DNA from: Mesostigma viride
Lineage: Eukaryota > Streptophyta > Mesostigmatophyceae > Mesostigmatales > Mesostigmataceae
Direction: 5' to 3'
Length of the DNA: 64,000 nucleotides
Assembly: GCA_009746045.1 (NCBI GenBank)
Contig: RPFO01000080.1
Location: forward strand, 9,030,113 to 9,094,112
The notes beneath the pieces are model-generated. The model searched no databases and was not told where the DNA came from. It saw nothing but the letters and a program-made list of their open reading frames with translations. Position numbers and translations under genes: made by a program. The first letter of the stretch is position 1; the number at the start of each line of letters is the position of its first letter. This document shows positions 1 to 64,000 of this stretch, piece after piece.

Positions 1-2925
1 TGATTCGGCCCGTGAGGAGTTCTTCGAATCCTTGCATGACCTTGAGAGGGTCACCCCGGCCCGCCACTTTTTGGTTATGCTGCTCGACGCCAATGCCACG
101 CTCCCCGTGGGCACTGCTGGCAGCCGCTTTGCGCCTGCTGACACTACTGCTAACGACAACACTCCCCTGTTTTCTGCCTTTTTGCGGGATAGCGGGATGG
201 TTGCTGTCAACTGCCACTTCCAACGTCCCTCACAGGACTTGGTCACTTTTCGTGGCCCGAACAGCCGTCAGGCCTGTTTGGACTACGTGGTGGTACGGCA
301 GTCCAGGTGCACCTCGGTCCTGGACACCCGAGTGTTTGACACGCCGACGGTGTGCTCTGACCACCGGTTGGTGCGCGCGACCCTTCGGCTCCGGTTCCAC
401 GTCCCCGCGCGCCGCGCCCCAGTGGTCCGCCCTGACTGGTCTGCTCTACGTCCGGTCAAGGGAGATCCTGAGGACTGGACGGACGCCGAGCACGAGCGGA
501 ACTGGTGCCGTCAGGAGTACCTGTCGGCCCTGGACGCCCGGGCGGACGTCGACGAGCTGGACAAGGGTGCCCCCAACGCAGCCATTTTTGCGGGCTTTGC
601 GGCCCGTGCCCCGTTGCTGGCGGCCCGGCACCTGCCGGTCATGCCCCGCCGCCGCCCCGGCCCGCTCTACCGCCCCAAGGTCTTGGCCGCCCGGCACCGC
701 CTCAAGCGTAACCGGGACCCGCTGCAGAAACCATTGCTCAAGGCCGCCCTTGTGGAGGCCTACGAGCACGCTCAGGACGCGGAGGCGGCCCAGTGCATCG
801 CGGATGCCAAGGCCTGCCAGGCTCGCAACCTGGGCAAGGACATGTGGTACCACCTCGACCGGCTCGGCGGCCGGCGGCAGCGCACCCCGGTGGAGCACAC
901 GGGGGACGGCACGGCGCCGGTCAGCCTTGACCGCTGGTTGGCCCACAATGTTTCCTTGACCGGTGGGGCTCGCGCCCCCCCCCGCCGCTTCACCCCGAGA
1001 CGGCCGCCCGCCTCGGGGTCGCCGGACCCCCGCCGCCGCCAGCGCCCCCCTCCTCGGCCGCGGACTACCAAGTCCCCGCCTTGCAGGATGGCTGCCTTGC
1101 CACTGACGACGTCGTCCACCCCTTCACTTTGAAGGAATTGGACGGCGCCCTTGCTCGCCTGCGGTACGATGCGGCGGTCGGTGCCGACCACCTTTCTGCT
1201 GAGCTGCTGAAGACCCCTGATCTGGCGGTTAGGGATCTTCTGCTGGCGTTCTGCAACCGTGTCCTGCTCTCTGACGAGCCTCCGCCTGCTGAGTGGCAGA
1301 CGGCCATCCGCGTCATGCTGTACAAGAAGGGCTCTGCTGCTGACCCCGGTAACTACCGGGGTGTCTGCCTCCAGAGCGCCGCGCTGAAGGTCTTCATGCG
1401 CATGATGCTGCACAGGCTCCGCGCCGCGCTGGACCCACACCTGGGTGAGTCTCAGATGGGTTTCCGTCGTGGTCGTAACACTGTCATGGCTGTGTTTGTC
1501 GCGCGCCGATTGATGGAGGAGGTGCGTCGCCTTCCCCCTGACAGTTTGCCGCTGGTCTTCACTTTTGTTGACTATATCAAAGCCTTTGACACGGTTCTCT
1601 GGGAGGCTCTTTGGGCCATCCTAGCTCTGGATCGGGTGCCACCTGCGTTTATTGCTGCCATTCGCCGACTGTATGAGGGCTCACAGGCAGTAGTGCGGAC
1701 TGCGGAAGGCACCACCCCACCATTCCCCCTTCACCACGGGGTGTGGCAAGGTTGTGTCCTGTCCCTATACCTGTTCATTATTGTCGTGGATCACGTCATG
1801 CGCCGGGCACGTGCGCACTTTACTGCTCTTAAGGGGTTCGAGCCAGGTTTGGACATCCTTAACGTGAAGAGCACGGCGGGGTTAGACCTGGTTACCGCCT
1901 TGCCGACCTGATTTATGCGGATGATACCACCCTCATCGAGAGTCCCGAGCACATTCAGACCTGGCTGGACTGCCTGGGCCTGGAGGCGCGGGCGGTGGGG
2001 TTGGAGATTAGTGTCAAAACAGAGGCGATGGTGATTGGGGCCTCCAGTAAACCACCGCTGCCGCGCCTGCTCGACGGGACGGAGGTCCCGTTCCGCGACC
2101 GCTTCAAGCTGTTGGGGAGCTGGCTTCCTGACACCGCCGACGATGTGGACACCCGCATCGGCCTTGCCTGGGCCAAGCTCCGTTCGCTCACACCCTACTG
2201 GCGCTCGAAGGGCCTGAGCGGGCACCGCAAGCGCATGCTCTTCAAGGTCCTCGTCCTCACGGTGCTCACGTATGGCGCCGAGGCGTGTCCAGACCTTCCC
2301 ACCCAAGCTGGCAGCTCGGCTAGACGGCACGGTTTACAGGATGCTCCGACAGGTCCTTAACGTAGGTTTTTCCGAGCGTCCGTCATCAGAATCTTTGTAT
2401 CATGGCATGCCTCGTGTTTCGGACGAGATTAGGCAGCGTAGGATAGCATTTGTAGGACACCTTGCCCGCACCACTGAGCCAGGTCGACACCACCCTCGGT
2501 CTGGCCGGCCCCCAGCGGCTTGGCCAGCCAGGGCGGCACATTCTGACCTGGCCTGGCCCAGAGGACATTCCCAAACGGGTAGGGAAACCTGTCACGAACT
2601 ACGTTCAGATGTTGCTGGACGACCTCAAGTGGCCCCAGCCCAGTTTGAGCACCGCATCCACTCTCTCTCCCGTCTTTGGACTGTCATGCAGGACAAGACG
2701 CGGTGGAAGAAGATTGTCAAGGCGCACACGCCCGACCCTGTGGGCAAGCCACCTCCCCCCAAGCGGAGGCGGCGTTTTGATGAGTAGCGTAGTTAGGTTT
2801 TTTCTAGATAGCTTAGAGTTAGTATAGTTCGATCACGCGGCTTCCTTCACCCCATCCATCATGGAATATGTGCTACATGACCTCCCCACGGCGGCATGTT
2901 ATAATTTAATTTAATTTAATTTAAT
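1..2925 (+). mobile_element. APE-type LINE, 3' part (family A), running in from the window edge
   Basis: Non-LTR retrotransposon whose 5' end lies outside the window. It holds an apurinic-type endonuclease end, a reverse transcriptase, a C-terminal region, and a 3' UTR that ends in a repeated TTTAA tail at about 2900-2925 rather than poly(A). Microsatellite tails together with an APE endonuclease and no RNase H suggest an RTE-like clade; the clade is inference. Related 3' ends lie inverted at 6286-8255, 8391-8440 and 23403-23638, so this is an active or recently active family here. Confidence 0.85.
2..2787 (+). pseudogene. LINE polyprotein: AP endonuclease + reverse transcriptase, frameshifted
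   Basis: The reading frame is open from the window edge. Residues near positions 80-90 read MLLDANA, matching the metal-binding GDFNA region of AP endonucleases, and SDHRLV at about 357-375 is the terminal SDH motif. The reverse transcriptase follows with DYIKAFDT (about 1570), GVWQGCVLS (about 1738) and YADDT (about 1914), the catalytic aspartates. The C-terminal part has LTYGAEA and RRIAFVGHLAR, typical of RTE/Jockey-like LINEs. The frame changes three times: at a C9 run near 975, between about 1870 and 1905 just before YADDT, and near 2280. The product would copy element RNA at a nicked target site, but this copy cannot encode it intact. Sequencing errors in homopolymers are an alternative cause of the first break. 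Confidence 0.85.
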
Positions 2926-3546
2926 GGGGTGTATGGATGGAGCAGCCGGTCTAGTTCCTAGTTACAGAGCTAGGTGTGGGCACCACGGCCCGAATCACTA
3001 TGAATGGCCAAATTTGGTCACATGTGGAGCCCCACTGACTTGCACGGGTGTGGTATCCTTCATGACTACCTGCCACCTATCGATCCTTGCGAGCCATCTG
3101 CCTCCAGATTACAGGCAGACCAGGAGGCTGGCCGGGCGTGAGCCCGTCCCGTCTAGGGTAGCACATGCACAGCCTATCATGGAAGGTCGATCGTCCACGT
3201 ACACGGATGTCGTCATCATCCTTGGCTCAAATATTACCGTCAACCAGCTGATACACAACCTTCACTGCATGGTCATCATGATATGCGACAGGGTCTGGTA
3301 GCCTTTGCAGTGGTGGTGACCATGGGGGCCCAGGTTTTATCCCCACAGCCCATTGCTAGAATGCAGGGTAGAAGTCCGCAGGTGGAGGTTATTGCCCCTG
3401 AGGATAGCTGTAAACTACCGCCTCGTCTGCCATTACAGTAGAGGACAGCTCAGATGAGGAATATATCCCCCTCTAGTGACTTTATTAATTATTTAATTGA
3501 TTAGACTCGTGCCCCTGTTGGGGCCGAGTCACGGAGCATTAACCCC
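2926..3546. other. Non-genic sequence with a short repeat end
   Basis: No coding sequence is recognised. At 3501-3545 lies a short motif, roughly 'cgtgcccctgttggggcc' then 'gagtcacggagcattaaccc', preceded by AT-rich sequence. Diverged copies occur near 4552-4598 and 8545-8590, each beside an AT-rich stretch, which is how a minus-strand LINE or SINE 3' end (family B) would look. Confidence 0.5.
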
Positions 3547-3661
3547 GATGGACGGACGGACGGACGGAAGGACGGAAGGACGGACGGACGGACGGACGGA
3601 CGGACGGACGGACGGACGGACGGATGGACGGACGGACGGACGGACGGACGGACGGACGGAT
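3547..3661. repeat. GGAC tetranucleotide microsatellite
   Basis: About 115 bp of GGAC repeats with a few substitutions (ggaagg, ggatgg). The apparent open frame through it (poly DGRT) is a product of the repeat. Confidence 0.95.
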
Positions 3662-3719
3662 GGGTACACGCAATCCTTCCGGTCTAAGCTATATACAAAA
3701 ACAGTCCTACTCTATATCT

Positions 3720-4035
3720 ATTATCAAGGAGACAACCAGCGCAGGCCAGAAATCGGGAGAATCCGGACCATGGTAGCTCGAGCCTGCCGTTATCTTTTCC
3801 GCGTGTTCGAGTCGTTCAGGATGATGAAGATGAATGGTGATGGAAATGTGTATCCTTGTGCATTGAAATTATGGCTGGCTTACGTGTAGAGCGACTAGAT
3901 GACCTAGACGGTGGGGCCGGAAACAGCATATGCTTGATCAGGGCGTGTCAGTTTCGAGCCTAACTGGCCGGGAGTGTCTAGTGGTGAGCACCATTGCTGC
4001 GATCGCTCTCCCACCATTTACGAGGAAATACCCGC
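3720..4035. repeat. Interspersed repeat, uninterrupted copy (empty site of the hAT insertion)
   Basis: This roughly 315 bp stretch is closely matched by 34130-34339 joined to 35901-36015. Here the copy is continuous through the motif ggccggaaacagc. At the other locus the same motif is split by a 1.56 kb transposon. The copy therefore serves as an internal empty-site control. No coding function is recognised. Confidence 0.85.
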
Positions 4036-4955
4036 AAATGGAAAACCACTGAAAAGGTAGCTAGTCAGTCATCACGTTATGACTACTAGGCCAGGCGCAT
4101 GCCCTACAACGCTGGCGAAGCGGGCGGGCGCGCCGCTTGCGCATGACATAGTCCATGCACAACAATGATGAACAGGTATGGTGACAGAACACAACCTTGC
4201 CACACCCCTGCACGTTTGGAGGGGGCGAGGTTGGGTGGTGCCATACGATGTACGGACTGATGCCGTACCTTTACAAACAGCCAGGGAACTCAGGGGGTGT
4301 CAAAACAGTGGCCGAAGGGGGGTGGGCCGACATGTGCCGATTTTGAGGACATTAGTGTGACAGGCGGGGACAGCTTGAGAGGTCGGGATGCTACTCAGCT
4401 AGCTACTGGCAAGACCAGGGTTGGCAGGCCGGTTGCCGGCATTACGGCAGAATATCTAAATCATTATGGCTCGCATTGGCCACTAAAACTTTTAGCAGTG
4501 CTTCAAAAACTAAATATACTATAAATAAAACACTAAATATACTATAAATAAACTCGTGCTCCCATTCAAGGGAAGTCACGGAGCACCGAAGTGCTTTTTA
4601 ATCCCTGCATGTGCACAACAGGAAGAAAGGGCAGAGACCCCCTTTCTCCTTCTAGCCAGATTCATGCCACAGTGGCAATCGGACACGCCATAGACGATCC
4701 GGCAAGTGCTGTTGGTGCAATAAGACCCATGTGAGCATATCATCAATAACAAGTGAGCGTGGGCAAGTAAGCTGATCATAGCCAGGACGTAGCATGGCTG
4801 TACAAGGGCTAAGCTGAGGCTATGGCTGGTTGTGTACCGTGTGTTAGCGGTGCACGTGACTAGGTATGGTGGCACAGCTAGGCAAACATTCTAGGCATGG
4901 CTGCAATGGCGGCAGTGACTACCAATGGATACAAGCTACTAAAGGCTGTTCAAGC
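4036..4955. other. Non-genic sequence
   Basis: No gene is recognised. It contains short direct AT-rich repeats (ctaaatatactataaataaa twice near 4508-4550) next to the family B repeat end at 4552-4598. Confidence 0.5.
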
Positions 4956-4959
4956 TTTT

Positions 4960-5544
4960 CTAGCCCGCAGTGGGCGTCCACATCTTGTGGTTAATCATCA
5001 GGTCCCCGCCCCTCCAGTATACCTTGGGCTTCTGGGGGTCCTGCTTGTGGCGGAGGTATGCCGGCCACTGGTCGCGTCGCTGCTGCTGCTGAGCGGGGGT
5101 CAGGTCGTCGTCAAGCGTCCAGGTGAGGTCGTGCAACCTCTTGCGACGAGAAAGGAACCGCCCGGCTTGTCCTCTGACAGGGGAGGGGAAGGTGAGCAGG
5201 ACTGGTGGGGGAGCCGCCTTGTCCCGTGAGTGGGGAAGGCGGTGGCACCCGCGCAGTTCTACCTTACCTACCAGGCCCATGAGGGTGAGAAGCTGGTCCT
5301 TGAGCTCGTCGGCATGCAAGGGTGGTTGACGTCTCACCTGGCTTCTGGGGGAAACGACGCAGCACCACTCGGCACTCGCGGCGAGCGCCGCGGTCGGTGG
5401 CCTCCCGTTGTTCGGCCTGGCGGTGGTCCTCCAGCTCCGGCCTGGAGCCCTTTCGTGGCGATGGCGTTGGTGGTTGAGGGCTTGAGGCGGTCGCTGACCG
5501 CAGCAGGTCGACCGCATAGGAGAGCGGCGGGAGGTCGCCAGCAT
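4960..5544 (-). pseudogene. LINE ORF1-like fragment
   Basis: Minus-strand open frame of 194 codons. Its C-terminal 60 residues read DLTPAQQQQRRDQWP, then PKVYWRGGDLMINHKMW. This resembles the 'LTPEQ...R...LRxxGxxPxWRG' end of ORF1-type nucleic-acid-chaperone proteins of algal LINEs. The N-terminal part is basic, low complexity and not recognisable. There is no reverse transcriptase on the same strand downstream, so it looks like an isolated fragment. The similarity is recalled from family knowledge; a profile search would be decisive. Confidence 0.4.
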
Positions 5545-6358
5545 CCTGCCGGGGTGGCTGGGATGCTATGGTGGCCGTCTGCTCCGCTATCTTTGGGACC
5601 TGTGTGGCCAGGCCGGGCCTCGCTCGGTGTGGGCGGTGATGGCTTCAAGCTTCTTCATGAGCACGCCACACTAATTCCCCTCCACCTGGTTGAGGCGGGA
5701 GAGGAGTGCAGCATGTGCCTCAGATGCCTGCGCCGTGGTCTGCAGCGCCGCGATCTGAGGTTGTAGCTTGCATGTGTGCGACCTTGGTTTCCGTATTGGA
5801 GACTCTTGGCCTCCACCGTGTTGAGCCGCGCTGTCGTCATCAATGTCATATCTTCTCGGCCAGCGGCCAGGTCACATGCTCCTCCAGCACTGCTCGGAGG
5901 TCATCCTTGCAGATTGAGGGAGGCAGCCGGTGTGGCTGCCGGCTGCGCAGGCCGGGCTGGGTTGCCGCGGAGGCGAGCGTCGGGGTGCTTCAAGGACAGG
6001 TCATCAGCTTCTTTGCATAAGTGGCAGGCGACACGTACCCGGGCAGGGAGGTCGAGGAAATTTGGACTGAGTCGGGAGGCCGCAGGCTCAATGTCGCAAT
6101 AATTAATTCTCCATGCCTTGGTGGCTGGCAGTCATGGATCGGGAGTCGTATGCAGCGCAAGCCCCCCCCAGCTGGTTTTGCACCGTGCGGTCTCCAGTGT
6201 CCCCATCTTATTATCATACCTCGTGGCTCCCCAAGTGTACAACATTATATGCTAGGCTTTGACAAGCATTCCGGCGCCCAGCCCTGAGAATATATTAAAT
6301 TAAATTAAATTATAACACGACTCCGTTGGGAGATCATCATGTAGCACATATTCCTTTG

Positions 6359-7363
6359 AGGGGAGCATGGGGGCGCGCCGCATTCCTGCGCGCCCTCCCC
6401 ATGAGCCCTCTGTTCACGCTGGTGCCAGCCCTGAACGCCATCGCTCTTCGCCACCAGCTGTTCGCCCCGCAAACTTTCATCACGGCAGGTGCGTCCTGCG
6501 GCAGCTGCGGGCTTGCTCTCGATACTACTGGGACGCACTACATCGCGTGCATGGGTGGCCAGCAGAACCAGAACTGGTTCCTCTATCTCCATACTGCTCT
6601 CCTCCGGGTGGTGTGTGTGTGCCATGGTTCGGTCGGTCTTTCCCCTGGCACTCCACCATCAAGTGCGAGGACGCGGATGGGGCCGCCCTCTACTCACCCA
6701 ACCACGGCCGCCCCGACATTACCGTGCTTGACTACGACGGGCAGGGTTGCCACCTGCTCATCGATGTCTCCGTGGCTCGGCCACTCTCCGGTCGCCACAT
6801 CCGAGGTCTGGGTGGCTGTGGATGCCGGCGCTGCTGCCGCTGTGGCTGAGCGCCGGACAAGTTTGCCTCCTACCGCAATGTGGGGCCCCACCGGGTCATC
6901 CCCTTTGTCCTTGAGGAGTTCGGGGCCATGGGCCCAAAGACAGCGGAGTTTTTCCACGAGTGCTGCCAGCGCCGTGAAGACCGCCTCGACCTCGAGGGTC
7001 GGCCGACTGCCCCGTGGTCTGCCCGCACGTGTGGTCCTCGTATTGGCGGCATGCACATCGATGAGCGCCTGTCACTCGCCCTCACTCGCACCGTGGCTGA
7101 TGTGTTATTCCGCCGCACCCTGGCAGACTTTGTTGTCGCAACCCATGCGGTCTAGATCCCTCCCAGACCTGCCTGGTGGGCTGGCGGTGATGTTGTTGCG
7201 TGTCGTAGTTTTGTGATGTAGTTAGTTGTACCTTGTGCAGCTGGCGTGATCCTTGGATGTCCGTGTCAGATTACTGTTAATTTCTTCAGGGTTATTCTTC
7301 TTTTCGGGGTTTTCCTTATGTTGCATGCCAATCTCACATCCGTAATTTATCATTCTCAATGAG
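6359..7363 (+). mobile_element. Nested LINE fragment with restriction-like endonuclease
   Basis: Inserted inside the minus-strand LINE 3' UTR, in the opposite orientation. It is flanked by catattcctttg (6347-6358) and catattcccttg (7364-7375), a 12 bp target duplication with one mismatch. It is 5'-truncated, contains only the 3' end of an open reading frame and about 200 bp of 3' UTR, and has no obvious poly(A). Confidence 0.75.
6360..7155 (+). pseudogene. C-terminal zinc finger + PD-(D/E)XK endonuclease of a LINE, broken
   Basis: The order is a CxxC...H...C finger (CGSC, then HYIAC, at about 6496-6550), then RPDITVLDYDG...LLIDVSVARP (about 6700-6790). The latter is the RPD...D core of restriction-like endonucleases of R2/Utopia/Dualen-type LINEs. 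A conserved tail (VIPFVLEEFGAMGPKTAEF, about 6895-6950) follows. The finger and the endonuclease core lie in different frames, and a TGA at 6847-6849 interrupts the frame before the tail. Such an enzyme would nick the DNA target for reverse transcription. In Dualen elements both APE and this endonuclease occur in one protein; only the C-terminal one is visible here. Confidence 0.7.
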
Positions 7364-8390
7364 CATATTCCCTTGCTGATGGATGGAGGTGGGCGAAGCC
7401 GCGAAACCGAACTAGTCTAAGTCTAAGCTAATCTATGTGGAAAAACCCTAACTACTCTACTCAGCAAAGCGCCCCTTCCTCTTGGGGGGGGCGGCCGGCT
7501 TGCCCACAGGGGCTGGTGTGTGATCCTGGACAATCTTCTTCCACCTCATCTTGTTCTGACATAGCAGTCCAAGCAAGAGAGAGGGAGTGTCAGAATGCGA
7601 TGTTCAAACGGGGCTGGGACCACTAGGTCGGCCAGCAACTGTTGTGGATAGGTCATGGCAGGTTTACCCATCTTTCTAGGAATGTCCTTGGGGCCAGGCC
7701 AGGTCATGCAGGATATGCCGCCCTGGCTGGCCAAGCCGCCGCGGCTGGCCAAGGCCGGCGCTGGGGGCCCGGCAGCCAGACCGAGGTCGGTGTCTACCTG
7801 ACTGGTGCGAGCAAGATGTCCAACGAATGCTATCCTACGCTGCCTAATCTCGTCCGAAACGCGAGGCATACCCTGATGCAAAGACTCTAATGACCTATGT
7901 GTGGAAAACCATCTATTCAGGACCTGTCGGAGCATCCTATAAACCGTGCGCCGTCCAGCCGGGCGGCCAGCGTGTCCGTGAGCGTCCGATGCCTCGGCGC
8001 CATACGTGAGCACCGTGAGAACCAGGACCTTGAAGAGCATTCGCTTGCGGTGCTCGCTCAGGGCCTTCAAGTGCCAGTAGGTTTTGAGCGAACGATGCGT
8101 ATAGCCCAGGCCAGGCCGATGCGGATGTCCACACTGATCGTCGGCGGTGTCGGGGAGCATGCTCCCCAGCAGTTTGAAGCGATCACGGAACGGGACCTGG
8201 ACCGTCCCGTCTAGCAGCCGCGGCAGCGGCGGGCGACTGGTAGCCCCAATCACCACAGCCCTATATATCAGATCTGATTGCCCAGATGTCACAGCGGCTA
8301 TTTTGGTCGCGCTGCTTTATCACAGGGATAAACTGTTGATGAATGTACAGTAGTTATAATGAAGTTGCCGTTTATGACCGGGGAATGACA

Positions 8391-8440
8391 GTAATTAATT
8401 AGTAACACAACTCCGTTGGGAGAATATGTAGCACATAGCC
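8391..8440 (-). repeat. Short family A LINE 3' end
   Basis: The sequence from about 8391 (attaattagtaacacaactc) through ccgttgggag and gtagcacat matches the last about 50 bp of the family A 3' end, inverted. A diverged family B end follows at about 8545-8590. Confidence 0.6.
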
Positions 8441-8674
8441 CTGAGAAGGGGCACATGGCCTTTAATACACTAAATGACAGTAAGTCTGGCTTTAAAAATG
8501 AATTTATATTGTGAAAACTTGCCATAAATATAAATATTAATGAGCCACGCAGTCCCAGCCGTTGGGGAGCCACGGAGCATTAACCCTTACGATGATGGTG
8601 TAGGCGACCGAGCTAGCTAATCTACCGGGTCTATCTATATAGATTCTACACTAGGGAGCATGGTAACCTGGAGG

Positions 8675-11600
8675 TCAGCCCACCAGGCTGTCCAGAATAG
8701 ACAGCGCCTGAGAGCGGTAGCTGCCCCCAAAGAGGTTGTAGTGGTTGAGTATGTGGTACAGCGTGTAGATGCGGTGGCGCTGTTCCCACCCTTTGTCCTG
8801 CGACCAGCACAGCAAAACGATAGCATCCCATGGCAAGGTAGACAATGCAAACGATTAGCTGAATGCATGACCCGCTCGTCGTGTGTTAGCTGTTGGTTGT
8901 GGACTGCGTCATCGGGCGATAGATTTGTGCAAAGATAAAAATACAAAAATCGACGCGGCGCGACCGCCGTAGGTAGAATGAAGACTCCCTGCTGACTGTT
9001 GCAGCTGACGCTAGAAAGACAACTACAACCCGTCCGTCCGGCGACCGCCACGAACGCTACCCACTATCCAGTACTCACAACCAGGCCAGTAAGGACACCC
9101 TGCGCGAAGGCTTGCGCCACCTTTAAGGGGACGGGACATGCGCGAATTTTGGCGCCGAAAAATTCGCGGCACCGTCCGAGGTACCGTCCGTACCGTGAAA
9201 AGTGGGTGCACGGTGCGCGCACCCCTTGCGGAAGTGGCCAAGGCGACTGCATTCAGGCGAAACTACCACAATTGGGCAAGCGAAATGCAAAAATTTTACT
9301 CGAATCTAAAAGACGATGAGTTTATGATGTTAGTTTGTGGCGGAAATTAGCTGGTTTACAATATCGCTGTTATTTTTTTATGCCATCGGCATGGGGGGTA
9401 ATCTGAATTTTTTGGTCGCGGAATGAGATAGAATTCATGATAGCGGCTGTAAAATAGCGGTTTTGGGGGCTGTTCTGACCGTGAAGCAGCCATTAATATC
9501 GGTTGCATTGAATTCTAAACCGAGCGGGTGCTTTTTGCCAGATTTTGGGCCATTATCGGTAAGAAATTGTTCAGACCTGGGAAGTGAGTGTCTGACCTGT
9601 CCATGTAAGAACGGCGGTTGTTGCGCGCCTGGGCGAGGGATTTACGCGGGCAAGGTACAGACTTGTCGCGAATGTTATCTGCTATCAGTCCTTTCTAATA
9701 TGAGCTCATCGTTCGAAGTTTTTTTGCGTTCTTTTTGGGCAGTTTCCGCCAGCTAGCTCGCCGTTGCTTGCCGTTGTGTTGTCGAATACCTGGCAGCTTT
9801 AGATTGTTTTCGTTGATGTCGTGATCAGGGCCGCTTCAGTCGCAGCCTATAGCTTTTTGGGACGGTATAAGGCATTTCATAAAACGCGTTCTGGCAAGGA
9901 TGTTGTGCGTGTGGACGCTTCTTGTTGTGTGAGAGTGACGCACCCTCTCTTCGCAGCGGCATCACAGCGCTCATGCGCTGGAGGGCCAATGGTTTCTTTC
10001 CATTTTATCGTGCAGGGGAGGAAGTGTTTTATTGACGATCATGTTAGAGATATTGCATTTGTGTGACTGCATGTAGATAGCTGCCACCATTGGTTGTTTG
10101 AGCTTTCCTTTGTTATGATGATGTGACAAGACTGCAATGTGCTGAGCCAACCATGGTTGACATGCATGACTGCATGCAAGCTTTATATACCATGTTTCTA
10201 CTTGGTTCCTTGCCCTCCATAGTCCCAGTTCGTCATCCATGCCGGGTAGGGCAGTTTAGGAGGTGTTGTAGTGTTGATTAGCTTGGTTGGCATCAGCCTT
10301 ACGCCCTAACCTCGGAGAAACATAGGAAATGCTGGTTAGGCATGTTAGTGCTACCATTGTCAAGGCTATGCACATATTTACAAGGCTGGCCATGCTCGAG
10401 GGACGGTGAACGCGTATGAGGTGCGTGGCCGCCACTTTGCACTTTGTAAACATACTCAGCATCGTTTTGGTGCATGTTGGATGGCATATGAAGTGGCCTT
10501 GTGGGGTTACTAGCTTACGGAGTGGTCCTTAGCGCCTTGTCACGTGGTCATATAACCCATCAACTTGAGCAGTTCTTGTCACAATGACCCCCCACATTGA
10601 GCATGCGTTGCCGTCAGCGTGGAAGAGTTAATTATGTGTGCTTTGGTCAGTTTGCAGATGTCTTTGATGAAGAAGGGGGTGCTAGTGTGGCTAAATGGTT
10701 ACTCAAATTTCCTTGTAGCGTCTACATGGGTGCCCGTCATGGAATGGTTGTAACTTGGGCAGTTCTTGTCAGAATGGCGTCAAACCTTAAACATAGGAGG
10801 TACCATATGTGCAGAGAATGGTAGTATGTGGTTTGGCCCGTTTTCACGTGGCTTAGATGTATAAAGGGGTGTCAGTTTGGTTAAATACTAGCTAAAAACC
10901 TCCCTTAACTTCGCAGCTGGTGACAGCCTATGAACGTCAATAACTTGAGCTGTGGTTGTCAGAAAGACCTCAAACTTTGGGGCTGCATGTACCCCCCCTC
11001 TCTATTATTTGAAAATATGTGATATGGCATTTTTCAAAGTGTTTATGATTTGGTTTGTTTCTTTTTATTTTTTAAAGTACGTGTTTTGCGGGAAAATTGA
11101 TAACTTTTGCACCCTTGCTTATTTCTTGGCCCCAATCAGGTAGAGTTTCTCAATAGTGGGGGAACTATATGGAAATATGTGATTGGGTCAAGAATGATGT
11201 GCCCATTGTGCTAGGGAAAATGAGACTAAAATAGCGTCTTTTCTATTTTTAGCGTGTTACCGGTACATGGTTTGGGCAAGTACCCCCCCCAAGCGATTGG
11301 AAAATTTTAAAATCATATTTATGGTCCCCAATCATTTCATTGCATTTTTATCTCATGCATAGGTATGGTTTCCAGAAAAGTGCACTTTAGGTATGTCCTG
11401 TCCCCTTAAACCATTCCCCTGTCGCCCCTTGCGTTGGGACAACTACTCCCCCATCCGACGCCTCCAACTCCTCCTGTCGCGCCGCATCTATCATTCCATT
11501 ATCCGCGTGATTCGACGTATGGCATCTGTATTCTGTGCATTCTGCAAACATACATTTCGAGGTCTCTGGGACCCGCGAGGCTTTTCGTGTAACTTTGTGC

Positions 11601-14600
11601 GGGTTTTCAGGTAATTTGTGTGGTTTTCCGGGATTTTTCCCCGATTTTTTGGGTAACTTTGTGCGGTTTTGGGGGTAACTTTGTGCGTGTTTTGGGGTGT
11701 ACCTGTCAGTCGGTGCGATTCGACATCTGACGGTCTGGAATTTTCAAGCCTGGCATCGCTGGGTTTGAAGGTGCTGTCTCTCGTCGAAAGGACTCAATGG
11801 GGCACAAAAATCACTACAGGTCTTCCCTTCTCTTTCCATGGTCAAGCAAGCAGGCAGTCGATCAGGCCCTCAAAAGTCCTTTTAGTGGCGTGGAACTGCC
11901 AGGAATCTCCAAAAGAACCAGTAACGGGCTGCGTGAAGGCAAGGTAGATACCGTCTGGCTCGCCACGGCATGAAGACGCCAGCAAAGGAATCCAGGTTTG
12001 CGCCATTAAAAAAGTCATGGAATGGAGAGCAACAGCACAAGTAAAGAGCAAAACAGGCTGGCCGCCCACAGGCGTAAAGAAGTACGTGCTAGGGTGCAGC
12101 ATGGCGGGTGGTTGGGGAAGTCATTCTTAACAGCTCTCGTCGTCAACTTTCCTGGGCCGCAAGGTCTCACCTTGGGGATTACTTGGTGGTATGCATTCCA
12201 GAAGCTCTGGCTGAAACCGGCACACCTGCATGGACACGAAGTCAACACTACGGCAATACATGGCATCAGAGTCATTGCATTGCCATGCCAGCGTGGGCGG
12301 CGTGGGCGTGCCACCTCATTCTGCAATGTTTCATAAGCACATGCATACGCTGGCATACCAAAAACTGGACCAAGTGACCATCTCATTCGGCGATGTTTGC
12401 ACGGCGGCGACGGTGCAGGTGGTCGTAATGAAACCCCCCCAGTACTTGGAGCATGTGCTGTCAAAACAAAGCAAAAATCTCAAAAGCAAGGCAATCCCTA
12501 TCTAAAACATTGTCGGGACCACCATGGCATTACAGGGTGTGGCAACTGGCCATGACAGCTCCAGCTGTTGTCACTTGACCTAACCCACCCCTGTGGCGTA
12601 GGACCCCACCAGGGCGTGTCAAAGCTAGTGTGTGATAAACGAGCTTGTTTCGCCATGTGCACACCACCCACCAGGACATGCCACACTGGCAATATTAATC
12701 AACCTGTTGCCAAAGCACAATTAGCGCCTTAACACCCCAAACTGTACAAACCTGGACATGCCCAACTGGCTGTATCAACCGATGTGGCAAGCCCTTTACA
12801 TAACCACGAGGACATGCTGAACCTTGGTAGGACATGCCACCGGTCACAGGACCACTAATACTACACTCTATACTACGGTACTACTAGCTAGTAATACGTG
12901 ACAACACCCACCAGGACATGCCACCGGTCACAGGACTACAAATACTGCTAACACTATATACTACGGTACTACTAGCTAGTAATACGTGACAACATCCACC
13001 AGGACATGCCACCGGTCACAGGACTACAAATACTGCGAACACTCTATACTACGGTACTACTAGCTAGTAATACGTGACAACACCCACCAGGACATGCCAC
13101 CGGTCACAGGACTACTAATACTGCTAACACTCCATACTACGGTACTACTAGCTAGTAATACGTGACAACACCCACCAGGACATGCCAAACTCGGCCTCGT
13201 GGTGCCCGTAGTAGGTCGCGGGGTCAAACACCGAAGGGGCGCCGTCCACCGCCGCCAAGTTCTGGCACATGACACGAGCGGGAGGCCAAAACCCATGTAC
13301 ATAGTGAGGGTCGGGGCCAAACCGTGCGGATGGTGAGGGGTCAGGGGCAAGACTGTGTCGATGACGAAGGAGTGGGGTGGGCAGAACGGCACAAACGAGC
13401 AGATGAGCTGACTTTACACCCAGCCCTAAACTAAAGGAAGAAATGGCTCTGGAAGGAGGCTCTAAAGCCTCCAGATACAAACATCTAGTGCTATAATACC
13501 AGTGATCCAGAAGATCCCACTCCAAGCACATGGACAGGCCAAGCCTCACGTGGCGGACGCTATTACTAATGGCACGTGCATCATACTTTCCGGCTCCCTT
13601 CGGATCCCTTGGCAGCACCGCCTGCCACTGTGTTGCAAGATATTTGCGACTAATATCACCTGCCAGCACGCTCCCAAATATCCACACAGACGGCCTGCCG
13701 CCACGCTCCCAGCCATTAACACGTAAGTAAGATATGTACGTACGTACATACGTAAGTAGGTAAGTAAGTACATGTGTGCCATGCGCGTGGCCAAGTCACA
13801 TGATGGCATGCTAATCTCATCATATAATGACACAGAAGCTAAAGCAAAGATCAGAGCAGGTGTCTAGTTGTGTGCCAACCATGCACCGCCACTAGGCCGC
13901 ACCTACCCCGCTCCACAGGTCCCCGTGCAGAACGCTCGGCTTGACGGTGATGCCTGTGGGCACGGGCAAGGAGGGTGAGAGCGAGGGAGGGAAAGCCAAG
14001 TTCCCATGCATGTGCAAGCATAACCAAAGCGAGAGAGGTGCAAGCATGGGCAACACTAGAAACGTGCAAGCATGCATGAGCAATATTGGACAAGTGCCTG
14101 CCGTGCCCGGTCCGTGTCTCTCAGACACAAAAGTAAAAAACGCCTCTGAGAAAAGTTCCCTGTGACATGACCTGGCGCACGCATGCAAGAACAGAAACCC
14201 CTAGGAGGATATCTTTGCAAGTTGCACTGTGCACTTTGCACTCGTGCGGCTACTTGCTTGCTCACGTAGGTACCAACTTCCTTGCTAATTCGCTCAACAT
14301 TAGTATTATGCTTGACAAGAAACCTTGACCGCTGTCCCCCACCTTCAAGATAATCCTCCAAGCGTCCACACGGTTTATGCCCTTACCTTTGAAGAAACCT
14401 CGGATGCGTGTGCACAACATTCTCCCCTCCTCCTACCCTCAAAAAATCCCTCCAACGCTCGCACAGCGTATCCCGTTGTCTTCAAACATCACCCTGGAGG
14501 GATCACACACTCTACGCCCCTACCTTCGAAGAAATCCCCCAATTGCTCGCACAGCTTGTCCCCCTTTGCACTCAGCGCCGAGTCGCGGGCGAGTCGCAGC

Positions 14601-17600
14601 TGGTGCTTGAGGCGCCGCTCGCGGAAGAAGTCCACCCTGGCCAGGTGGATGTAACAGGGGAGCAGGATACGAACACAGCATACCGGGGAGAAAAACTGGG
14701 CAGGTGGAAACGGTTGGCCAGGGGGTCCATGGGGTTGAGATAACCGTCCCAGAACAAGTGAATCGGAAGGTGGGGGCAATGGCTGTGATGAAAATGGGTC
14801 CACAGGAGCCTAAGAGAGGTAAGTGAGGGGGTGGCCTTTCATCAACGGAAGTAAAGTAGAGTAGCCACAATTTTCACTCATTGCCAGGTGGTCATGGGGC
14901 AACGTGGTTCCTCGGAACAAAAATGTGTGAGAAATGGTTACCAAGAAATAACAAAAGCCATGCACTTGGACACCTTTGATGCTAGCACAACACACGTTTG
15001 AAGCTCGCTGGAACAGCAATGCATGCTAGTCATCGACATAGGCGCACCCACGCGAACCACCAGTACTGGTGACCAGCTACTGCTCAGTCCCGGGTACGGA
15101 TGGTAGCCTTCACAGCCGCGCCTCCGGCTTCGCAAGGCACCCCTTGGAAGGGGGTTGGACTAGGAAAATGTTGGCACCCACCAGCCATCCCATAACAATA
15201 CAAGATAGAATCGCACGCGGAACACCTTCTTCGGGTGCGCCCAGCCACCTGTCGTTTAGAACTTGTAACCAAAACTGAATATAGCATTCCCCACCCCCGG
15301 GCACCCACCAGTCGTCCATCCACTCATTGGGCTGCGGCGTGGCCCCGATCGTGTTGTTGACGACGAAGCCAAAGCGGCCGGCGCGCGCCTCCTCGTGCAG
15401 CGGCTGCGATTGGTGCATGAGCGCCAGCTGGCGACCCTGCGCACTCCCACGCATCGCGCATGTGCGGTGGTGTGAGTGAGTGAGTGGGTGGGTGGGTGGG
15501 CGGGCGGGCGGGCGGGCGGGTGAGCGAGTAAGTGATCGTGAGTGCGTGCGTATGGGTTTAACTTCGTGGCAGAGCCAGCAGTAAGCACACACATATTTAT
15601 GGCGTGGCAGCGCCAGAATAAACAGCACACGGCCGATGGCAGCGTGCATGTGCTAGCATCACAGACTGCTGCAGGATAGTGGCGATGCTCTGCATAGATA
15701 GCCAGCGCAGAGCAGTATCGCGGCGTCATGCAACGCAGGGGTAAGGATGACGGGCCGACATATCTGGCGTGTGGTTGGCATGTGGCAACAGGTGGAGGGC
15801 TCGGGGATGAGCAGCTCATGCGTGCATACGGAGGCTATGTGACACAATTTCGCGTAGAAAAAAAGACCAAAAAGATAACAATGTTAACAAAACATGATGA
15901 TGTGATGGCAACTTAAGTGTGACGACTGCTTTATGTTGTGTCATGCTTACCAGGCTGGCCTGGTCGGCTGACCCCCCAAACTCGAGGTACTCCATCACAA
16001 TGAAGGAGCCAGAGCCGGCGGGGAACGCCCCGTAGTGGAACACTTCTGGCAGCCGCAGCGTCTTGGAGTGGCCGAGCGCGCGCAGGCTCTCGGCCTCCCC
16101 CTTGAACATCTCGAACGACGACTCGCCGCGCGCGCTCTTGACAAACAGGCCGGGGCCCTTCTCTGTGGACGGATTGGGTCGGGTAGGGAAGAATGGCTTT
16201 GGCACCATCAGGGATTTCACTGATTGGATGGCCTACGGGAAAAATTAAGGGGACGGTCCCGGCGCGAATATTTTGGCGCCGAAAAATTCGCGGTACCCGT
16301 CCGTACCGTGAAAAAGTGGTGCACGGTGCGCGCACCCCTACCGGAGCTGGCCATGGCGACGTGCTTTCAGGCAGAGTAGAAAAAGATAGCTCGCGGAATG
16401 CAGAGAAACTGAGCGAATCTTAAAGACGATGAGTAAATGATACTACTTCGTAGCGGAGTTCGCGTTTTTTGCAGTGTCGATGATTTTATTGATGACCATC
16501 GCCACGGGGGTCCAATCTGATGTTTTCGTCGAGAGGAATAAATTAGAATGCACGCTGGCGGCGGTGATTGTCAGGTTTTATGGGCTTTACCTAGCGTCAA
16601 GGATGCGTTTAAATCGTTATTGGTAAAGCTTTAAAAAATTTGCTGGGTTTCGGCAAGATTTCCGTCATGATCGGTAAGACACTCTCCAGGCTCGCGGGAT
16701 GCGCGTCTTATTATTCCATGGAAGGTTGTTCTTTCTTGCGCCGCTGGGCGAAGGACAATTCCGGTAATGGTACGATCGTGTGATCAACGTGACCCTATGA
16801 ATGTTTCGCTTCCTTTATGGGTTATCAACGCAAGTTTTCGGCTTCTTTCCGTGCAGTTAGCGCCAGGTATAATGCCATTCCGTGCTGCGCATCGCCAGAT
16901 TCCTGGCACCTTTCAGTGGTTTTTATGTACGTTGCATGGCTGGGATGTGTCAAAGCGTGACCGTGGCATATCGTCAAGTTGTCAGGGATTTGCTGAGTGG
17001 TTTCTTGGAAGGAGATTGCTAACAGCACTCAGTTTTGTGTGAATATTGACGCGGCCTTTCTTAGCAGAGGCTTCATTGTGGTTAGAGGCTCACAAGCTTG
17101 AGTTTGTTTCTTGGCAAACAATTGCGCTGGAAAGAAAGGTGGCAGTGGTTTTTCTGAGGGGCATACTGCATGGGTGGAACTGCACGTAGGTAGGGGTTAT
17201 CGTTGTCTTGTTGGCCTTTCTCCCACTAAAATGGGAGAGCCCTAATTCATATGCTAGCAAGGCAAGGTAACCATGGTAAGAAGCCTTGGCAAGCAGCATG
17301 TATGATAATTCTGCTTTCTCTGTGGACTGTCTGTTGTTACCCTTGTTGGGCAATTAGTGGATATGGCTTTCTAGGGTGTGTTTGAGCTTGGTTTTGGGAT
17401 GATGCCCACACCATAAACCTGGAATATGCTTTAGAAGTGTTGGCTAGGCATGTAGAGCTACCTGCCTCATTGTTGTGCACACACGCAACAGGTTGCCCGT
17501 GTCGAGGTAAGGCAAGGGCACATGACGTGCCCAGCCACCTCCTTGTACATTGTGGTCGAATTGGGCATGGTCAGGAGCCTTTTGGATGGCATAGGAAGTG

Positions 17601-19001
17601 TTAGTGTGCCTTAATACTCACTAATGCCTTCCTTAGCGTCTGCACAGGTGGCCAACTGCCAAAATTAATAACTGCTACAGCTGAGCTCAGAATGCCACCA
17701 AACTTTGACAGTGCCTTCTATGGTCATGACAGAATTTGACTTGTGCTTTTCAGGCCTAATTGATGTGTTATGAGTGTGTATGGGGACGCCCCGCCTAAAA
17801 AAGCGTATTTTTGGCCCAAAAATTAATAACTCAAAGGGATGTGCTGATTTTGTTGATCCAATTAGGTAGAAACAATGTCCCATGACATTTTTATATGGGG
17901 TGTGCTTTTTTCATGCAACTGGTTCTCCCACTGTTTTGGGCAAGATGTGCCCCGGACAGCGTTTTTTTCTATTTTTAGCTCATAGCCGGTGTATGGCTGG
18001 GGGTAGTACCCCCAACAAGTGGTGGTATGCATGCCCAAACATCATGTTTATGGTCCCCAAACATCATTCAGTGGTTGTCAGTTGCATTTCTGTAGTTATT
18101 AGGGGGGGTAAGTTTTGATATATTTCTATGGGACCCTCCCCTTAACTACTGGAAATATGAAAAGTACTAACAAAATAGAAAATATGCATGGTTGAAAAAA
18201 ACTTAAATGCCTCTATCATTGAGATATTTTACAGCAGCAGTATTTATAATTCCTCCATATGGTATAATTCCTCCTTATAATTCCTCCATATCGTACAGTC
18301 CCTCCTTATACTTCCTCCATATCGTACAGTCCCTCCTTATAATTCCTCCATATCGTACAGTCCCTCCTTATACTTCCTCCTTATCGTACAGTCCCTCCTT
18401 ATAATTCCTCCATATCGTACAGTCCCTCCTTATAATTCCTCCATATCGTACAGTCCCTCCTTATAATTCCTCCATATCGTACAGTCCCTCCTTATAATTC
18501 CTCCATATCGTACAGTCCCTCCTTATAATTCCTCCATATCGTACAGTCCTGCAACGCGATCAGGATTGGTACCTGTCTCGTATCGCATGGAGGGTGTGCC
18601 GACAATACAACATACTATAATGACCAAACACACTAGCATAGTGACCACCACCCACCTGTCTCGTATCGTGTGAAGGACGCCCACCCAGAAGAACCCTGCG
18701 GCCTCGTCGCCACCACCTTGCCAAAGGGCAGGTTTGCCTCAACCCAGCTGCTGATGTGGGCGGTCTCGCTGCTGGCAGCCCCCGCCATCGCACGCGTGGC
18801 CAGCTGGCGCGCACTGCGCCTGCGTTTGCGTCCAGGAGGGGTGGGGGGGGGGAGTGGAGGGGGGATGGGCCGGTCGGGCGCGAGGGGAGCACAGGGAGGA
18901 GGGAGTTCATCAGTGGGGTGGAGATGGGAGAGGGGCAGGAGCAACGGTGATGGAGGCAGGAGCTGGAAAGGACGGGAGGCGCTCACGACCAGAGAAGGCA
19001 T
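8675..19001 (-). CDS. FN3K: Fructosamine/ketosamine-3-kinase (FN3K family), 8 exons, putatively plastid-targeted
   Basis: Phosphorylates the C3 hydroxyl of ketosamines on glycated proteins, which then break down spontaneously (family knowledge). Exons on the minus strand: 19001-18656, 16162-15951, 15436-15309, 14636-14524, 13953-13907, 13261-13176, 12225-12171, 8797-8675. All have GT-AG junctions and matching phases, giving 1110 nt and 369 aa. Residues 1 to about 75 are Ser/Pro/Leu/Arg-rich, like a transit peptide; a second Met sits at 72. The nucleotide loop is QGSSGWASF (102-110), the ATP lysine is in LFVK (K124), the catalytic loop is HGDLWSG (H276, D278), and the metal aspartate is in FDPATYY (D295), followed by MSWCAGF and the family C terminus YHILNHYNLFGGSYRS. 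The loop lacks the cysteine reported as redox-active in plant and human FN3K. Introns 1 and 7 hold TTAA-flanked transposons. The first ATG was chosen because it gives the transit-like leader. Confidence 0.93.
9127..11405. mobile_element. TTAA-flanked non-autonomous DNA transposon, copy A (FN3K intron 7)
   Basis: Bounded by TTAA at 9123-9126 and 11406-11409, with inverted ends ggggacgggacatg / catgtcctgtcccc (the right end has one mismatch). Near the left end is a palindromic block around ggcgcc (about 9140-9168). No transposase frame is visible in 2.28 kb. TTAA target choice is typical of piggyBac and Kolobok elements; the superfamily is inference. Shares both ends and internal blocks with copy B at 16249-18141. 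Confidence 0.8.
12831..13180. repeat. 88 bp tandem array built from the FN3K exon 6 splice junction
   Basis: Units start at 12831, 12915, 13003, 13091 and 13179 (spacings 84, 88, 88, 88). The last unit is the real 3' end of exon 6 with its donor (CTG|gtgggt at 13176/13175). Each intronic unit repeats the end of the exon plus this donor, except the oldest, which is degraded. More diverged relics (ggacatgcc near 12674-12680, 12755 and 12811) extend the array to about 12660. Confidence 0.9.
13728..13775. repeat. GTAAGTA/GTACGTAC simple repeat
   Basis: Short GTAC/GTAAG-rich tract inside FN3K intron 5. Intron 5 has no other recognisable feature. Confidence 0.7.
14338..14523. repeat. Echo array of the FN3K exon 4 end (about 46 bp unit)
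   Basis: The exon 4 end with its donor (plus-strand taccttcgaagaaatccc at 14521) is repeated in diverged form at about 14341, 14385, 14435 and 14479. The echoes at 14341 and 14385 keep a GT in the donor position (GAAG|gtgg and AAAG|gtaa read on the minus strand). Confidence 0.75.
15473..15535. repeat. GAGT/GGGT/GGGC tetranucleotide tract
   Basis: Simple repeat (gtgagtgagtgggtgggtgg then gggcgggc) in FN3K intron 2, just upstream in gene direction of exon 3. Confidence 0.9.
16249..18141. mobile_element. TTAA-flanked non-autonomous DNA transposon, copy B (FN3K intron 1)
   Basis: TTAA at 16245-16248 and 18142-18145 flank ends ggggacggtccc / gggaccctcccc. The first 190 bp match copy A (aaaaattcgcgg, ccgtccgtaccgtgaaaa, gtgcacggtgcgcgcacccc). 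Internal motifs such as aactttga and a 'ccccaa..atcat' block near the right end are also shared. 1.89 kb with no transposase frame. Two relatives in two introns of one gene suggest preference for this open region or for AT-rich introns. Confidence 0.8.
18238..18547. repeat. 31 bp tandem repeat (about 9-10 copies)
   Basis: Unit reads ttataattcctccatatcg + tacagtccctcc. Lies in FN3K intron 1 between transposon copy B and a duplicated piece of the exon 1 end at 18572. Confidence 0.95.
18565..18590. repeat. Echo of the FN3K exon 1 donor
   Basis: cctgtctcgtatcg at 18572 repeats the exon 1 end at 18655, 83 bp away. On the minus strand it reads CGAGACAG|gtacc, so a GT donor is preserved. Confidence 0.65.
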
Positions 19002-21513
19002 GATCGCGTCAGAGGGCAGAACAATGGGGTGGGGGGGCTTCCTTCCCCCGCTTTACCCCTGGCCCCCCCCCGCTCCTAAACCCCTGCGGGCCCAAAACAA
19101 GCCTGCCCGTCTCCTCCTGCGACGCCGCGCTTGCGTCCGCCCCCATCGGCCCGATGACGAGCACCCACCCATGAATGACACAGAACCTGACCAAACTCAC
19201 GAAACAGAAGTAACCCCCCCCCAGCCCCCTGTGCCCCATCAGCCCAAGAAAGAGACAGAGAACCACCGCATCCCACCCCATGCGCAGTGACCAGAACCAG
19301 AAGAAAACCACTTGTCCTGTCACCTGTGCCAGGTGACGCACCGCGGCAGGCCAGATGCCGTCGCTGCCTCAAGCCCCACCACGGGGGAGCCAGCTAGCCA
19401 CTGGCGACGCGACGAGCCCGCTTGCTTCCTTGCTTGGTTACTGGCCATGGGAGAGACTTGATGGTGGGCTGCGCACAAGCGTGCGAGTGAGCAAATGCAC
19501 GTGTGCAGGTGTGCGAGCGCACCATGCTGAGCAAGCCGCAGTCCACAAAGATCAGCCCCATTCAGCCCTGTGGGCTGCCGTTTCAACTCACAAAAAGCAT
19601 CTCATGGGCAACTCATGTGCGGCTAGCTTTCATACTACTACTGGAGATAAGCTATTGGGATGACCAAGAACACCTTGATGCCTGTGCAGCAAAGGGCGTC
19701 CCTTGGGCGTCCCCACACAGGCCTATCTCTCCTTACAATAGGGTGGCACGATACAACCCCCCGGTAGGGTGGGCATGCTCACAGCTGCCTTCCCAAGTTC
19801 CAAACACAAACAGTTGCGCAAGAACACCCACGACCATGAAAACCTGGCATCCATAAGCCAAGGTACTTGGGATCCTGGCTCCGGTATGTATTCATGGGAA
19901 CACTATTGTGTGCTTGTTCCACGCAGATGGCCGCTGCAGGGTACCCCTGCAGGGTCAAGTCCGATAAGGTCACCCAGCAAACCAATCCATGGCCACTGGC
20001 TAAGAGTGGAGTGACTTGACACTCGCGCTAGTGTCCTGCCTCACCCCGCACGTGCTGCCACTGCAAATATCGAAGGGGCCATCCCCGATAGGGCCTAGTG
20101 CAGGATAAGGATGCAGAGGGTAGTAGGGCAGAGATAGTGTGTGGTGGGCCTTTTCTTGGAAGCACTACAAGCCGTGTGGCCTGATGCAAAGGTAGGAAGT
20201 GCGGGGCCAGTACAACGCATGGACTGGAAGCAGAATGTGGTACAGCGACACAAAGGCTTGCGATGCGACTCGCATCGCAGAGTTCTGCACAAGTTACATG
20301 AGGGGGCTAAATAAGGTGGTTTGCCCAAGCTAAGGTCCACGTGGCCCTGTGTGTGGCCATGCAGCAACAAGGAGTGATCCTGTAGTTACGTTGTGAAGGT
20401 TGCCACAGTGTGTGTGTGTGTGCATGTGTGTCCACAATAGGTAGCAAAAGGTGGTAAGGGCTGAACTTGATTCACTATTCTAAAATTTCCCATCGGCAGG
20501 CCATGTAACCCACCCAACAGATGACATCCCTGCACCTGTTATCTTTGCATCGTGTCAAGAAGAAACGATGTCTTGAGCAGCAGGACACTTCAGTCTGAGC
20601 AGCTGGCAGTCACGTACATTTACACCGAATACGCCGACACTGAGCCTGCGGATCTAACATCCATAACCCACTGCCAACTTGCACACAGTGTGGCATTCAT
20701 TAACGCAGCGAGCGACTACGTAAATTCAAGACCATGCGTTTATGCAGCTGGGAGGTTCATACAGCTGGGCGCAGATGGTTCCATAGAAGCAGAATTACAT
20801 TGTCTGCTGTTAATCGCGGCCATAAGGATACAGGTATGCCATGGCAATGCGGATACCTCCGTTGTCTCCCATCACCCGATACACCTCGCTCACACTTTTA
20901 GCCTCGCTTACACTTATAGGCACAAGTAGTAAACGGTATTTAATCCCTCAGAGCGAGTCCATTTGACAAGAATGCGGATGCTAGTTGCACTAACGCAGTC
21001 GTGCCCCGCTGCCGGTAAGCTAGTTTCACACTAGACTGGACCCTGCGGCCTGCACAAACGTGCCAATGCGCTTATTGTAGAGGTGAGCGGAGAATTACCT
21101 GGAGCAGCGCACGCTTGGCATGACGGCGACGCTGCCACAGGTACCGATGCACGGTGGGCTGCAGTCAGGGCGTTGCCAGGCAGTGGAGCCATGTTCTACA
21201 ACTGGCACTTCTTTCCTGTTCACAGCACTTCGTGCATGCAGTAGCAATTAACGGATCGCGAAGGGTAGCGTTTTCGTTATCGCACTAAAATCGGGTGTCT
21301 GCAGTGGCTAGCTGGCGTTCGTGTCAGCTTCCATGATCGCTTTTATGCACGGAGCTTGTGTCGACACGTGGAATTACTGGCATTCGCTTTAGCCGATCCT
21401 AGAAGTTCAACAATCAACTGCACAGTGCTCACCGTTCAATACCCACCCGAGGCAGCTGACTTGTCATGCCTACACTCCAGACCGCGACTCCCGAGATTTG
21501 AAACAGTATGGAC
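19002..21513. other. Non-genic region upstream of FN3K
   Basis: No coding sequence, RNA gene or mobile element was recognised. Contains a short TG tract (about 20405-20430). The FN3K promoter should lie in its first part, but no core element is evident. An open frame at 20552-20929 shows no family motif or codon pattern and is not called. Confidence 0.4.
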
Positions 21514-21517
21514 TTAG

Positions 21518-23258
21518 CCCGTGTTTTTTTAATTAGAACGCGATATATCGCGTTGTAAGCTTTTTTTAGAACGCGTATAGCACCTAAGGAAAAATTTTTT
21601 TCATGGTCATGTATATACTTTCCTGAAAGCCCATAAATCAAAGGATTTTTTGAGCTACTCAGACCTACAAACTGCTTATTCATTAGAGAGATACACTGGT
21701 TTGAATACAGGGGGGTCTGACCATGACCGCGATTTCTTGACCCTAGGTCACAAGTCATGCGCTTATTCACAAATGGTTCATGAAAAAAATCTGGCTTCTT
21801 GCACGAGCTATGGGCAACATATGCAGGCTCTGTGAAACAAAACTCAGGCCCACTGGGCCACTGGAGCTATTTTTCATTAGCATCACAATTACAACGCAGT
21901 ACAACGCAGTGGGAAACATGAGAGCCCTTGACAACATTACGCAACGACCCGAGCCCCATAAACGGGGCCATAGTGAGCTTGGAGGGTCAAAACGTTGAAC
22001 ATAGGCGTTGTATAAGTTATACAGCATCAAACATGCATCAAACATCATGACTCGATGACCTAATATGACTGAATCAGGCAGCCATAGCCAAAGCATCATC
22101 CACTCTCACAACGTGTTGAGCACATGCCTCGTGGGAATGGAGGTGCTGGGTTTTCATTCCATAACGCGTGCAATACTGAAAGAAAGAGGCACGTGTAATG
22201 CAAGGCTTGGATAGGTTGAGTGATCCATGAGCTTACATGCAGGCAAAGATGACGCTGGAATGCATGCTAGCAAATGGTGGCAAGATGCTAACAACACATG
22301 ATTATACACCATGATTATGGGCACCCAGCTGATCCGGCTTCTTGCACAATCAACGCAGTATAAACCATCAACATCCAATCCTCACGATATATGCACGGCT
22401 TGACGACGTATACAGCACCTAAATACTGCACAACTGCAACCTGCTATGGCTGACATGCAAGCAACGTCGAGTAGGATGGCGGTCTTAGAGAGGCTGGGCA
22501 GAGGTCGGTAGAAATAAGTGGAAAACTGGCAGAAACTAGGTAGAAACACGATATACTTACGCCTGCAAGCACTATTGAGCCGGTGGCAGAGGCCATTTCC
22601 AGGAAAATACAGCATACCGTAGCAATAGCCACGGTCACGCCTTACGCTATTTGCAGGCACCATCATGCCCGGAGCTACCCAACAAAAGTCTGCACAAATC
22701 TCGGTTTAGCCGAGAGTCCGGGCGTTCGGAATGAATAAACATGTGTTAAGAAGTCGAAGCACCATGGAAATACCAAGCATGGTGCCGCAGCAGACCCGAG
22801 TCTTGACGTAATAATATGTATGCCGGTTTCCAGGGTTTCCGCATGAAAGTTGGGTGAGAAACTGGAAAAAACTACGTTTCCTTTGCCCCAGTACCTCAAC
22901 AAACTCGTAGAAACCTCATTATCAACCTTTGAACGCATCATCATGGTCGTGCTACCCAACAGCCACTGAAATTCGCGCGAAAACTGGCGAGATCTACCTG
23001 CCGCCATCGCCGTCGTCTTCACCTTCGTCCCGCGAAAATGCCTGATTTCAGTGGTACATATTTGTTTGCAGCTGTCACAAAAAAAATACCAAAAATACCA
23101 GGATTTTTTCTTGAATTCTATGAGATGTTTCTGACCTATCTTGAAAGTTTCAGACCAAAAATCGCATGTTTAATAGGTTTGCCACGTGTCAGATTACAAC
23201 GCGATACATCGCGTTCTAACCCTACAACGCGATGTATCGCGTTGTAAAAAAACACGGG
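21518..23258. mobile_element. 1.74 kb non-autonomous DNA transposon flanked by TTAG
   Basis: Termini cccgtgttttttt (21518) and aaaaaaacacggg (ending 23258) are inverted, with TTAG on both outer sides (21514-21517 and 23259-23262). Just inside each end sits a palindrome of type acaacgcgatgtatcgcgtt; the right end carries two. CCC/GGG termini with a 4 bp TTAG duplication resemble piggyBac-type ends, where TTAA is usual; the superfamily is unproven. There is no transposase frame. Confidence 0.75.
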
Positions 23259-23402
23259 TTAGGGTGACTTTCTGTTACTTAGGACTTTCTGTTGCTTAGG
23301 AGGGCTGGCTTTTTAGCCAACTTATCAGGAACGGTGTTAATGAATAAATTAATTAATTTCAATCATTACCAGCAATTAAAAATTTATTTATTAATCAGGA
23401 TT

Positions 23403-23638
23403 AAAATTAAATTAAATTAAATTATAACATGCCTCCGTTGGGAGATCATGTAGCACATATTCCTTGATGGATGGGTGGGGTGGAAGGAGCCGCGTAATCG
23501 AACTAACCTAACTCTAATCTAGCTAGTCTAGAAAAGTCCTAACTACCCTACTCATCAAAACGCCTCCTCCGCTTGGGGGGAGGTGGTTTGCCCACAGGGT
23601 CGGGCGTGTGAGCCTTGACAATCCTCTTCCACCGCGTC
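23403..23638 (-). mobile_element. 236 bp 5'-truncated family A LINE with perfect target duplication
   Basis: Contains the TTTAA tail, 3' UTR and last about 25 codons of the LINE at 1-2925, inverted. Flanked by taatcaggatt at 23392-23402 and 23639-23649, an 11 bp perfect target duplication. This defines the true 3' end of the family. Confidence 0.95.
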
Positions 23639-23649
23639 TAATCAGGATT

Positions 23650-24277
23650 GGTGACGCCGCTATTGCTCATTCTATTAGACAACTCAGTGCTAAGCTGCAG
23701 TTACGCTGGTGTCATGCAACGGGACCGCCCGCAGTTAATTTACTAGGTAACCGTGTTTGCCTTGTCTTGAAATGTGCTTCTTTGTGCTCACATCCTTGTG
23801 ATCGAATCAGCCATCCCCTCCCACTCGACTGTACTGAGGACTAATGCTCACGTAACGCTGTTACGCATTAATTAATTAATTGAGTGTCCTTGTTTGGGCA
23901 GCAATGTCAAACAGAATGTCAAATCGACAATTTAAATAAAAGAAATAGCACATTCCGGCGCAGCACACCACCACCAGGCATACCGAAAGCACTTGGCTCG
24001 AAGCCAGCTCGTGTATCACTCCAGGCGCAAGTACAAAAATAAACCTACTTTCCCTCTCAAGGTGGCATCAAACCCACTTAAATCAGTCGTGATGTTGGTC
24101 AACAGGCCAACCGCCACATTTCAAAAACTAACTACATTTATTACGTTTATTGACAACATCATGCAACCTAGTCAGCAGAACTGGCGCAATCTCCCCAGAA
24201 CTACGTATCATCTATGTTGTGCATGAGTGGTGGGTTGGCCACCACACAAGGATATCGTCTCGTTGAGGACGCTAGTC
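23650..24277. other. Non-genic region downstream of PGDH
   Basis: No gene recognised. Should contain the PGDH 3' UTR and polyadenylation site. No clear TGTAA-type signal was found close to the stop codon on the minus strand. Confidence 0.4.
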
Positions 24278-27200
24278 TTAGATCTTGACGAACGCGACCT
24301 CATCAATGGCGGGGATGCCACGTACTGAAGCCATGACGGCAGGTGGAACCTCCCCATCCACACCCAGCGCGCTCACGGCCTGGGGACGGGAAACACGTGG
24401 GGGGGCAGGGACACCATCGCATGTGACGACGCGGCCGTCACACGACGCATGGAACCGAAGGGAAGAGGCAGGCGCACGACATATGCACGTGAGTAGCTTG
24501 TCTCATGCAACACAGTCACCATATCGAGCGACGTGACAAAGCAAACAAGGTTGAATCTAGTGTACAGCACATTCCCAGAGCATCCCATTCCTAGCGGCCC
24601 TAAGAGGGCTCTTGGGAGGTCACAAGGATGAGCGTCCTGGATTGGGAAGGGACAGGAAGGCCCCCAAACACCTGGGTGCCCCCAAAGTGCTCGCTTGCCT
24701 GCTTGTACCAAGGCAGACAAAATAGGTTCACCTGCTGTCTATCTGCGCGTATTTGCAGGAAACAGACAAAGGAGGCTCACCTGCTTGTTTGAGCTTACCG
24801 AAAATTAGGACTCATACTGCTTGCTTGCGCATTGCAAGAAGCACACACGAGCACACTCAACATCTTCTTCGATGAGACATGTTGAGACTAAATGAGACAT
24901 GATAGGGCGCTGTTGAATGGTACGAGATAAGACACTGTTTTCATTAAGACCAGATAAGGCACTGTGTTCGATGGTACGAGATAAGACACTGTTCGATTCG
25001 AGACAAGATCCGACATCATGTTCAAAGCGGCACGAACGCTCACCTGCTTGTTGGCAGACTTGCGAGAGACGGACATGAAGGCGATGTTGACCTTGGCGTC
25101 ACCCAGCCGCTTGCCGAGCGCGCCGATGATGCCTGGCTGGTCGTTCTGGCGCGTCAGCAGAAGGTTGCCCTCCATCGACACGTCCACCGCAAAGTTGCCC
25201 ATGCGCGTCAGGAAGGGCATGCCCGAGCGGACCTGTCAAAAGGGGACAGGACACCGTGGTAGGGGGGGAGGGGAGGGGAGAGAAAGAGCGGTAGGGGGGA
25301 GGGGAGGGGAGGGATAGAGCGGTAAAGGGAGAGAATGGGGATGGGCACAAGCGCGCGAGGAAGGGCAATGCGAGAGTCGACCTGGGGGAAAGAAATGGGG
25401 GAGACACACGGTGGAAACAAAAGGTGGATGCTAGGGGTGGAAACAAGGGAGGTGACCAAGGGGGGGACAAACAGGAAGGGGGAAAGAAAAGGGGGGCAGG
25501 CAGGCAGTGGTTAGGTGGGGTGGGGTGGTGGGGAAGACAGGCAGTCATTGGGGGGGGGGGGGCAGCAGCGATGGGAATGCAAGGGAACTGGCTGGGAAGA
25601 TGCACATAAGAAATGCTGTGCCCGAGCAGACCTGCGTGGCGGCCCGCAGTAATCATGAAAAAAGGTAGCGTGGGAAGGACATTGCCAAGTTTGACGTATG
25701 GGCGGTAATCAGTAAAACAGGCGTTGAAGGACATTGTGAAGTTGACATAAACCTAACATAAACCTAGCGCCACAAAGGGCATGCCCGAATCAACCTGATT
25801 GTGACAAGGGGGGTGGGGGTGGGGGAGGCTAATGTCACTCCTCAGTTTGTGGACAGGTGTCCCTGGGAGGTGGTACCGGCCACGGAGGGATGCCCCCCAA
25901 CACGGCATACGGTTCCTTGGCCGCTATACAATAGGCTAACCCCAACCATCCTTGCTTCCTCACCACCCAGCTTGCCCTCCACCGTGATGGGACCGGCCGC
26001 GATCGCAGACGCATGGGTGTTGGTCTCGCTGCCTCGTTCACTTCACAGTTCACCTCCTTGCCTCCCCATCCACCCGTCTTGCCCTCCCACCCACCTTGCC
26101 CTCCACGGCAATCGCGCCGTCCGCGATCGTGGACGCGTGGAAGTTGGTCTCGCTGCCGCGCAGCTCCACACAGATCTTGGCCAGCAGCGCCTCGCTGCCG
26201 CTGCCGTCATCCGCGGGCTCCACAATCTCCACGATGCGCAGGCCGCGCTGCTTGGCCAGGTAGTCGGCGTTGACCAGGTTGACAAACGCAGAGGAGACCT
26301 GCACAGTGGGGGGGGGACCACGGGCGAACATTTAGGGCACAAACAGGGAATACGGAGTGTATAGGACATATAGGGCATACATGGCACAGGCAGGGCACAA
26401 ACAGGGCATGGATAGAAGACGAGTGTGAGATGAAAGGGGAGTCGGCGTTGGCCAGGTTGCAACCAGGGTTAGGCGTAAAGGGGGTCAGGGACTTGACATA
26501 ACGTAAACACGAAAGATGGAAAAAAGGGTTACGTAAAGCGTAAAATCGACGTAAAGGTTTACGTGCTTAACGTAAAGACCTAACGTAAACGTAAAAACAT
26601 AAAACCGCATAAAAGCTCATGCAAAAGCTCATGATTTTCCACCAATTCATGGCAAAAACTAGACTCTGCTGGTCGTGCACCACCAGGCGCCGCGCCGACG
26701 CGGCGCCATTAGGCCTACAAGAGCTCATAATCTGCCGACATTCCCACACGGGTTTACGTTACGTCCACTTAACGTTACGTTTTTACGCGTAAAATGACGT
26801 AGAAAGGCAAGGTAAAGGACGACGTACGTCAATGCATTACGAGCCCATTTTTGCCACGTAAAGCGTAACGTAAAGCACACGTAATTAGGTCAACGCTCAC
26901 CAAGAAGTGTTCACGTAACGTAAACCCTTTTACGCCCAACGCTGGTTGCAACGCCGAGGAGACGGGAACACCTAGGGCACAGTTAGGGCACATAGGCAAT
27001 TGACTGCCCATTGAAGAGCGTGGGATGCAAGGGGTAGAGTCGGCGAACCAGGCAGACAGTCCATACACCCCGTGCGCATATTCGTTGGGTGGACTGACAA
27101 GATCAATACACCAGCGACGCACCGACTCCACCAGCCCCTTGATGACCATCGCCCACCGGCCACTTTCAATAAACAGCATTCCACTGGTATGGCCTAAACA

Positions 27201-30200
27201 AACAGCCACGCACGTACCGGCTCCACCAGGCCCTTGATCACCATTGCGCGCAGCAGCCTGGTGTCGAGGTCGTCACCGCGCGACGTCGAGTATGTGATCT
27301 TCACGTCGCGCACGCCCGACTGGGGGTGGCAAGGGAGGGAGGGTACCAAGGTGCGATGAGGTGTAAATTAAAGCATTCACCATCGTACCAGGACAGGACG
27401 ACTACCAGAGTCAACACACGCAGCCGGCATACTAGGTCAGATGCCTGGGTAGCAGATGTAAGTTAAGGGCCCAGGTATCGAATGGCTCGCGGATGTCCCT
27501 CTGCTGGGAAACATCACAGTAGATATAAAAACTTCCAGGTTGGGAAACATCCGAGTAGATATAAAAACTTCCAGGTTGGGAAACATCCGAGTAGATATAA
27601 ATACTTCCAGGTTGGGAAACATCCGAGTAGATATAAAAACTTCCAGGTTGGGAAACATCCGAGTAGATATAAAAACTTCCAGGTTGGCAAACATAAGAGT
27701 CGAATACAAAACTTCCGGGTTGGCAAACATCAGAGTCGAATACAAAACTTCCGGGTAGGGTCTCTGGAAGACTTATTCCGGGTACGGTCTCTGGAAGACT
27801 TATCGTTGAAGACATCTTATCATTGAAGACATTCCATGGAAGCACGACTCAGGTACAACACACGCACAAGGCCTGAGGTGCCAGCTGTCTTCCCCCCCCA
27901 CACCAATCCCCCTGCCCACCCTGCCACCCACCCCTCACCATCCCATCCTGCCAGGGCCAACAGCTGCCCACCCTGTAACCACCTTTGCTAGTGGCACAAG
28001 CCGGTCCCGAGACTCTGGCTTGCTCCCTAAACTAGGCGACCCGCAGGCCCCCAATGTATCCATCATTAACACGCCCCCCGCTCCCCCCACCTGGGTGACC
28101 AGCTGCCCCTCCCGGCTGCTAACATTATTACTAGCAGACATTTGTCCCCATCACTGGTCCTACTCCCCTCATCTCGGCTACCTTCATTACTAGCAGATGG
28201 TTGCCCCTATCACTCGTCCTATTCCTCTCACCTTGGCCACCAGCTGCACGGCCACGCGCCCCAAATTCTCGGCCAGCTTGACATAGGGGGTCAGCTCCGA
28301 CAGCACCTCCGCAGGGACCATGGGCGCGTTGACAGCGGTGGCCGCCAGCTCGCCGTTAAGGGCGCCCGCGACCGCCTCGGCAATCTCGACCGCGACGCCG
28401 GCCTGGTGGCGAATCGATACAGGTACATGGATGTATATATTACATTGGCAAGAAGATAAAAGCATAAATATGACTCCACCGAAACGCTGGCCTGGATATT
28501 AAAATATGTGGGGCATGTAAACCAACCAAGCAATTAGTATGGAGATAAACCAACCAAGCAATCAGTATGGAGATAAACCAACCAAGCAATTAGTATGGAG
28601 ATAAACCAACCAAGCAATTAGTATGGACATGTGGGTGGCAAGCAGCCAGGAATACGTTCAGGATCTCCCCGTAAGGCACGCTTGGTGTAAACAGACGCCC
28701 CAAGCACGGAAGCCCGTGTACCCGGAATACCTTGCACACACGCCCCCAAGCACGGAAGCACTTGTACCCAGAATACCTTGCACAACAAGCAAGTCATACA
28801 CGCGAGCGGCAGGAGAGTATGGGAGTCTTTAAAGCCCCGCCCGCTGAGCCTATTAAATGACAGAAACAACTGGTGCGACAGTTGCACACTCTTACTATCT
28901 TCAATCATTCATGGTGCGCCGTCACAGCCCATGATCCACCCGCGACTCGGGAGCGCATCATCCGACTACATGAACTGCCCGCATCTCACCTGCGCCTCCT
29001 GCGTGCTGGCGCCCAGGTGCGGCGTGCACAGCACATTCGCGCGCTTGATCAGGGGGTGGTCCTTGGCGGGGGGCTCCTCCGTAAACACGTCCAGCGCCGC
29101 CTGAACAAGCAAGGGTAAAGGGGTGACCAGCCATGACTAGGTGAACAGGTTAGCAACAGGATACTCTTCTGCAAACACGTCCAGCGCCGCCTGAAAAAGG
29201 GGGTGAGGGTTCTAGCAGCATGCGCAGATGAAGGCACGAGTAATAAAGCAACAGCGCCTATATAATAGATAATAGAGCCGCAAGTCCCCAACACCCCCCC
29301 CCACACACACTGCCTGGCCAGGAGTGACCGTCGCATATGCAGAAACAATTGCCGTGTTAATGGGCACGTTGTGTTGAAGGCGCATGGTTGGTAGTGCGGA
29401 AGGGAATTATAGAAGGGAGAGGTATTCGCGGAGAACAAGTTATAGGGGGGGGAGGTATTCGCGGAGAACAAGTTCGTCAGAGCAGACGGACAGGGTGAGG
29501 GGAAGGCGGAACGGAGGGGGGGGGGATCCAGGGGAAAGGAGGCAACGCGTTGGTCCATAAAACGGCAAAACAAATGGTATTCTGGGGTTGTTTCGGGGGG
29601 GGGGGGGGGGGGGGGAGGATACAACTAGCTACTGTTTAGGGACTACACGGTGCGTGGGAGTAATGCGTCATCATGCGTCATTCAGCTGCCGGGCATCTGG
29701 GGAAAGAAAACTAATAACAATTTATAGCATCAATAATAACAATGATGCACTGCGGCTCAGTGACCAACCTTGGGTCACAACAGTGCAGGCCGGAAAACAA
29801 ATCTATTCCGAGAATCACCACCACCACCTGCATCCAGCGCATAAAGCATGCCAACATGCTAGCTTTCACAACTCTCCGCCACTACATCGACTGCATCCTG
29901 CGAACAAGTCAAGCCAACATGATACCCTGTTAACTCACCGCCGCCACCTTGCCTGCATTGAGCGCATGCAACGTGCCAGCTCTCACGACTCACCGCCGCC
30001 ACCTTGCCCGAGTCGAGCGCGCGCCCAAGCGCATCCTCATCAATAACACCGCCACGCGCCACGTTGACGATGCGCGCGCCGTGCTTAATCCTGCGCACAT
30101 GTGTCGAGAGTGTGGTAATTTGTGTTGGGCACATGGGGGTTTGGTCACTCATGCGCATGGTTTACAAGGGTGCTTGACTACTGTGCACAGTGAAGGGCTT

Positions 30201-32900
30201 CCGGGACTATAATGGGCGGGGTTGGGGGGCAAGGGTGGTATAGGGGGGGGGGAGTGGCTGGAATGAAGCTAGCCCTGGGAATATCGAGGCGTTGCTGCTA
30301 CATGAAGGTGTTTATGAAAGGGGGGGGTGGGCTGGCCCTGAACTCCCGCATCCACCAACTTCTGCGCGCGTAGCGTCGCTCAACATCACATGCCGCTGCC
30401 ACCCACTTTGTACTGGTTCATCTTCACCACCCAACAGTCACGGCTAGCAACTATGGCCACCCACTTTGCGAATGCGGCGTCGCGGAACACCTCGTCGGTG
30501 GCACACAACCACTGTGGCTGCCCCATCTACATCCACACTCTGTGCCTTTGTACCCGCGCCTTGTTTGCCTTCCCCATCCACCCACTTTGCGAACGCGGCG
30601 TCGTTGAACATCTTGTCGGTGGCGGGCGTGAGCGGCATGTGCAGCGAGAAAAAGTCCCCCAGTTCCAGCGCCTCGTCAAAGGAGACCAGCCGCACGCCCA
30701 CCGCCTTGGCCCTGTCCTCGCTCGCGTACGGGTCGTGCGCCACCACGGTCATGCCCAGACCCTTGGCGCGGCGCGCAACCTCCGTGCCCACCTGCGCACG
30801 CCAGCATCATCAAAAGTGCCAGAAGGGAGAGCTATCAGCATCAGCCGCTACACTGGGTGGTGGGGCACTAGTTCTGCTCGCTGCCCACCGGTGCATGTAA
30901 GCGACAACGTCCGCACAAAGGTCACCCTCATCAGCACCAAACCGTGCCTGCCTGTCCATGCATGATGGCGGGGGGCAGGGCTGTCACCATCATCAGCACG
31001 AAACCGTGCCTGCCTGTGCATGCCAGCATGACAGGCTCAGCGGCCACCTGCATCCCACTTGCCCCCTTCCCAAACCCCCTTCTCAAACCCCCTTCTCATC
31101 TTTCCAAAGCCGCTTCTCACCTGGCTGAACCCCCTTCTCACCTTTCCAAAACCGATAACGGCCAGGGTCTTGTCCGCCAGTGACACACCCACAAACTGGT
31201 TGCGCTTCCACTCGCCTGCCAGGGGGGAGGGGGGCAGGGAGAAAGGGGGGGGGGAGGCAGGGGGGCAGGGGGCAGGAGAGCAGGTAAACCACGGAAGGCA
31301 CGTGTTTCGTGTATGATTATAACAGAGACGCACGAGGACAGGCCATCATGCTGTCCATGAGGCAGCCCATGTGTACACAATTACTGTACTGTACTGTACC
31401 AACACCGTCCAGGCCCCATCACATTCACCATGCAAACCATCAACCCATGACATGGATATGTAATACATAGTTGCCCCAACACTCCCTGGCGGATGATCCC
31501 CTGAACCTGAGACGCGTTGCGTCCGAACCGTTCAGCGCCACGTACTTTGGTCACACATGCAATCACCCAGCTGCCTCGCACGTGGCTAGTTGATAAGCAA
31601 ACCTCACTGGGACCCAAAACCTATCTACACCAGCGCTGCCAGGGCATTGCAGCCGAGCAATGAAATACCATCGCGGAGCCGTGAAACGTACCATCACCAT
31701 GCAGCCGTGGATTGCCACCAGAGCTGATGAATCGGAACCCTCGGATCATCAGGGCATCCGTGTACGTGTACGGATTAGCGGCGAACTATAGCTAGCATTA
31801 GCAATCAGATTGAACGAAGGAGGATGCCTTTTCTGTACTCCTGCCTGACCAGGGTCTGACAGGTACTTCTGACAAGTACCTGCTTGCCTGCCCGGCCAAT
31901 CATACCCATCCATTGCACCCCATCAAGTCACCTATACATTTGCCAGGCTATGCTGAACCCTACATGGTACACATGCCCCGCATGCACAATAACTATAGCC
32001 CACATACACACAGCAGCATGCTACTTCTGCAAGGCAGCATTGGCTATCATGCAGCATTGGTAATCAAGCCAACCTAGAATTGGCTACGTAGACCCTTGGG
32101 TGCTTTGTTATACATGCATATTTTGCTAAATATAGACATACCCTTCTTCAGGCTGGTGTTGGCCTGTGGGATGTTACGCGCCACGGTGGTCAGCAGGGCA
32201 ATGCCGTGCTCCGCCGCCGCCATAATGTTGGCGGTCGGGGCGTTGACGACCAGGCAGCCGACCTCGGTGGCGGCCACCAGGTCGACATTGTCGATACCCA
32301 CACCGGCACGGCCCACGACCTTGAGGCTTCCCTTGGAGGCTTGGAACACCTCCTGCAGGGGCCGCGTGTCAGTGCAGCAACCCACGGTGTGTTACGATCG
32401 ACGACATAGATGGTCTGCAGACTAGGATATACAAGAAGTAGAGAGCAGACCGCAATGGCCTCACGTGACTATGAGCTTACCTTGGTGACCTTCGTGCCAC
32501 TGCGCACGATCAGGGCGTCATATCCGGAGATTTTCTCGCACAGCTGGGCTGGCGTCAGGTCATAAATGCAATCCGCAACCATTCCCATCCTCTCCAGGAT
32601 TTGCACACCCTCCTTGCCGAGTTTCTCGGACACAAGCACGCGCGGCTTGGCGTCCGCGGCCGCATCGGCCATGGCAACCGTAACGCATTCCTGAGACTGG
32701 CTAGCCGGGCGCGAGGACTGCACGAGAACCTTGCCAAAGAAGCTGCTGGAGCAACGAGCCGAGTGCTTCCGGCTGCATTTTTGGGAGGGAGCAGCCTGGC
32801 GCTGCTTCTGAGCAGCGGAGGCGGAGCCCACAGTTACCCTACCAATGGAGCTAGCTATGACTGCCGAGGAGGAAGAGGCGGCCACCACAACGGACGCCAT
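24278..32900 (-). CDS. PGDH: D-3-phosphoglycerate dehydrogenase with ACT domain, 11 exons, putatively plastid-targeted
   Basis: Oxidises 3-phosphoglycerate with NAD+, the first step of the phosphorylated serine pathway. Exons on the minus strand: 32900-32481, 32352-32142, 31215-31142, 30791-30586, 30090-29994, 29100-28990, 28402-28232, 27319-27218, 26298-26095, 25232-25044, 24379-24278. All junctions are GT-AG with matching phase; 628 aa, normal for plastid PGDH. A Ser/Ala-rich transit-like leader (1 to about 80) precedes the substrate loop RSGTKV (133-138), AGVGID (156-161), Rossmann motif GFGKVG (232-237), catalytic Arg316 in NVARGG, Glu345 in FTEEPP and His364 in TPHLGAST, a regulatory intervening domain (about 400-550) and an ACT domain ([20 protein letters not shown], from about 555), usually the serine-sensing module. 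ATG at 32900 was chosen; an in-frame stop lies upstream. Introns carry echo arrays and a hAT MITE. Confidence 0.96.
24685..24800. repeat. Echoes of the PGDH exon 10 donor
   Basis: The exon 10 end (gctcacctgcttgttggcag at 25039) recurs as ggctcacctgcttgtttgag (24774) and ggttcacctgctgtctatct (24725), with a weaker copy near 24688. On the minus strand the echoes keep CAG|gtga. Confidence 0.75.
25250..25560. repeat. G-rich low-complexity sequence in PGDH intron 9
   Basis: Purine-rich tracts (ggggaggggagggg and similar) with a G11-12 run near 25550. These are candidate G-quadruplex sites on the DNA plus strand, i.e. C-rich in the transcript. Confidence 0.8.
25360..25800. repeat. Echoes of the PGDH exon 10 acceptor
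   Basis: The exon 10 start (plus strand aagggcatgcccgagcggac ctg, about 25214-25236) recurs at about 25361-25385, 25612-25637 and 25770-25798, between long G-rich tracts. Each copy reads ag|GT on the minus strand, so the acceptor AG is repeated with the first codons. Confidence 0.75.
25971..26040. repeat. Echo of the PGDH exon 9 3' end (about 65 bp)
   Basis: Repeats 26095-26160 with about 80% identity, 124 bp away (cttgccctccac..., gccgcgatcg, ttggtctcgctgcc). Here the donor has become AAG|ctgggt, so the splice site is lost although the coding similarity (a VEGK-type end) is clear. Confidence 0.9.
26437..26980. repeat. Echo of the PGDH exon 9 acceptor, interrupted by the hAT MITE
   Basis: gtcggcgttggccaggttgc before the MITE and gccgaggagacgggaacacc after it together match the exon 9 start (gtcggcgttgaccaggttga...gcagaggagacc, 26264-26300). 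A further diverged copy lies near 27028-27055. Confidence 0.85.
26464..26944. mobile_element. hAT-type MITE, 481 bp (PGDH intron 8)
   Basis: Ends cagggttaggcgtaaaggg and the inverted cagcgttgggcgtaaaaggg, flanked by the 8 bp duplication gttgcaac (26456-26463 and 26945-26952). CAG-type ends, an 8 bp duplication and dense subterminal acgtaaa motifs on both sides are typical of hAT elements. No coding capacity. It landed inside an older echo of the exon 9 start. Confidence 0.88.
27115..27165. repeat. Echo of the PGDH exon 8 donor
   Basis: ctccaccagccccttgatga at 27126 repeats ctccaccaggcccttgatca at 27221 (95 bp apart). On the minus strand it still reads VIKGLVES followed by gtgcgt. Confidence 0.88.
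27515..27765. repeat. 36 bp tandem repeat (about 7 copies) in PGDH intron 7
   Basis: Unit gtagatataaaaacttccag + gttgggaaacatccga. Because 36 is a multiple of 3, all frames without a stop stay open through it. The resulting repeat-peptide frames are not called as genes. Two shorter 'ggtacggtctctggaagac' units follow. Confidence 0.95.
28080..28231. repeat. Echo array of the PGDH exon 7 donor
   Basis: The exon end (ctcaccttggccaccagctg at 28226) is echoed near 28168 and 28088 (cacctgggtgaccagctgcc), with attactagcagac/atgg...tatcactcgtcctattcc blocks repeated between. The 28088 echo keeps CAG|gtggg on the minus strand. Confidence 0.75.
28515..28630. repeat. 28 bp tandem repeat (4 copies)
   Basis: Unit aaaccaaccaagcaattagt + atggagat in PGDH intron 6. 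A 52 bp two-copy repeat (ccaagcacggaagc...ataccttgcaca) follows at about 28695-28790. Confidence 0.95.
29165..29200. repeat. Echo of the PGDH exon 6 acceptor
   Basis: aacacgtccagcgccgcctg at 29174 is an exact 20 bp copy of the exon 6 start at 29084, 90 bp away. It carries the ag|G acceptor and the first codons (AALDVF). Confidence 0.9.
29596..29617. repeat. G homopolymer run
   Basis: Uninterrupted run of about 20 G in PGDH intron 5; likely length-variable and error-prone. Confidence 0.95.
29815..29993. repeat. Echo array of the PGDH exon 5 donor (about 55-60 bp unit)
   Basis: actcaccgccgccaccttgc at 29988 (real donor) is repeated at 29933 almost unchanged (GCG|gtgag kept). Diverged units containing ctccgcc/ctgcatc and gccaacatg lie upstream at about 29870 and 29820. 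Confidence 0.85.
30395..30515. repeat. Echoes of the PGDH exon 4 donor
   Basis: acccactttgcgaacgcggc (30580, real exon end) recurs as acccactttgcgaatgcggc (30459), extended for about 50 bp, and acccactttg alone (30401). The 30459 echo keeps GCAAA|gtgggt on the minus strand and codes a similar [12 protein letters not shown] segment. Confidence 0.9.
31065..31141. repeat. Echoes of the PGDH exon 3 donor
   Basis: Between 31070 and 31141, cttctcatctttccaaagcc, cttctcacctggctgaaccc and shorter cttctcaaaccccc units repeat the junction cttctcacctttccaaaacc at 31134. One echo (31125) reads ag|gtgag on the minus strand. Confidence 0.75.
31216..32141. other. PGDH intron 2
   Basis: 926 bp intron with no mobile element recognised beyond a C/G-rich stretch at its end (31217-31280). 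Confidence 0.7.
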
Positions 32901-33250
32901 TATTACCGTGGCCACCGGCAGACCCCGTCAAAATGGTTGGGGAAAAGGATTTTCGGCAGAGGGGCTGCTGCGATATGTAGGCTTTGCCACTTCGCGCAGG
33001 AACGAGCAGCGGGCTCACAAGCATGCCACCTCGTGGCGGGCGCGGCGTTCTCTCGATTGGAGCGACAGAATTAAAGAACATTCATGATTCAACAGACAAA
33101 ATACACTATGTACTGTCAAGCTGTAAGTACTTACTGAAAAAAGTGAAAATAGTGTGCTTTGGGAGCGGCGCGGCGACGTTGCAGTTGCCAGCTTTGAAGC
33201 GCCTGGAAAAATGCCGACAGGCGCAGCGCCTCTTCCTCTGGGGCCTGGGC
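32901..33250. other. Region upstream of PGDH
   Basis: Probable promoter and 5' UTR of PGDH on the minus strand. No recognisable core promoter motif. The GTG codon at 32915 that would extend the frame is preceded by a stop and was not used. Confidence 0.45.
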
Positions 33251-33254
33251 AAGA

Positions 33255-34115
33255 TGAGACAAGTTTTGCGGGCTTCGCCCGCGACATTACAGTAGAGTTT
33301 GTACTTTTTTGAGTTTTTTGTGGCGGTCCCCGGCCGGTGAGCCCCGGCTAGGGCCGGAGATGCCGGCGTGACACCACGTACCGGCCGCCGCCGACTGTGC
33401 CGGTGGCCGCCGGCGCTGTGAGCCCCGCCGGCCAAGGAGCGCGCCGCTAGCTTTAGGGGGTTCGACCGCCACAATGATCATGAGGGTAGTTCATCATGGC
33501 AAAAGTGAAAAGGGTGAATAAATAAAACTGAAGAAACGAGCAAAATGCATCGTCAAGCCCTGTTGATACTGGTCATTATGAAGTGAGATGAACCGCTATG
33601 CCGCACTGGACGCATGGTGATCCAACGCCGCCGGCCGTGGAAGGACTACTAGGGTAGTTGTCTGAGAGGAAAGACGCGAAGGCCGCGAGAGCCGCGTGGC
33701 TATCTCTATAGGAAGCGGACCTGCATGATGGACGGAGTGGGGAGACTGACAGAGGGTAACAAGAAAGGCTCAATTGATAGGGGAAACACACACACACACA
33801 CCGGACATGCACAGACTAGACAAGTTTTGCGGGCTTCACCCGCGACATTAGAGTTTGTACTTTTTTGTGGCGGCGTCCCCGGCCGGCGAGCCCCGGCTAG
33901 GGAGATGCCGGCGTGACTCCACGTACCGGCCGCCGCCGACTAGTGCCAGGCGGGTGGCCGGCGGCCGGCGCTTTGAGCCCCGCCGGCCAAGGAGCACGCG
34001 CTAGCTTTAGGGGTTTGACCGCCACAATGATCATGAGGTTTCATGGCAAAAGGGTGAATAAATAAAAAGAAACGAGCAAAATGCATGGTCAAGCCTTGTT
34101 GATATTGGTCATTAT
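33255..34115. repeat. Tandem duplication, unit about 563 bp
   Basis: The block starting gacaagttttgcgggcttcg (33257) recurs from 33820 with the same order: cccgcgacatta, ggcggc-rich stretch, gccccgccggccaagga, ctagctttagggg, gatcatgagg, catgg/cgtcaagcc and ggtcattatgaagtgaga. The part 33590-33800 recurs at 37029-37240. No gene. Confidence 0.85.
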
Positions 34116-34129
34116 GAAGTGAGACAACT

Positions 34130-34339
34130 ATCAAGGAGACAACCAGCGCAGGCCAGAAATCGGGAGAATTCGGACCATGGTAGCTCGAGCCTGCCGTTAC
34201 CTTGTCCGCGTACGTGTTCGAGTCGTTCAAGATGATCGATGAATATGAATGGTGATGGAAATGTGTAGCCTTGTGCATTGAAATTATGGCTGGCTTACGT
34301 GTAGAGCGACTAGATGACCTAGACGGTGGGGCCGGAAAC
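34130..34339. repeat. Interspersed repeat, left half interrupted by hAT element
   Basis: Matches 3720-3930; the right half continues at 35901-36015 and matches 3920-4030. The hAT element occupies the gap. Confidence 0.85.
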
Positions 34340-35900
34340 CCGTGTTGGTCTGTACGGCAGTACGGGGTACTCGGTAAAACCCTTGCGTACTGTAAAAATA
34401 CAGGTATTTTTGCAAGGGGTCAAAAATACGCGAAAAAATACGCAGTACGGCATACGGGGTATTTTTGAAATTGTGGTAAAAAAGTACGGGGTATTATTTA
34501 GGCCAAGGCTTAAAGTACGGGGTATTCTAAGGATGTGTGGCCCTGCATCTAACCAAAGTTACAATGTACTATGCTCTCTGCTATTCATTAATGAGCATAA
34601 TGGCAGTGACTTGCCACCTGCCACACTTAGATCGACATTGCAATACATCCTTCAAGTACATTTGTATATTGTGGACATGCAAACTATTGACCATCTAACA
34701 CCGGTCTCTTTTATTACAATGCATTATTGACAACATAATACATGATTGAATGGTATAATGCACCCAGAGCTCTGGCAGCCTCGATGCAGAGGATGTCATA
34801 GCACTATATAGATGGCAGCTTCGCTGCACCATGACAACAAGTGCATGCCACGAATCCCTAAAAAATAAAATCATTGGCAATGAACCCAGAATTGACCTTC
34901 ATTGCTGCGGCAGGTCCATACTTTGCCACTAGCTGCCGCGATCATGTTCTTGTATGAGGCGCTGGCGGCGACGTGAAACGGAATGCCATTCTCGTAAAAG
35001 AAAGAGGCCTGGGCAAGGCGGACTTCCTGGAGCTGCGCATTGGAAAAGCACTGTGGAATCGTCTTCTGCACTGCCTTGCCAGAGCCACAAGGGCCAGCAC
35101 CCGGGGCAGCGGCAGGCAGAAGGGCCTTGGCAACGCGGGCACCGAGCACTGCCTTTTGCTCCTTCTTTTCCAACCGGGCTGCCTCAGCCGCCTGAAGCCT
35201 CCCGATCAGGCCTTCTACATTACTAGACTGCTGGCAAAATGTGGCTCCCTTGTTGGGGATGTGGCCGAGATGGCCGACAGCGCGATCCTTGCTAAAGTTG
35301 CCAGGCCTGCCGAACTTGTAATCGCACAGCTTGCACGCCTGGCCACCTCTGGCCGACTACCACGTCTTCCCCTCTCACGGTCTTTTCCACCTCGTCAATC
35401 AGGTGGAGGTATTGATACTCCTCTCCCCTTTTGACGACTGGAACTCTAGGCATGGTCGCCTCTTTTAGGATTACCTAGCGCACAATACATGAACCGGCGC
35501 ACCCGGCACCCTCTATTTGCTTTAATTGCGTTGTCACTCTTCTGCGTCTTTCTGGAAGTGCACCCGTCCCTAAACCTTCACCTTATGATTCTGCCATGCA
35601 TATGCTCTGTCCCCTCGCAGCTTTTCTCCCGCGCAATAAAAAATCCTGTCAAAAAATGTAGAAAGGCACACCGTCACGCGTGTACTAGCAAGTAGCTATG
35701 CACTCACTGCAATTTCAGCAATTTCAGTACCACTGACAGGTCTGGGCCTCTCCCCACCGCGTGACACGTCCGCGACCTCCAAAATCGGCTGAGTCCAAAG
35801 TGAAAAACAGTGAAAATCGTACGGCGTACGCGGTCGAAAGCGTCAGTACCGTGGAATACGGCGTATTTTCATACCCGAGGTGCCGTACGAACCAACACGG
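34340..35900 (-). mobile_element. hAT superfamily transposon, 1561 bp, decayed
   Basis: Ends ccgtgttggtctgtacggca and the inverted ccgtgttggttcgtacggca are flanked by the 8 bp duplication ccggaaac (34332-34339, 35901-35908). Subterminal gtacggggtat/tacggcgta motifs are repeated on both sides. A BED-finger/transposase fragment lies on the minus strand. The uninterrupted repeat at 3720-4035 confirms the insertion site. Confidence 0.92.
34871..35453 (-). pseudogene. hAT transposase N-terminal fragment (BED finger + start of catalytic region)
   Basis: Starts MPRVPVVKRGEE at 35453. After about 37 codons the frame shifts near 35345 into the BED-type zinc finger (CKLCDYKF ... HLGHIPNKGATFC). It then continues without a stop through QKTIPQCFSNAQ and SFFYENGIPFHVAASASYKN, the conserved 'AxFxYxxGIPFxVxxSxxFxxM' block that opens hAT transposases. 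The catalytic RNase H-like core and dimerisation domain are missing. Elements of this type excise and reinsert by a hairpin mechanism, but this copy could move only in trans. Confidence 0.75.
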
Positions 35901-35908
35901 CCGGAAAC

Positions 35909-36350
35909 AGCTTGCTTGATCAGGGCGTGTGTTTCGAGCCTAACTGGCCGGGAGTGCCTAGTGGTGAGCACCATTGCTGCGATCGCTCTCCCACCATTTA
36001 CGAGGAAATACCCGAACGAAGACAACTAGTCAATTTTACCCCGACTAGGTTGTCCCCAGTTAACAAATTAACAAATTAACAAATTAACGCCGGCGGACTA
36101 CCTGCGGACTGCTGTACGTGGAGTCGCCGGGCTACAAGTTGCGTACTTGACCAAACTCACCCTTGCAGGCCGCCGCACCAATTTTTACTTCTTTTCGTCA
36201 CATGGCTTGCGTTGGGTTCATCGACGAGCATCGACGCTCATCCACGGTGCAATCTGACGGCGGAGAATAAGTTCGCCACAGCATAGCGCGACGCAAGGGC
36301 TAAGATCCGACAACGTGACATGCAAAGCTTTAGACCGCATCGCTAACCGG
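35909..36350. other. Non-genic, includes right half of interspersed repeat and a TTAACAAA tract
   Basis: 35901-36015 matches 3920-4030. Then aacaaatt repeats at 36060-36090 lead into unrecognised sequence. Confidence 0.6.
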
Positions 36351-36379
36351 AAATTCCGTCCAACACCGTCGTACAGTAC

Positions 36380-36962
36380 TGCCAGTCGACCGCACCTCTG
36401 CCTCTTAACCGTCGAATGCGCAATCGATCTAGAAAGTAGAAACGTCTCCGCGACACTTCCGCGATTTCAGTACTTTCCGTCACCCTTGACAGTTGTCGTA
36501 CAATACAGCAAATTTACGCCAATAGAAACTCGCCTCCAAACATATATCTCGATAGAGGCATGCGTCTTATTTAATTTCAAGGTACCTCTTAATTAATCTC
36601 GCCCCCCCGTTGTAACACCGTCCCCCCGTTGTAACACCGTCCCCCCGTTGTAACACCGTCCCCCCGTTGTAACACCGTCCCCCCGTTGTAACACCGTCCC
36701 CCCCCCCCCATAAATGCGTCCCCCCCCCCGTTGTAACACCGTCCCCCCCCACGTACAGTACTTTCAACCGCAGCTCTGCCGTCGAATGCGCAATCGATCT
36801 AGAAAGTATCCGCGATTTCAGTACATGCCGTCACCCTTGACAGTTGTCGTACAATACTACAAATTAACGCCAATAGAAACTCGCCTCCAAACATATACTA
36901 CTATCTCGATAGAGGCATGCGTCTTACTTAATTTCAAGGTACCTCTTAATTAATCTCGCCCC
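36380..36962. repeat. Direct duplication about 365 bp apart with an embedded 18 bp satellite
   Basis: 36415-36600 and 36780-36962 share gaatgcgcaatcgatctaga, gtcacccttgacagttgtcg, gccaatagaaactcgcctcc and ggtacctcttaattaatctc. Between them, at about 36600-36715, six copies of an 18 bp unit (cccccgttgtaacaccgt). Confidence 0.9.
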
Positions 36963-37640
36963 CCGGCCTCCGCTAATTTGCTAATTTGCTAAATTTGCTA
37001 AAAAAGAGCCAATTTTACCCCGATTAGGCATCACTGGACGCATGGTGATCCAACGCCGGCCGTGGAAGGACTTAATACTAATTAGGGTAGTTATCTGACG
37101 GAGAGGAAAGACACGAAGGCCGCGGGAGCCGCAAGGCTATCTCTACTCTAGGAAGCGGACCTACATGATGCACGGAGGGAGACACAGGGTAACAAGAAAG
37201 GTTGATAGGGGAAACACACACACACACATACACACACACACGCCAACAACAACAAAAACAACAAAAACATAGTAGAGGACATGTGGGGCCTATATGACTC
37301 TCCGTGACTTGGAAAATGAGATGATGGACAAGGCCAAGTGGGCTCAGGTCATAGAGGACAACTACAAACCCCTCCTCTTGGGAAGGCGCGTGATTGCAAA
37401 CGCGTGAAGCGTGCTAGACAAGACACCTAGGGTCGGTCGCGGGCACCATATAGATAATAGACAACAAGACCTGCAATGATATATACACAAGACTCCCGCG
37501 GCCTTCGCGTCTTTCCTCTCAGACAACTAACCTAGTCCTTCCACGGCGTTGGATCGCCATGCGTCCATGCATAGTTGTCTCACTTCATATAGACTAGGAC
37601 TAGGATTGTCTTTGTAGATAGCTTAGACCGGTAGGATTGC
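36963..37640. repeat. Copy of the 33590-33800 repeat plus unrecognised sequence
   Basis: 37029-37240 matches 33597-33800, including the CA tract. 37497-37590 contains part of the same block inverted (cgcgtctttcctctcagaca, tccacgg.gttggatc). No gene. Confidence 0.75.
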
Positions 37641-37647
37641 GTGTTTC

Positions 37648-37892
37648 CATCCATCCATCCATCCATCCATCCATCCATCCATCCATCCATCCATCCATCC
37701 ATCCATCCATCCATCCATCCATCCATCCATCCATCCATCCATCCATCCATCCATCCATCCATCCATCCATCCATCCATCCATCCATCCATCCATCCATCC
37801 ATCCATCCATCCATCCATCCATCCATCCATCCATCCATCCATCCATCCATCCATCCATCCATCCATCCATCCATCCATCCATCCATCCATCC
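37648..37892. repeat. (ATCC)n microsatellite, about 245 bp
   Basis: About 61 nearly perfect tetranucleotide units, abutting the LTR that starts at 37893. The poly IHPS and MDGW frames are by-products. Confidence 0.98.
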
Positions 37893-38670
37893 TGTAACGA
37901 CTAAAAATGATCATCAGCATCATCCACAGTCCAATATGAAAGATCTTTTACCTGGGTTGCTTTCTTGAGTTGCAGAACTTCAAGTATCCGAGCAACGTTG
38001 AGGTGGAAATTCCACAGCACGTGATTTAGGGAATCACAACCCCTTGTAGACACAAAGACAAGCTCGTGTATAGACGACCTCTGTGGAACTGAAGGACGTC
38101 TATAGCCAAGGGGCTCTTATGAATGGACAACAAAGACAAGCTTTATTATACCATGATGAATCAAAACCAACGTAGCAACAATGGCGACCCCACGTCCTTG
38201 ATATCGACGTGCTTGTCGAACTTGCTCCAACCTTAGCCTGAAGAGAACCAATCAGAACCATGGATTCTATACAAGATCTTCGTATCCATCCTAGTCACAC
38301 AAAACAGAACAACACCACACACAGCCTGGCAGAATCTTTCCATGAGATCCTAAATCTGTCGTAAGCACTGAAGTCCCAAAGGAGCATTTAAGACTCAATA
38401 GTACCAACTAACAAACTACAACCCCACGTGGATCAGGCCACGACCAATGAGGGCTCCTATCAGTAGTATCAGCCAACAAACTACAACCCTACGTGGATCA
38501 GGCCACGACCAATGAGGGTTCCTATCAGTTGGTTGACAAAGTATCAGCTCCAAGTACCGTCGTCTTAGAAACCTCATAACTTTCTCAATACTGATCCAAA
38601 AGTCCTCGAATAAAAGCCAAACATTCACAAAACAAAGGATGTAACAACAAAGTCATTTTTGCTTGTTACA
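37893..38670 (-). mobile_element. LTR of a decayed Ty3/gypsy element (3' LTR in minus orientation)
   Basis: 778 bp with TG...CA ends: tgtaacgactaaaaatga at the left, tcatttttgcttgttaca at the right, imperfectly inverted. Just outside the right end is tatctccccctcaaaa, i.e. a polypurine tract (TTTTGAGGGGGAGATA) on the minus strand. A 66-68 bp two-copy repeat lies inside (38404-38530). The partner LTR is not seen and should lie beyond 64000. Confidence 0.75.
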
Positions 38671-39349
38671 TATCTCCCCCTCAAAACTGGACCTCCCAGG
38701 TCCAATAGCCAACTCTTGAAGGCAGAGGAACATTGAACAGAAATCCACCATCTCTTGGGAAAAGCAGATGGGTTTTTACATCCCTGGAAACAGGGCCTCC
38801 TATCTCATAAACATCTAGTCACAGGTCTCTACAGCAGACAAGTCACTACCTTATCTACTATAAATCCAGATAAACACATCTCATAATACAAGGTCTTCCA
38901 TTCAGCATCCTGGAACCTGGAACTCTGGACTGGAACATCAGAACTGGACTGGAGCCCCCCCATCATCCATCCTGGAATCCCCCCCTCACACCACAATCCA
39001 AAGCACCTTCCGCTCTTCCCCATCCTTCCCCATCCTCTTCCTTCTCAGCTCTGTTCTTCACAGGCTATACCAATCCCCATTCAGGCCATCCTTGCCCTTG
39101 GTCCCACAAGGGAAACTGCTCCACCATGTGAACCAACTCTGGCCAGTTCCTGCTGACCTGCAGCACCATGCAAGTCTCAGCAGCCCCTGCTGCCATCTGG
39201 GCACATAACGCAGGCATGTCCCTGGATAGGAGAGAAGCACCACAGACTGGCTCTCAGGATCCATCACCCAAGTAGAGGACGTCTTGTGCCTGCTCACCCA
39301 TGATCTGTACGCCCACCAGAACTGCAGAAAGGTCTTGACCACCGACCAC

Positions 39350-39862
39350 TTAGCACCTATCAAAGGCACCAGCACCCTTAGTGGGTCTGACGACCTTGAG
39401 CACAGTGTACTTGGGCAACCCTGGATTGCAAAAGAGGTTAGAAGTCTCCAAAGGAAAACACCTTCTGGCAGAGCTGGAGGAAGAAGGAACCAAATCAAAG
39501 TCACCCTTCTGAACTGAAAACTCCAACAGCTCCATGTAGGAAGCCTCTCCCATACTCACTGGCTGCAACTGAGTAAATGCCTCCTTCAAGGCCTCAGGTA
39601 AGGCTGCCAGCATGTCCTGCCCCTCAGCAGGCCTCATGTCAATCTCAGGTCCTGGTGACAATGCATACATCCTATGCAGCAGATGAGCCACAAAAGGGGA
39701 GCCACTCTCATACAGGCTTGTGTGCAGCTGAGATAGGACCTCCTCCACATAGCCTTCAGAGCTCACCTCCCCCTCCTCTCTGTTGAGTGCAGCCAACGCC
39801 TTGGCCAAAGTCTCATAGTGGTCACAGGGGCCCGTGCAGTTCCTATGATCCACATAGGCCAC
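39350..39862 (-). pseudogene. 170-codon open frame in the decayed gypsy element
   Basis: Starts MAYVDHRNCTGPCDHYETLA. It is acidic and helical in character (EEVLSQLHTSLYESG; ALPEALKEAFTQLQPVS) with no zinc knuckle and no recognised domain. Its place just upstream of the 3' LTR in element orientation would suit a protein coded after pol rather than gag. Function unknown. Confidence 0.35.
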
Positions 39863-40639
39863 TCAGCAGCACCAAGGTAGAAACCTCCAGGTATATACTA
39901 TTGGTCTGGTACACGAAGACGTGCATGCAGGACATGAACCACGTGTCTTAATCATACCAGGAATCAAGCCCTAGGTGAACCACTCCATATGTCGAGGGTA
40001 CAACACAGAAGTCACTCTCCATGTGCCATCCAAGCTCAGATCCCCTCAACCATCCTCAGAAACTGGTCACCAAAATCTGGATGTCATCTCAGCTTAGTCC
40101 AACCAAACTCCCACCAGAGTCCATCCCACTCAACTCAGATCCCCGTCGGATTCAATGAGTCCACATGAATCCAAGAAGGAGTAAACAGGATCAAGGCACC
40201 TAAGCCAAACAAGGCGAGGCCACTCCATGTTCTGGGACACCACCCTCCCTCAGCTAGAGTCCACGGGTGAAAGACAAGCCTGACATTCCCAGGGATAACG
40301 GGTCATCCACAGGGATCCATGCCACGAAATACTGACAACTCTCACTGCTTGATCAGGGCAGGAAGCAGAGTGTCATGTAGCAAGGCTAACCCTCTATACA
40401 GCCAACCCCCCATAACTAACTGGGCTGCCAGGGTCCAAGGCTCATCAAAGCTAGTCACCACAGCACACCCAAAGATTCCAGCCCTTCTCAAGGGAAGAGG
40501 TAGTCAGGGACAGATGCTGTATCACCACAACAGAGTGGCAGGTAACCGAGCCATAATAAATCCCCAATCCATCCCAACTGGGGACCTCCCTCAGATCACC
40601 AACAGGTCATAGCAGGCTGGATGGATTCCAAGAATGCTC

Positions 40640-40760
40640 AATCCTAACACAGGGGCTGGCGTGAGCTTCTGCTGCAGCAAGTCCAAGGCCTGCTGACACC
40701 CGTCAGTCCACGCAAACTGGAACGAGGAAACGTCAACAGCGCCCCAGGTGGAAGTGCAGT
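40640..40760 (-). pseudogene. RT/RNase H junction remnant of Ty3/gypsy pol
   Basis: FQFAWTDGCQQALDLLQQKL then TPAPVLGL is the 'F.WT..C..AF..LK..L..APVL' block that links the reverse transcriptase to RNase H in Ty3/gypsy pol. Flanking sequence is frame-broken. Assigns the decayed element to gypsy on the minus strand. Confidence 0.7.
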
Positions 40761-42045
40761 CACCAAGAGGCAGGAGCAATCCAGCAGGAAGACGTCGCCA
40801 ACAGGGTCGCCTCAGGAAGAGTAAGGGTATCTCAGAAGTACACCCATAATGAAGAGAGGCCGTGGGCAGGGTTGTCACCAGTGGGTACCCGTCAGCAGGT
40901 TGGGGAGGTGCCACAAAGCACAGCCAAAATAGCCCACCGATGGCCAGCGAAACCAGGATACCACATAGTCAGGGATCTATGAGGTGAACCCGACAGGATG
41001 AACTGAATCCCAGGGTGAATCCACGCTATGATCCTCACAGATCTCCTCCCCACCAGAACAAAATTCCCCCCCTCCAGCCGCACCAAAGGAGTGAGAGTGA
41101 GGTAAAGCCACATCTCCTTAGTAGCTAGTACACTCAAACCCATAGCCAGTGGCCTATGATAATCACAAGGCACACTATTTCTCCATAAGATGCCTGGGAA
41201 AACCATCCACAGCCTTGAGAGGGATAGCAGAAGATCAGTAATGCCTCACCAGCATTATGAACGGTATGCCCCAACTTGTAAATCGTAGCACACGCTACCC
41301 CATGCAAGGGTTAGATGCAGCCCAATCCCCTGCACGCCCTGCTCCCACACAAATCCCCCTCAGCATAACTGGTAAACTGGAGACTACCAGCATGCCTAAT
41401 AATTCCACCCCTCTGCGTAGAATAAGCTGTAATAATCCTGGTATCAGCTTCCCAAGATTGACAGCATGACCTAGCAGGAAGAAACGCCATGGGATACGCA
41501 TGAAGACAGAGGCCCAGCCGACCAGAGAAGGGTGGGGGAGGCAAGTCTCTCAGCCCACTAAACCACTGGTGGCCTGCAGGGTCGCTCTATTAAGACGTCC
41601 TATGCACCTCATGACTAGAGATGGGGTGGGAACTACAGCAAAGTGTCCAAGACAGAGTTGCATACAAGGCAGCTTGAGAGCAGACTGAAAGCAATCACCA
41701 ATCAGCCAACGGATGTGCCCAAGCTTGGCAGGGCCCCAGCAACAACATCACTCCCCGCAACCATCCAGGTGGCACTACCATGCAAGGTAATGTGGGCATT
41801 AGGATCGAAGGAGCCCAAGACAAGGTTGCACAAGTAGGGCAGCGTAGTAAGGGTATGCTGGATGAGGCCGTCAGTCATCAAACAGATACACCCTCAGCTT
41901 GGCAGGGCCCTAGCAAGTAAACTGAACCATGTCCCCCTAGTCAAAGCATGGAAAGTAGTATCCATGTCCGTGGACCACGTAGACTGCCAAATGGTATTAA
42001 TGTCAGTGTACCACGGATACTGATGCACATGAAGCAGGTTGTAAG

Positions 42046-42618
42046 TGTTACGTCGCGTAACTTTTGTTGTTGTTACGGACGTAAATTAGGTCCTTTGTGC
42101 CTCAGCCATTTCGAGACAGTCCGTTGACTTTCCTAAGCTTACGTGTAGTTAGGACCTTTTTGGCCGGTTGGTACCGGGCCTTGTGACGTGGCAATCGTAC
42201 AGTATGGTGGCTTGGTGCAGTCGCGCCGCGCTGCGTACTTTAGTAGTGGTCCTTTATCCTCCGTTTGAACCTTGTGGACATGCGTTGGTCCTGTAGGCGA
42301 GGGTCGGTGTCGGCCCGAGCATACACGCATGTCGGCGATCATTTATGCAGCGGTTGTCCTTCGTGAATCGCACTCGGCGTGTATTATGGAATTGTAATAC
42401 ATCGTTTTGGGTCGTGAATTTACCAGTGTTTACTTCGTAGTGTCCCGGCATTATTTGGTATATGGCGTACAGTAACCGCATGTATCGGAATGCATTGAGA
42501 GCAGAGTCGTCGCGTCCTAGGTCTTATAGCCAATACAGCTCCTCATCGCTAGGTACCCTCACTAGTTTAGGTAAGGTTAGGCGCGGGGTTTGGGATCGAG
42601 TAGAGCCAGGACGTAACA
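42046..42618 (+). repeat. 5' LTR of the chromovirus
   Basis: Begins tgttacgtcgcgtaac and ends ggacgtaaca. TG...CA ends form short inverted repeats. No TATA box could be assigned with confidence. Confidence 0.97.
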
Positions 42619-42619
42619 A

Positions 42620-42634
42620 TGGTAGCGGAGGTTT
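42620..42634 (+). other. Candidate primer binding site
   Basis: tggtagcggaggttt starts one base after the LTR. It resembles initiator-Met primer sites (TGGTAtCaGAGg) with two differences, so another tRNA ending in ...CCTCCGCTACCA may be the primer. A tRNA search of the host genome would settle it. Confidence 0.55.
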
Positions 42635-42973
42635 AGGTAGACGCGACGAAGCTCCCTTGCAGCACTATACGCCAGAGGCCTTCCGCGGCCAGGGCACAGA
42701 AGAAGACATCCTCTTGACAGGTAAGGGGCGGGTCGCCTGCAAGCTAGGGGGGTAGTGCTGCCCGATCCGGGACACGCCCTGCTTAGAAGTTAGACCTGCT
42801 CAAAGCGGATAACTCCTCACGTAGATAGTTTCTTTTCCTCTTCCTTCTGTGTGTGCATTTCCTTGCTGGGTGCTGTTTGACGTTAGATAGTGGGTTGGCC
42901 GGTTCCGTTGTGCCGGTTAGCGAGACGATTAGCGTCTCGGAAGACTCCACCTCTTTTCCGTGCTTGCTGCTGC

Positions 42974-43002
42974 GGGTGGTTTTACCGGATTAGGATACAT
43001 TT
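42974..43002 (+). repeat. Left terminal inverted repeat of the nested DNA element
   Basis: 29 bp, starts gggtggttttaccgg. A second inverted copy of the inner motif (caaatgtatcctaaatgca) follows at 43012. Confidence 0.9.
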
Positions 43003-43869
43003 GCACGGCTTCAAATGTATCCTAAATGCACCATTGGCAAACATGGTTTCTGGACATGGTCGATATCATTAATATGTTTGGCAAGCATGATATGATCATG
43101 CTTGCCAAAGATGTTGTCTCTTTTCATATTTCACACATATATTATCGGCCTCGGCGTGCCATGCTTCCACGTTTGTTGTCTCTTTTTATACATTGTAAAT
43201 ATGATCAATAAAATTCCAAACATGACCATGTTGGAGACTTCAAGTGGAGCATCATGATTACTGTTTTCACTATTACGTAACCCATGGTTCATGTTAACAT
43301 GGCATAATGAGCAATCCTATTGACCCCATGACTAATGGTGAAGTTAATAAAGTTACATCGTGGCACGTCACTATAGCATCAAGTTGCATCATTGTGCATA
43401 AAGTAGTTTAGCACTGAGTTGGCATGCCAACACCAGGTACACTAAATAAATTAAAACCAGAATTGATAAACAACCCAGTATCCAAATACAGTATCCATAT
43501 ATATGCAGGTCGTACTACAGGTACAGCCACGGCTGCCACGCGGCTTCTGCAGCGATCACGCTCTTTCTCCTAGACAATTGCTCTACTGGTCCCTACAGGT
43601 CGGTCGACTTGGACCATGATGCGTCAAGAACAGTTAATTGACCGACTTAAACAAGATGTTTGTCTACATGCAGCTGTCTGCACCTAACTAACGCGAAACC
43701 GCGTGCTACCAAATATAGGGGGAAATGCATGAGTAACACATCAACGCACAACCGGTGGAAATCACGCGATACCAACCGCGGCAACAGTGGTGTGAACATA
43801 GCGGGCACTGACATGCAAAAAAGCACCAGCAGCGGCATCAGTAGCAAATTGTAGTAGCGGAACAATAGC

Positions 43870-44262
43870 CACTACATCAATGCAACAACACATCAGCCCA
43901 GCAACACAGCAGCAGCATGACCGTAGCACAGCAGCAGCACAACTGTAGCACATCAACACGGCCGCATAGCAGGAGCACAAGTCAGCGCAGCAGCAACTTA
44001 GTATGCCGATTCCTGAATTTCCTATCAGTGGACTATAGTCCATTGATAGGAAATTCACTAATAGGCAGTACTAGCTCAGCAGCACGGCAGCAATGCAGCA
44101 GTGCATCAACACAGCAGCACGACAGCAATACATCAGCGGCACGGCAGCAATGCAGCAACACATCAGCACAATAGCACAGCAGCAGCACGGCAGCAATGCA
44201 GCAGCAGTAGCATGGCAGCACAGCAGCAGCAGCAGCACATGAGCAGCTCAATGACAACAACG
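43870..44262. repeat. CAG/CAGCAC-rich low-complexity tract with a 42 bp palindrome
   Basis: Imperfect agcagcac/agcaac repeats. At 44015-44056 a near-perfect palindrome centred on gactatagtc (arms gaatttcctatca) can form a long hairpin. Confidence 0.9.
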
Positions 44263-44273
44263 CTGCTTGCGCT

Positions 44274-45491
44274 TCAGCAGTCGTCGTCGTCGTCATCGTC
44301 ATCGGCAAGGATGAGCGCTCGCTTCCGACGCCGGGAGGCGCCTGCGTTGTTGTTCTCCGCCACAACGTCGCTGGGTGGAACCATCTCGCGCAATCGAGCC
44401 TCGGCCAGGGTGATATCCGGCGCTTGCAACGCAGGGACGACCACACCGGGGCACCCGCAGATCTGTGCCTCCAGCTCGTGGAGAGGCACGCAAGAAACCG
44501 CGTCCTCCTCCCAACGGGCACCCCAGTACATGGCTACCATGTCGTTTTGCGTGTCGACAACAGCGACACGACCATGGTACCTGCCGTCCCGGCTTTCGGT
44601 GCGACCGTCCGCGGATGTCACACGCTCCGACGCCCAATGACACACGACTTGCCCTACGAGGTTGCGGCTGCCACTCTTGACCTGCAGCGTTACGCCTTCC
44701 CAGCATGCCTTCGCCATGCCGACGATGCCCTTCGAGCATTCAGCATCTTGCCACTTCACGACCGGGTGTTCCGCGTCATAGGGCACCTCCTTCAGCGCCT
44801 TTAGGCACTCCTTGGTGAGCTTTTTGTTCGCACCCAAGGAGACTCCATGGGGCGGCTGACCTCGCTTGCCCACCACTTGTGTCAAGATGAGGTCTGAGGC
44901 GGTGATGATCACCGTGTGCGCCGCAGTGGTTGGCGGATGGGGCCATTGCGCAATGTCTGTATTCCACGGGTGCCACGTGTCATGCAAATGCTTAGCGCGG
45001 TATACAAAGAGCTCAATAGAAGGTTGGCCGCCATCCTCCTTCGCAACCACCTCCTTGATGATGCCAACGAGGACTGGAGTCCACGTGAGCTTCGAGTTGC
45101 AGAGAATACCAGCTGAAGGGTGCCAGTATAGAACAGCGGAGCCTTTCTCAACGCCTTGCATGCGCTTCAAGTAAGCGACCTTGGCTGCCATGGCCCTGTC
45201 TTCTGCCGCCCATTCCTGCTGTGTGTGGCCATCATGACGAACTCGGTCTACCAGCGGGGTGACGCGCACCGCCTCTGCGTCGACCAACGCCATGAAGTGC
45301 TCTTCTTGCGTCGGTGGTGGTTCAGGCGCTGCATCGTGCTCACGCAGGGCGGAGATGTCCGCGCGAGATGGCCACGGCAAAGGGCGCCACTCCTCAGGCA
45401 CCTCCTCAGGGGCATGTGGGACTTGACTTGCGAAAAAAGGCCTTGTTTGGCTTGATGGTGTCGGGCGGAAAGTACCACTGCCAGATGCCAT
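44274..45491 (-). CDS. Unrecognised 405-codon ORF with acidic C-terminal tail
   Basis: Minus-strand frame ending RRRKRALILADDDDDDDDC, so a basic nuclear-localisation-like cluster followed by eight aspartates. The middle has TrpTyr-containing segments (VLYWHPSAGILCNSKLTWTP; CHWASERVTSADGRTESRDG). No domain is recognised. An upstream open frame (about 45800-45410: MKVHHAVFFQVQGN ... IKPNKAFF) is in another frame and meets this one at a T6 run at about 45438, so the two are probably one protein split by an indel. It may be the transposition protein of the element or a captured host gene; nothing visible decides. Confidence 0.45.
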   Translation of the reverse strand: MASGSGTFRPTPSSQTRPFFASQVPHAPEEVPEEWRPLPWPSRADISALREHDAAPEPPPTQEEHFMALVDAEAVRVTPLVDRVRHDGHTQQEWAAEDRAMAAKVAYLKRMQGVEKGSAVLYWHPSAGILCNSKLTWTPVLVGIIKEVVAKEDGGQPSIELFVYRAKHLHDTWHPWNTDIAQWPHPPTTAAHTVIITASDLILTQVVGKRGQPPHGVSLGANKKLTKECLKALKEVPYDAEHPVVKWQDAECSKGIVGMAKACWEGVTLQVKSGSRNLVGQVVCHWASERVTSADGRTESRDGRYHGRVAVVDTQNDMVAMYWGARWEEDAVSCVPLHELEAQICGCPGVVVPALQAPDITLAEARLREMVPPSDVVAENNNAGASRRRKRALILADDDDDDDDC

Positions 45492-45829
45492 GGAGCAACT
45501 TCTCGACCCTTGTTTTGATCGACTCCAGCTCCTTCCCCCGAAACTCCATGTTCAATGGTGCGAAGGCTGGGGTGTCCTGCAACATCGGAATGCGGTCTGG
45601 ATCCACAAGTCGGACGCCAAACAGCGGCCGCCCCTCCGCATCAAACCTGTATGGCTGTGTCATCGCCTTCCCGCACCGTGGCGCGCCTTCCTGTCGAGTC
45701 CCCGCGGGCTGCCACGGCGTCTTTTGGGACTCCGTGGTCCGGTAGGACAACCAGGTCTCTGTGTTGCCCTGTACCTGGAAGAAGACGGCGTGGTGCACCT
45801 TCATTGAGCGACCGCGTTTTTCAGGCACC

Positions 45830-47330
45830 GGCTGTGCCGCTCCGCCGCTCCGCCGCTCCGCCGCCCGCCGGCTGCGCCGCCGGCCCGCCGCGCGCCGGCT
45901 GCCCCGCCCCGTAGCCCGTCGACAGGCTGCCCCGCCCCGCCGCATGCAAGCTGCGCCGGCCCGCCGCCCACGCGCGCCGGCAGCGCCGTTGGCCCCCGCG
46001 CGCCGACGGCCCTGCCTCGCCGCCCGTTGACAGCCCCGCCCCGCCGCATGCCAGCTGCGCCGGCCCGCCGCCCATGCGCGCCGGCAGCGCCGCTGGCCCC
46101 CGCGCGCCGACGGCCCTGCCCCGCCGCCCGTCGACTGCCCCGCCCCGCCGCCCGTCGACAGCCCTGCCCCGCCGCATGCAGGCTGCGCCGCCGCTGCCAC
46201 CTCGCTGCGCGCTGGCTGCGCCACCTCGCCGCCCGCCGACGGCGCCGCCCCGCCGCGCACCGGCTGCCCCGCCCCGCCGCCCGTCGACTGCCCCGCCCCG
46301 CCGCATGCCAGCTGCGCCGGCCCGCCGCCCACGCGCGCCGGCAGCGCCGTTGGCCCCCCGCGCGCCGACGGCCCTGCCTCGCCGCCCGTTGACAGCCCCG
46401 CCCCGCCGCATGCCAGCTGCGCCGGCCCGCCGCCCATGCGCGCCGGCAGCGCCGCTGGCCCCCGCGCGCCGACGGCCCTGCCCCGCCGCCCGTCGACTGC
46501 CCCGCCCCGCCGCCCGTCGACAGCCCTGCCCCGCCGCATGCAGGCTGCGCCGCCGCTGCCACCTCGCTGCGCGCTGGCTGCGCCACCTCGCCGCCCGCCG
46601 ACGGCGCCGCCCCGCCGCGCACCGGCTGCCCCGCCCCGCCGCCCGTCGACTGCCCCGCCCCGCCGCATGCCAGCTGCGCCGGCCCGCCGCCCACGCGCGC
46701 CGGCAGCGCCGCTGGCCCCCGCGCGCTGACGGCCCTGCCCCGCCGCCCGTCGACTGCCCCGCCCCGCCGCCCGTCGACAGCCCCGACCCACCGCATGCCA
46801 GGTGCGCCGGCCCGCCGCCCGCGCGCGCCGGCAGCGCCGCTGGCCCCCGCGCGCCGACGGCCCTGCCCCGCCGCCCGTCGACAGCCCTGCCCCGCCGCCC
46901 GTCGACAGCCCCGACCCACCGCATGCCAGGTGCGCCGGCCCGCCGCCCGCGCGCGCCGGCAGCGCCGCTGGCCCCCGCGCGCCGACGGCCCTGCCCCGCT
47001 GCCCGTCGACAGCCCTGCCCCGCCGCCCGTCGACAGCCCCGCCCCGCCGCATGCCAGCTGCGCCGGCCCGCCGCCCACGCGCGCCGGCAGCGCCGCTGGC
47101 CCTGCCCCGCCGCCCGTCGACTGCCCCGCCCCGCCGCCCGTCGACAGCCCTGCCCCGCCGCATGCCAGGTGCGCCGGCCCGCCGCCCGCGCGCACCGGCA
47201 GCGCCGCTGGCCCCCCGCGCGCCGACGGCCCTGCCCCGCCGCCCGTCGACAGCCCCGCCCCGCCGCATGCCAGCTGCGCCGGCCGGCCGCCCATGCGCGC
47301 CATGCGCTTCGCAGGTCCATTGGGATCATG
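45830..47330. repeat. GC-rich complex satellite, about 1.5 kb
   Basis: Units of about 100 bp made of cgccggcccgccgccc, gcgccggcagcgccg, gcgcgccgacggccctg and ccgcccgtcgacagcc modules. A block of about 300 bp is duplicated (46010-46320 and 46370-46680). It lacks stops in most frames on both strands, so the six long frames across it are artefacts. Confidence 0.95.
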
Positions 47331-47480
47331 AGGCCTGCGCAAAATCTCACCTCGGAGGCCCGTGCTACTTCTAGTAAGATGCTTGCATTTTCAATGCGTC
47401 ACCTATATGCAGGCATAGAGGGTGGTACATGGCGCTAGACTCATCAGGGGATAGGAGCCATGCCCTCAGCAATTACTCAC

Positions 47481-47522
47481 CTCCTGGCCCTTGCTGTTGC
47501 GGTCTCGGATGAAGATGATGGT
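47481..47522 (-). pseudogene. CFAP299: Captured exon resembling CFAP299, exon b
   Basis: On the minus strand: gtag|42 nt|gtgagt, coding TIIFIRDRNSKGQE in phase 0. This matches, from memory, the most conserved segment of the cilia-associated protein CFAP299 (C4orf22). Splice sites are intact. The next exon of the gene (GYIDYAH region) was not found within the element, which fits a captured fragment. Confidence 0.6.
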
Positions 47523-48211
47523 CTACACGCCGCCGCATGCAAACAAGGAATGAGAGACAAAGCCGTGCGAGGCCAATATGGGCACAGTGAGAGAAACAAG
47601 TCGACGCGAACCTACATCACGAGTGTCAGCGAAGGGGACCCATGGGAGAAGTCTCCCTCCCATGGTATCATTCACGGACACACGCAGCGGCCATGGGAAC
47701 AGCCAAAACAGCAGGTTCACACACGCAAGGGCAACGACCTGCAGTGCCTGACCAGCATGTCGGTCAGTTGTGATTGGCAAGGCAGAGCCACACACACCAG
47801 GTACACGCTGCATGGGCAGGGAAGACGCTCTTACATGAGAAAAAGCGAGGAAACGTGCGCGAGAAGGATATTAAGAGCGATCCGCGCTAGAAGGATGCTA
47901 CAATAGCATCATATATTCAAGAATTAGCAAAGAAAGATGTAGAAAAGAGACAAAAGAAAGAAATACGAGAGAAAGCAAAGACAGGGAGCTGCCAAACCGG
48001 GCAGACAAAAGGTTACGAGCGGCAAGAGTTGTGAACGCTGCACTTGATTGCTTTCTCTGACTTGTCAACTGCGAAGAGTGACTGACTTACCTCTCTGGAA
48101 ATGGTATGCTCAGCATCCCATGGTAATGAAATGGTGAGCTATGCTGTCAGACATGCCTATATAACATAGCTACCCTAGGGTCCTAATACAAAACTAGAAA
48201 TCAAACCATAC
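47523..48211. other. Intron between the two CFAP299-like exons
   Basis: GT at 48211-48210 and AG at 47524-47523 on the minus strand; otherwise unremarkable. Confidence 0.5.
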
Positions 48212-48256
48212 CGTGAGTTTCCCGGCTCGCACGGCCTCCTCCCTTTGTGCCAACGC
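48212..48256 (-). pseudogene. CFAP299: Captured exon resembling CFAP299, exon a
   Basis: On the minus strand: tttgcag|45 nt|gtatgg, coding ALAQREEAVRAGKLT in phase 0, directly continued by exon b across a 689 bp intron. The order and phase match the CFAP299 protein. No further exon upstream was seen. The host role is in motile cilia; here it is probably cargo of the DNA element. Confidence 0.6.
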
Positions 48257-48399
48257 CTGCAAACACAACGGGCCGTGGAGGAGGGTGGAAAGGTGGGCAA
48301 GTGTGGAGGAGTTTGGGGGGGAACGGGTTGAGCAGCGGTGGGGGAAAGATGTGCCGGTCATGATGTTGTCAACTACAGCTGTTGTATCGTGATTCACCT

Positions 48400-48710
48400 T
48401 CAATAAGTCTACTGTTCTACATCCGGTGGTGGATGGACACAAGCAATAAAGGCCCCGCCCACAACTCAGATTTCTTTAGAAAATCTACTGATCTACATTC
48501 GATGGCGCCTTCACAGAAGCAGGAAACTCCGCCCACCGGTCAAATGTGACGCCCAACAAAGCCCCAACTTATTTCTTCAAGAAGTATACTGTTTTACATC
48601 CGGTAGTGCTTGGACAGAAGCAATATGTAAAGCCCGCCCACAAATCGGATTTCTTTACGAAAAACCTGTTTTACATTCGATGGGGTCTTGACAGATTCAA
48701 GCAGCAATAC
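48400..48710. repeat. About 80 bp tandem repeat, 4 diverged copies
   Basis: Each copy contains actgttctacatccggtgg/attcgatgg, acagaagcaa and cccgcccaca...atttcttta. Confidence 0.85.
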
Positions 48711-48749
48711 TCGTTTCTACCTGCGTGCGACTGCAGCGGCCGAGTGCTG

Positions 48750-49560
48750 CAACTTGCCTTCACGTCCCAGTCTTCACGTGACAGTCCTGGTCTTCACGTC
48801 TTCACGTCTTCACGTCTTCACGTCTTCACGTCTTCACGTCTTCACCTGAACTTGCGGCGTATCGTATCTTTGATACCTTGCATGCACGTCTTCACGTCTT
48901 CACGTCTTCACCGCGTCTTCACCTGTCTTCACCACGTCTTCACGTCTTCGCGTCTTCACGTCTTCACGGCTTCACCTGAACACCTGAACTTCACCTGAAC
49001 TTGCCGTATCGTGTCTTCACGTCTTCACGTCTTCACGTCTTCACGTCTTCACCGCGTCTTCACCTGTCTTCACCACGTCTTCACGGCTTCACGTCTTCAC
49101 GTCTTCACGGCTTCACCTGAACACCTGAACTTCACCTGAACTTGCCGTATCGTGTCTTCAAGTCTTCACGTCTTCACGTCTTCACGTCTTCACGTCTTTA
49201 CCGCGTCTTCACCTGTCTTCACCACGTCTTCACGTCTTCGCGTCGTCACGTCTTCACGGCTTCACCTGAACACCTGAACTTCACCTGAACTTGCCGTATC
49301 GTGTCTTCACGTCTTCACGTCTTCACGTCTTCACGTCTTCACGTCTTCACCGCGTCTTCACCTGTCTTCACCACGTCTTCACGGCTTCACGTCTTCACGT
49401 CTTCACGGCTTCACCTGAACACCTGAACTTCACCTGAACTTGCCGTATCGTGTCTTCACGTCTTCACGTCTTCACGTCTTCACGTCTTCACGTCTTCACC
49501 GCGTCTTCACCTGTCTTCACCACGTCTTCACGGCTTCACCTGAACACCTGAACTTTGCGT
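48750..49560. repeat. GTCTTCAC 8 bp minisatellite in higher-order units
   Basis: Runs of gtcttcac are interrupted by ggcttcacctgaacacctga and cttgccgtatcgt modules, making a higher-order unit of roughly 150 bp. Confidence 0.97.
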
Positions 49561-49720
49561 ATCGTATCTTTCATACATTGCATCATTTGCATGCCTTGGA
49601 GCTGCACGTCTTCAAGCAGTGTCACCCAGTTCCCGCTTGATTCAAATGCACTTCGCGCTTGAATTCGTGACTTCGCCCCGCTCAAGGTGGAAAGAATGAT
49701 GGGCACTAGCCACGGGAACT

Positions 49721-50068
49721 ATGCCCGATGCTGATAGCCGAAGCGATGACATGGACGAATTGATTGATTTGTGTTATGCCGGGGACGATTGTAGAAAATG
49801 GGTGCTAGGAAAGAAATCTGGTGCCATGAAAGTAGATTTTTTGGCCGGTGCAAACCACCAATGCGCCGGCCGATGTGGCAAGGTCCTGCACGGCAGCCAG
49901 AGCGCACCCAGCCAGAGCGTACCCAGCCGCTGCCGCCGCCGACCCCCGTACTGGTGGGCGTGGAACAGACGATGAGAGAGATGCAACGAGCTATGGAGAA
50001 CCAAAGCAAGAAGGTTGAAGAGCTTGGTTTGCAGCTGCGTCAAGAGGTGCAGAAACAAGTGGTCCAGC

Positions 50069-50125
<57 letters not shown>

Positions 50126-50174
50126 TGCAGCAGCAACTGCAGCAGCAACTGCAGCAGCAACTGCAGCAACAACT

Positions 50175-50246
<72 letters not shown>

Positions 50247-50382
50247 CTTCAGTTCCCGCAGGCAGCGTCGGCAATGTCGCAGTTTCCACAGGCATTGTCG
50301 GCACTGCAGCAGTTTTCGCAGGGACCGTCGGCAGCAGAGCAGTTCCCGCAGGGATCATCGGTGGTGCAGCAGTTCTTTGTGA
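49721..50382 (+). CDS. Coiled-coil/polyglutamine ORF of the nested DNA element
   Basis: Starts MPDADSRSDDMDELIDLCYA at 49721. That frame ends at 49975, while the frame from 49798 carries PTPVLVGVEQTMREMQRAME, a heptad-like helix with LGLQLRQEVQKQVVQLE, running into about 50 glutamines coded by CAG. The two probably belong together across an indel near 49870-49900. No catalytic domain; oligomerising or activator-like behaviour is only a guess. Confidence 0.4.
50071..50246. repeat. CAG trinucleotide tract
   Basis: About 176 bp of CAG with regular caactg interruptions (five caactgcag modules), in frame as polyglutamine. Confidence 0.97.
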
Positions 50383-50454
50383 GTCATTCGTGTAGTGTTG
50401 AGTGGGTGGGGTGGGGGTGTGTGTGGGGGGGGGTGTAGGGGGGTTTGACTGTGT

Positions 50455-51790
50455 GACTGCGTGGCTGCTTGGCTGGAAAGGAGGGTGCGTGGCTGTGTGG
50501 CTGCGTGGCTGCGCTGCTGCGTGGCTGCGTGGCTGCGCTGCTGCGTGGCTGCGTGGTTGCTTGGCTGGAAAGGAGGGTGCGTGGCTGTGTGGCTGCGTGG
50601 CTGCGCTGCTGCGTGGCTGCGTGGCTGCGCTGCTGCGTGGCTGCGTGGCTGCGTGGCTGCGTGGCTGCGTGGCTGCGTGGCTGCGTGGCTGCGTGGCTGC
50701 GTGGCTGCGTGGCTGCGTGGCTGCGTGGCTGCTTGGCTGGAAAGGAGGGTGCGTGGCTGTGTGGCTGCGTGGCTGCGCTGCTGCGTGGCTGCGTGGCTGC
50801 TTGGCTGGAAAGGAGGGTGCGTGGCTGTGTGGCTGCGTGGCTGCGCTGCTGCGTGGCTGCGTGGCTGCGTGGCTGCGTGGCTGCGTGGCTGCGTGGCTGC
50901 GTGGCTGCGTGGCTGCGTGGCTGCGTGGCTGCGTGGCTGCGTGGCTGCGTGGCTGGAAAGGAGGGTGCGTGGCTGTGTGGCTGCGTGGCTGCGCTGCTGC
51001 GTGGCTGCGTGGCTGCGTGGCTGCGCTGCTGCGTGGCTGCGTGGCTGCGTGGCTGTGTGGCTGCGTGGCTGCGCTGCTGCGTGGCTGCGTGGCTGCGTGG
51101 CTGCGTGGCTGCTTGGCTGGAAAGGAGGGTGCGTGGCTGTGTGGCTGCGTGGCTGCGCTGCTGCGTGGCTGCGTGGCTGCGTGGCTGCGTGGCTGCGTGG
51201 CTGCGTGGCTGCGTGGCTGGAAAGGAGGGTGCGTGGCTGTGTGGCTGCGTGGCTGCGCTGCTGCGTGGCTGCGTGGCTGCGTGGCTGCGTGGCTGCGTGG
51301 CTGCGCTGCTGCGTGGCTGCGTGGCTGCGTGGCTGTGTGGCTGCGTGGCTGCGCTGCTGCGTGGCTGCGTGGCTGCGTGGCTGCGTGGCTGCGTGGCTGC
51401 GTGGCTGCTTGGCTGGAAAGGAGGGTGCGTGGCTGTGTGGCTGCGTGGCTGCGCTGCTGCGTGGCTGCGTGGCTGCGTGGCTGGAAAGGAGGGTGCGTGG
51501 CTGTGTGGCTGCGTGGCTGCGCTGCTGCGTGGCTGCGTGGCTGCGTGGCTGCGTGGCTGCTTGGCTGGAAAGGAGGGTGCGTGGCTGTGTGGCTGCGTAG
51601 CTGCGCTGCTGCGTGGCTGCGTGGCTGCGTGGCTGCGTGGCTGCGTGGCTGCGTGGCTGCGTGGCTGCGTGGCTGCGTGGCTGCGTGGCTGCGTGGCTGC
51701 GTGGCTGGAAAGGAGGGTGCGTGGCTGTGTGGCTGCGTGGCTGCGCTGCTGCGTGGCTGCGTGGCTGCGTGGCTGCGTGGCTGGCTGGGG
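50455..51790. repeat. GCGTGGCT 8 bp minisatellite in higher-order units, 1.3 kb
   Basis: Arrays of gcgtggct/gcgctgct separated by ggaaaggagggtgcgtggct spacers at least 10 times. Because 8 bp shifts the frame each unit, all three frames stay open and give false 380-690 codon frames on both strands. Confidence 0.98.
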
Positions 51791-51976
51791 GGGGGGGGGT
51801 GCCGGGTGCGTGGATGCGTGGATGTGTGGCTGGGTGGGTGCGTCACTGCGTGGCTGGCTGGCTCTGTGGCTGCGTGGGCCGCTGGATGGCCGGGTCAGCG
51901 TGGCTGCGTGTTCAATGGGATGCTAATATGTTGTTGCCTTTGGATGCCACAGTTCATGGATTCTTTTGTTCACATG

Positions 51977-52098
51977 CAGGTGCTGCCGTCTTCCCCATCG
52001 ACGTCGTCAAGACCGATGTCGCCAAGAAGAATGTGCAATCACTCTCGGCCATGTTTAACTCATGTGGGCCTTCATGGCCATACGGGAAATATTATTGA
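51977..52098 (+). other. Possible terminal exon in the nested DNA element
   Basis: After ttttgttcacatgcag a frame reads AAVFPIDVVKTDVAKKNVQS and ends at TAA 52098. It has the look of a spliced 3' exon for the polyglutamine ORF, but no protein family is recognised. Confidence 0.25.
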
Positions 52099-52588
52099 AT
52101 CAGTTCTTTGACACTGAGTTGGCACTACGCAACACCTTTGATGCACATGAGTGCAGGGCGCATGTGTTGAAACCATGCAACCATGGCGATCCCTCAAAAA
52201 GTTTGGTTATGTAATAAGTGACACAATTATTCCGGACGTATGATGGCCCAACGTCCTGTAAGGTTGAGTTGTCTTGGAGGAGGAGCGTGATGACCGCGGA
52301 AGCCGCGTGGGTGTCTGTAGTGCTATATCTTGAAGATGTACGGTCTTGGAAGAGTTATGGTCTTGGAATCATATAATAATGAGCTTGGAATAAAGTTGCG
52401 GGCAGCCTTCAATTGGCATATGTTGTCTCATTGATGTTGTCTCATTGCGTTAATGGGTCAATTGTCTTAGTTTATATAATGTATATCTTGGGAAACTCAT
52501 TGCTTCAATAAAATGCATGCTAGGCGCAATCAACCCCCACAAACACATCTGAAAACTGCACAGTGCATCAAATGTATCCTAGACAAAA

Positions 52589-52617
52589 AAATGTATCCTA
52601 ATCCGGTAAAACCACCC
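52589..52617 (-). repeat. Right terminal inverted repeat of the nested DNA element
   Basis: 29 bp inverted match to 42974-43002, preceded by caaatgtatcctagac as on the left side. Confidence 0.9.
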
Positions 52618-52792
52618 TGCGTTTCTTTAGATGATTTCTCGTGCAGAGCCTTGAGCCGCCTGCTCACATACAAACCGGTGCTGGCTTCCTCGTCTACTTT
52701 CTGGATTCTGCCTTCAGATCCGGCAACGACAGCCGAGCCTACACCTACTGTAAAGTCTAGTCCCTCAGAGTCACCTAAACAAGGTACGTACC

Positions 52793-53224
52793 ATGCAGGG
52801 TGCTGGGCGCCAGCGTTTTTCTAACCGTCCTCGTTCCAGTTCCTCTAGTAATAATAGCCGTGCTAAATACTATGCGGTCATCACCTCTTCTTGGTCTTGT
52901 ATTTTCCTTTCTTGGGCTGATGCCCGTTCCGTGATTAATAATTCCTCTGTTCCTGTTCTTAGATATAGGAAGTTTCACCTCTTTGAAGAAGCACAACAGT
53001 TTTGCCTTTGGTATAGTCAAACCGACATAGGACTCCATTCTCGCCCTACACGTCCTCCTCCTGAAATTCCCACTGCAGATATTTCTCCTCCTCATATCCC
53101 TGACAGCTTCCTTACTCCTTTACCTTCTCCTACCCGTGAACGTGGGTCTTCTTCCTCCTCTATTGAAACCCCTCTTACCGTGGAATTTGGTTCCTTGTCA
53201 ATCACCGTGACCAAGAAGGAGTGA
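52793..53224 (+). CDS. Small 5' ORF of the chromovirus with RNase H1 hybrid-binding/viroplasmin-like domain
   Basis: 143 codons from an ATG just after a donor-like aag|gtacgt. Residues about 24-76 read AKYYAVITSSWSCIFLSWAD...YRKFHLFEEAQQFCLWY, matching the fold pattern YYAV...GI(Y)xSWxxA...Y..a.YKxFxxxxEAxxFl of the RNase H1 N-terminal hybrid-binding domain (Cauli_VI/viroplasmin family). This domain binds RNA/DNA hybrids. The C terminus is Pro/Ser-rich and unstructured. It lies 5' of gag and in a different frame. The domain call is from pattern memory. Confidence 0.65.
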   Translation: MQGAGRQRFSNRPRSSSSSNNSRAKYYAVITSSWSCIFLSWADARSVINNSSVPVLRYRKFHLFEEAQQFCLWYSQTDIGLHSRPTRPPPEIPTADISPPHIPDSFLTPLPSPTRERGSSSSSIETPLTVEFGSLSITVTKKE

Positions 53225-53467
53225 GCTAGATTGTTCTTTCCTTTTTCCTTGCTAAAGTGGATGCCACTTCCCTTTGTTTTTTTTGGTCATGCCCCATTTG
53301 ACCTGAATTTATTTTCTTTTTGACCTGATTTTCTTTTATCCTTGATCTGATTTTATTTTAGTTGTGGTCAGATTTTTGTTCGGTCCTTGACCAGATTTTT
53401 GTCTTATCCTTGTTCAGCTTGTTAACTTTTCCTCGTCCAGTGTATTTCTTTCCTTTGCACCTCAAAC
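53225..53467. other. Spacer between the 5' ORF and gag
   Basis: T-rich 243 bp with repeated 'ttgacctgatttt/ttgaccagattttt' motifs and no frame. May hold a splice acceptor or ribosome entry signal; nothing specific is visible. Confidence 0.5.
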
Positions 53468-55168
53468 ATGTCCTCTCAACCGTCTCTTGGTGGGGGTATG
53501 TCTCCCATTAACCAACGTTCCTCAGGTGTTACTCCTGGTGTTAATCCTGGTACTCCTCAGTTGGCTATGGGTAATAGACGTGATTCCTTGGACACTGTCC
53601 ATCACTTGACTCCTCCGTCTCAGAGTGTACGTTCTGACAGTACTCCCTCTACTCCGTCCTTTCACCGTTCACCTATTATTCCTCCTCCTACGTTTGAGGC
53701 GCGTACTAGGGCTACTGCCCCATCCTCTGCTATTCCTCCTGGTAATGCTGGGCATCCCTCTGTGTCTGTACCCTCTCAGGCTCCTCAGGTGTCAGCCCCT
53801 CGTGGTGTACGTAGTCTCGCTCCTGTGGGCCCTACTGGGTATCCTACTGCCATTCCTACACATCCTCCTGCTTCCTGGGCATACCCTGATACGGCCTATG
53901 AAGCAGCCCAATTCCCGTCGCGTGTAGCAGAATTAGAGATTAATCAGGATTTTAGCACCATGCCTCTCCATGATAAAAACTATGATCATTTTTCCTATTC
54001 CACAATGAGAGAAGCCTATACTGTTCCTCACACCTCGGGTCACCGACCTGACTCTGTGGCGCCCTCACGTCCTCTTCCTAAGACCTATCCTGCTCCTCAT
54101 AATTGGTTACTGCCTGAGTATGTGCCTGTGGAAAAGAGTGGGCCGATGGATAAAACTGATCCTTCTCGTGCATCTAAGCCCCCTCCCCTTCCCACCTTTA
54201 CTAGTGTGCCTAAGTTAGATACCAGTTCCACTCCTCAGCAGTTTTTCACCTTTCTTATGCTCCTCACTCAGCAGACGGCCTCTTGGGAACAGTATTATAG
54301 GTGGAAACTCCCTGATGTTGTTCTTGTCCCTCATTACCTTACCACGTGTGTGGCCCCTGCCCTTGTCACCCTTATTCAATGTGAGTCCCTCGCGTCGCAT
54401 GCATACCCTAACTCAGTAGCAGAATTGTTTAGGAGATTGGAAAATCATGTCGTGCCTCCAGACGCTGATTGGCAAGAACGCCTTAGCTTTGGATCCCTTG
54501 AGCAAGGCAATAAAACTTATAGGGAATATCAACGCGAATTTGATGCCCAGATGGTACGCATTCGAGACCTCTCGGGTGCGGAAGTCCGTGCTCGCTTCTT
54601 GCAAGGTCTTAATAAAAACCTCTTGCGTGAAGTTAAGAAACAGTTTTCTGCTTATCGTTTTCGCGACCTTCCTCTGGCTGCGGTTCGTACCCATCTCCTC
54701 CGTGTTGCTGATTTTATGTATGCTCCTGCTCCTGTCCGTACTAGGGTCCATAACCTTGTCCTCACCCCTGAAGAAGAAGAGGCATATGTAGAAGAATTAG
54801 ATATTTGTGTTACAGATGTATCTGCATTGGATGTGTCTCACATCACGTGTTATCACTGTCATGAGGTGGGCCATCTTAAGAGGGAGTGCCCCAAGTTTCT
54901 TTCTGGAGCCCCCCCTCATCCCAATGCCCGCCCTCCGCGTACTCCTCAGCGGGCCTCTCCCCTTCGCCCACCCTCTGGTCGTTCCTCTTCTGCTCCTCAA
55001 CCCTCTCGGTTAAATGCTGTACAGACAGGCTCCTTAGTGAATCCCCATTCTGATCAGGATGCCGTCCCCTCTCAATACCCGCGTGATTCTCCAGCAATGG
55101 CCTTCTCACCCGGGTTTCCTCCAGGGTTCGTTCCCTTGGATGATGTAGGGGGGGAGGGAAAACAGTAG
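53468..55168 (+). CDS. gag: Gag of the chromovirus
   Basis: 566 codons from ATG (MSSQPSLGGG). The first 200 residues are Pro/Ser/Thr-rich. A capsid-like region follows from about residue 260 (QQFFTFLMLLTQQTASWEQY ... VAELFRRLENHV ... REYQREFDAQMVRIRDLSGA), a typical retrotransposon gag helix pattern. A zinc knuckle, CYHCHEVGHLKREC (CX2CX4HX4C), lies near residues 463-476, followed by a basic Pro-rich tail. Packages element RNA into virus-like particles. Ends TAG at 55166-55168, four bases after a slippery heptamer that gives access to pol. Confidence 0.93.
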   Translation: MSSQPSLGGGMSPINQRSSGVTPGVNPGTPQLAMGNRRDSLDTVHHLTPPSQSVRSDSTPSTPSFHRSPIIPPPTFEARTRATAPSSAIPPGNAGHPSVSVPSQAPQVSAPRGVRSLAPVGPTGYPTAIPTHPPASWAYPDTAYEAAQFPSRVAELEINQDFSTMPLHDKNYDHFSYSTMREAYTVPHTSGHRPDSVAPSRPLPKTYPAPHNWLLPEYVPVEKSGPMDKTDPSRASKPPPLPTFTSVPKLDTSSTPQQFFTFLMLLTQQTASWEQYYRWKLPDVVLVPHYLTTCVAPALVTLIQCESLASHAYPNSVAELFRRLENHVVPPDADWQERLSFGSLEQGNKTYREYQREFDAQMVRIRDLSGAEVRARFLQGLNKNLLREVKKQFSAYRFRDLPLAAVRTHLLRVADFMYAPAPVRTRVHNLVLTPEEEEAYVEELDICVTDVSALDVSHITCYHCHEVGHLKRECPKFLSGAPPHPNARPPRTPQRASPLRPPSGRSSSAPQPSRLNAVQTGSLVNPHSDQDAVPSQYPRDSPAMAFSPGFPPGFVPLDDVGGEGKQ

Positions 55169-56463
55169 ACCTGTCAGCAGGGGGTAGCCTGGTCAGGTCC
55201 TCAGCTAGTACCCCAAGCCCTGAAAAATTTTGTTTACCTGTTTTTGTCACTACTGTGGATGCTGCATCCTCTGCACCCCTGCGTGTGCGTCCTTTGATGT
55301 TTCTAAATGGTGGCCTTACCGTTCCTACTACCGTGGTAGACCCTTTTCTGCGTCCTCATGATATCCTCAATGTTTCTGTCCTCGTAGATAGTGGGGCTGC
55401 CAGCTCCTTTGTAAGTGAGGCCCTTGTTAGGAGACTAGGATTAGTATCTACCCCTCATGCCTCTCCAGTGACTGTACACTATGCTGATGGTCGCACCAGT
55501 CACTCTCCTGGGACTGTATCCTTACCACTCCTCATTCAGGGTCGCCAGATTAAATTGGTGGCGACCATAGGTCCTATAACGACTGCGGATATATTGTTGG
55601 GCTTAGATTGGCATCAAGACCACAAAATCACTATTAATTATGACACTATGGTTATCTGGTTCCCTGACAATTCTTATTGGGTGCCTGAACGACACTATAA
55701 GGTAGAAAATCTTTCCTTGGTGGATATTACTCCTCCGCCTCCTCCTCAGCCTCCTCCTAGGCGTAGTATATCTGATGTCATAATGACTAAAGATCAATTA
55801 CGAGCAGAACTAAAGGAAAATGGATATTTATTATGTATGTTCCTCCAATTGGAAATACAAGAAATACCTATTAATAATGTGGGAATAGATCCTGATAAAC
55901 CCAATGCAATAGGAGTAGGGTTTGACAAAACGGAGTTAGCCCGCTACATGGCTGTTATTGATTCCTCTAAGGTCTTTGAAGAAAAGACCCCCTCATACCC
56001 TCCTCCGCGTCCTGTTTTGCATCGTGTTGTGATTAAAGATGGTGCTGTTCCTACGCACTCCCCTATGTATAGAATGGGCCCTACAGAGCTTAAAGAATTA
56101 AAGCAGATTCTCGTAGACCTTTTAGAGGCAGGTTTAATAGAACCCAGCAATTCCCCATATTCCGCTGGTGTTTTGCTAGTTCCTAAGCCAAATGGCAAGT
56201 TCCGCTTGGTTACTGATTATCGTAAATTGAATGACATTACTGTAAAATCTAAATACCCCTTGCCTAGAATAGACGATATTTTTAATAAAGTTAAGGGTTC
56301 CTCCTGTTTCACTGTCCTTGATTGCGCGGATGGGTTTTGGCAGTTGCGGATAGCTCCGGAGGATTGCCACAAAACTGCCTTTGCCACTCCTTTCGGACAC
56401 TACCAGTTTAGGGTTGCGGCAATGGGTTTATGCAATTCCCCTCCTCCTTCCAGATGCTTATGA
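55144..56463 (+). CDS. pol: Pol part 1: aspartic protease and reverse transcriptase N-terminal half
   Basis: Open in the -1 frame relative to gag from 55144, overlapping it by 25 bp. No ATG lies near its start, consistent with synthesis by frameshift. Protease active site VDSGAASSFV at about 55384, with a later LLGLDWHQDH block. Reverse transcriptase follows: VPKPNGKFRLVTDYRKLND, KYPLPRIDDI, FTVLDCADGFWQLRI (first catalytic Asp; usually D.kSGYhQi) and FGHYQFRVAAMGLCNSP. The frame then leaves register at 56436-56450. Confidence 0.92.
   Translation, partial: CRGGGKTVDLSAGGSLVRSSASTPSPEKFCLPVFVTTVDAASSAPLRVRPLMFLNGGLTVPTTVVDPFLRPHDILNVSVLVDSGAASSFVSEALVRRLGLVSTPHASPVTVHYADGRTSHSPGTVSLPLLIQGRQIKLVATIGPITTADILLGLDWHQDHKITINYDTMVIWFPDNSYWVPERHYKVENLSLVDITPPPPPQPPPRRSISDVIMTKDQLRAELKENGYLLCMFLQLEIQEIPINNVGIDPDKPNAIGVGFDKTELARYMAVIDSSKVFEEKTPSYPPPRPVLHRVVIKDGAVPTHSPMYRMGPTELKELKQILVDLLEAGLIEPSNSPYSAGVLLVPKPNGKFRLVTDYRKLNDITVKSKYPLPRIDDIFNKVKGSSCFTVLDCADGFWQLRIAPEDCHKTAFATPFGHYQFRVAAMGLCNSPPPSRCL
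55156..55162 (+). promoter_or_regulatory. -1 ribosomal frameshift slippery heptamer (gag to pol)
   Basis: gggaaaa in register G GGA AAA with the gag frame, two codons before the gag TAG. Shifting back one base enters the pol frame, which is open from 55144 to 56463. Fits the X XXY YYZ rule exactly. Confidence 0.8.
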
Positions 56464-59303
56464 ATGACATCCTCAGACCCGTCATGGGTACCTCACACCT
56501 ACCTCAAGTCTCCTCTGACCTCAAAGATCCCACTTTTTCCTCGGTTCAAATCTCTGAACATGATCGTTCTTGCGCACAAGCTTACCTAGACGATATCCTT
56601 ATTTATTCCCCTGACTTCGAAACCCATCTCGTGGACCTCAAAAAGGTTCTAGATATTATGGCCGCTAATTCCTTGTGGGCTAGGCGAGCTAAAGTGCGGT
56701 CTGGTCGTAGTGTTCCCTTCCTCGGTCACGTCCTATCTGATAAAGGTGTTGCTACCGATCCTGATAAAACAAGGTCCATCCAGGATTGGCCAGTGCCTAC
56801 GGATGTCAAAAGTGTACGCAGTTTCCTCGGTCTTGCCTCCTATTACCGACGTTTTATTCCTCGGTTCGCGACTATCGCGGCTCCTATTAACCACCTGCTG
56901 AAGAAGGATATTCCTTTTGTTTGGGGCCTTGAGTGCCAACAAGCTTTTACAACCCTCAAGTCTCTTTTACTCTCGCCTCCGGTCCTCGTCTTGCCCGATA
57001 CCTCACGACCATTTGTAGTAGCTACTGACGCTAGTAAGGTAGCGATTGGGGGTGTTCTCCTCCAAGACCAGGGTCATGGTTTGCAACCCATCGAATACAT
57101 CTCTAGGACTATGTTACCTGCTGAACGCAACTACCCAGTTCATCAACAAGAGTTATTAGCTGTGGTATATTGCTGTCACTCTTGGCAACATTTCCTCAAA
57201 GGGGCCCAGTTCGATGTCTGTATCTGCGAACCTTGTGATGCTGACCCTTACCGGTTGATTATTCAAACCGACCATCGTCCTCTGATTCACCTCCTGTCAC
57301 AACCTAACCTCACTCCTCGGCAAGCGCGGTGGATGGAATTCCTTGCGCAATTCGCCCCATTTAAATTGCAATACGTCAAGGGCGTAGATAATATAGTCCC
57401 TGATGCTTTATCCCGACGTCCTGACTATTCCTTTTTCGAGGATCTAGATGTCCTCACTACCACCCTCGTTCCTACTCCTCTTGGTGTTTTCCCCTATGGT
57501 GACGTCCCTGATGACGGGCAGTATACCTACCTTTTCCATACCTCTGTCCGTTTTCCCGATCTCCTCTCCCATGTAGGCCTTTCTCTGCGGTGTGAGGGCA
57601 CACCTGTCACCTTGGGGGAGGGGGAGGATACTAATAAAATTATTTCTTGTCCCCTAAGTCATGTTTCCACTAGGGCTGGGAAGTCGTATGGTAATGTTGT
57701 TCCTTCTGGTCCACCCCTCCTTTTTGGTAAAGCTGTGGGTGACTTGTTCAAACCCTCTGTAGATACCTCGGTAGCCAATCCTACGTCGGATTTAGAGCGT
57801 CTCATCAGTAGATTTACGGCCACTGAGCCGGAAGCCTTGACCGCAATCTCCTCACACCCTCAAAAATTTGGGAAGTACCCGTGCAAGTTTGTGGGTGGCT
57901 TCTTGTATGTGCTGTTAAAGGATGATCCTCCGCAATGGCGTTTGTATGTTCCTCCGATTTGCCGCTCCTCCTTGTTGTTTGAGTTACATGATCTAGCTGC
58001 TCACCAGGGCGGGAAGCGTGTGCGGGATTTGGTAACCCGTTCATACTTCTGGCCCTCCCTCCTCAGTGATGTGGATGAATATGTTAGGACATGTCAGTCA
58101 TGCCAGGAAATGAAACCTAGTAATGTGGGTCAGATAGCAGAACCTCGTACCCTCCCTGATCCTATAATGCCTTGGGATTCCATTATGATGGATTTTGTGG
58201 GTCCCTTTAAAAAGAATCCTAAAGGCAATGCGCAGATCCTCGTGTTTGTAGACCGCCTTACTAGACGTTGTCATCTTGTCCCTTGTCCCTTGGAGCTTAC
58301 TGCTCGTGACTGTGCCCAGCTGTACCTTCAGAATGTTTATCGTTACCATGGGTTGAGCAGGCAGTTTATCTCTGATAAGGACAAGTTGTTTACCTCAGAC
58401 TTTTGGACAGAGTTCTTTGCTGCTATTGGTACTAAAGTGACGTTTGGCACTGCGTACCATTCCTCCTCCTCACACCTAGTAGAGCGTTTAAATAGAGTGG
58501 TAGAAGAAGCCCTCAGACATTATGTAAATGGGTCTGGTAGTGACTGGGAAGATTACCTATGTTTGGTTGAATTTTCTTTGAACAACTGTCCTCAAGCTGC
58601 GCATGGATTGACCCCTTTCTTCCTTGACACTGGTCGTCAACCCTTAACCCCCACCTCTCTTTTAGCTAGTCCTCTCCGTGATAAGGATACTGTGTCTCGT
58701 GAAACGATTGCTGGTGTTCATGAATTGCTGTCTAAGATGAAAAACGCTCATGACCAGGCCATCGCAGGATACCACAAGGCACAGGCCAAATACTTAGATA
58801 GGCTGCGTTCCTCACTGGATAGAAGGGCCCCAGAGATAGAAGTAGGCGACCTCGTATTGGTAGAAGGCCCTCGTGTGGGGCGCTTCGCCCATAAGTTTGA
58901 GGCGGAGCTGAAGGTGAAGCTTAGGCCCGCTTTCCTTGGCCCTTTCCGTGTGCTTTCTAGAGTAGGCAATTTCCTCTATGAAATAGATATTCCCTCCTCT
59001 TGGCAGACCCACTCTCGCTCTTTCCATAGGAGTCAGCTCAAACTGTATCATCAGAGTACGTTTGCTGGTAGAGAGTTAGCTCCTGCTCCCTTGGAACATA
59101 ACCCTGACACTGGTGAAGTAGAGGATGAGGTAGAGAGTATCGTGGCCCACAGAGATGTAAAAAGGGGCCGCGGTACTCAACGCCAGTACAAGGTTAAGTG
59201 GTTGTATGCCCGTGGGGAGGTAGATAGAGTATGGTACTCCGAGTCGGAGTTAGATGGGTGTAGTCGCCTCTTGAGGGAGTACAAAAACCTGCACCATCTC
59301 TAG
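56430..59303 (+). CDS. pol: Pol part 2: RT active site, RNase H, integrase, chromodomain
   Basis: Continues the reverse transcriptase with SSFQMLMNDI and the catalytic YLDD (56583-56594). The thumb (FLGHVLSDKGV, FLGLASYYRRFIP) is followed by RNase H (VVATDASKVAIGGVL; TDHRPLIHLL). The integrase has an HHCC finger (HDLAAH ... CQSC, about 57990-58110), a DDE core (MMDFVGPF, SDKDKLFTS, VERLNR) and then a chromodomain (VESIVAHRDVKRG ... YKVKWLYARGEVDRVWY, about 59130-59250). The usual HPQTDGQ stretch before the catalytic Glu is replaced by HSSSSHL. The protein copies the genome and directs integration. Joined to part 1 by a -1 frame change; ends at a lone TAG. Confidence 0.93.
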   Translation: MQFPSSFQMLMNDILRPVMGTSHLPQVSSDLKDPTFSSVQISEHDRSCAQAYLDDILIYSPDFETHLVDLKKVLDIMAANSLWARRAKVRSGRSVPFLGHVLSDKGVATDPDKTRSIQDWPVPTDVKSVRSFLGLASYYRRFIPRFATIAAPINHLLKKDIPFVWGLECQQAFTTLKSLLLSPPVLVLPDTSRPFVVATDASKVAIGGVLLQDQGHGLQPIEYISRTMLPAERNYPVHQQELLAVVYCCHSWQHFLKGAQFDVCICEPCDADPYRLIIQTDHRPLIHLLSQPNLTPRQARWMEFLAQFAPFKLQYVKGVDNIVPDALSRRPDYSFFEDLDVLTTTLVPTPLGVFPYGDVPDDGQYTYLFHTSVRFPDLLSHVGLSLRCEGTPVTLGEGEDTNKIISCPLSHVSTRAGKSYGNVVPSGPPLLFGKAVGDLFKPSVDTSVANPTSDLERLISRFTATEPEALTAISSHPQKFGKYPCKFVGGFLYVLLKDDPPQWRLYVPPICRSSLLFELHDLAAHQGGKRVRDLVTRSYFWPSLLSDVDEYVRTCQSCQEMKPSNVGQIAEPRTLPDPIMPWDSIMMDFVGPFKKNPKGNAQILVFVDRLTRRCHLVPCPLELTARDCAQLYLQNVYRYHGLSRQFISDKDKLFTSDFWTEFFAAIGTKVTFGTAYHSSSSHLVERLNRVVEEALRHYVNGSGSDWEDYLCLVEFSLNNCPQAAHGLTPFFLDTGRQPLTPTSLLASPLRDKDTVSRETIAGVHELLSKMKNAHDQAIAGYHKAQAKYLDRLRSSLDRRAPEIEVGDLVLVEGPRVGRFAHKFEAELKVKLRPAFLGPFRVLSRVGNFLYEIDIPSSWQTHSRSFHRSQLKLYHQSTFAGRELAPAPLEHNPDTGEVEDEVESIVAHRDVKRGRGTQRQYKVKWLYARGEVDRVWYSESELDGCSRLLREYKNLHHL

Positions 59304-61628
59304 TTGTTTGTCCTCCTTGCCTTATGTTCTTCCTTTTGTGTATGGGGCGGATGGTTGTCCCCCCCCTCCACAGCCTTCATGGCGACGCTTACTCCTCACG
59401 AGGAGCGCCTGGCTGCTCCTCCGTCTCCAGATCCTCAGTTATTCCACGAGGTGCTCCCAGGCCGATGGGTCTCGCGGAGCTGCTTCCCGGGCGGCCGCGT
59501 GCATGCGGCCCTCACGCCTGACCGAGCGGCCTTAGTCCGGACAGCGCTGTGCGGTATTTCGTGGCATGCCTCCGACCCTCTGGGCCAACATCTAGCTGTG
59601 CATAGCTTCGATGACGCTGGCCGTTGTGTCCTCGGGTGTGGCTCACGCTGTCCTGCGCTTGCACAGATAGAGGCCGTGCTGCAGGGCCCGCGCATTTTTT
59701 CATACCTATCGACTCCGGATGGGCGTGCGCGCATTAGGGATATTTTTCCCTGGCTTCCGGCTGAGGGGGATGCGGAGCTCGATGAGTTCCCTTGTGACCT
59801 CGTGAGGGCTGTTGAATTCATGGAGCGTGAAGATGAGGCAACCTCAGCTCCACCAGCCGTGGCTGCGGAGGTTCTAGCTTCCATGCCCCTCACGGATCTT
59901 CCTCCGGACCTCGGGCGGCCGGGTTCCTCTGGTCCAGGGTCGTCGGTGACGGTCTCCTCGGTTGCAGAGTCTCTTCCTCCGCCCGTTGACCCTGCTGTCG
60001 CCAGTCTCTCGACCGTCGTCGTGGAGATGCAAGCGCAATTCCAGGCGTTGTTGTCGGCATTCACTGCATTCACCGCGGCACCTCCGTCTGCGGTTCCCGC
60101 TCAGCCAGCCGTCGAGCCTCCGTCCGTGGTGTCCTCCGTCGCGCCTGTTCGACCGGCTGTCGGACCTGTGTCCGTGGCGTCCTCCGTTGCGCCTGTTCAA
60201 CCGGTCGCCCACCTTCCGCCAGTGGAGCCCTCCGTCACACCTGTCCAGCCGGTCGCTGTCGCTCCGTCTGTGGAGCCCTCCGTCACGCCTGTTCAGCCGG
60301 CGGCTGTCGCTCCGTCTGTGGAGCCCTCCGTCACGCCTGTTCAGCCGGCCGCTGTCGCTCTGTCCGTGGCGGCCGCCGCCGCGCCTGCTCAGCCGACCGA
60401 GCCTCAGCGTCATCCAGATTTGGGCAAGGCGTCGACGGGCAAGTGGGTGTTTGACACTACCGAGGATGCGTATGATTCGGCCATGGGTGATTGGACCTCC
60501 GCCCGACCGGCCACAACGTTTTCCCCTGTCGCCACTTCCGCCGCCACCGCCTCTTCTGTCGCGCCTGCCTCCGCCGTCGTCCACCGACCGCGCGTTGCTC
60601 CTGTTGCGGCGTCCTCGGCTTCGGTCACGCGTGTCAGTGAGGTAGAGTTCCGGCATGTCAGGGCGGTAGAACTGCTCAGTGTGTTGTCCGCCGCGGACCG
60701 TGAGCGTTTTCCGACAGTGGCCCATCTAGATCCGCAGGTGTCCGATGTTGCGGTCGCTGGACTGGCCATGTCCGCCGCCCTCTGTCGGGCTGTGGCTCTC
60801 CCTCGTGTGGCCAGTGTAGTTACCAACACGGTGTCATCGTCTCAGTTTTGCTACGCCTCCTCGTTACCTCAGGAGATGAACCTCCCACTAGAGACGGATA
60901 GGCCTCCGTTTAATATGGTGGTGCTGGCCGATCCGTTGTTTGATGGTGAGGTGCGGGCGCAGAGGGTCATATATCGTTGGGCGCGGGCTGCTAACGATCC
61001 TTGCTATACCTATGGTGATGTCCAGTGGGCGTATCCTCAGCCCCTGTGGATCATGCCCTCGGATGCCATGTACTTCAGTCGTCCTGTCCCTGCGGGTGCT
61101 CTCTACTCCCTGCGCATCCAGCCGGGCCTGCAGTGGGATGCTTGTCGCCCTGCGCCCCTTCCGGGTCAGGGGCTGGATGAGCCTGGGTTCCAGCCTCCGC
61201 GTACGACGGGTACCCACCTGTCGACTTACGGCTCCCGTCAGTGCTTGCGCCGCTGGCAGGGTCGTGAGATTCGGCACGTGCGTCTGTGGCCCGGCAACGT
61301 GGAACGTTTCCTGGATTTGTTTTTCACCTCTGTTGCTCGTGGTGAGCTGGTCTTCCATCGGTTCCTCCTGCGCGCCCTCCTTCTGCTGTCGGCAGAGCCC
61401 TTCGTGCGACAGTTTCAGTGTGGGTTCCTTGACTGGGCCCGTGGACAGGTGGTCCTGACACAGCATCGTTACTACTGGGCTTTCCTCGGCATGTATCCTG
61501 ATGGCGTCTGGGAGGATGTGTTCCTCCATGTAGACAGGCATGATAACCCTGCTGATGTTGCTCATCACCGGGCGTACCTGGATGTGCTTTTGGCCACCCG
61601 TGGTACTTTTCAGGCTACTGGTGTGTAG
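59304..61628 (+). CDS. Extra 3' ORF of the chromovirus, unknown function (ATG at 59379)
   Basis: In the same frame as pol and separated from it only by the TAG at 59301-59303. The first ATG is at 59379 (749 aa); readthrough would add 25 residues. Those include a hydrophobic stretch FVLLALCSSFCVWGGWLS. The protein has an N-terminal domain of about 180 residues with six or more Cys/His (LFHEVLPGRWVSRSCFPGG; CVLGCGSRCPALAQ), a Pro/Val/Ala-rich middle with tandem 16-residue PSVTPVQPAAVAPSVE units (60220-60370), and a folded-looking Trp/Tyr/Arg-rich C-terminal domain (NMVVLADPLFDGEVRAQRVI; WDACRPAP; HRYYWAFLGMYPDGVWEDVF). No envelope-like fusion or transmembrane C terminus and no known enzyme motif. 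GC content is visibly higher than in gag-pol, suggesting a separate origin. Confidence 0.75.
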   Translation: MFVLLALCSSFCVWGGWLSPPSTAFMATLTPHEERLAAPPSPDPQLFHEVLPGRWVSRSCFPGGRVHAALTPDRAALVRTALCGISWHASDPLGQHLAVHSFDDAGRCVLGCGSRCPALAQIEAVLQGPRIFSYLSTPDGRARIRDIFPWLPAEGDAELDEFPCDLVRAVEFMEREDEATSAPPAVAAEVLASMPLTDLPPDLGRPGSSGPGSSVTVSSVAESLPPPVDPAVASLSTVVVEMQAQFQALLSAFTAFTAAPPSAVPAQPAVEPPSVVSSVAPVRPAVGPVSVASSVAPVQPVAHLPPVEPSVTPVQPVAVAPSVEPSVTPVQPAAVAPSVEPSVTPVQPAAVALSVAAAAAPAQPTEPQRHPDLGKASTGKWVFDTTEDAYDSAMGDWTSARPATTFSPVATSAATASSVAPASAVVHRPRVAPVAASSASVTRVSEVEFRHVRAVELLSVLSAADRERFPTVAHLDPQVSDVAVAGLAMSAALCRAVALPRVASVVTNTVSSSQFCYASSLPQEMNLPLETDRPPFNMVVLADPLFDGEVRAQRVIYRWARAANDPCYTYGDVQWAYPQPLWIMPSDAMYFSRPVPAGALYSLRIQPGLQWDACRPAPLPGQGLDEPGFQPPRTTGTHLSTYGSRQCLRRWQGREIRHVRLWPGNVERFLDLFFTSVARGELVFHRFLLRALLLLSAEPFVRQFQCGFLDWARGQVVLTQHRYYWAFLGMYPDGVWEDVFLHVDRHDNPADVAHHRAYLDVLLATRGTFQATGV

Positions 61629-61987
61629 ACAGAGGGCTCTAGGCCCGACCTGAGGGTGTTGTCCCTCCGGTATATAGAGTCGCCCTCATATTCTGGCCAG
61701 TTGATTGGTCGTTCTTGGTCCTTGGTACTGATTTGTTTACTCTGTGTGTCCTGCCCAGTGCCGTCCCCCCCGGCAAGGACTCTGTTCCAGGCAGTTAGGG
61801 GAACCTCCCACCAGGCTTGGTGCTGGCTAACCCTACACCACCCGGCGTGGTGGTGGAGACCGAGTTAACATGTTGGTGCTTTGTACCTTGGATGGCCTGT
61901 CGATTGTGTTAGGCTTTGTTGGGTGCTTTAGATCCTCCTTCTCCTTTGGTTTCCTCCGTGTACGTAGGGCGAGGGCTCCCTACCTTT
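61629..61987. other. 3' untranslated region of the chromovirus
   Basis: No frame. Contains a ccctccggtatatagagtcg stretch near 61667 and leads to the polypurine tract. Confidence 0.6.
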
Positions 61988-61999
61988 GTGGGGGGGAGG
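61988..61999 (+). other. Polypurine tract
   Basis: gtgggggggagg lies immediately before the 3' LTR; primes plus-strand DNA synthesis. Confidence 0.9.
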
Positions 62000-62572
62000 T
62001 GTTACGTCGCGTAACTTTTGTTGTTGTTACGGACGTAAATTAGGTCCTTTGTGCCTCAGCCATTTCGAGACAGTCCGTTGACTTTCCTAAGCTTACGTGT
62101 AGTTAGGACCTTTTTGGCCGGTTGGTACCGGGCCTTGTGACGTGGCAATCGTACAGTATGGTGGCTTGGTGCAGTCGCGCCGCGCTGCGTACTTTAGTAG
62201 TGGTCCTTTATCCTCCGTTTGAACCTTGTGGACATGCGTTGGTCCTGTAGGCGAGGGTCGGTGTCGGCCCGAGCATACACGCATGTCGGCGATCATTTAT
62301 GCAGCGGTTGTCCTTCGTGAATCGCACTCGGCGTGTATTATGGAATTGTAATACATCGTTTTGGGTCGTGAATTTACCAGTGTTTACTTCGTAGTGTCCC
62401 GGCATTATTTGGTATATGGCGTACAGTAACCGCATGTATCGGAATGCATTGAGAGCAGAGTCGTCGCGTCCTAGGTCTTATAGCCAATACAGCTCCTCAT
62501 CGCTAGGTACCCTCACTAGTTTAGGTAAGGTTAGGCGCGGGGTTTGGGATCGAGTAGAGCCAGGACGTAACA
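62000..62572 (+). repeat. 3' LTR of the chromovirus
   Basis: 573 bp, no difference from the 5' LTR was noticed on reading through both. Confidence 0.97.
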
Positions 62573-62577
62573 GTAAG

Positions 62578-64000
62578 GGTGGTAGAGGGCTGAATGGGTC
62601 CCCCAACTAACCCACACCTCTAAGCTCATGTGAGCCCCCGCCCAGCACCAAGTAGTCCAACGCCTCAATTAAGAGTCAACGGAGTGGGCACCATTGTCAT
62701 CACTGTCATGCCAAAGACTCCAGCCGGCCCCACAGTTGTAGCTCCGTTGATCCCGCCCATCATCCAACCCACAAGGACATCCTACCCATGCAAACATGAT
62801 GCCAGACCCCCCGTGCAAGCAGTCCCATTCATACAACCATCATGCTGTGCAAGCAATCAGCTCAAGGGCGGATGGTGTACTATCAAGACAACAAGCCATC
62901 CTGGCACCATGCAAGCAAGGATAAGTCCATAGCAGGGCAAAGCAATTAGGGTAGGAGGTTACTCATCTGCACACAGCTGGCTTGATGTCCACCAGCAGGC
63001 AGGACCCAACACAGCGTCAGGAGCAGGCACCAGCATTACAGATACGCGTCACTTGGGCGTCCCCAAGTCACCAGAGTCGCCAGCGGCCACCATCATGCAG
63101 TGCTTGCAGTCGCCACCACGAGTGCTCTCAGGCCCCACCATGAGTGCTGGTAGTCGCCACCGGGAGTGCTGGCACTCGTCACCATGAGTGCTTGCAGTTG
63201 CCACCAACAGCACTAGTCCACTACCAGGGTACTCTCCAACGTAGCCTCCATGCACCATGCCCTCCAGAGACATGTTCCCAATCCCCCACTGGCCTCAAGC
63301 CCCCAATAGGCTACTGCCACCACGCCCAATCAGCGTTGGACCACCCCCACATGTGGGTATCCAACACAGCTGTTGCCTGACTGGACAACCAAGACTAGCT
63401 GCTTGCGCCAATCACGCTATGGGGAAGTGACTAAGCTGCTTTAAGGAGGCCTGGGACGGACACCAATGAGCCTGGCTCCAGAAGCTGCTTGGAAGAAGGA
63501 CCACATACTGTCAACTGCCCGGACTAAACGTCAATCAGGCTGCAGGAAGGAGCCAGCACTCTTCACTATGGCACTCAGAAACTACTGCCTAGTAGGCAAG
63601 CCACAGACTGCCAACCTATTAAGATAGCAGACTCGAACAGGGCTACTACCAAGTGCCAGGTAGCCAGAACTCCTAAGCCGGAGGAGCACAAGGGCCTGAG
63701 GTGGTCCAACAGCCAGCAGAATTGCCCAAAAGTCGAAAAAATGGGCCTAAAAACGCCTTGACCAGTGTCAAAATTTCTGATCTGAGAACTATATCAGATA
63801 TATTCACAGATAAGAACTATGACAGCAGCCCTGGTGTCCATACTTGCTGTCCTAGTGCACCTCCTAGGCCCAACAGGGACCATCTGCTAACAAGCAGTGG
63901 TAACCATCATGTCCTGGGAGAAGTAAATGCGTGGCCACAATGGTCTGGCGCAGGTAAGGGCCCCAACTGGCAAGTGACCCACACCCCACTTGTGAAAGGA
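62578..64000. other. Presumed continuation of the decayed gypsy element
   Basis: Follows the right-hand target duplication and so is the pre-insertion neighbour of 42045. No readable gene. Contains short repeats of 'ccaccatgagtgct' type at 63110-63220. Placement within the gypsy element is inferred from position only. Confidence 0.4.

Follow-up and report, generated by a model that had tools for sequence, protein, structure and literature searches.

Copies of exon edges with their splice sites in introns of two genes of the streptophyte alga Mesostigma viride

Introduction

Copies of exon edges within neighboring introns have recently been given a name. Hron et al. (2026) described "sequence stuttering" or "exon stuttering" in genes on the dot chromosomes of the chicken: the adjacent intron contains direct repeats of the lateral part of a coding exon along with its splice donor or acceptor (PMC12954441). 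In that report, the exon part of the copies lies within 1 base of the junction in over 90%, intron-length variation between individuals is one of the three main features of stuttering, and among other vertebrates only a set of GC-rich gerbil genes is mentioned (PMC12954441). The chicken screen covered proximal introns only and counted blastn-short hits that were 20 nt or longer and scored 42.1 bits or more (PMC12954441). Our literature search found no second paper under either name.

Single cases are known from the human CBS gene. There, 844ins68 duplicates the intron 7/exon 8 junction without pathogenic effect, since splicing relies on the distal site, and a 31-bp VNTR is numbered c.1444_1467+7 (PMC2630376). 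By our reading of this numbering, the VNTR repeats a donor because its unit consists of 24 exon bases and 7 intron bases. Tandem repeats at boundaries in human segmental duplications alter intron structure, differ among recent paralogues and can give rise to introns (PMC2812944), and a tandem duplication involving splice motifs is reported from a potato RdRp (PMC4974935).

Here, we analyzed a 64-kb stretch of DNA (the window; C1106:9030113-9094112 of the assembly) from Mesostigma viride, a green alga of the streptophytes. An initial annotation had proposed that exon edges and their splice sites are copied within at least 11 of 17 introns of two host genes, that a general process of intron growth across splice junctions is at work, and that this process had no standard name. 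A name does exist, as described above, and so do the single human cases.

Results

Gene models of the window

The two host genes were modeled by exact threading of the annotated proteins with a script that accepts only GT donors and AG acceptors. The FN3K gene (protein-ribulosamine/fructosamine 3-kinase; 8675..21192) has 10 coding exons and 9 introns, and its annotated protein, P0001 (jgi/Mesvir1 Mv07395, jgi/Mesvir1/27675), is 99% identical to the FN3K typed from the window. The PGDH gene (D-3-phosphoglycerate dehydrogenase; 24278..32900) has 11 exons and 10 introns, and P0121 (jgi/Mesvir1 Mv07396, jgi/Mesvir1/27676) is 100% identical to the PGDH typed from the window. Both genes, and all the echoes described below for them, are on the minus strand. 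Threading thus gave 19 introns and 38 exon edges instead of 17 introns. Two 5' introns of FN3K had been missed earlier, so the former FN3K intron n is the annotated intron n+2. No further multi-exon host gene was recognized in the window by coding score and by eye. Pieces of a reverse transcriptase-like (LINE-type) protein were seen by eye in translations of positions 314-2285 and 7546-8316, and long G+C-rich repeat arrays, in which several frames of each strand are mostly open, occupy positions 45400-47300 and 50480-51900.

Exon edges are echoed in the adjacent introns

For each edge, the last or first 40 nt of the exon were aligned to its own intron, and the match was compared with those in 300 dinucleotide shuffles. 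Edges are labeled by the annotated intron number followed by D (donor) or A (acceptor). The results showed that 11 of the 38 edges, which are not independent samples within one gene, passed at p<0.02: 1A, 3D, 6D and 8D in FN3K and 4D, 5D, 5A, 8D, 8A, 9D and 9A in PGDH. A rerun with controls gave 12 of 38. Donor and acceptor sides were both hit (seven and four edges, respectively), as initially annotated. The match of FN3K 1A was off register and unconvincing. When the edges were aligned to non-adjacent introns of the same gene, 4/152 passed; none of 38 passed against reverse complements, and exon interiors gave 2/45. Because these controls were near chance, the similarity is local and in direct orientation.

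The strongest evidence for the echoes is their register. The match stopped exactly at the junction in 8 of the 11 significant edges, comprising six of the seven donors and two of the four acceptors. Seven of these eight matches were directly followed by the correct dinucleotide, GT or AG, for which a hand calculation with 1/16 each gives a chance of about 3e-8. The echo alignments extend past the junction into intron sequence, and some echoed donors are letter for letter identical to the real one. Intact-looking copies therefore do form rows of extra splice sites, as had been claimed.

The core set of echoes is real. Seven of the introns initially listed are firm by the edge test, namely FN3K 3, 6 and 8 (formerly 1, 4 and 6) and PGDH 4, 5, 8 and 9; the other four, which are described with their p values below, are marginal. 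The statement that copies are ordered and diverged held, with ordered arrays at FN3K introns 6 and 8 and with divergence in most copies. The unit range of 46-124 bp had to be widened, to main spacings of 44 to ~160 bp plus shorter arrays of 21 and 59 bp and copies up to ~560 bp away. The real junction is indeed the terminal unit, but this follows by construction, because copies were sought in introns only.

Anatomy of the echoes

In FN3K, the intron 3 donor echo (18571..18593; p=0.007) matches 18 of 21 exon bases, is followed by GT and lies one unit of 83 away. Intron 5 has a weak donor echo, CTG/GTGGGT (15173..15190), that had been listed as intron 3; the match is short (16/18), and the edge test gave p=0.47. 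Three diverged donor echoes form an array in intron 6 (14300..14475) at offsets 88, 137 and 181, which makes four ordered copies, the real one included. The intron 8 donor carries echoes of two ages. An 88-bp tandem array of 4.1 copies with 94% matches (12829..13187) has its outermost unit ending 12 nt inside exon 8, and its inner units hold a copy of the donor; three older donor echoes (12655..12822) follow at offsets ~368, 424 and 504, with 15-19 exon bases aligned. Three echo copies in this intron are identical to the real donor.

In PGDH, a period-21 array (31084..31150) runs from intron 3 into the end of exon 3, with a marginal edge test (p=0.05). The intron 4 donor has a first echo (30457..30502) with 33/38 exon and 8/8 intron bases matching and an identical AAA/GTGGGT, and a second one (30343..30400) with 28/38 and 14/17, giving three ordered copies, the real one included. 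Two donor echoes of intron 5 (29815..29969) are found at offsets 55 and 117, the first with an identical GCG/GTGAGT and the second with GA. The acceptor echo of the same intron (29164..29232) matches 24/27 exon and 29/42 intron bases and keeps TTTCAG. A sub-threshold acceptor echo in intron 6 (28474..28495; p=0.09) also keeps its AG. At the intron 7 donor, a 59-bp tandem array is accompanied by a marginal exon echo (28067..28232; p=0.08 in the first run and 0.017 in the rerun).

The intron 8 donor echo (27090..27156) has a unit of 95, 28/34 exon and 21/32 intron matches, and GTGCGT. On the acceptor side of this intron, an exon echo with 31/36 exon bases (26437..26529) and a further match (26942-27000) both lack the AG. 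The intron 9 donor echo (25940..26030; unit 124) matches 48/60 exon and 25/29 intron bases, with GT changed to CT. The acceptor echo of this intron (25345..25449) keeps CCCCAG, and with further echoes at 25600-25634 and 25767-25828 there are four ordered copies, the real one included, with CAGGT unchanged. Marginal donor echoes in intron 10 (24760..24916) lie at offsets 174 and 264 (p=0.05 and 0.03 in two runs).

Repeats and elements of other kinds were also seen in these introns. Purely intronic minisatellites at 18244-18549, 27505-27760 and 28518-28627 have units of 31, 36 and 28 bp, respectively, with 93-97% matches and no exon contact. Two related elements lie inside FN3K introns 9 and 3, at 9123-11409 (~2.3 kb) and 16245-18145 (~1.9 kb). 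They have TTAA flanks and imperfect terminal inverted repeats (TTAAGGGGACGG...), are 67-73% alike in pieces, and are presumably non-autonomous TTAA (piggyBac-type) transposons.

Decay of the copies

The decay profile was drawn from 17 echoes chosen by hand, with the register set by the 12 exon bases adjoining the junction; it excludes the recent 88-bp copies, the acceptor-side echoes of PGDH intron 8 and the marginal introns. Identity was 82% over the 12 junction-side exon bases, a figure biased upward because the same bases set the register, and 82% at the splice dinucleotide. Farther into the exon it dropped, to 65% between 12 and 20 bases and to 47% between 20 and 40 bases from the junction, which means that many copies carry only a short piece of exon. 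Past intron position 6, ungapped identity was 31-38%. GT or AG was strictly in register in 13 of the 17 echoes, and in 15 if a one-base shift was allowed. This profile is consistent with short exon parts decaying neutrally while the real exon copy is held still. The 88-bp array (94%) is fairly recent; other arrays are old and ordered.

Junctions compared with intron interiors

Interior positions of the same introns were tested as though they were edges. In the rerun on FN3K and PGDH, 48 of 288 interior positions passed versus 12 of 38 real edges (one-sided p=0.027); for donors the figures were 27/144 versus 8/19 (p=0.026). Gene by gene, edges versus interiors were 8/20 versus 67/252 in PGDH, 4/18 versus 21/252 in FN3K and, in three genes introduced below, 3/8 versus 19/160 in PGDH2, 1/23 versus 16/224 in a TRAPPC9-like gene and 0/10 versus 3/96 in a Hint-like gene; none of the five comparisons was significant alone. 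Random stretches passed the interior test at 36/360. Interior duplication thus makes PGDH stand out among the genes looked at, and FN3K is near background. Pooling of FN3K, PGDH and PGDH2 gave 15/46 edges versus 107/664 interiors, an approximately twofold excess (one-sided p=0.006), but these genes were pooled for being affected, which favors an edge excess.

In simulations, a pair with one copy held constant stayed detectable longer than a freely drifting pair, with a power ratio of 1.21 at 15% drift, 1.64 at 20% and 3.24 at 25%. Given an advantage of 1.64, the pooled edge excess is unremarkable (P=0.21); given 1.21, it is still notable (P=0.025). A drift between the 15% and 20% values is suggested because the exon parts of the echoes are ~82% identical in the last 12 bases. 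Therefore, most of the edge excess, though perhaps not the whole of it, can be put down to exon-anchored pairs decaying more slowly.

Ungapped repeats crossed 10 of 19 donors versus 2.1 expected from interiors, and 3 of 19 acceptors versus 2.4, in a count that carries a detection bias toward exon-anchored pairs. In the gapped edge test, seven donors and four acceptors passed, with no clear donor preference. A donor-specific mechanism, suggested by the ungapped count, was weakened by this test and by PGDH2.

Recurrence in other genes

To judge how general the echoes are, ~247 kb of the assembly was sampled at 25 loci, six of which were all N. In one sampled stretch (C1:5000001-5030000), predicted proteins resemble giant-virus genes by eye, among them a D5-like helicase, a DNA cytosine methylase and a NifS-like protein, and then the sequence turns to N; from its predicted proteins, this stretch may be either a large DNA virus that has become endogenised or a contig of foreign origin.

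Two genes served as controls, the TRAPPC9-like gene and the Hint-like gene, with domain support for TRAPPC9-Trs120 (3e-17) and Hint (6.5e-9). Their exons came from an ab initio exon finder trained and checked on FN3K and PGDH (17/19 introns exact, in-sample), and the Hint-like exon set is a mix of two model rounds. Of 33 edges in these genes one passed (two of 22 under the initial exon models), a smaller share than the 11/38 of the window (Fisher p=0.004).

PGDH2, a paralogue chosen as the best other match to PGDH, lies on another contig (C1890:1027500-1034200), and 357 of 623 aligned residues are identical to PGDH. Its model, completed by hand from tblastn, has four introns. Intron 4, at codon 373 in phase 0, is at the same position as PGDH intron 6, and the last exon spans a region that is split by four introns in the window PGDH. 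Three of the eight edges were echoed, namely the intron 3 donor and the intron 3 and 4 acceptors (1/4 donors, 2/4 acceptors). The echoes of the intron 3 donor and intron 4 acceptor have GT and AG in register. At the intron 3 acceptor, the copy found by the edge test lacks AG, and two further copies retain it.

Echoes were thus present in three of the five genes looked at, on two contigs. The effect recurs, and in this small sample it is gene-specific and not general. With 1/33 edges in the control genes and 3/8 in the PGDH paralogue, the initial claim of a general process did not stand. Our guess would be that high expression lies behind the echoes in both PGDH genes.

Comparison with exon stuttering and related systems

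The chicken screen was run here on the plus strand only. For PGDH it gave four proximal hits and one distal hit of 20 or more nt, versus none in 20 shuffles, and for PGDH2 one proximal hit of 34.2 bits; there were no hits in FN3K or in the TRAPPC9-like and Hint-like genes. On this strand, no hit in the window and control genes reached 42.1 bits, the best having 36.2 bits, because the algal copies are more diverged; this value is the noise cut-off of the chicken study, not a mechanism criterion. TRF repeats covered 11% of the 19 introns, and up to 50% of single ones, versus 8% in the TRAPPC9-like gene.

The anatomy is that of stuttering: direct copies lie in the adjacent intron, their source mostly touches the exon border, unit lengths range from tens to hundreds of bases, repeats confined to the intron occur as well, and the coding exon is intact (PMC12954441). 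Matches ended at the border in 8 of the 11 significant window edges, the same tendency as in chicken though at a lower rate. On the other hand, the host is a green alga, the copies are fewer and more diverged, and, unlike stuttering genes as described there, affected and unaffected Mesostigma genes have a similar G+C content of the CDS, 0.65-0.68 (PMC12954441).

As in CBS 844ins68, an intron/exon junction is copied in tandem and the distal site, to judge from annotation, would be the one used, but the CBS cases are single polymorphic loci of one gene, whereas Mesostigma has many junctions with old copies (PMC2630376). The gain of new introns reported for human segmental duplications was not detected here (PMC2812944). 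In contrast to the potato RdRp, the unit here includes pre-existing intron sequence, and the predicted cross-homology was not found (PMC4974935).

Discussion

The echoes in Mesostigma are genuine and extend a phenomenon that was named only recently to a distant lineage; their cause is likely to be ordinary local duplication. For the copies observed in three genes, with their register, order and decay profile, the best explanation is repeated local tandem duplication that is tolerated since the outermost splice site is used; we put its probability at about 0.68. Short stretches, mostly 44 to ~160 bp, would be tandemly duplicated again and again in the introns of some genes, PGDH foremost. When a unit happened to straddle an exon-intron border, its copy would contain a piece of the intron along with the splice site and the edge of the exon. 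To judge from annotation, the spliceosome would keep to the outermost site, and because that site stays in use the protein would be unchanged and the duplicate nearly neutral. The mutational step may have been slippage, template switching or end-joining repair, followed by unequal exchange. Later rounds would build the arrays, and inner copies would decay. A small position matrix scores some inner donors as high as the real one, so competition must presumably be avoided otherwise, e.g., by the order of transcription. What stands of the initial idea that introns grow by duplication across junctions is local tandem duplication with some units straddling a junction. An aim at junctions is not supported, since duplications are found in the intron interiors of these genes too and the twofold edge excess may largely reflect detection bias.

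Junction targeting deserves weighing all the same. Transcription, R-loops or G-rich donors could make exon borders hot spots of tandem duplication, which would account for the ungapped count at donors and for the excess of donors, and of pooled edges, over interiors. It would also suit FN3K, where interiors pass no more often than random stretches and yet edges do pass, and where at least two duplications with differing exon extents (12 and ~19 nt) took place at the intron 8 donor. Acceptors, however, are crossed at about the expected number, PGDH2 has no consistent side, detection favors exon-anchored pairs, and four of the seven firmly echoed introns lack a G4 motif on either strand. We consider targeting unlikely, and its extended form, in which border hot spots linked to transcription or splicing and common to birds and green algae lengthen introns from their ends, quite improbable. 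Neither of two candidate correlates held: G4 motifs had no clear relation to echoes, and the G+C content of the CDS is alike in affected and unaffected genes.

That the echoes are scars of intron birth, left when introns arose by tandem duplication of exon sequence containing AG/GT, is very improbable. The firmly echoed PGDH introns 4, 5, 8 and 9 do lie at positions that are intronless in PGDH2, but PGDH2 may simply have lost introns, and its own echoed intron 4 is at the sole position shared with PGDH. Birth also predicts that the intron ends with a copy of the upstream exon end and begins with a copy of the downstream exon start; such cross-homology reached p<0.03 only at FN3K intron 8 (0.026), about chance for 38 tests on 19 introns, and the echoes contain real intron sequence adjoining their own junction. 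Hardly any more can be said for selection that keeps the echoes as regulatory decoys or alternative splice sites. The echoed donors that do not differ from the real one (three copies in FN3K intron 8, others in PGDH introns 4 and 5), the AG retained in four acceptor echoes of the 17-echo set, and the PGDH intron 5 acceptor echo, which is 87 or 90 bases off and so a multiple of three either way, would agree with it. Against this, GT/AG identity (82%) is not above that of the adjoining exon bases, the PGDH intron 8 acceptor-side echoes, outside that set, lack AG, and the nearest units of the seven firm donor echoes (83, 88, 88, 121, 55, 95 and 124) are not multiples of three, so their use would shift the frame; we regard such selection as highly improbable. 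Chance similarity or an assembly artefact might be read from the four marginal introns among the earlier 11 and from the unreached chicken cut-off, but we give it almost no weight: shuffles and the three edge controls were near chance rates, and the copies are mostly diverged, unlike a near-identical misassembly, and recur on another contig. For the core set it is already refuted.

Under repeated local duplication, exon-anchored echoes would act as slow clocks for duplications whose intronic twins have faded, because selection holds one copy. That the anatomy of stuttering extends to a streptophyte alga suggests that this simple way of lengthening introns and adding splice sites is widespread.
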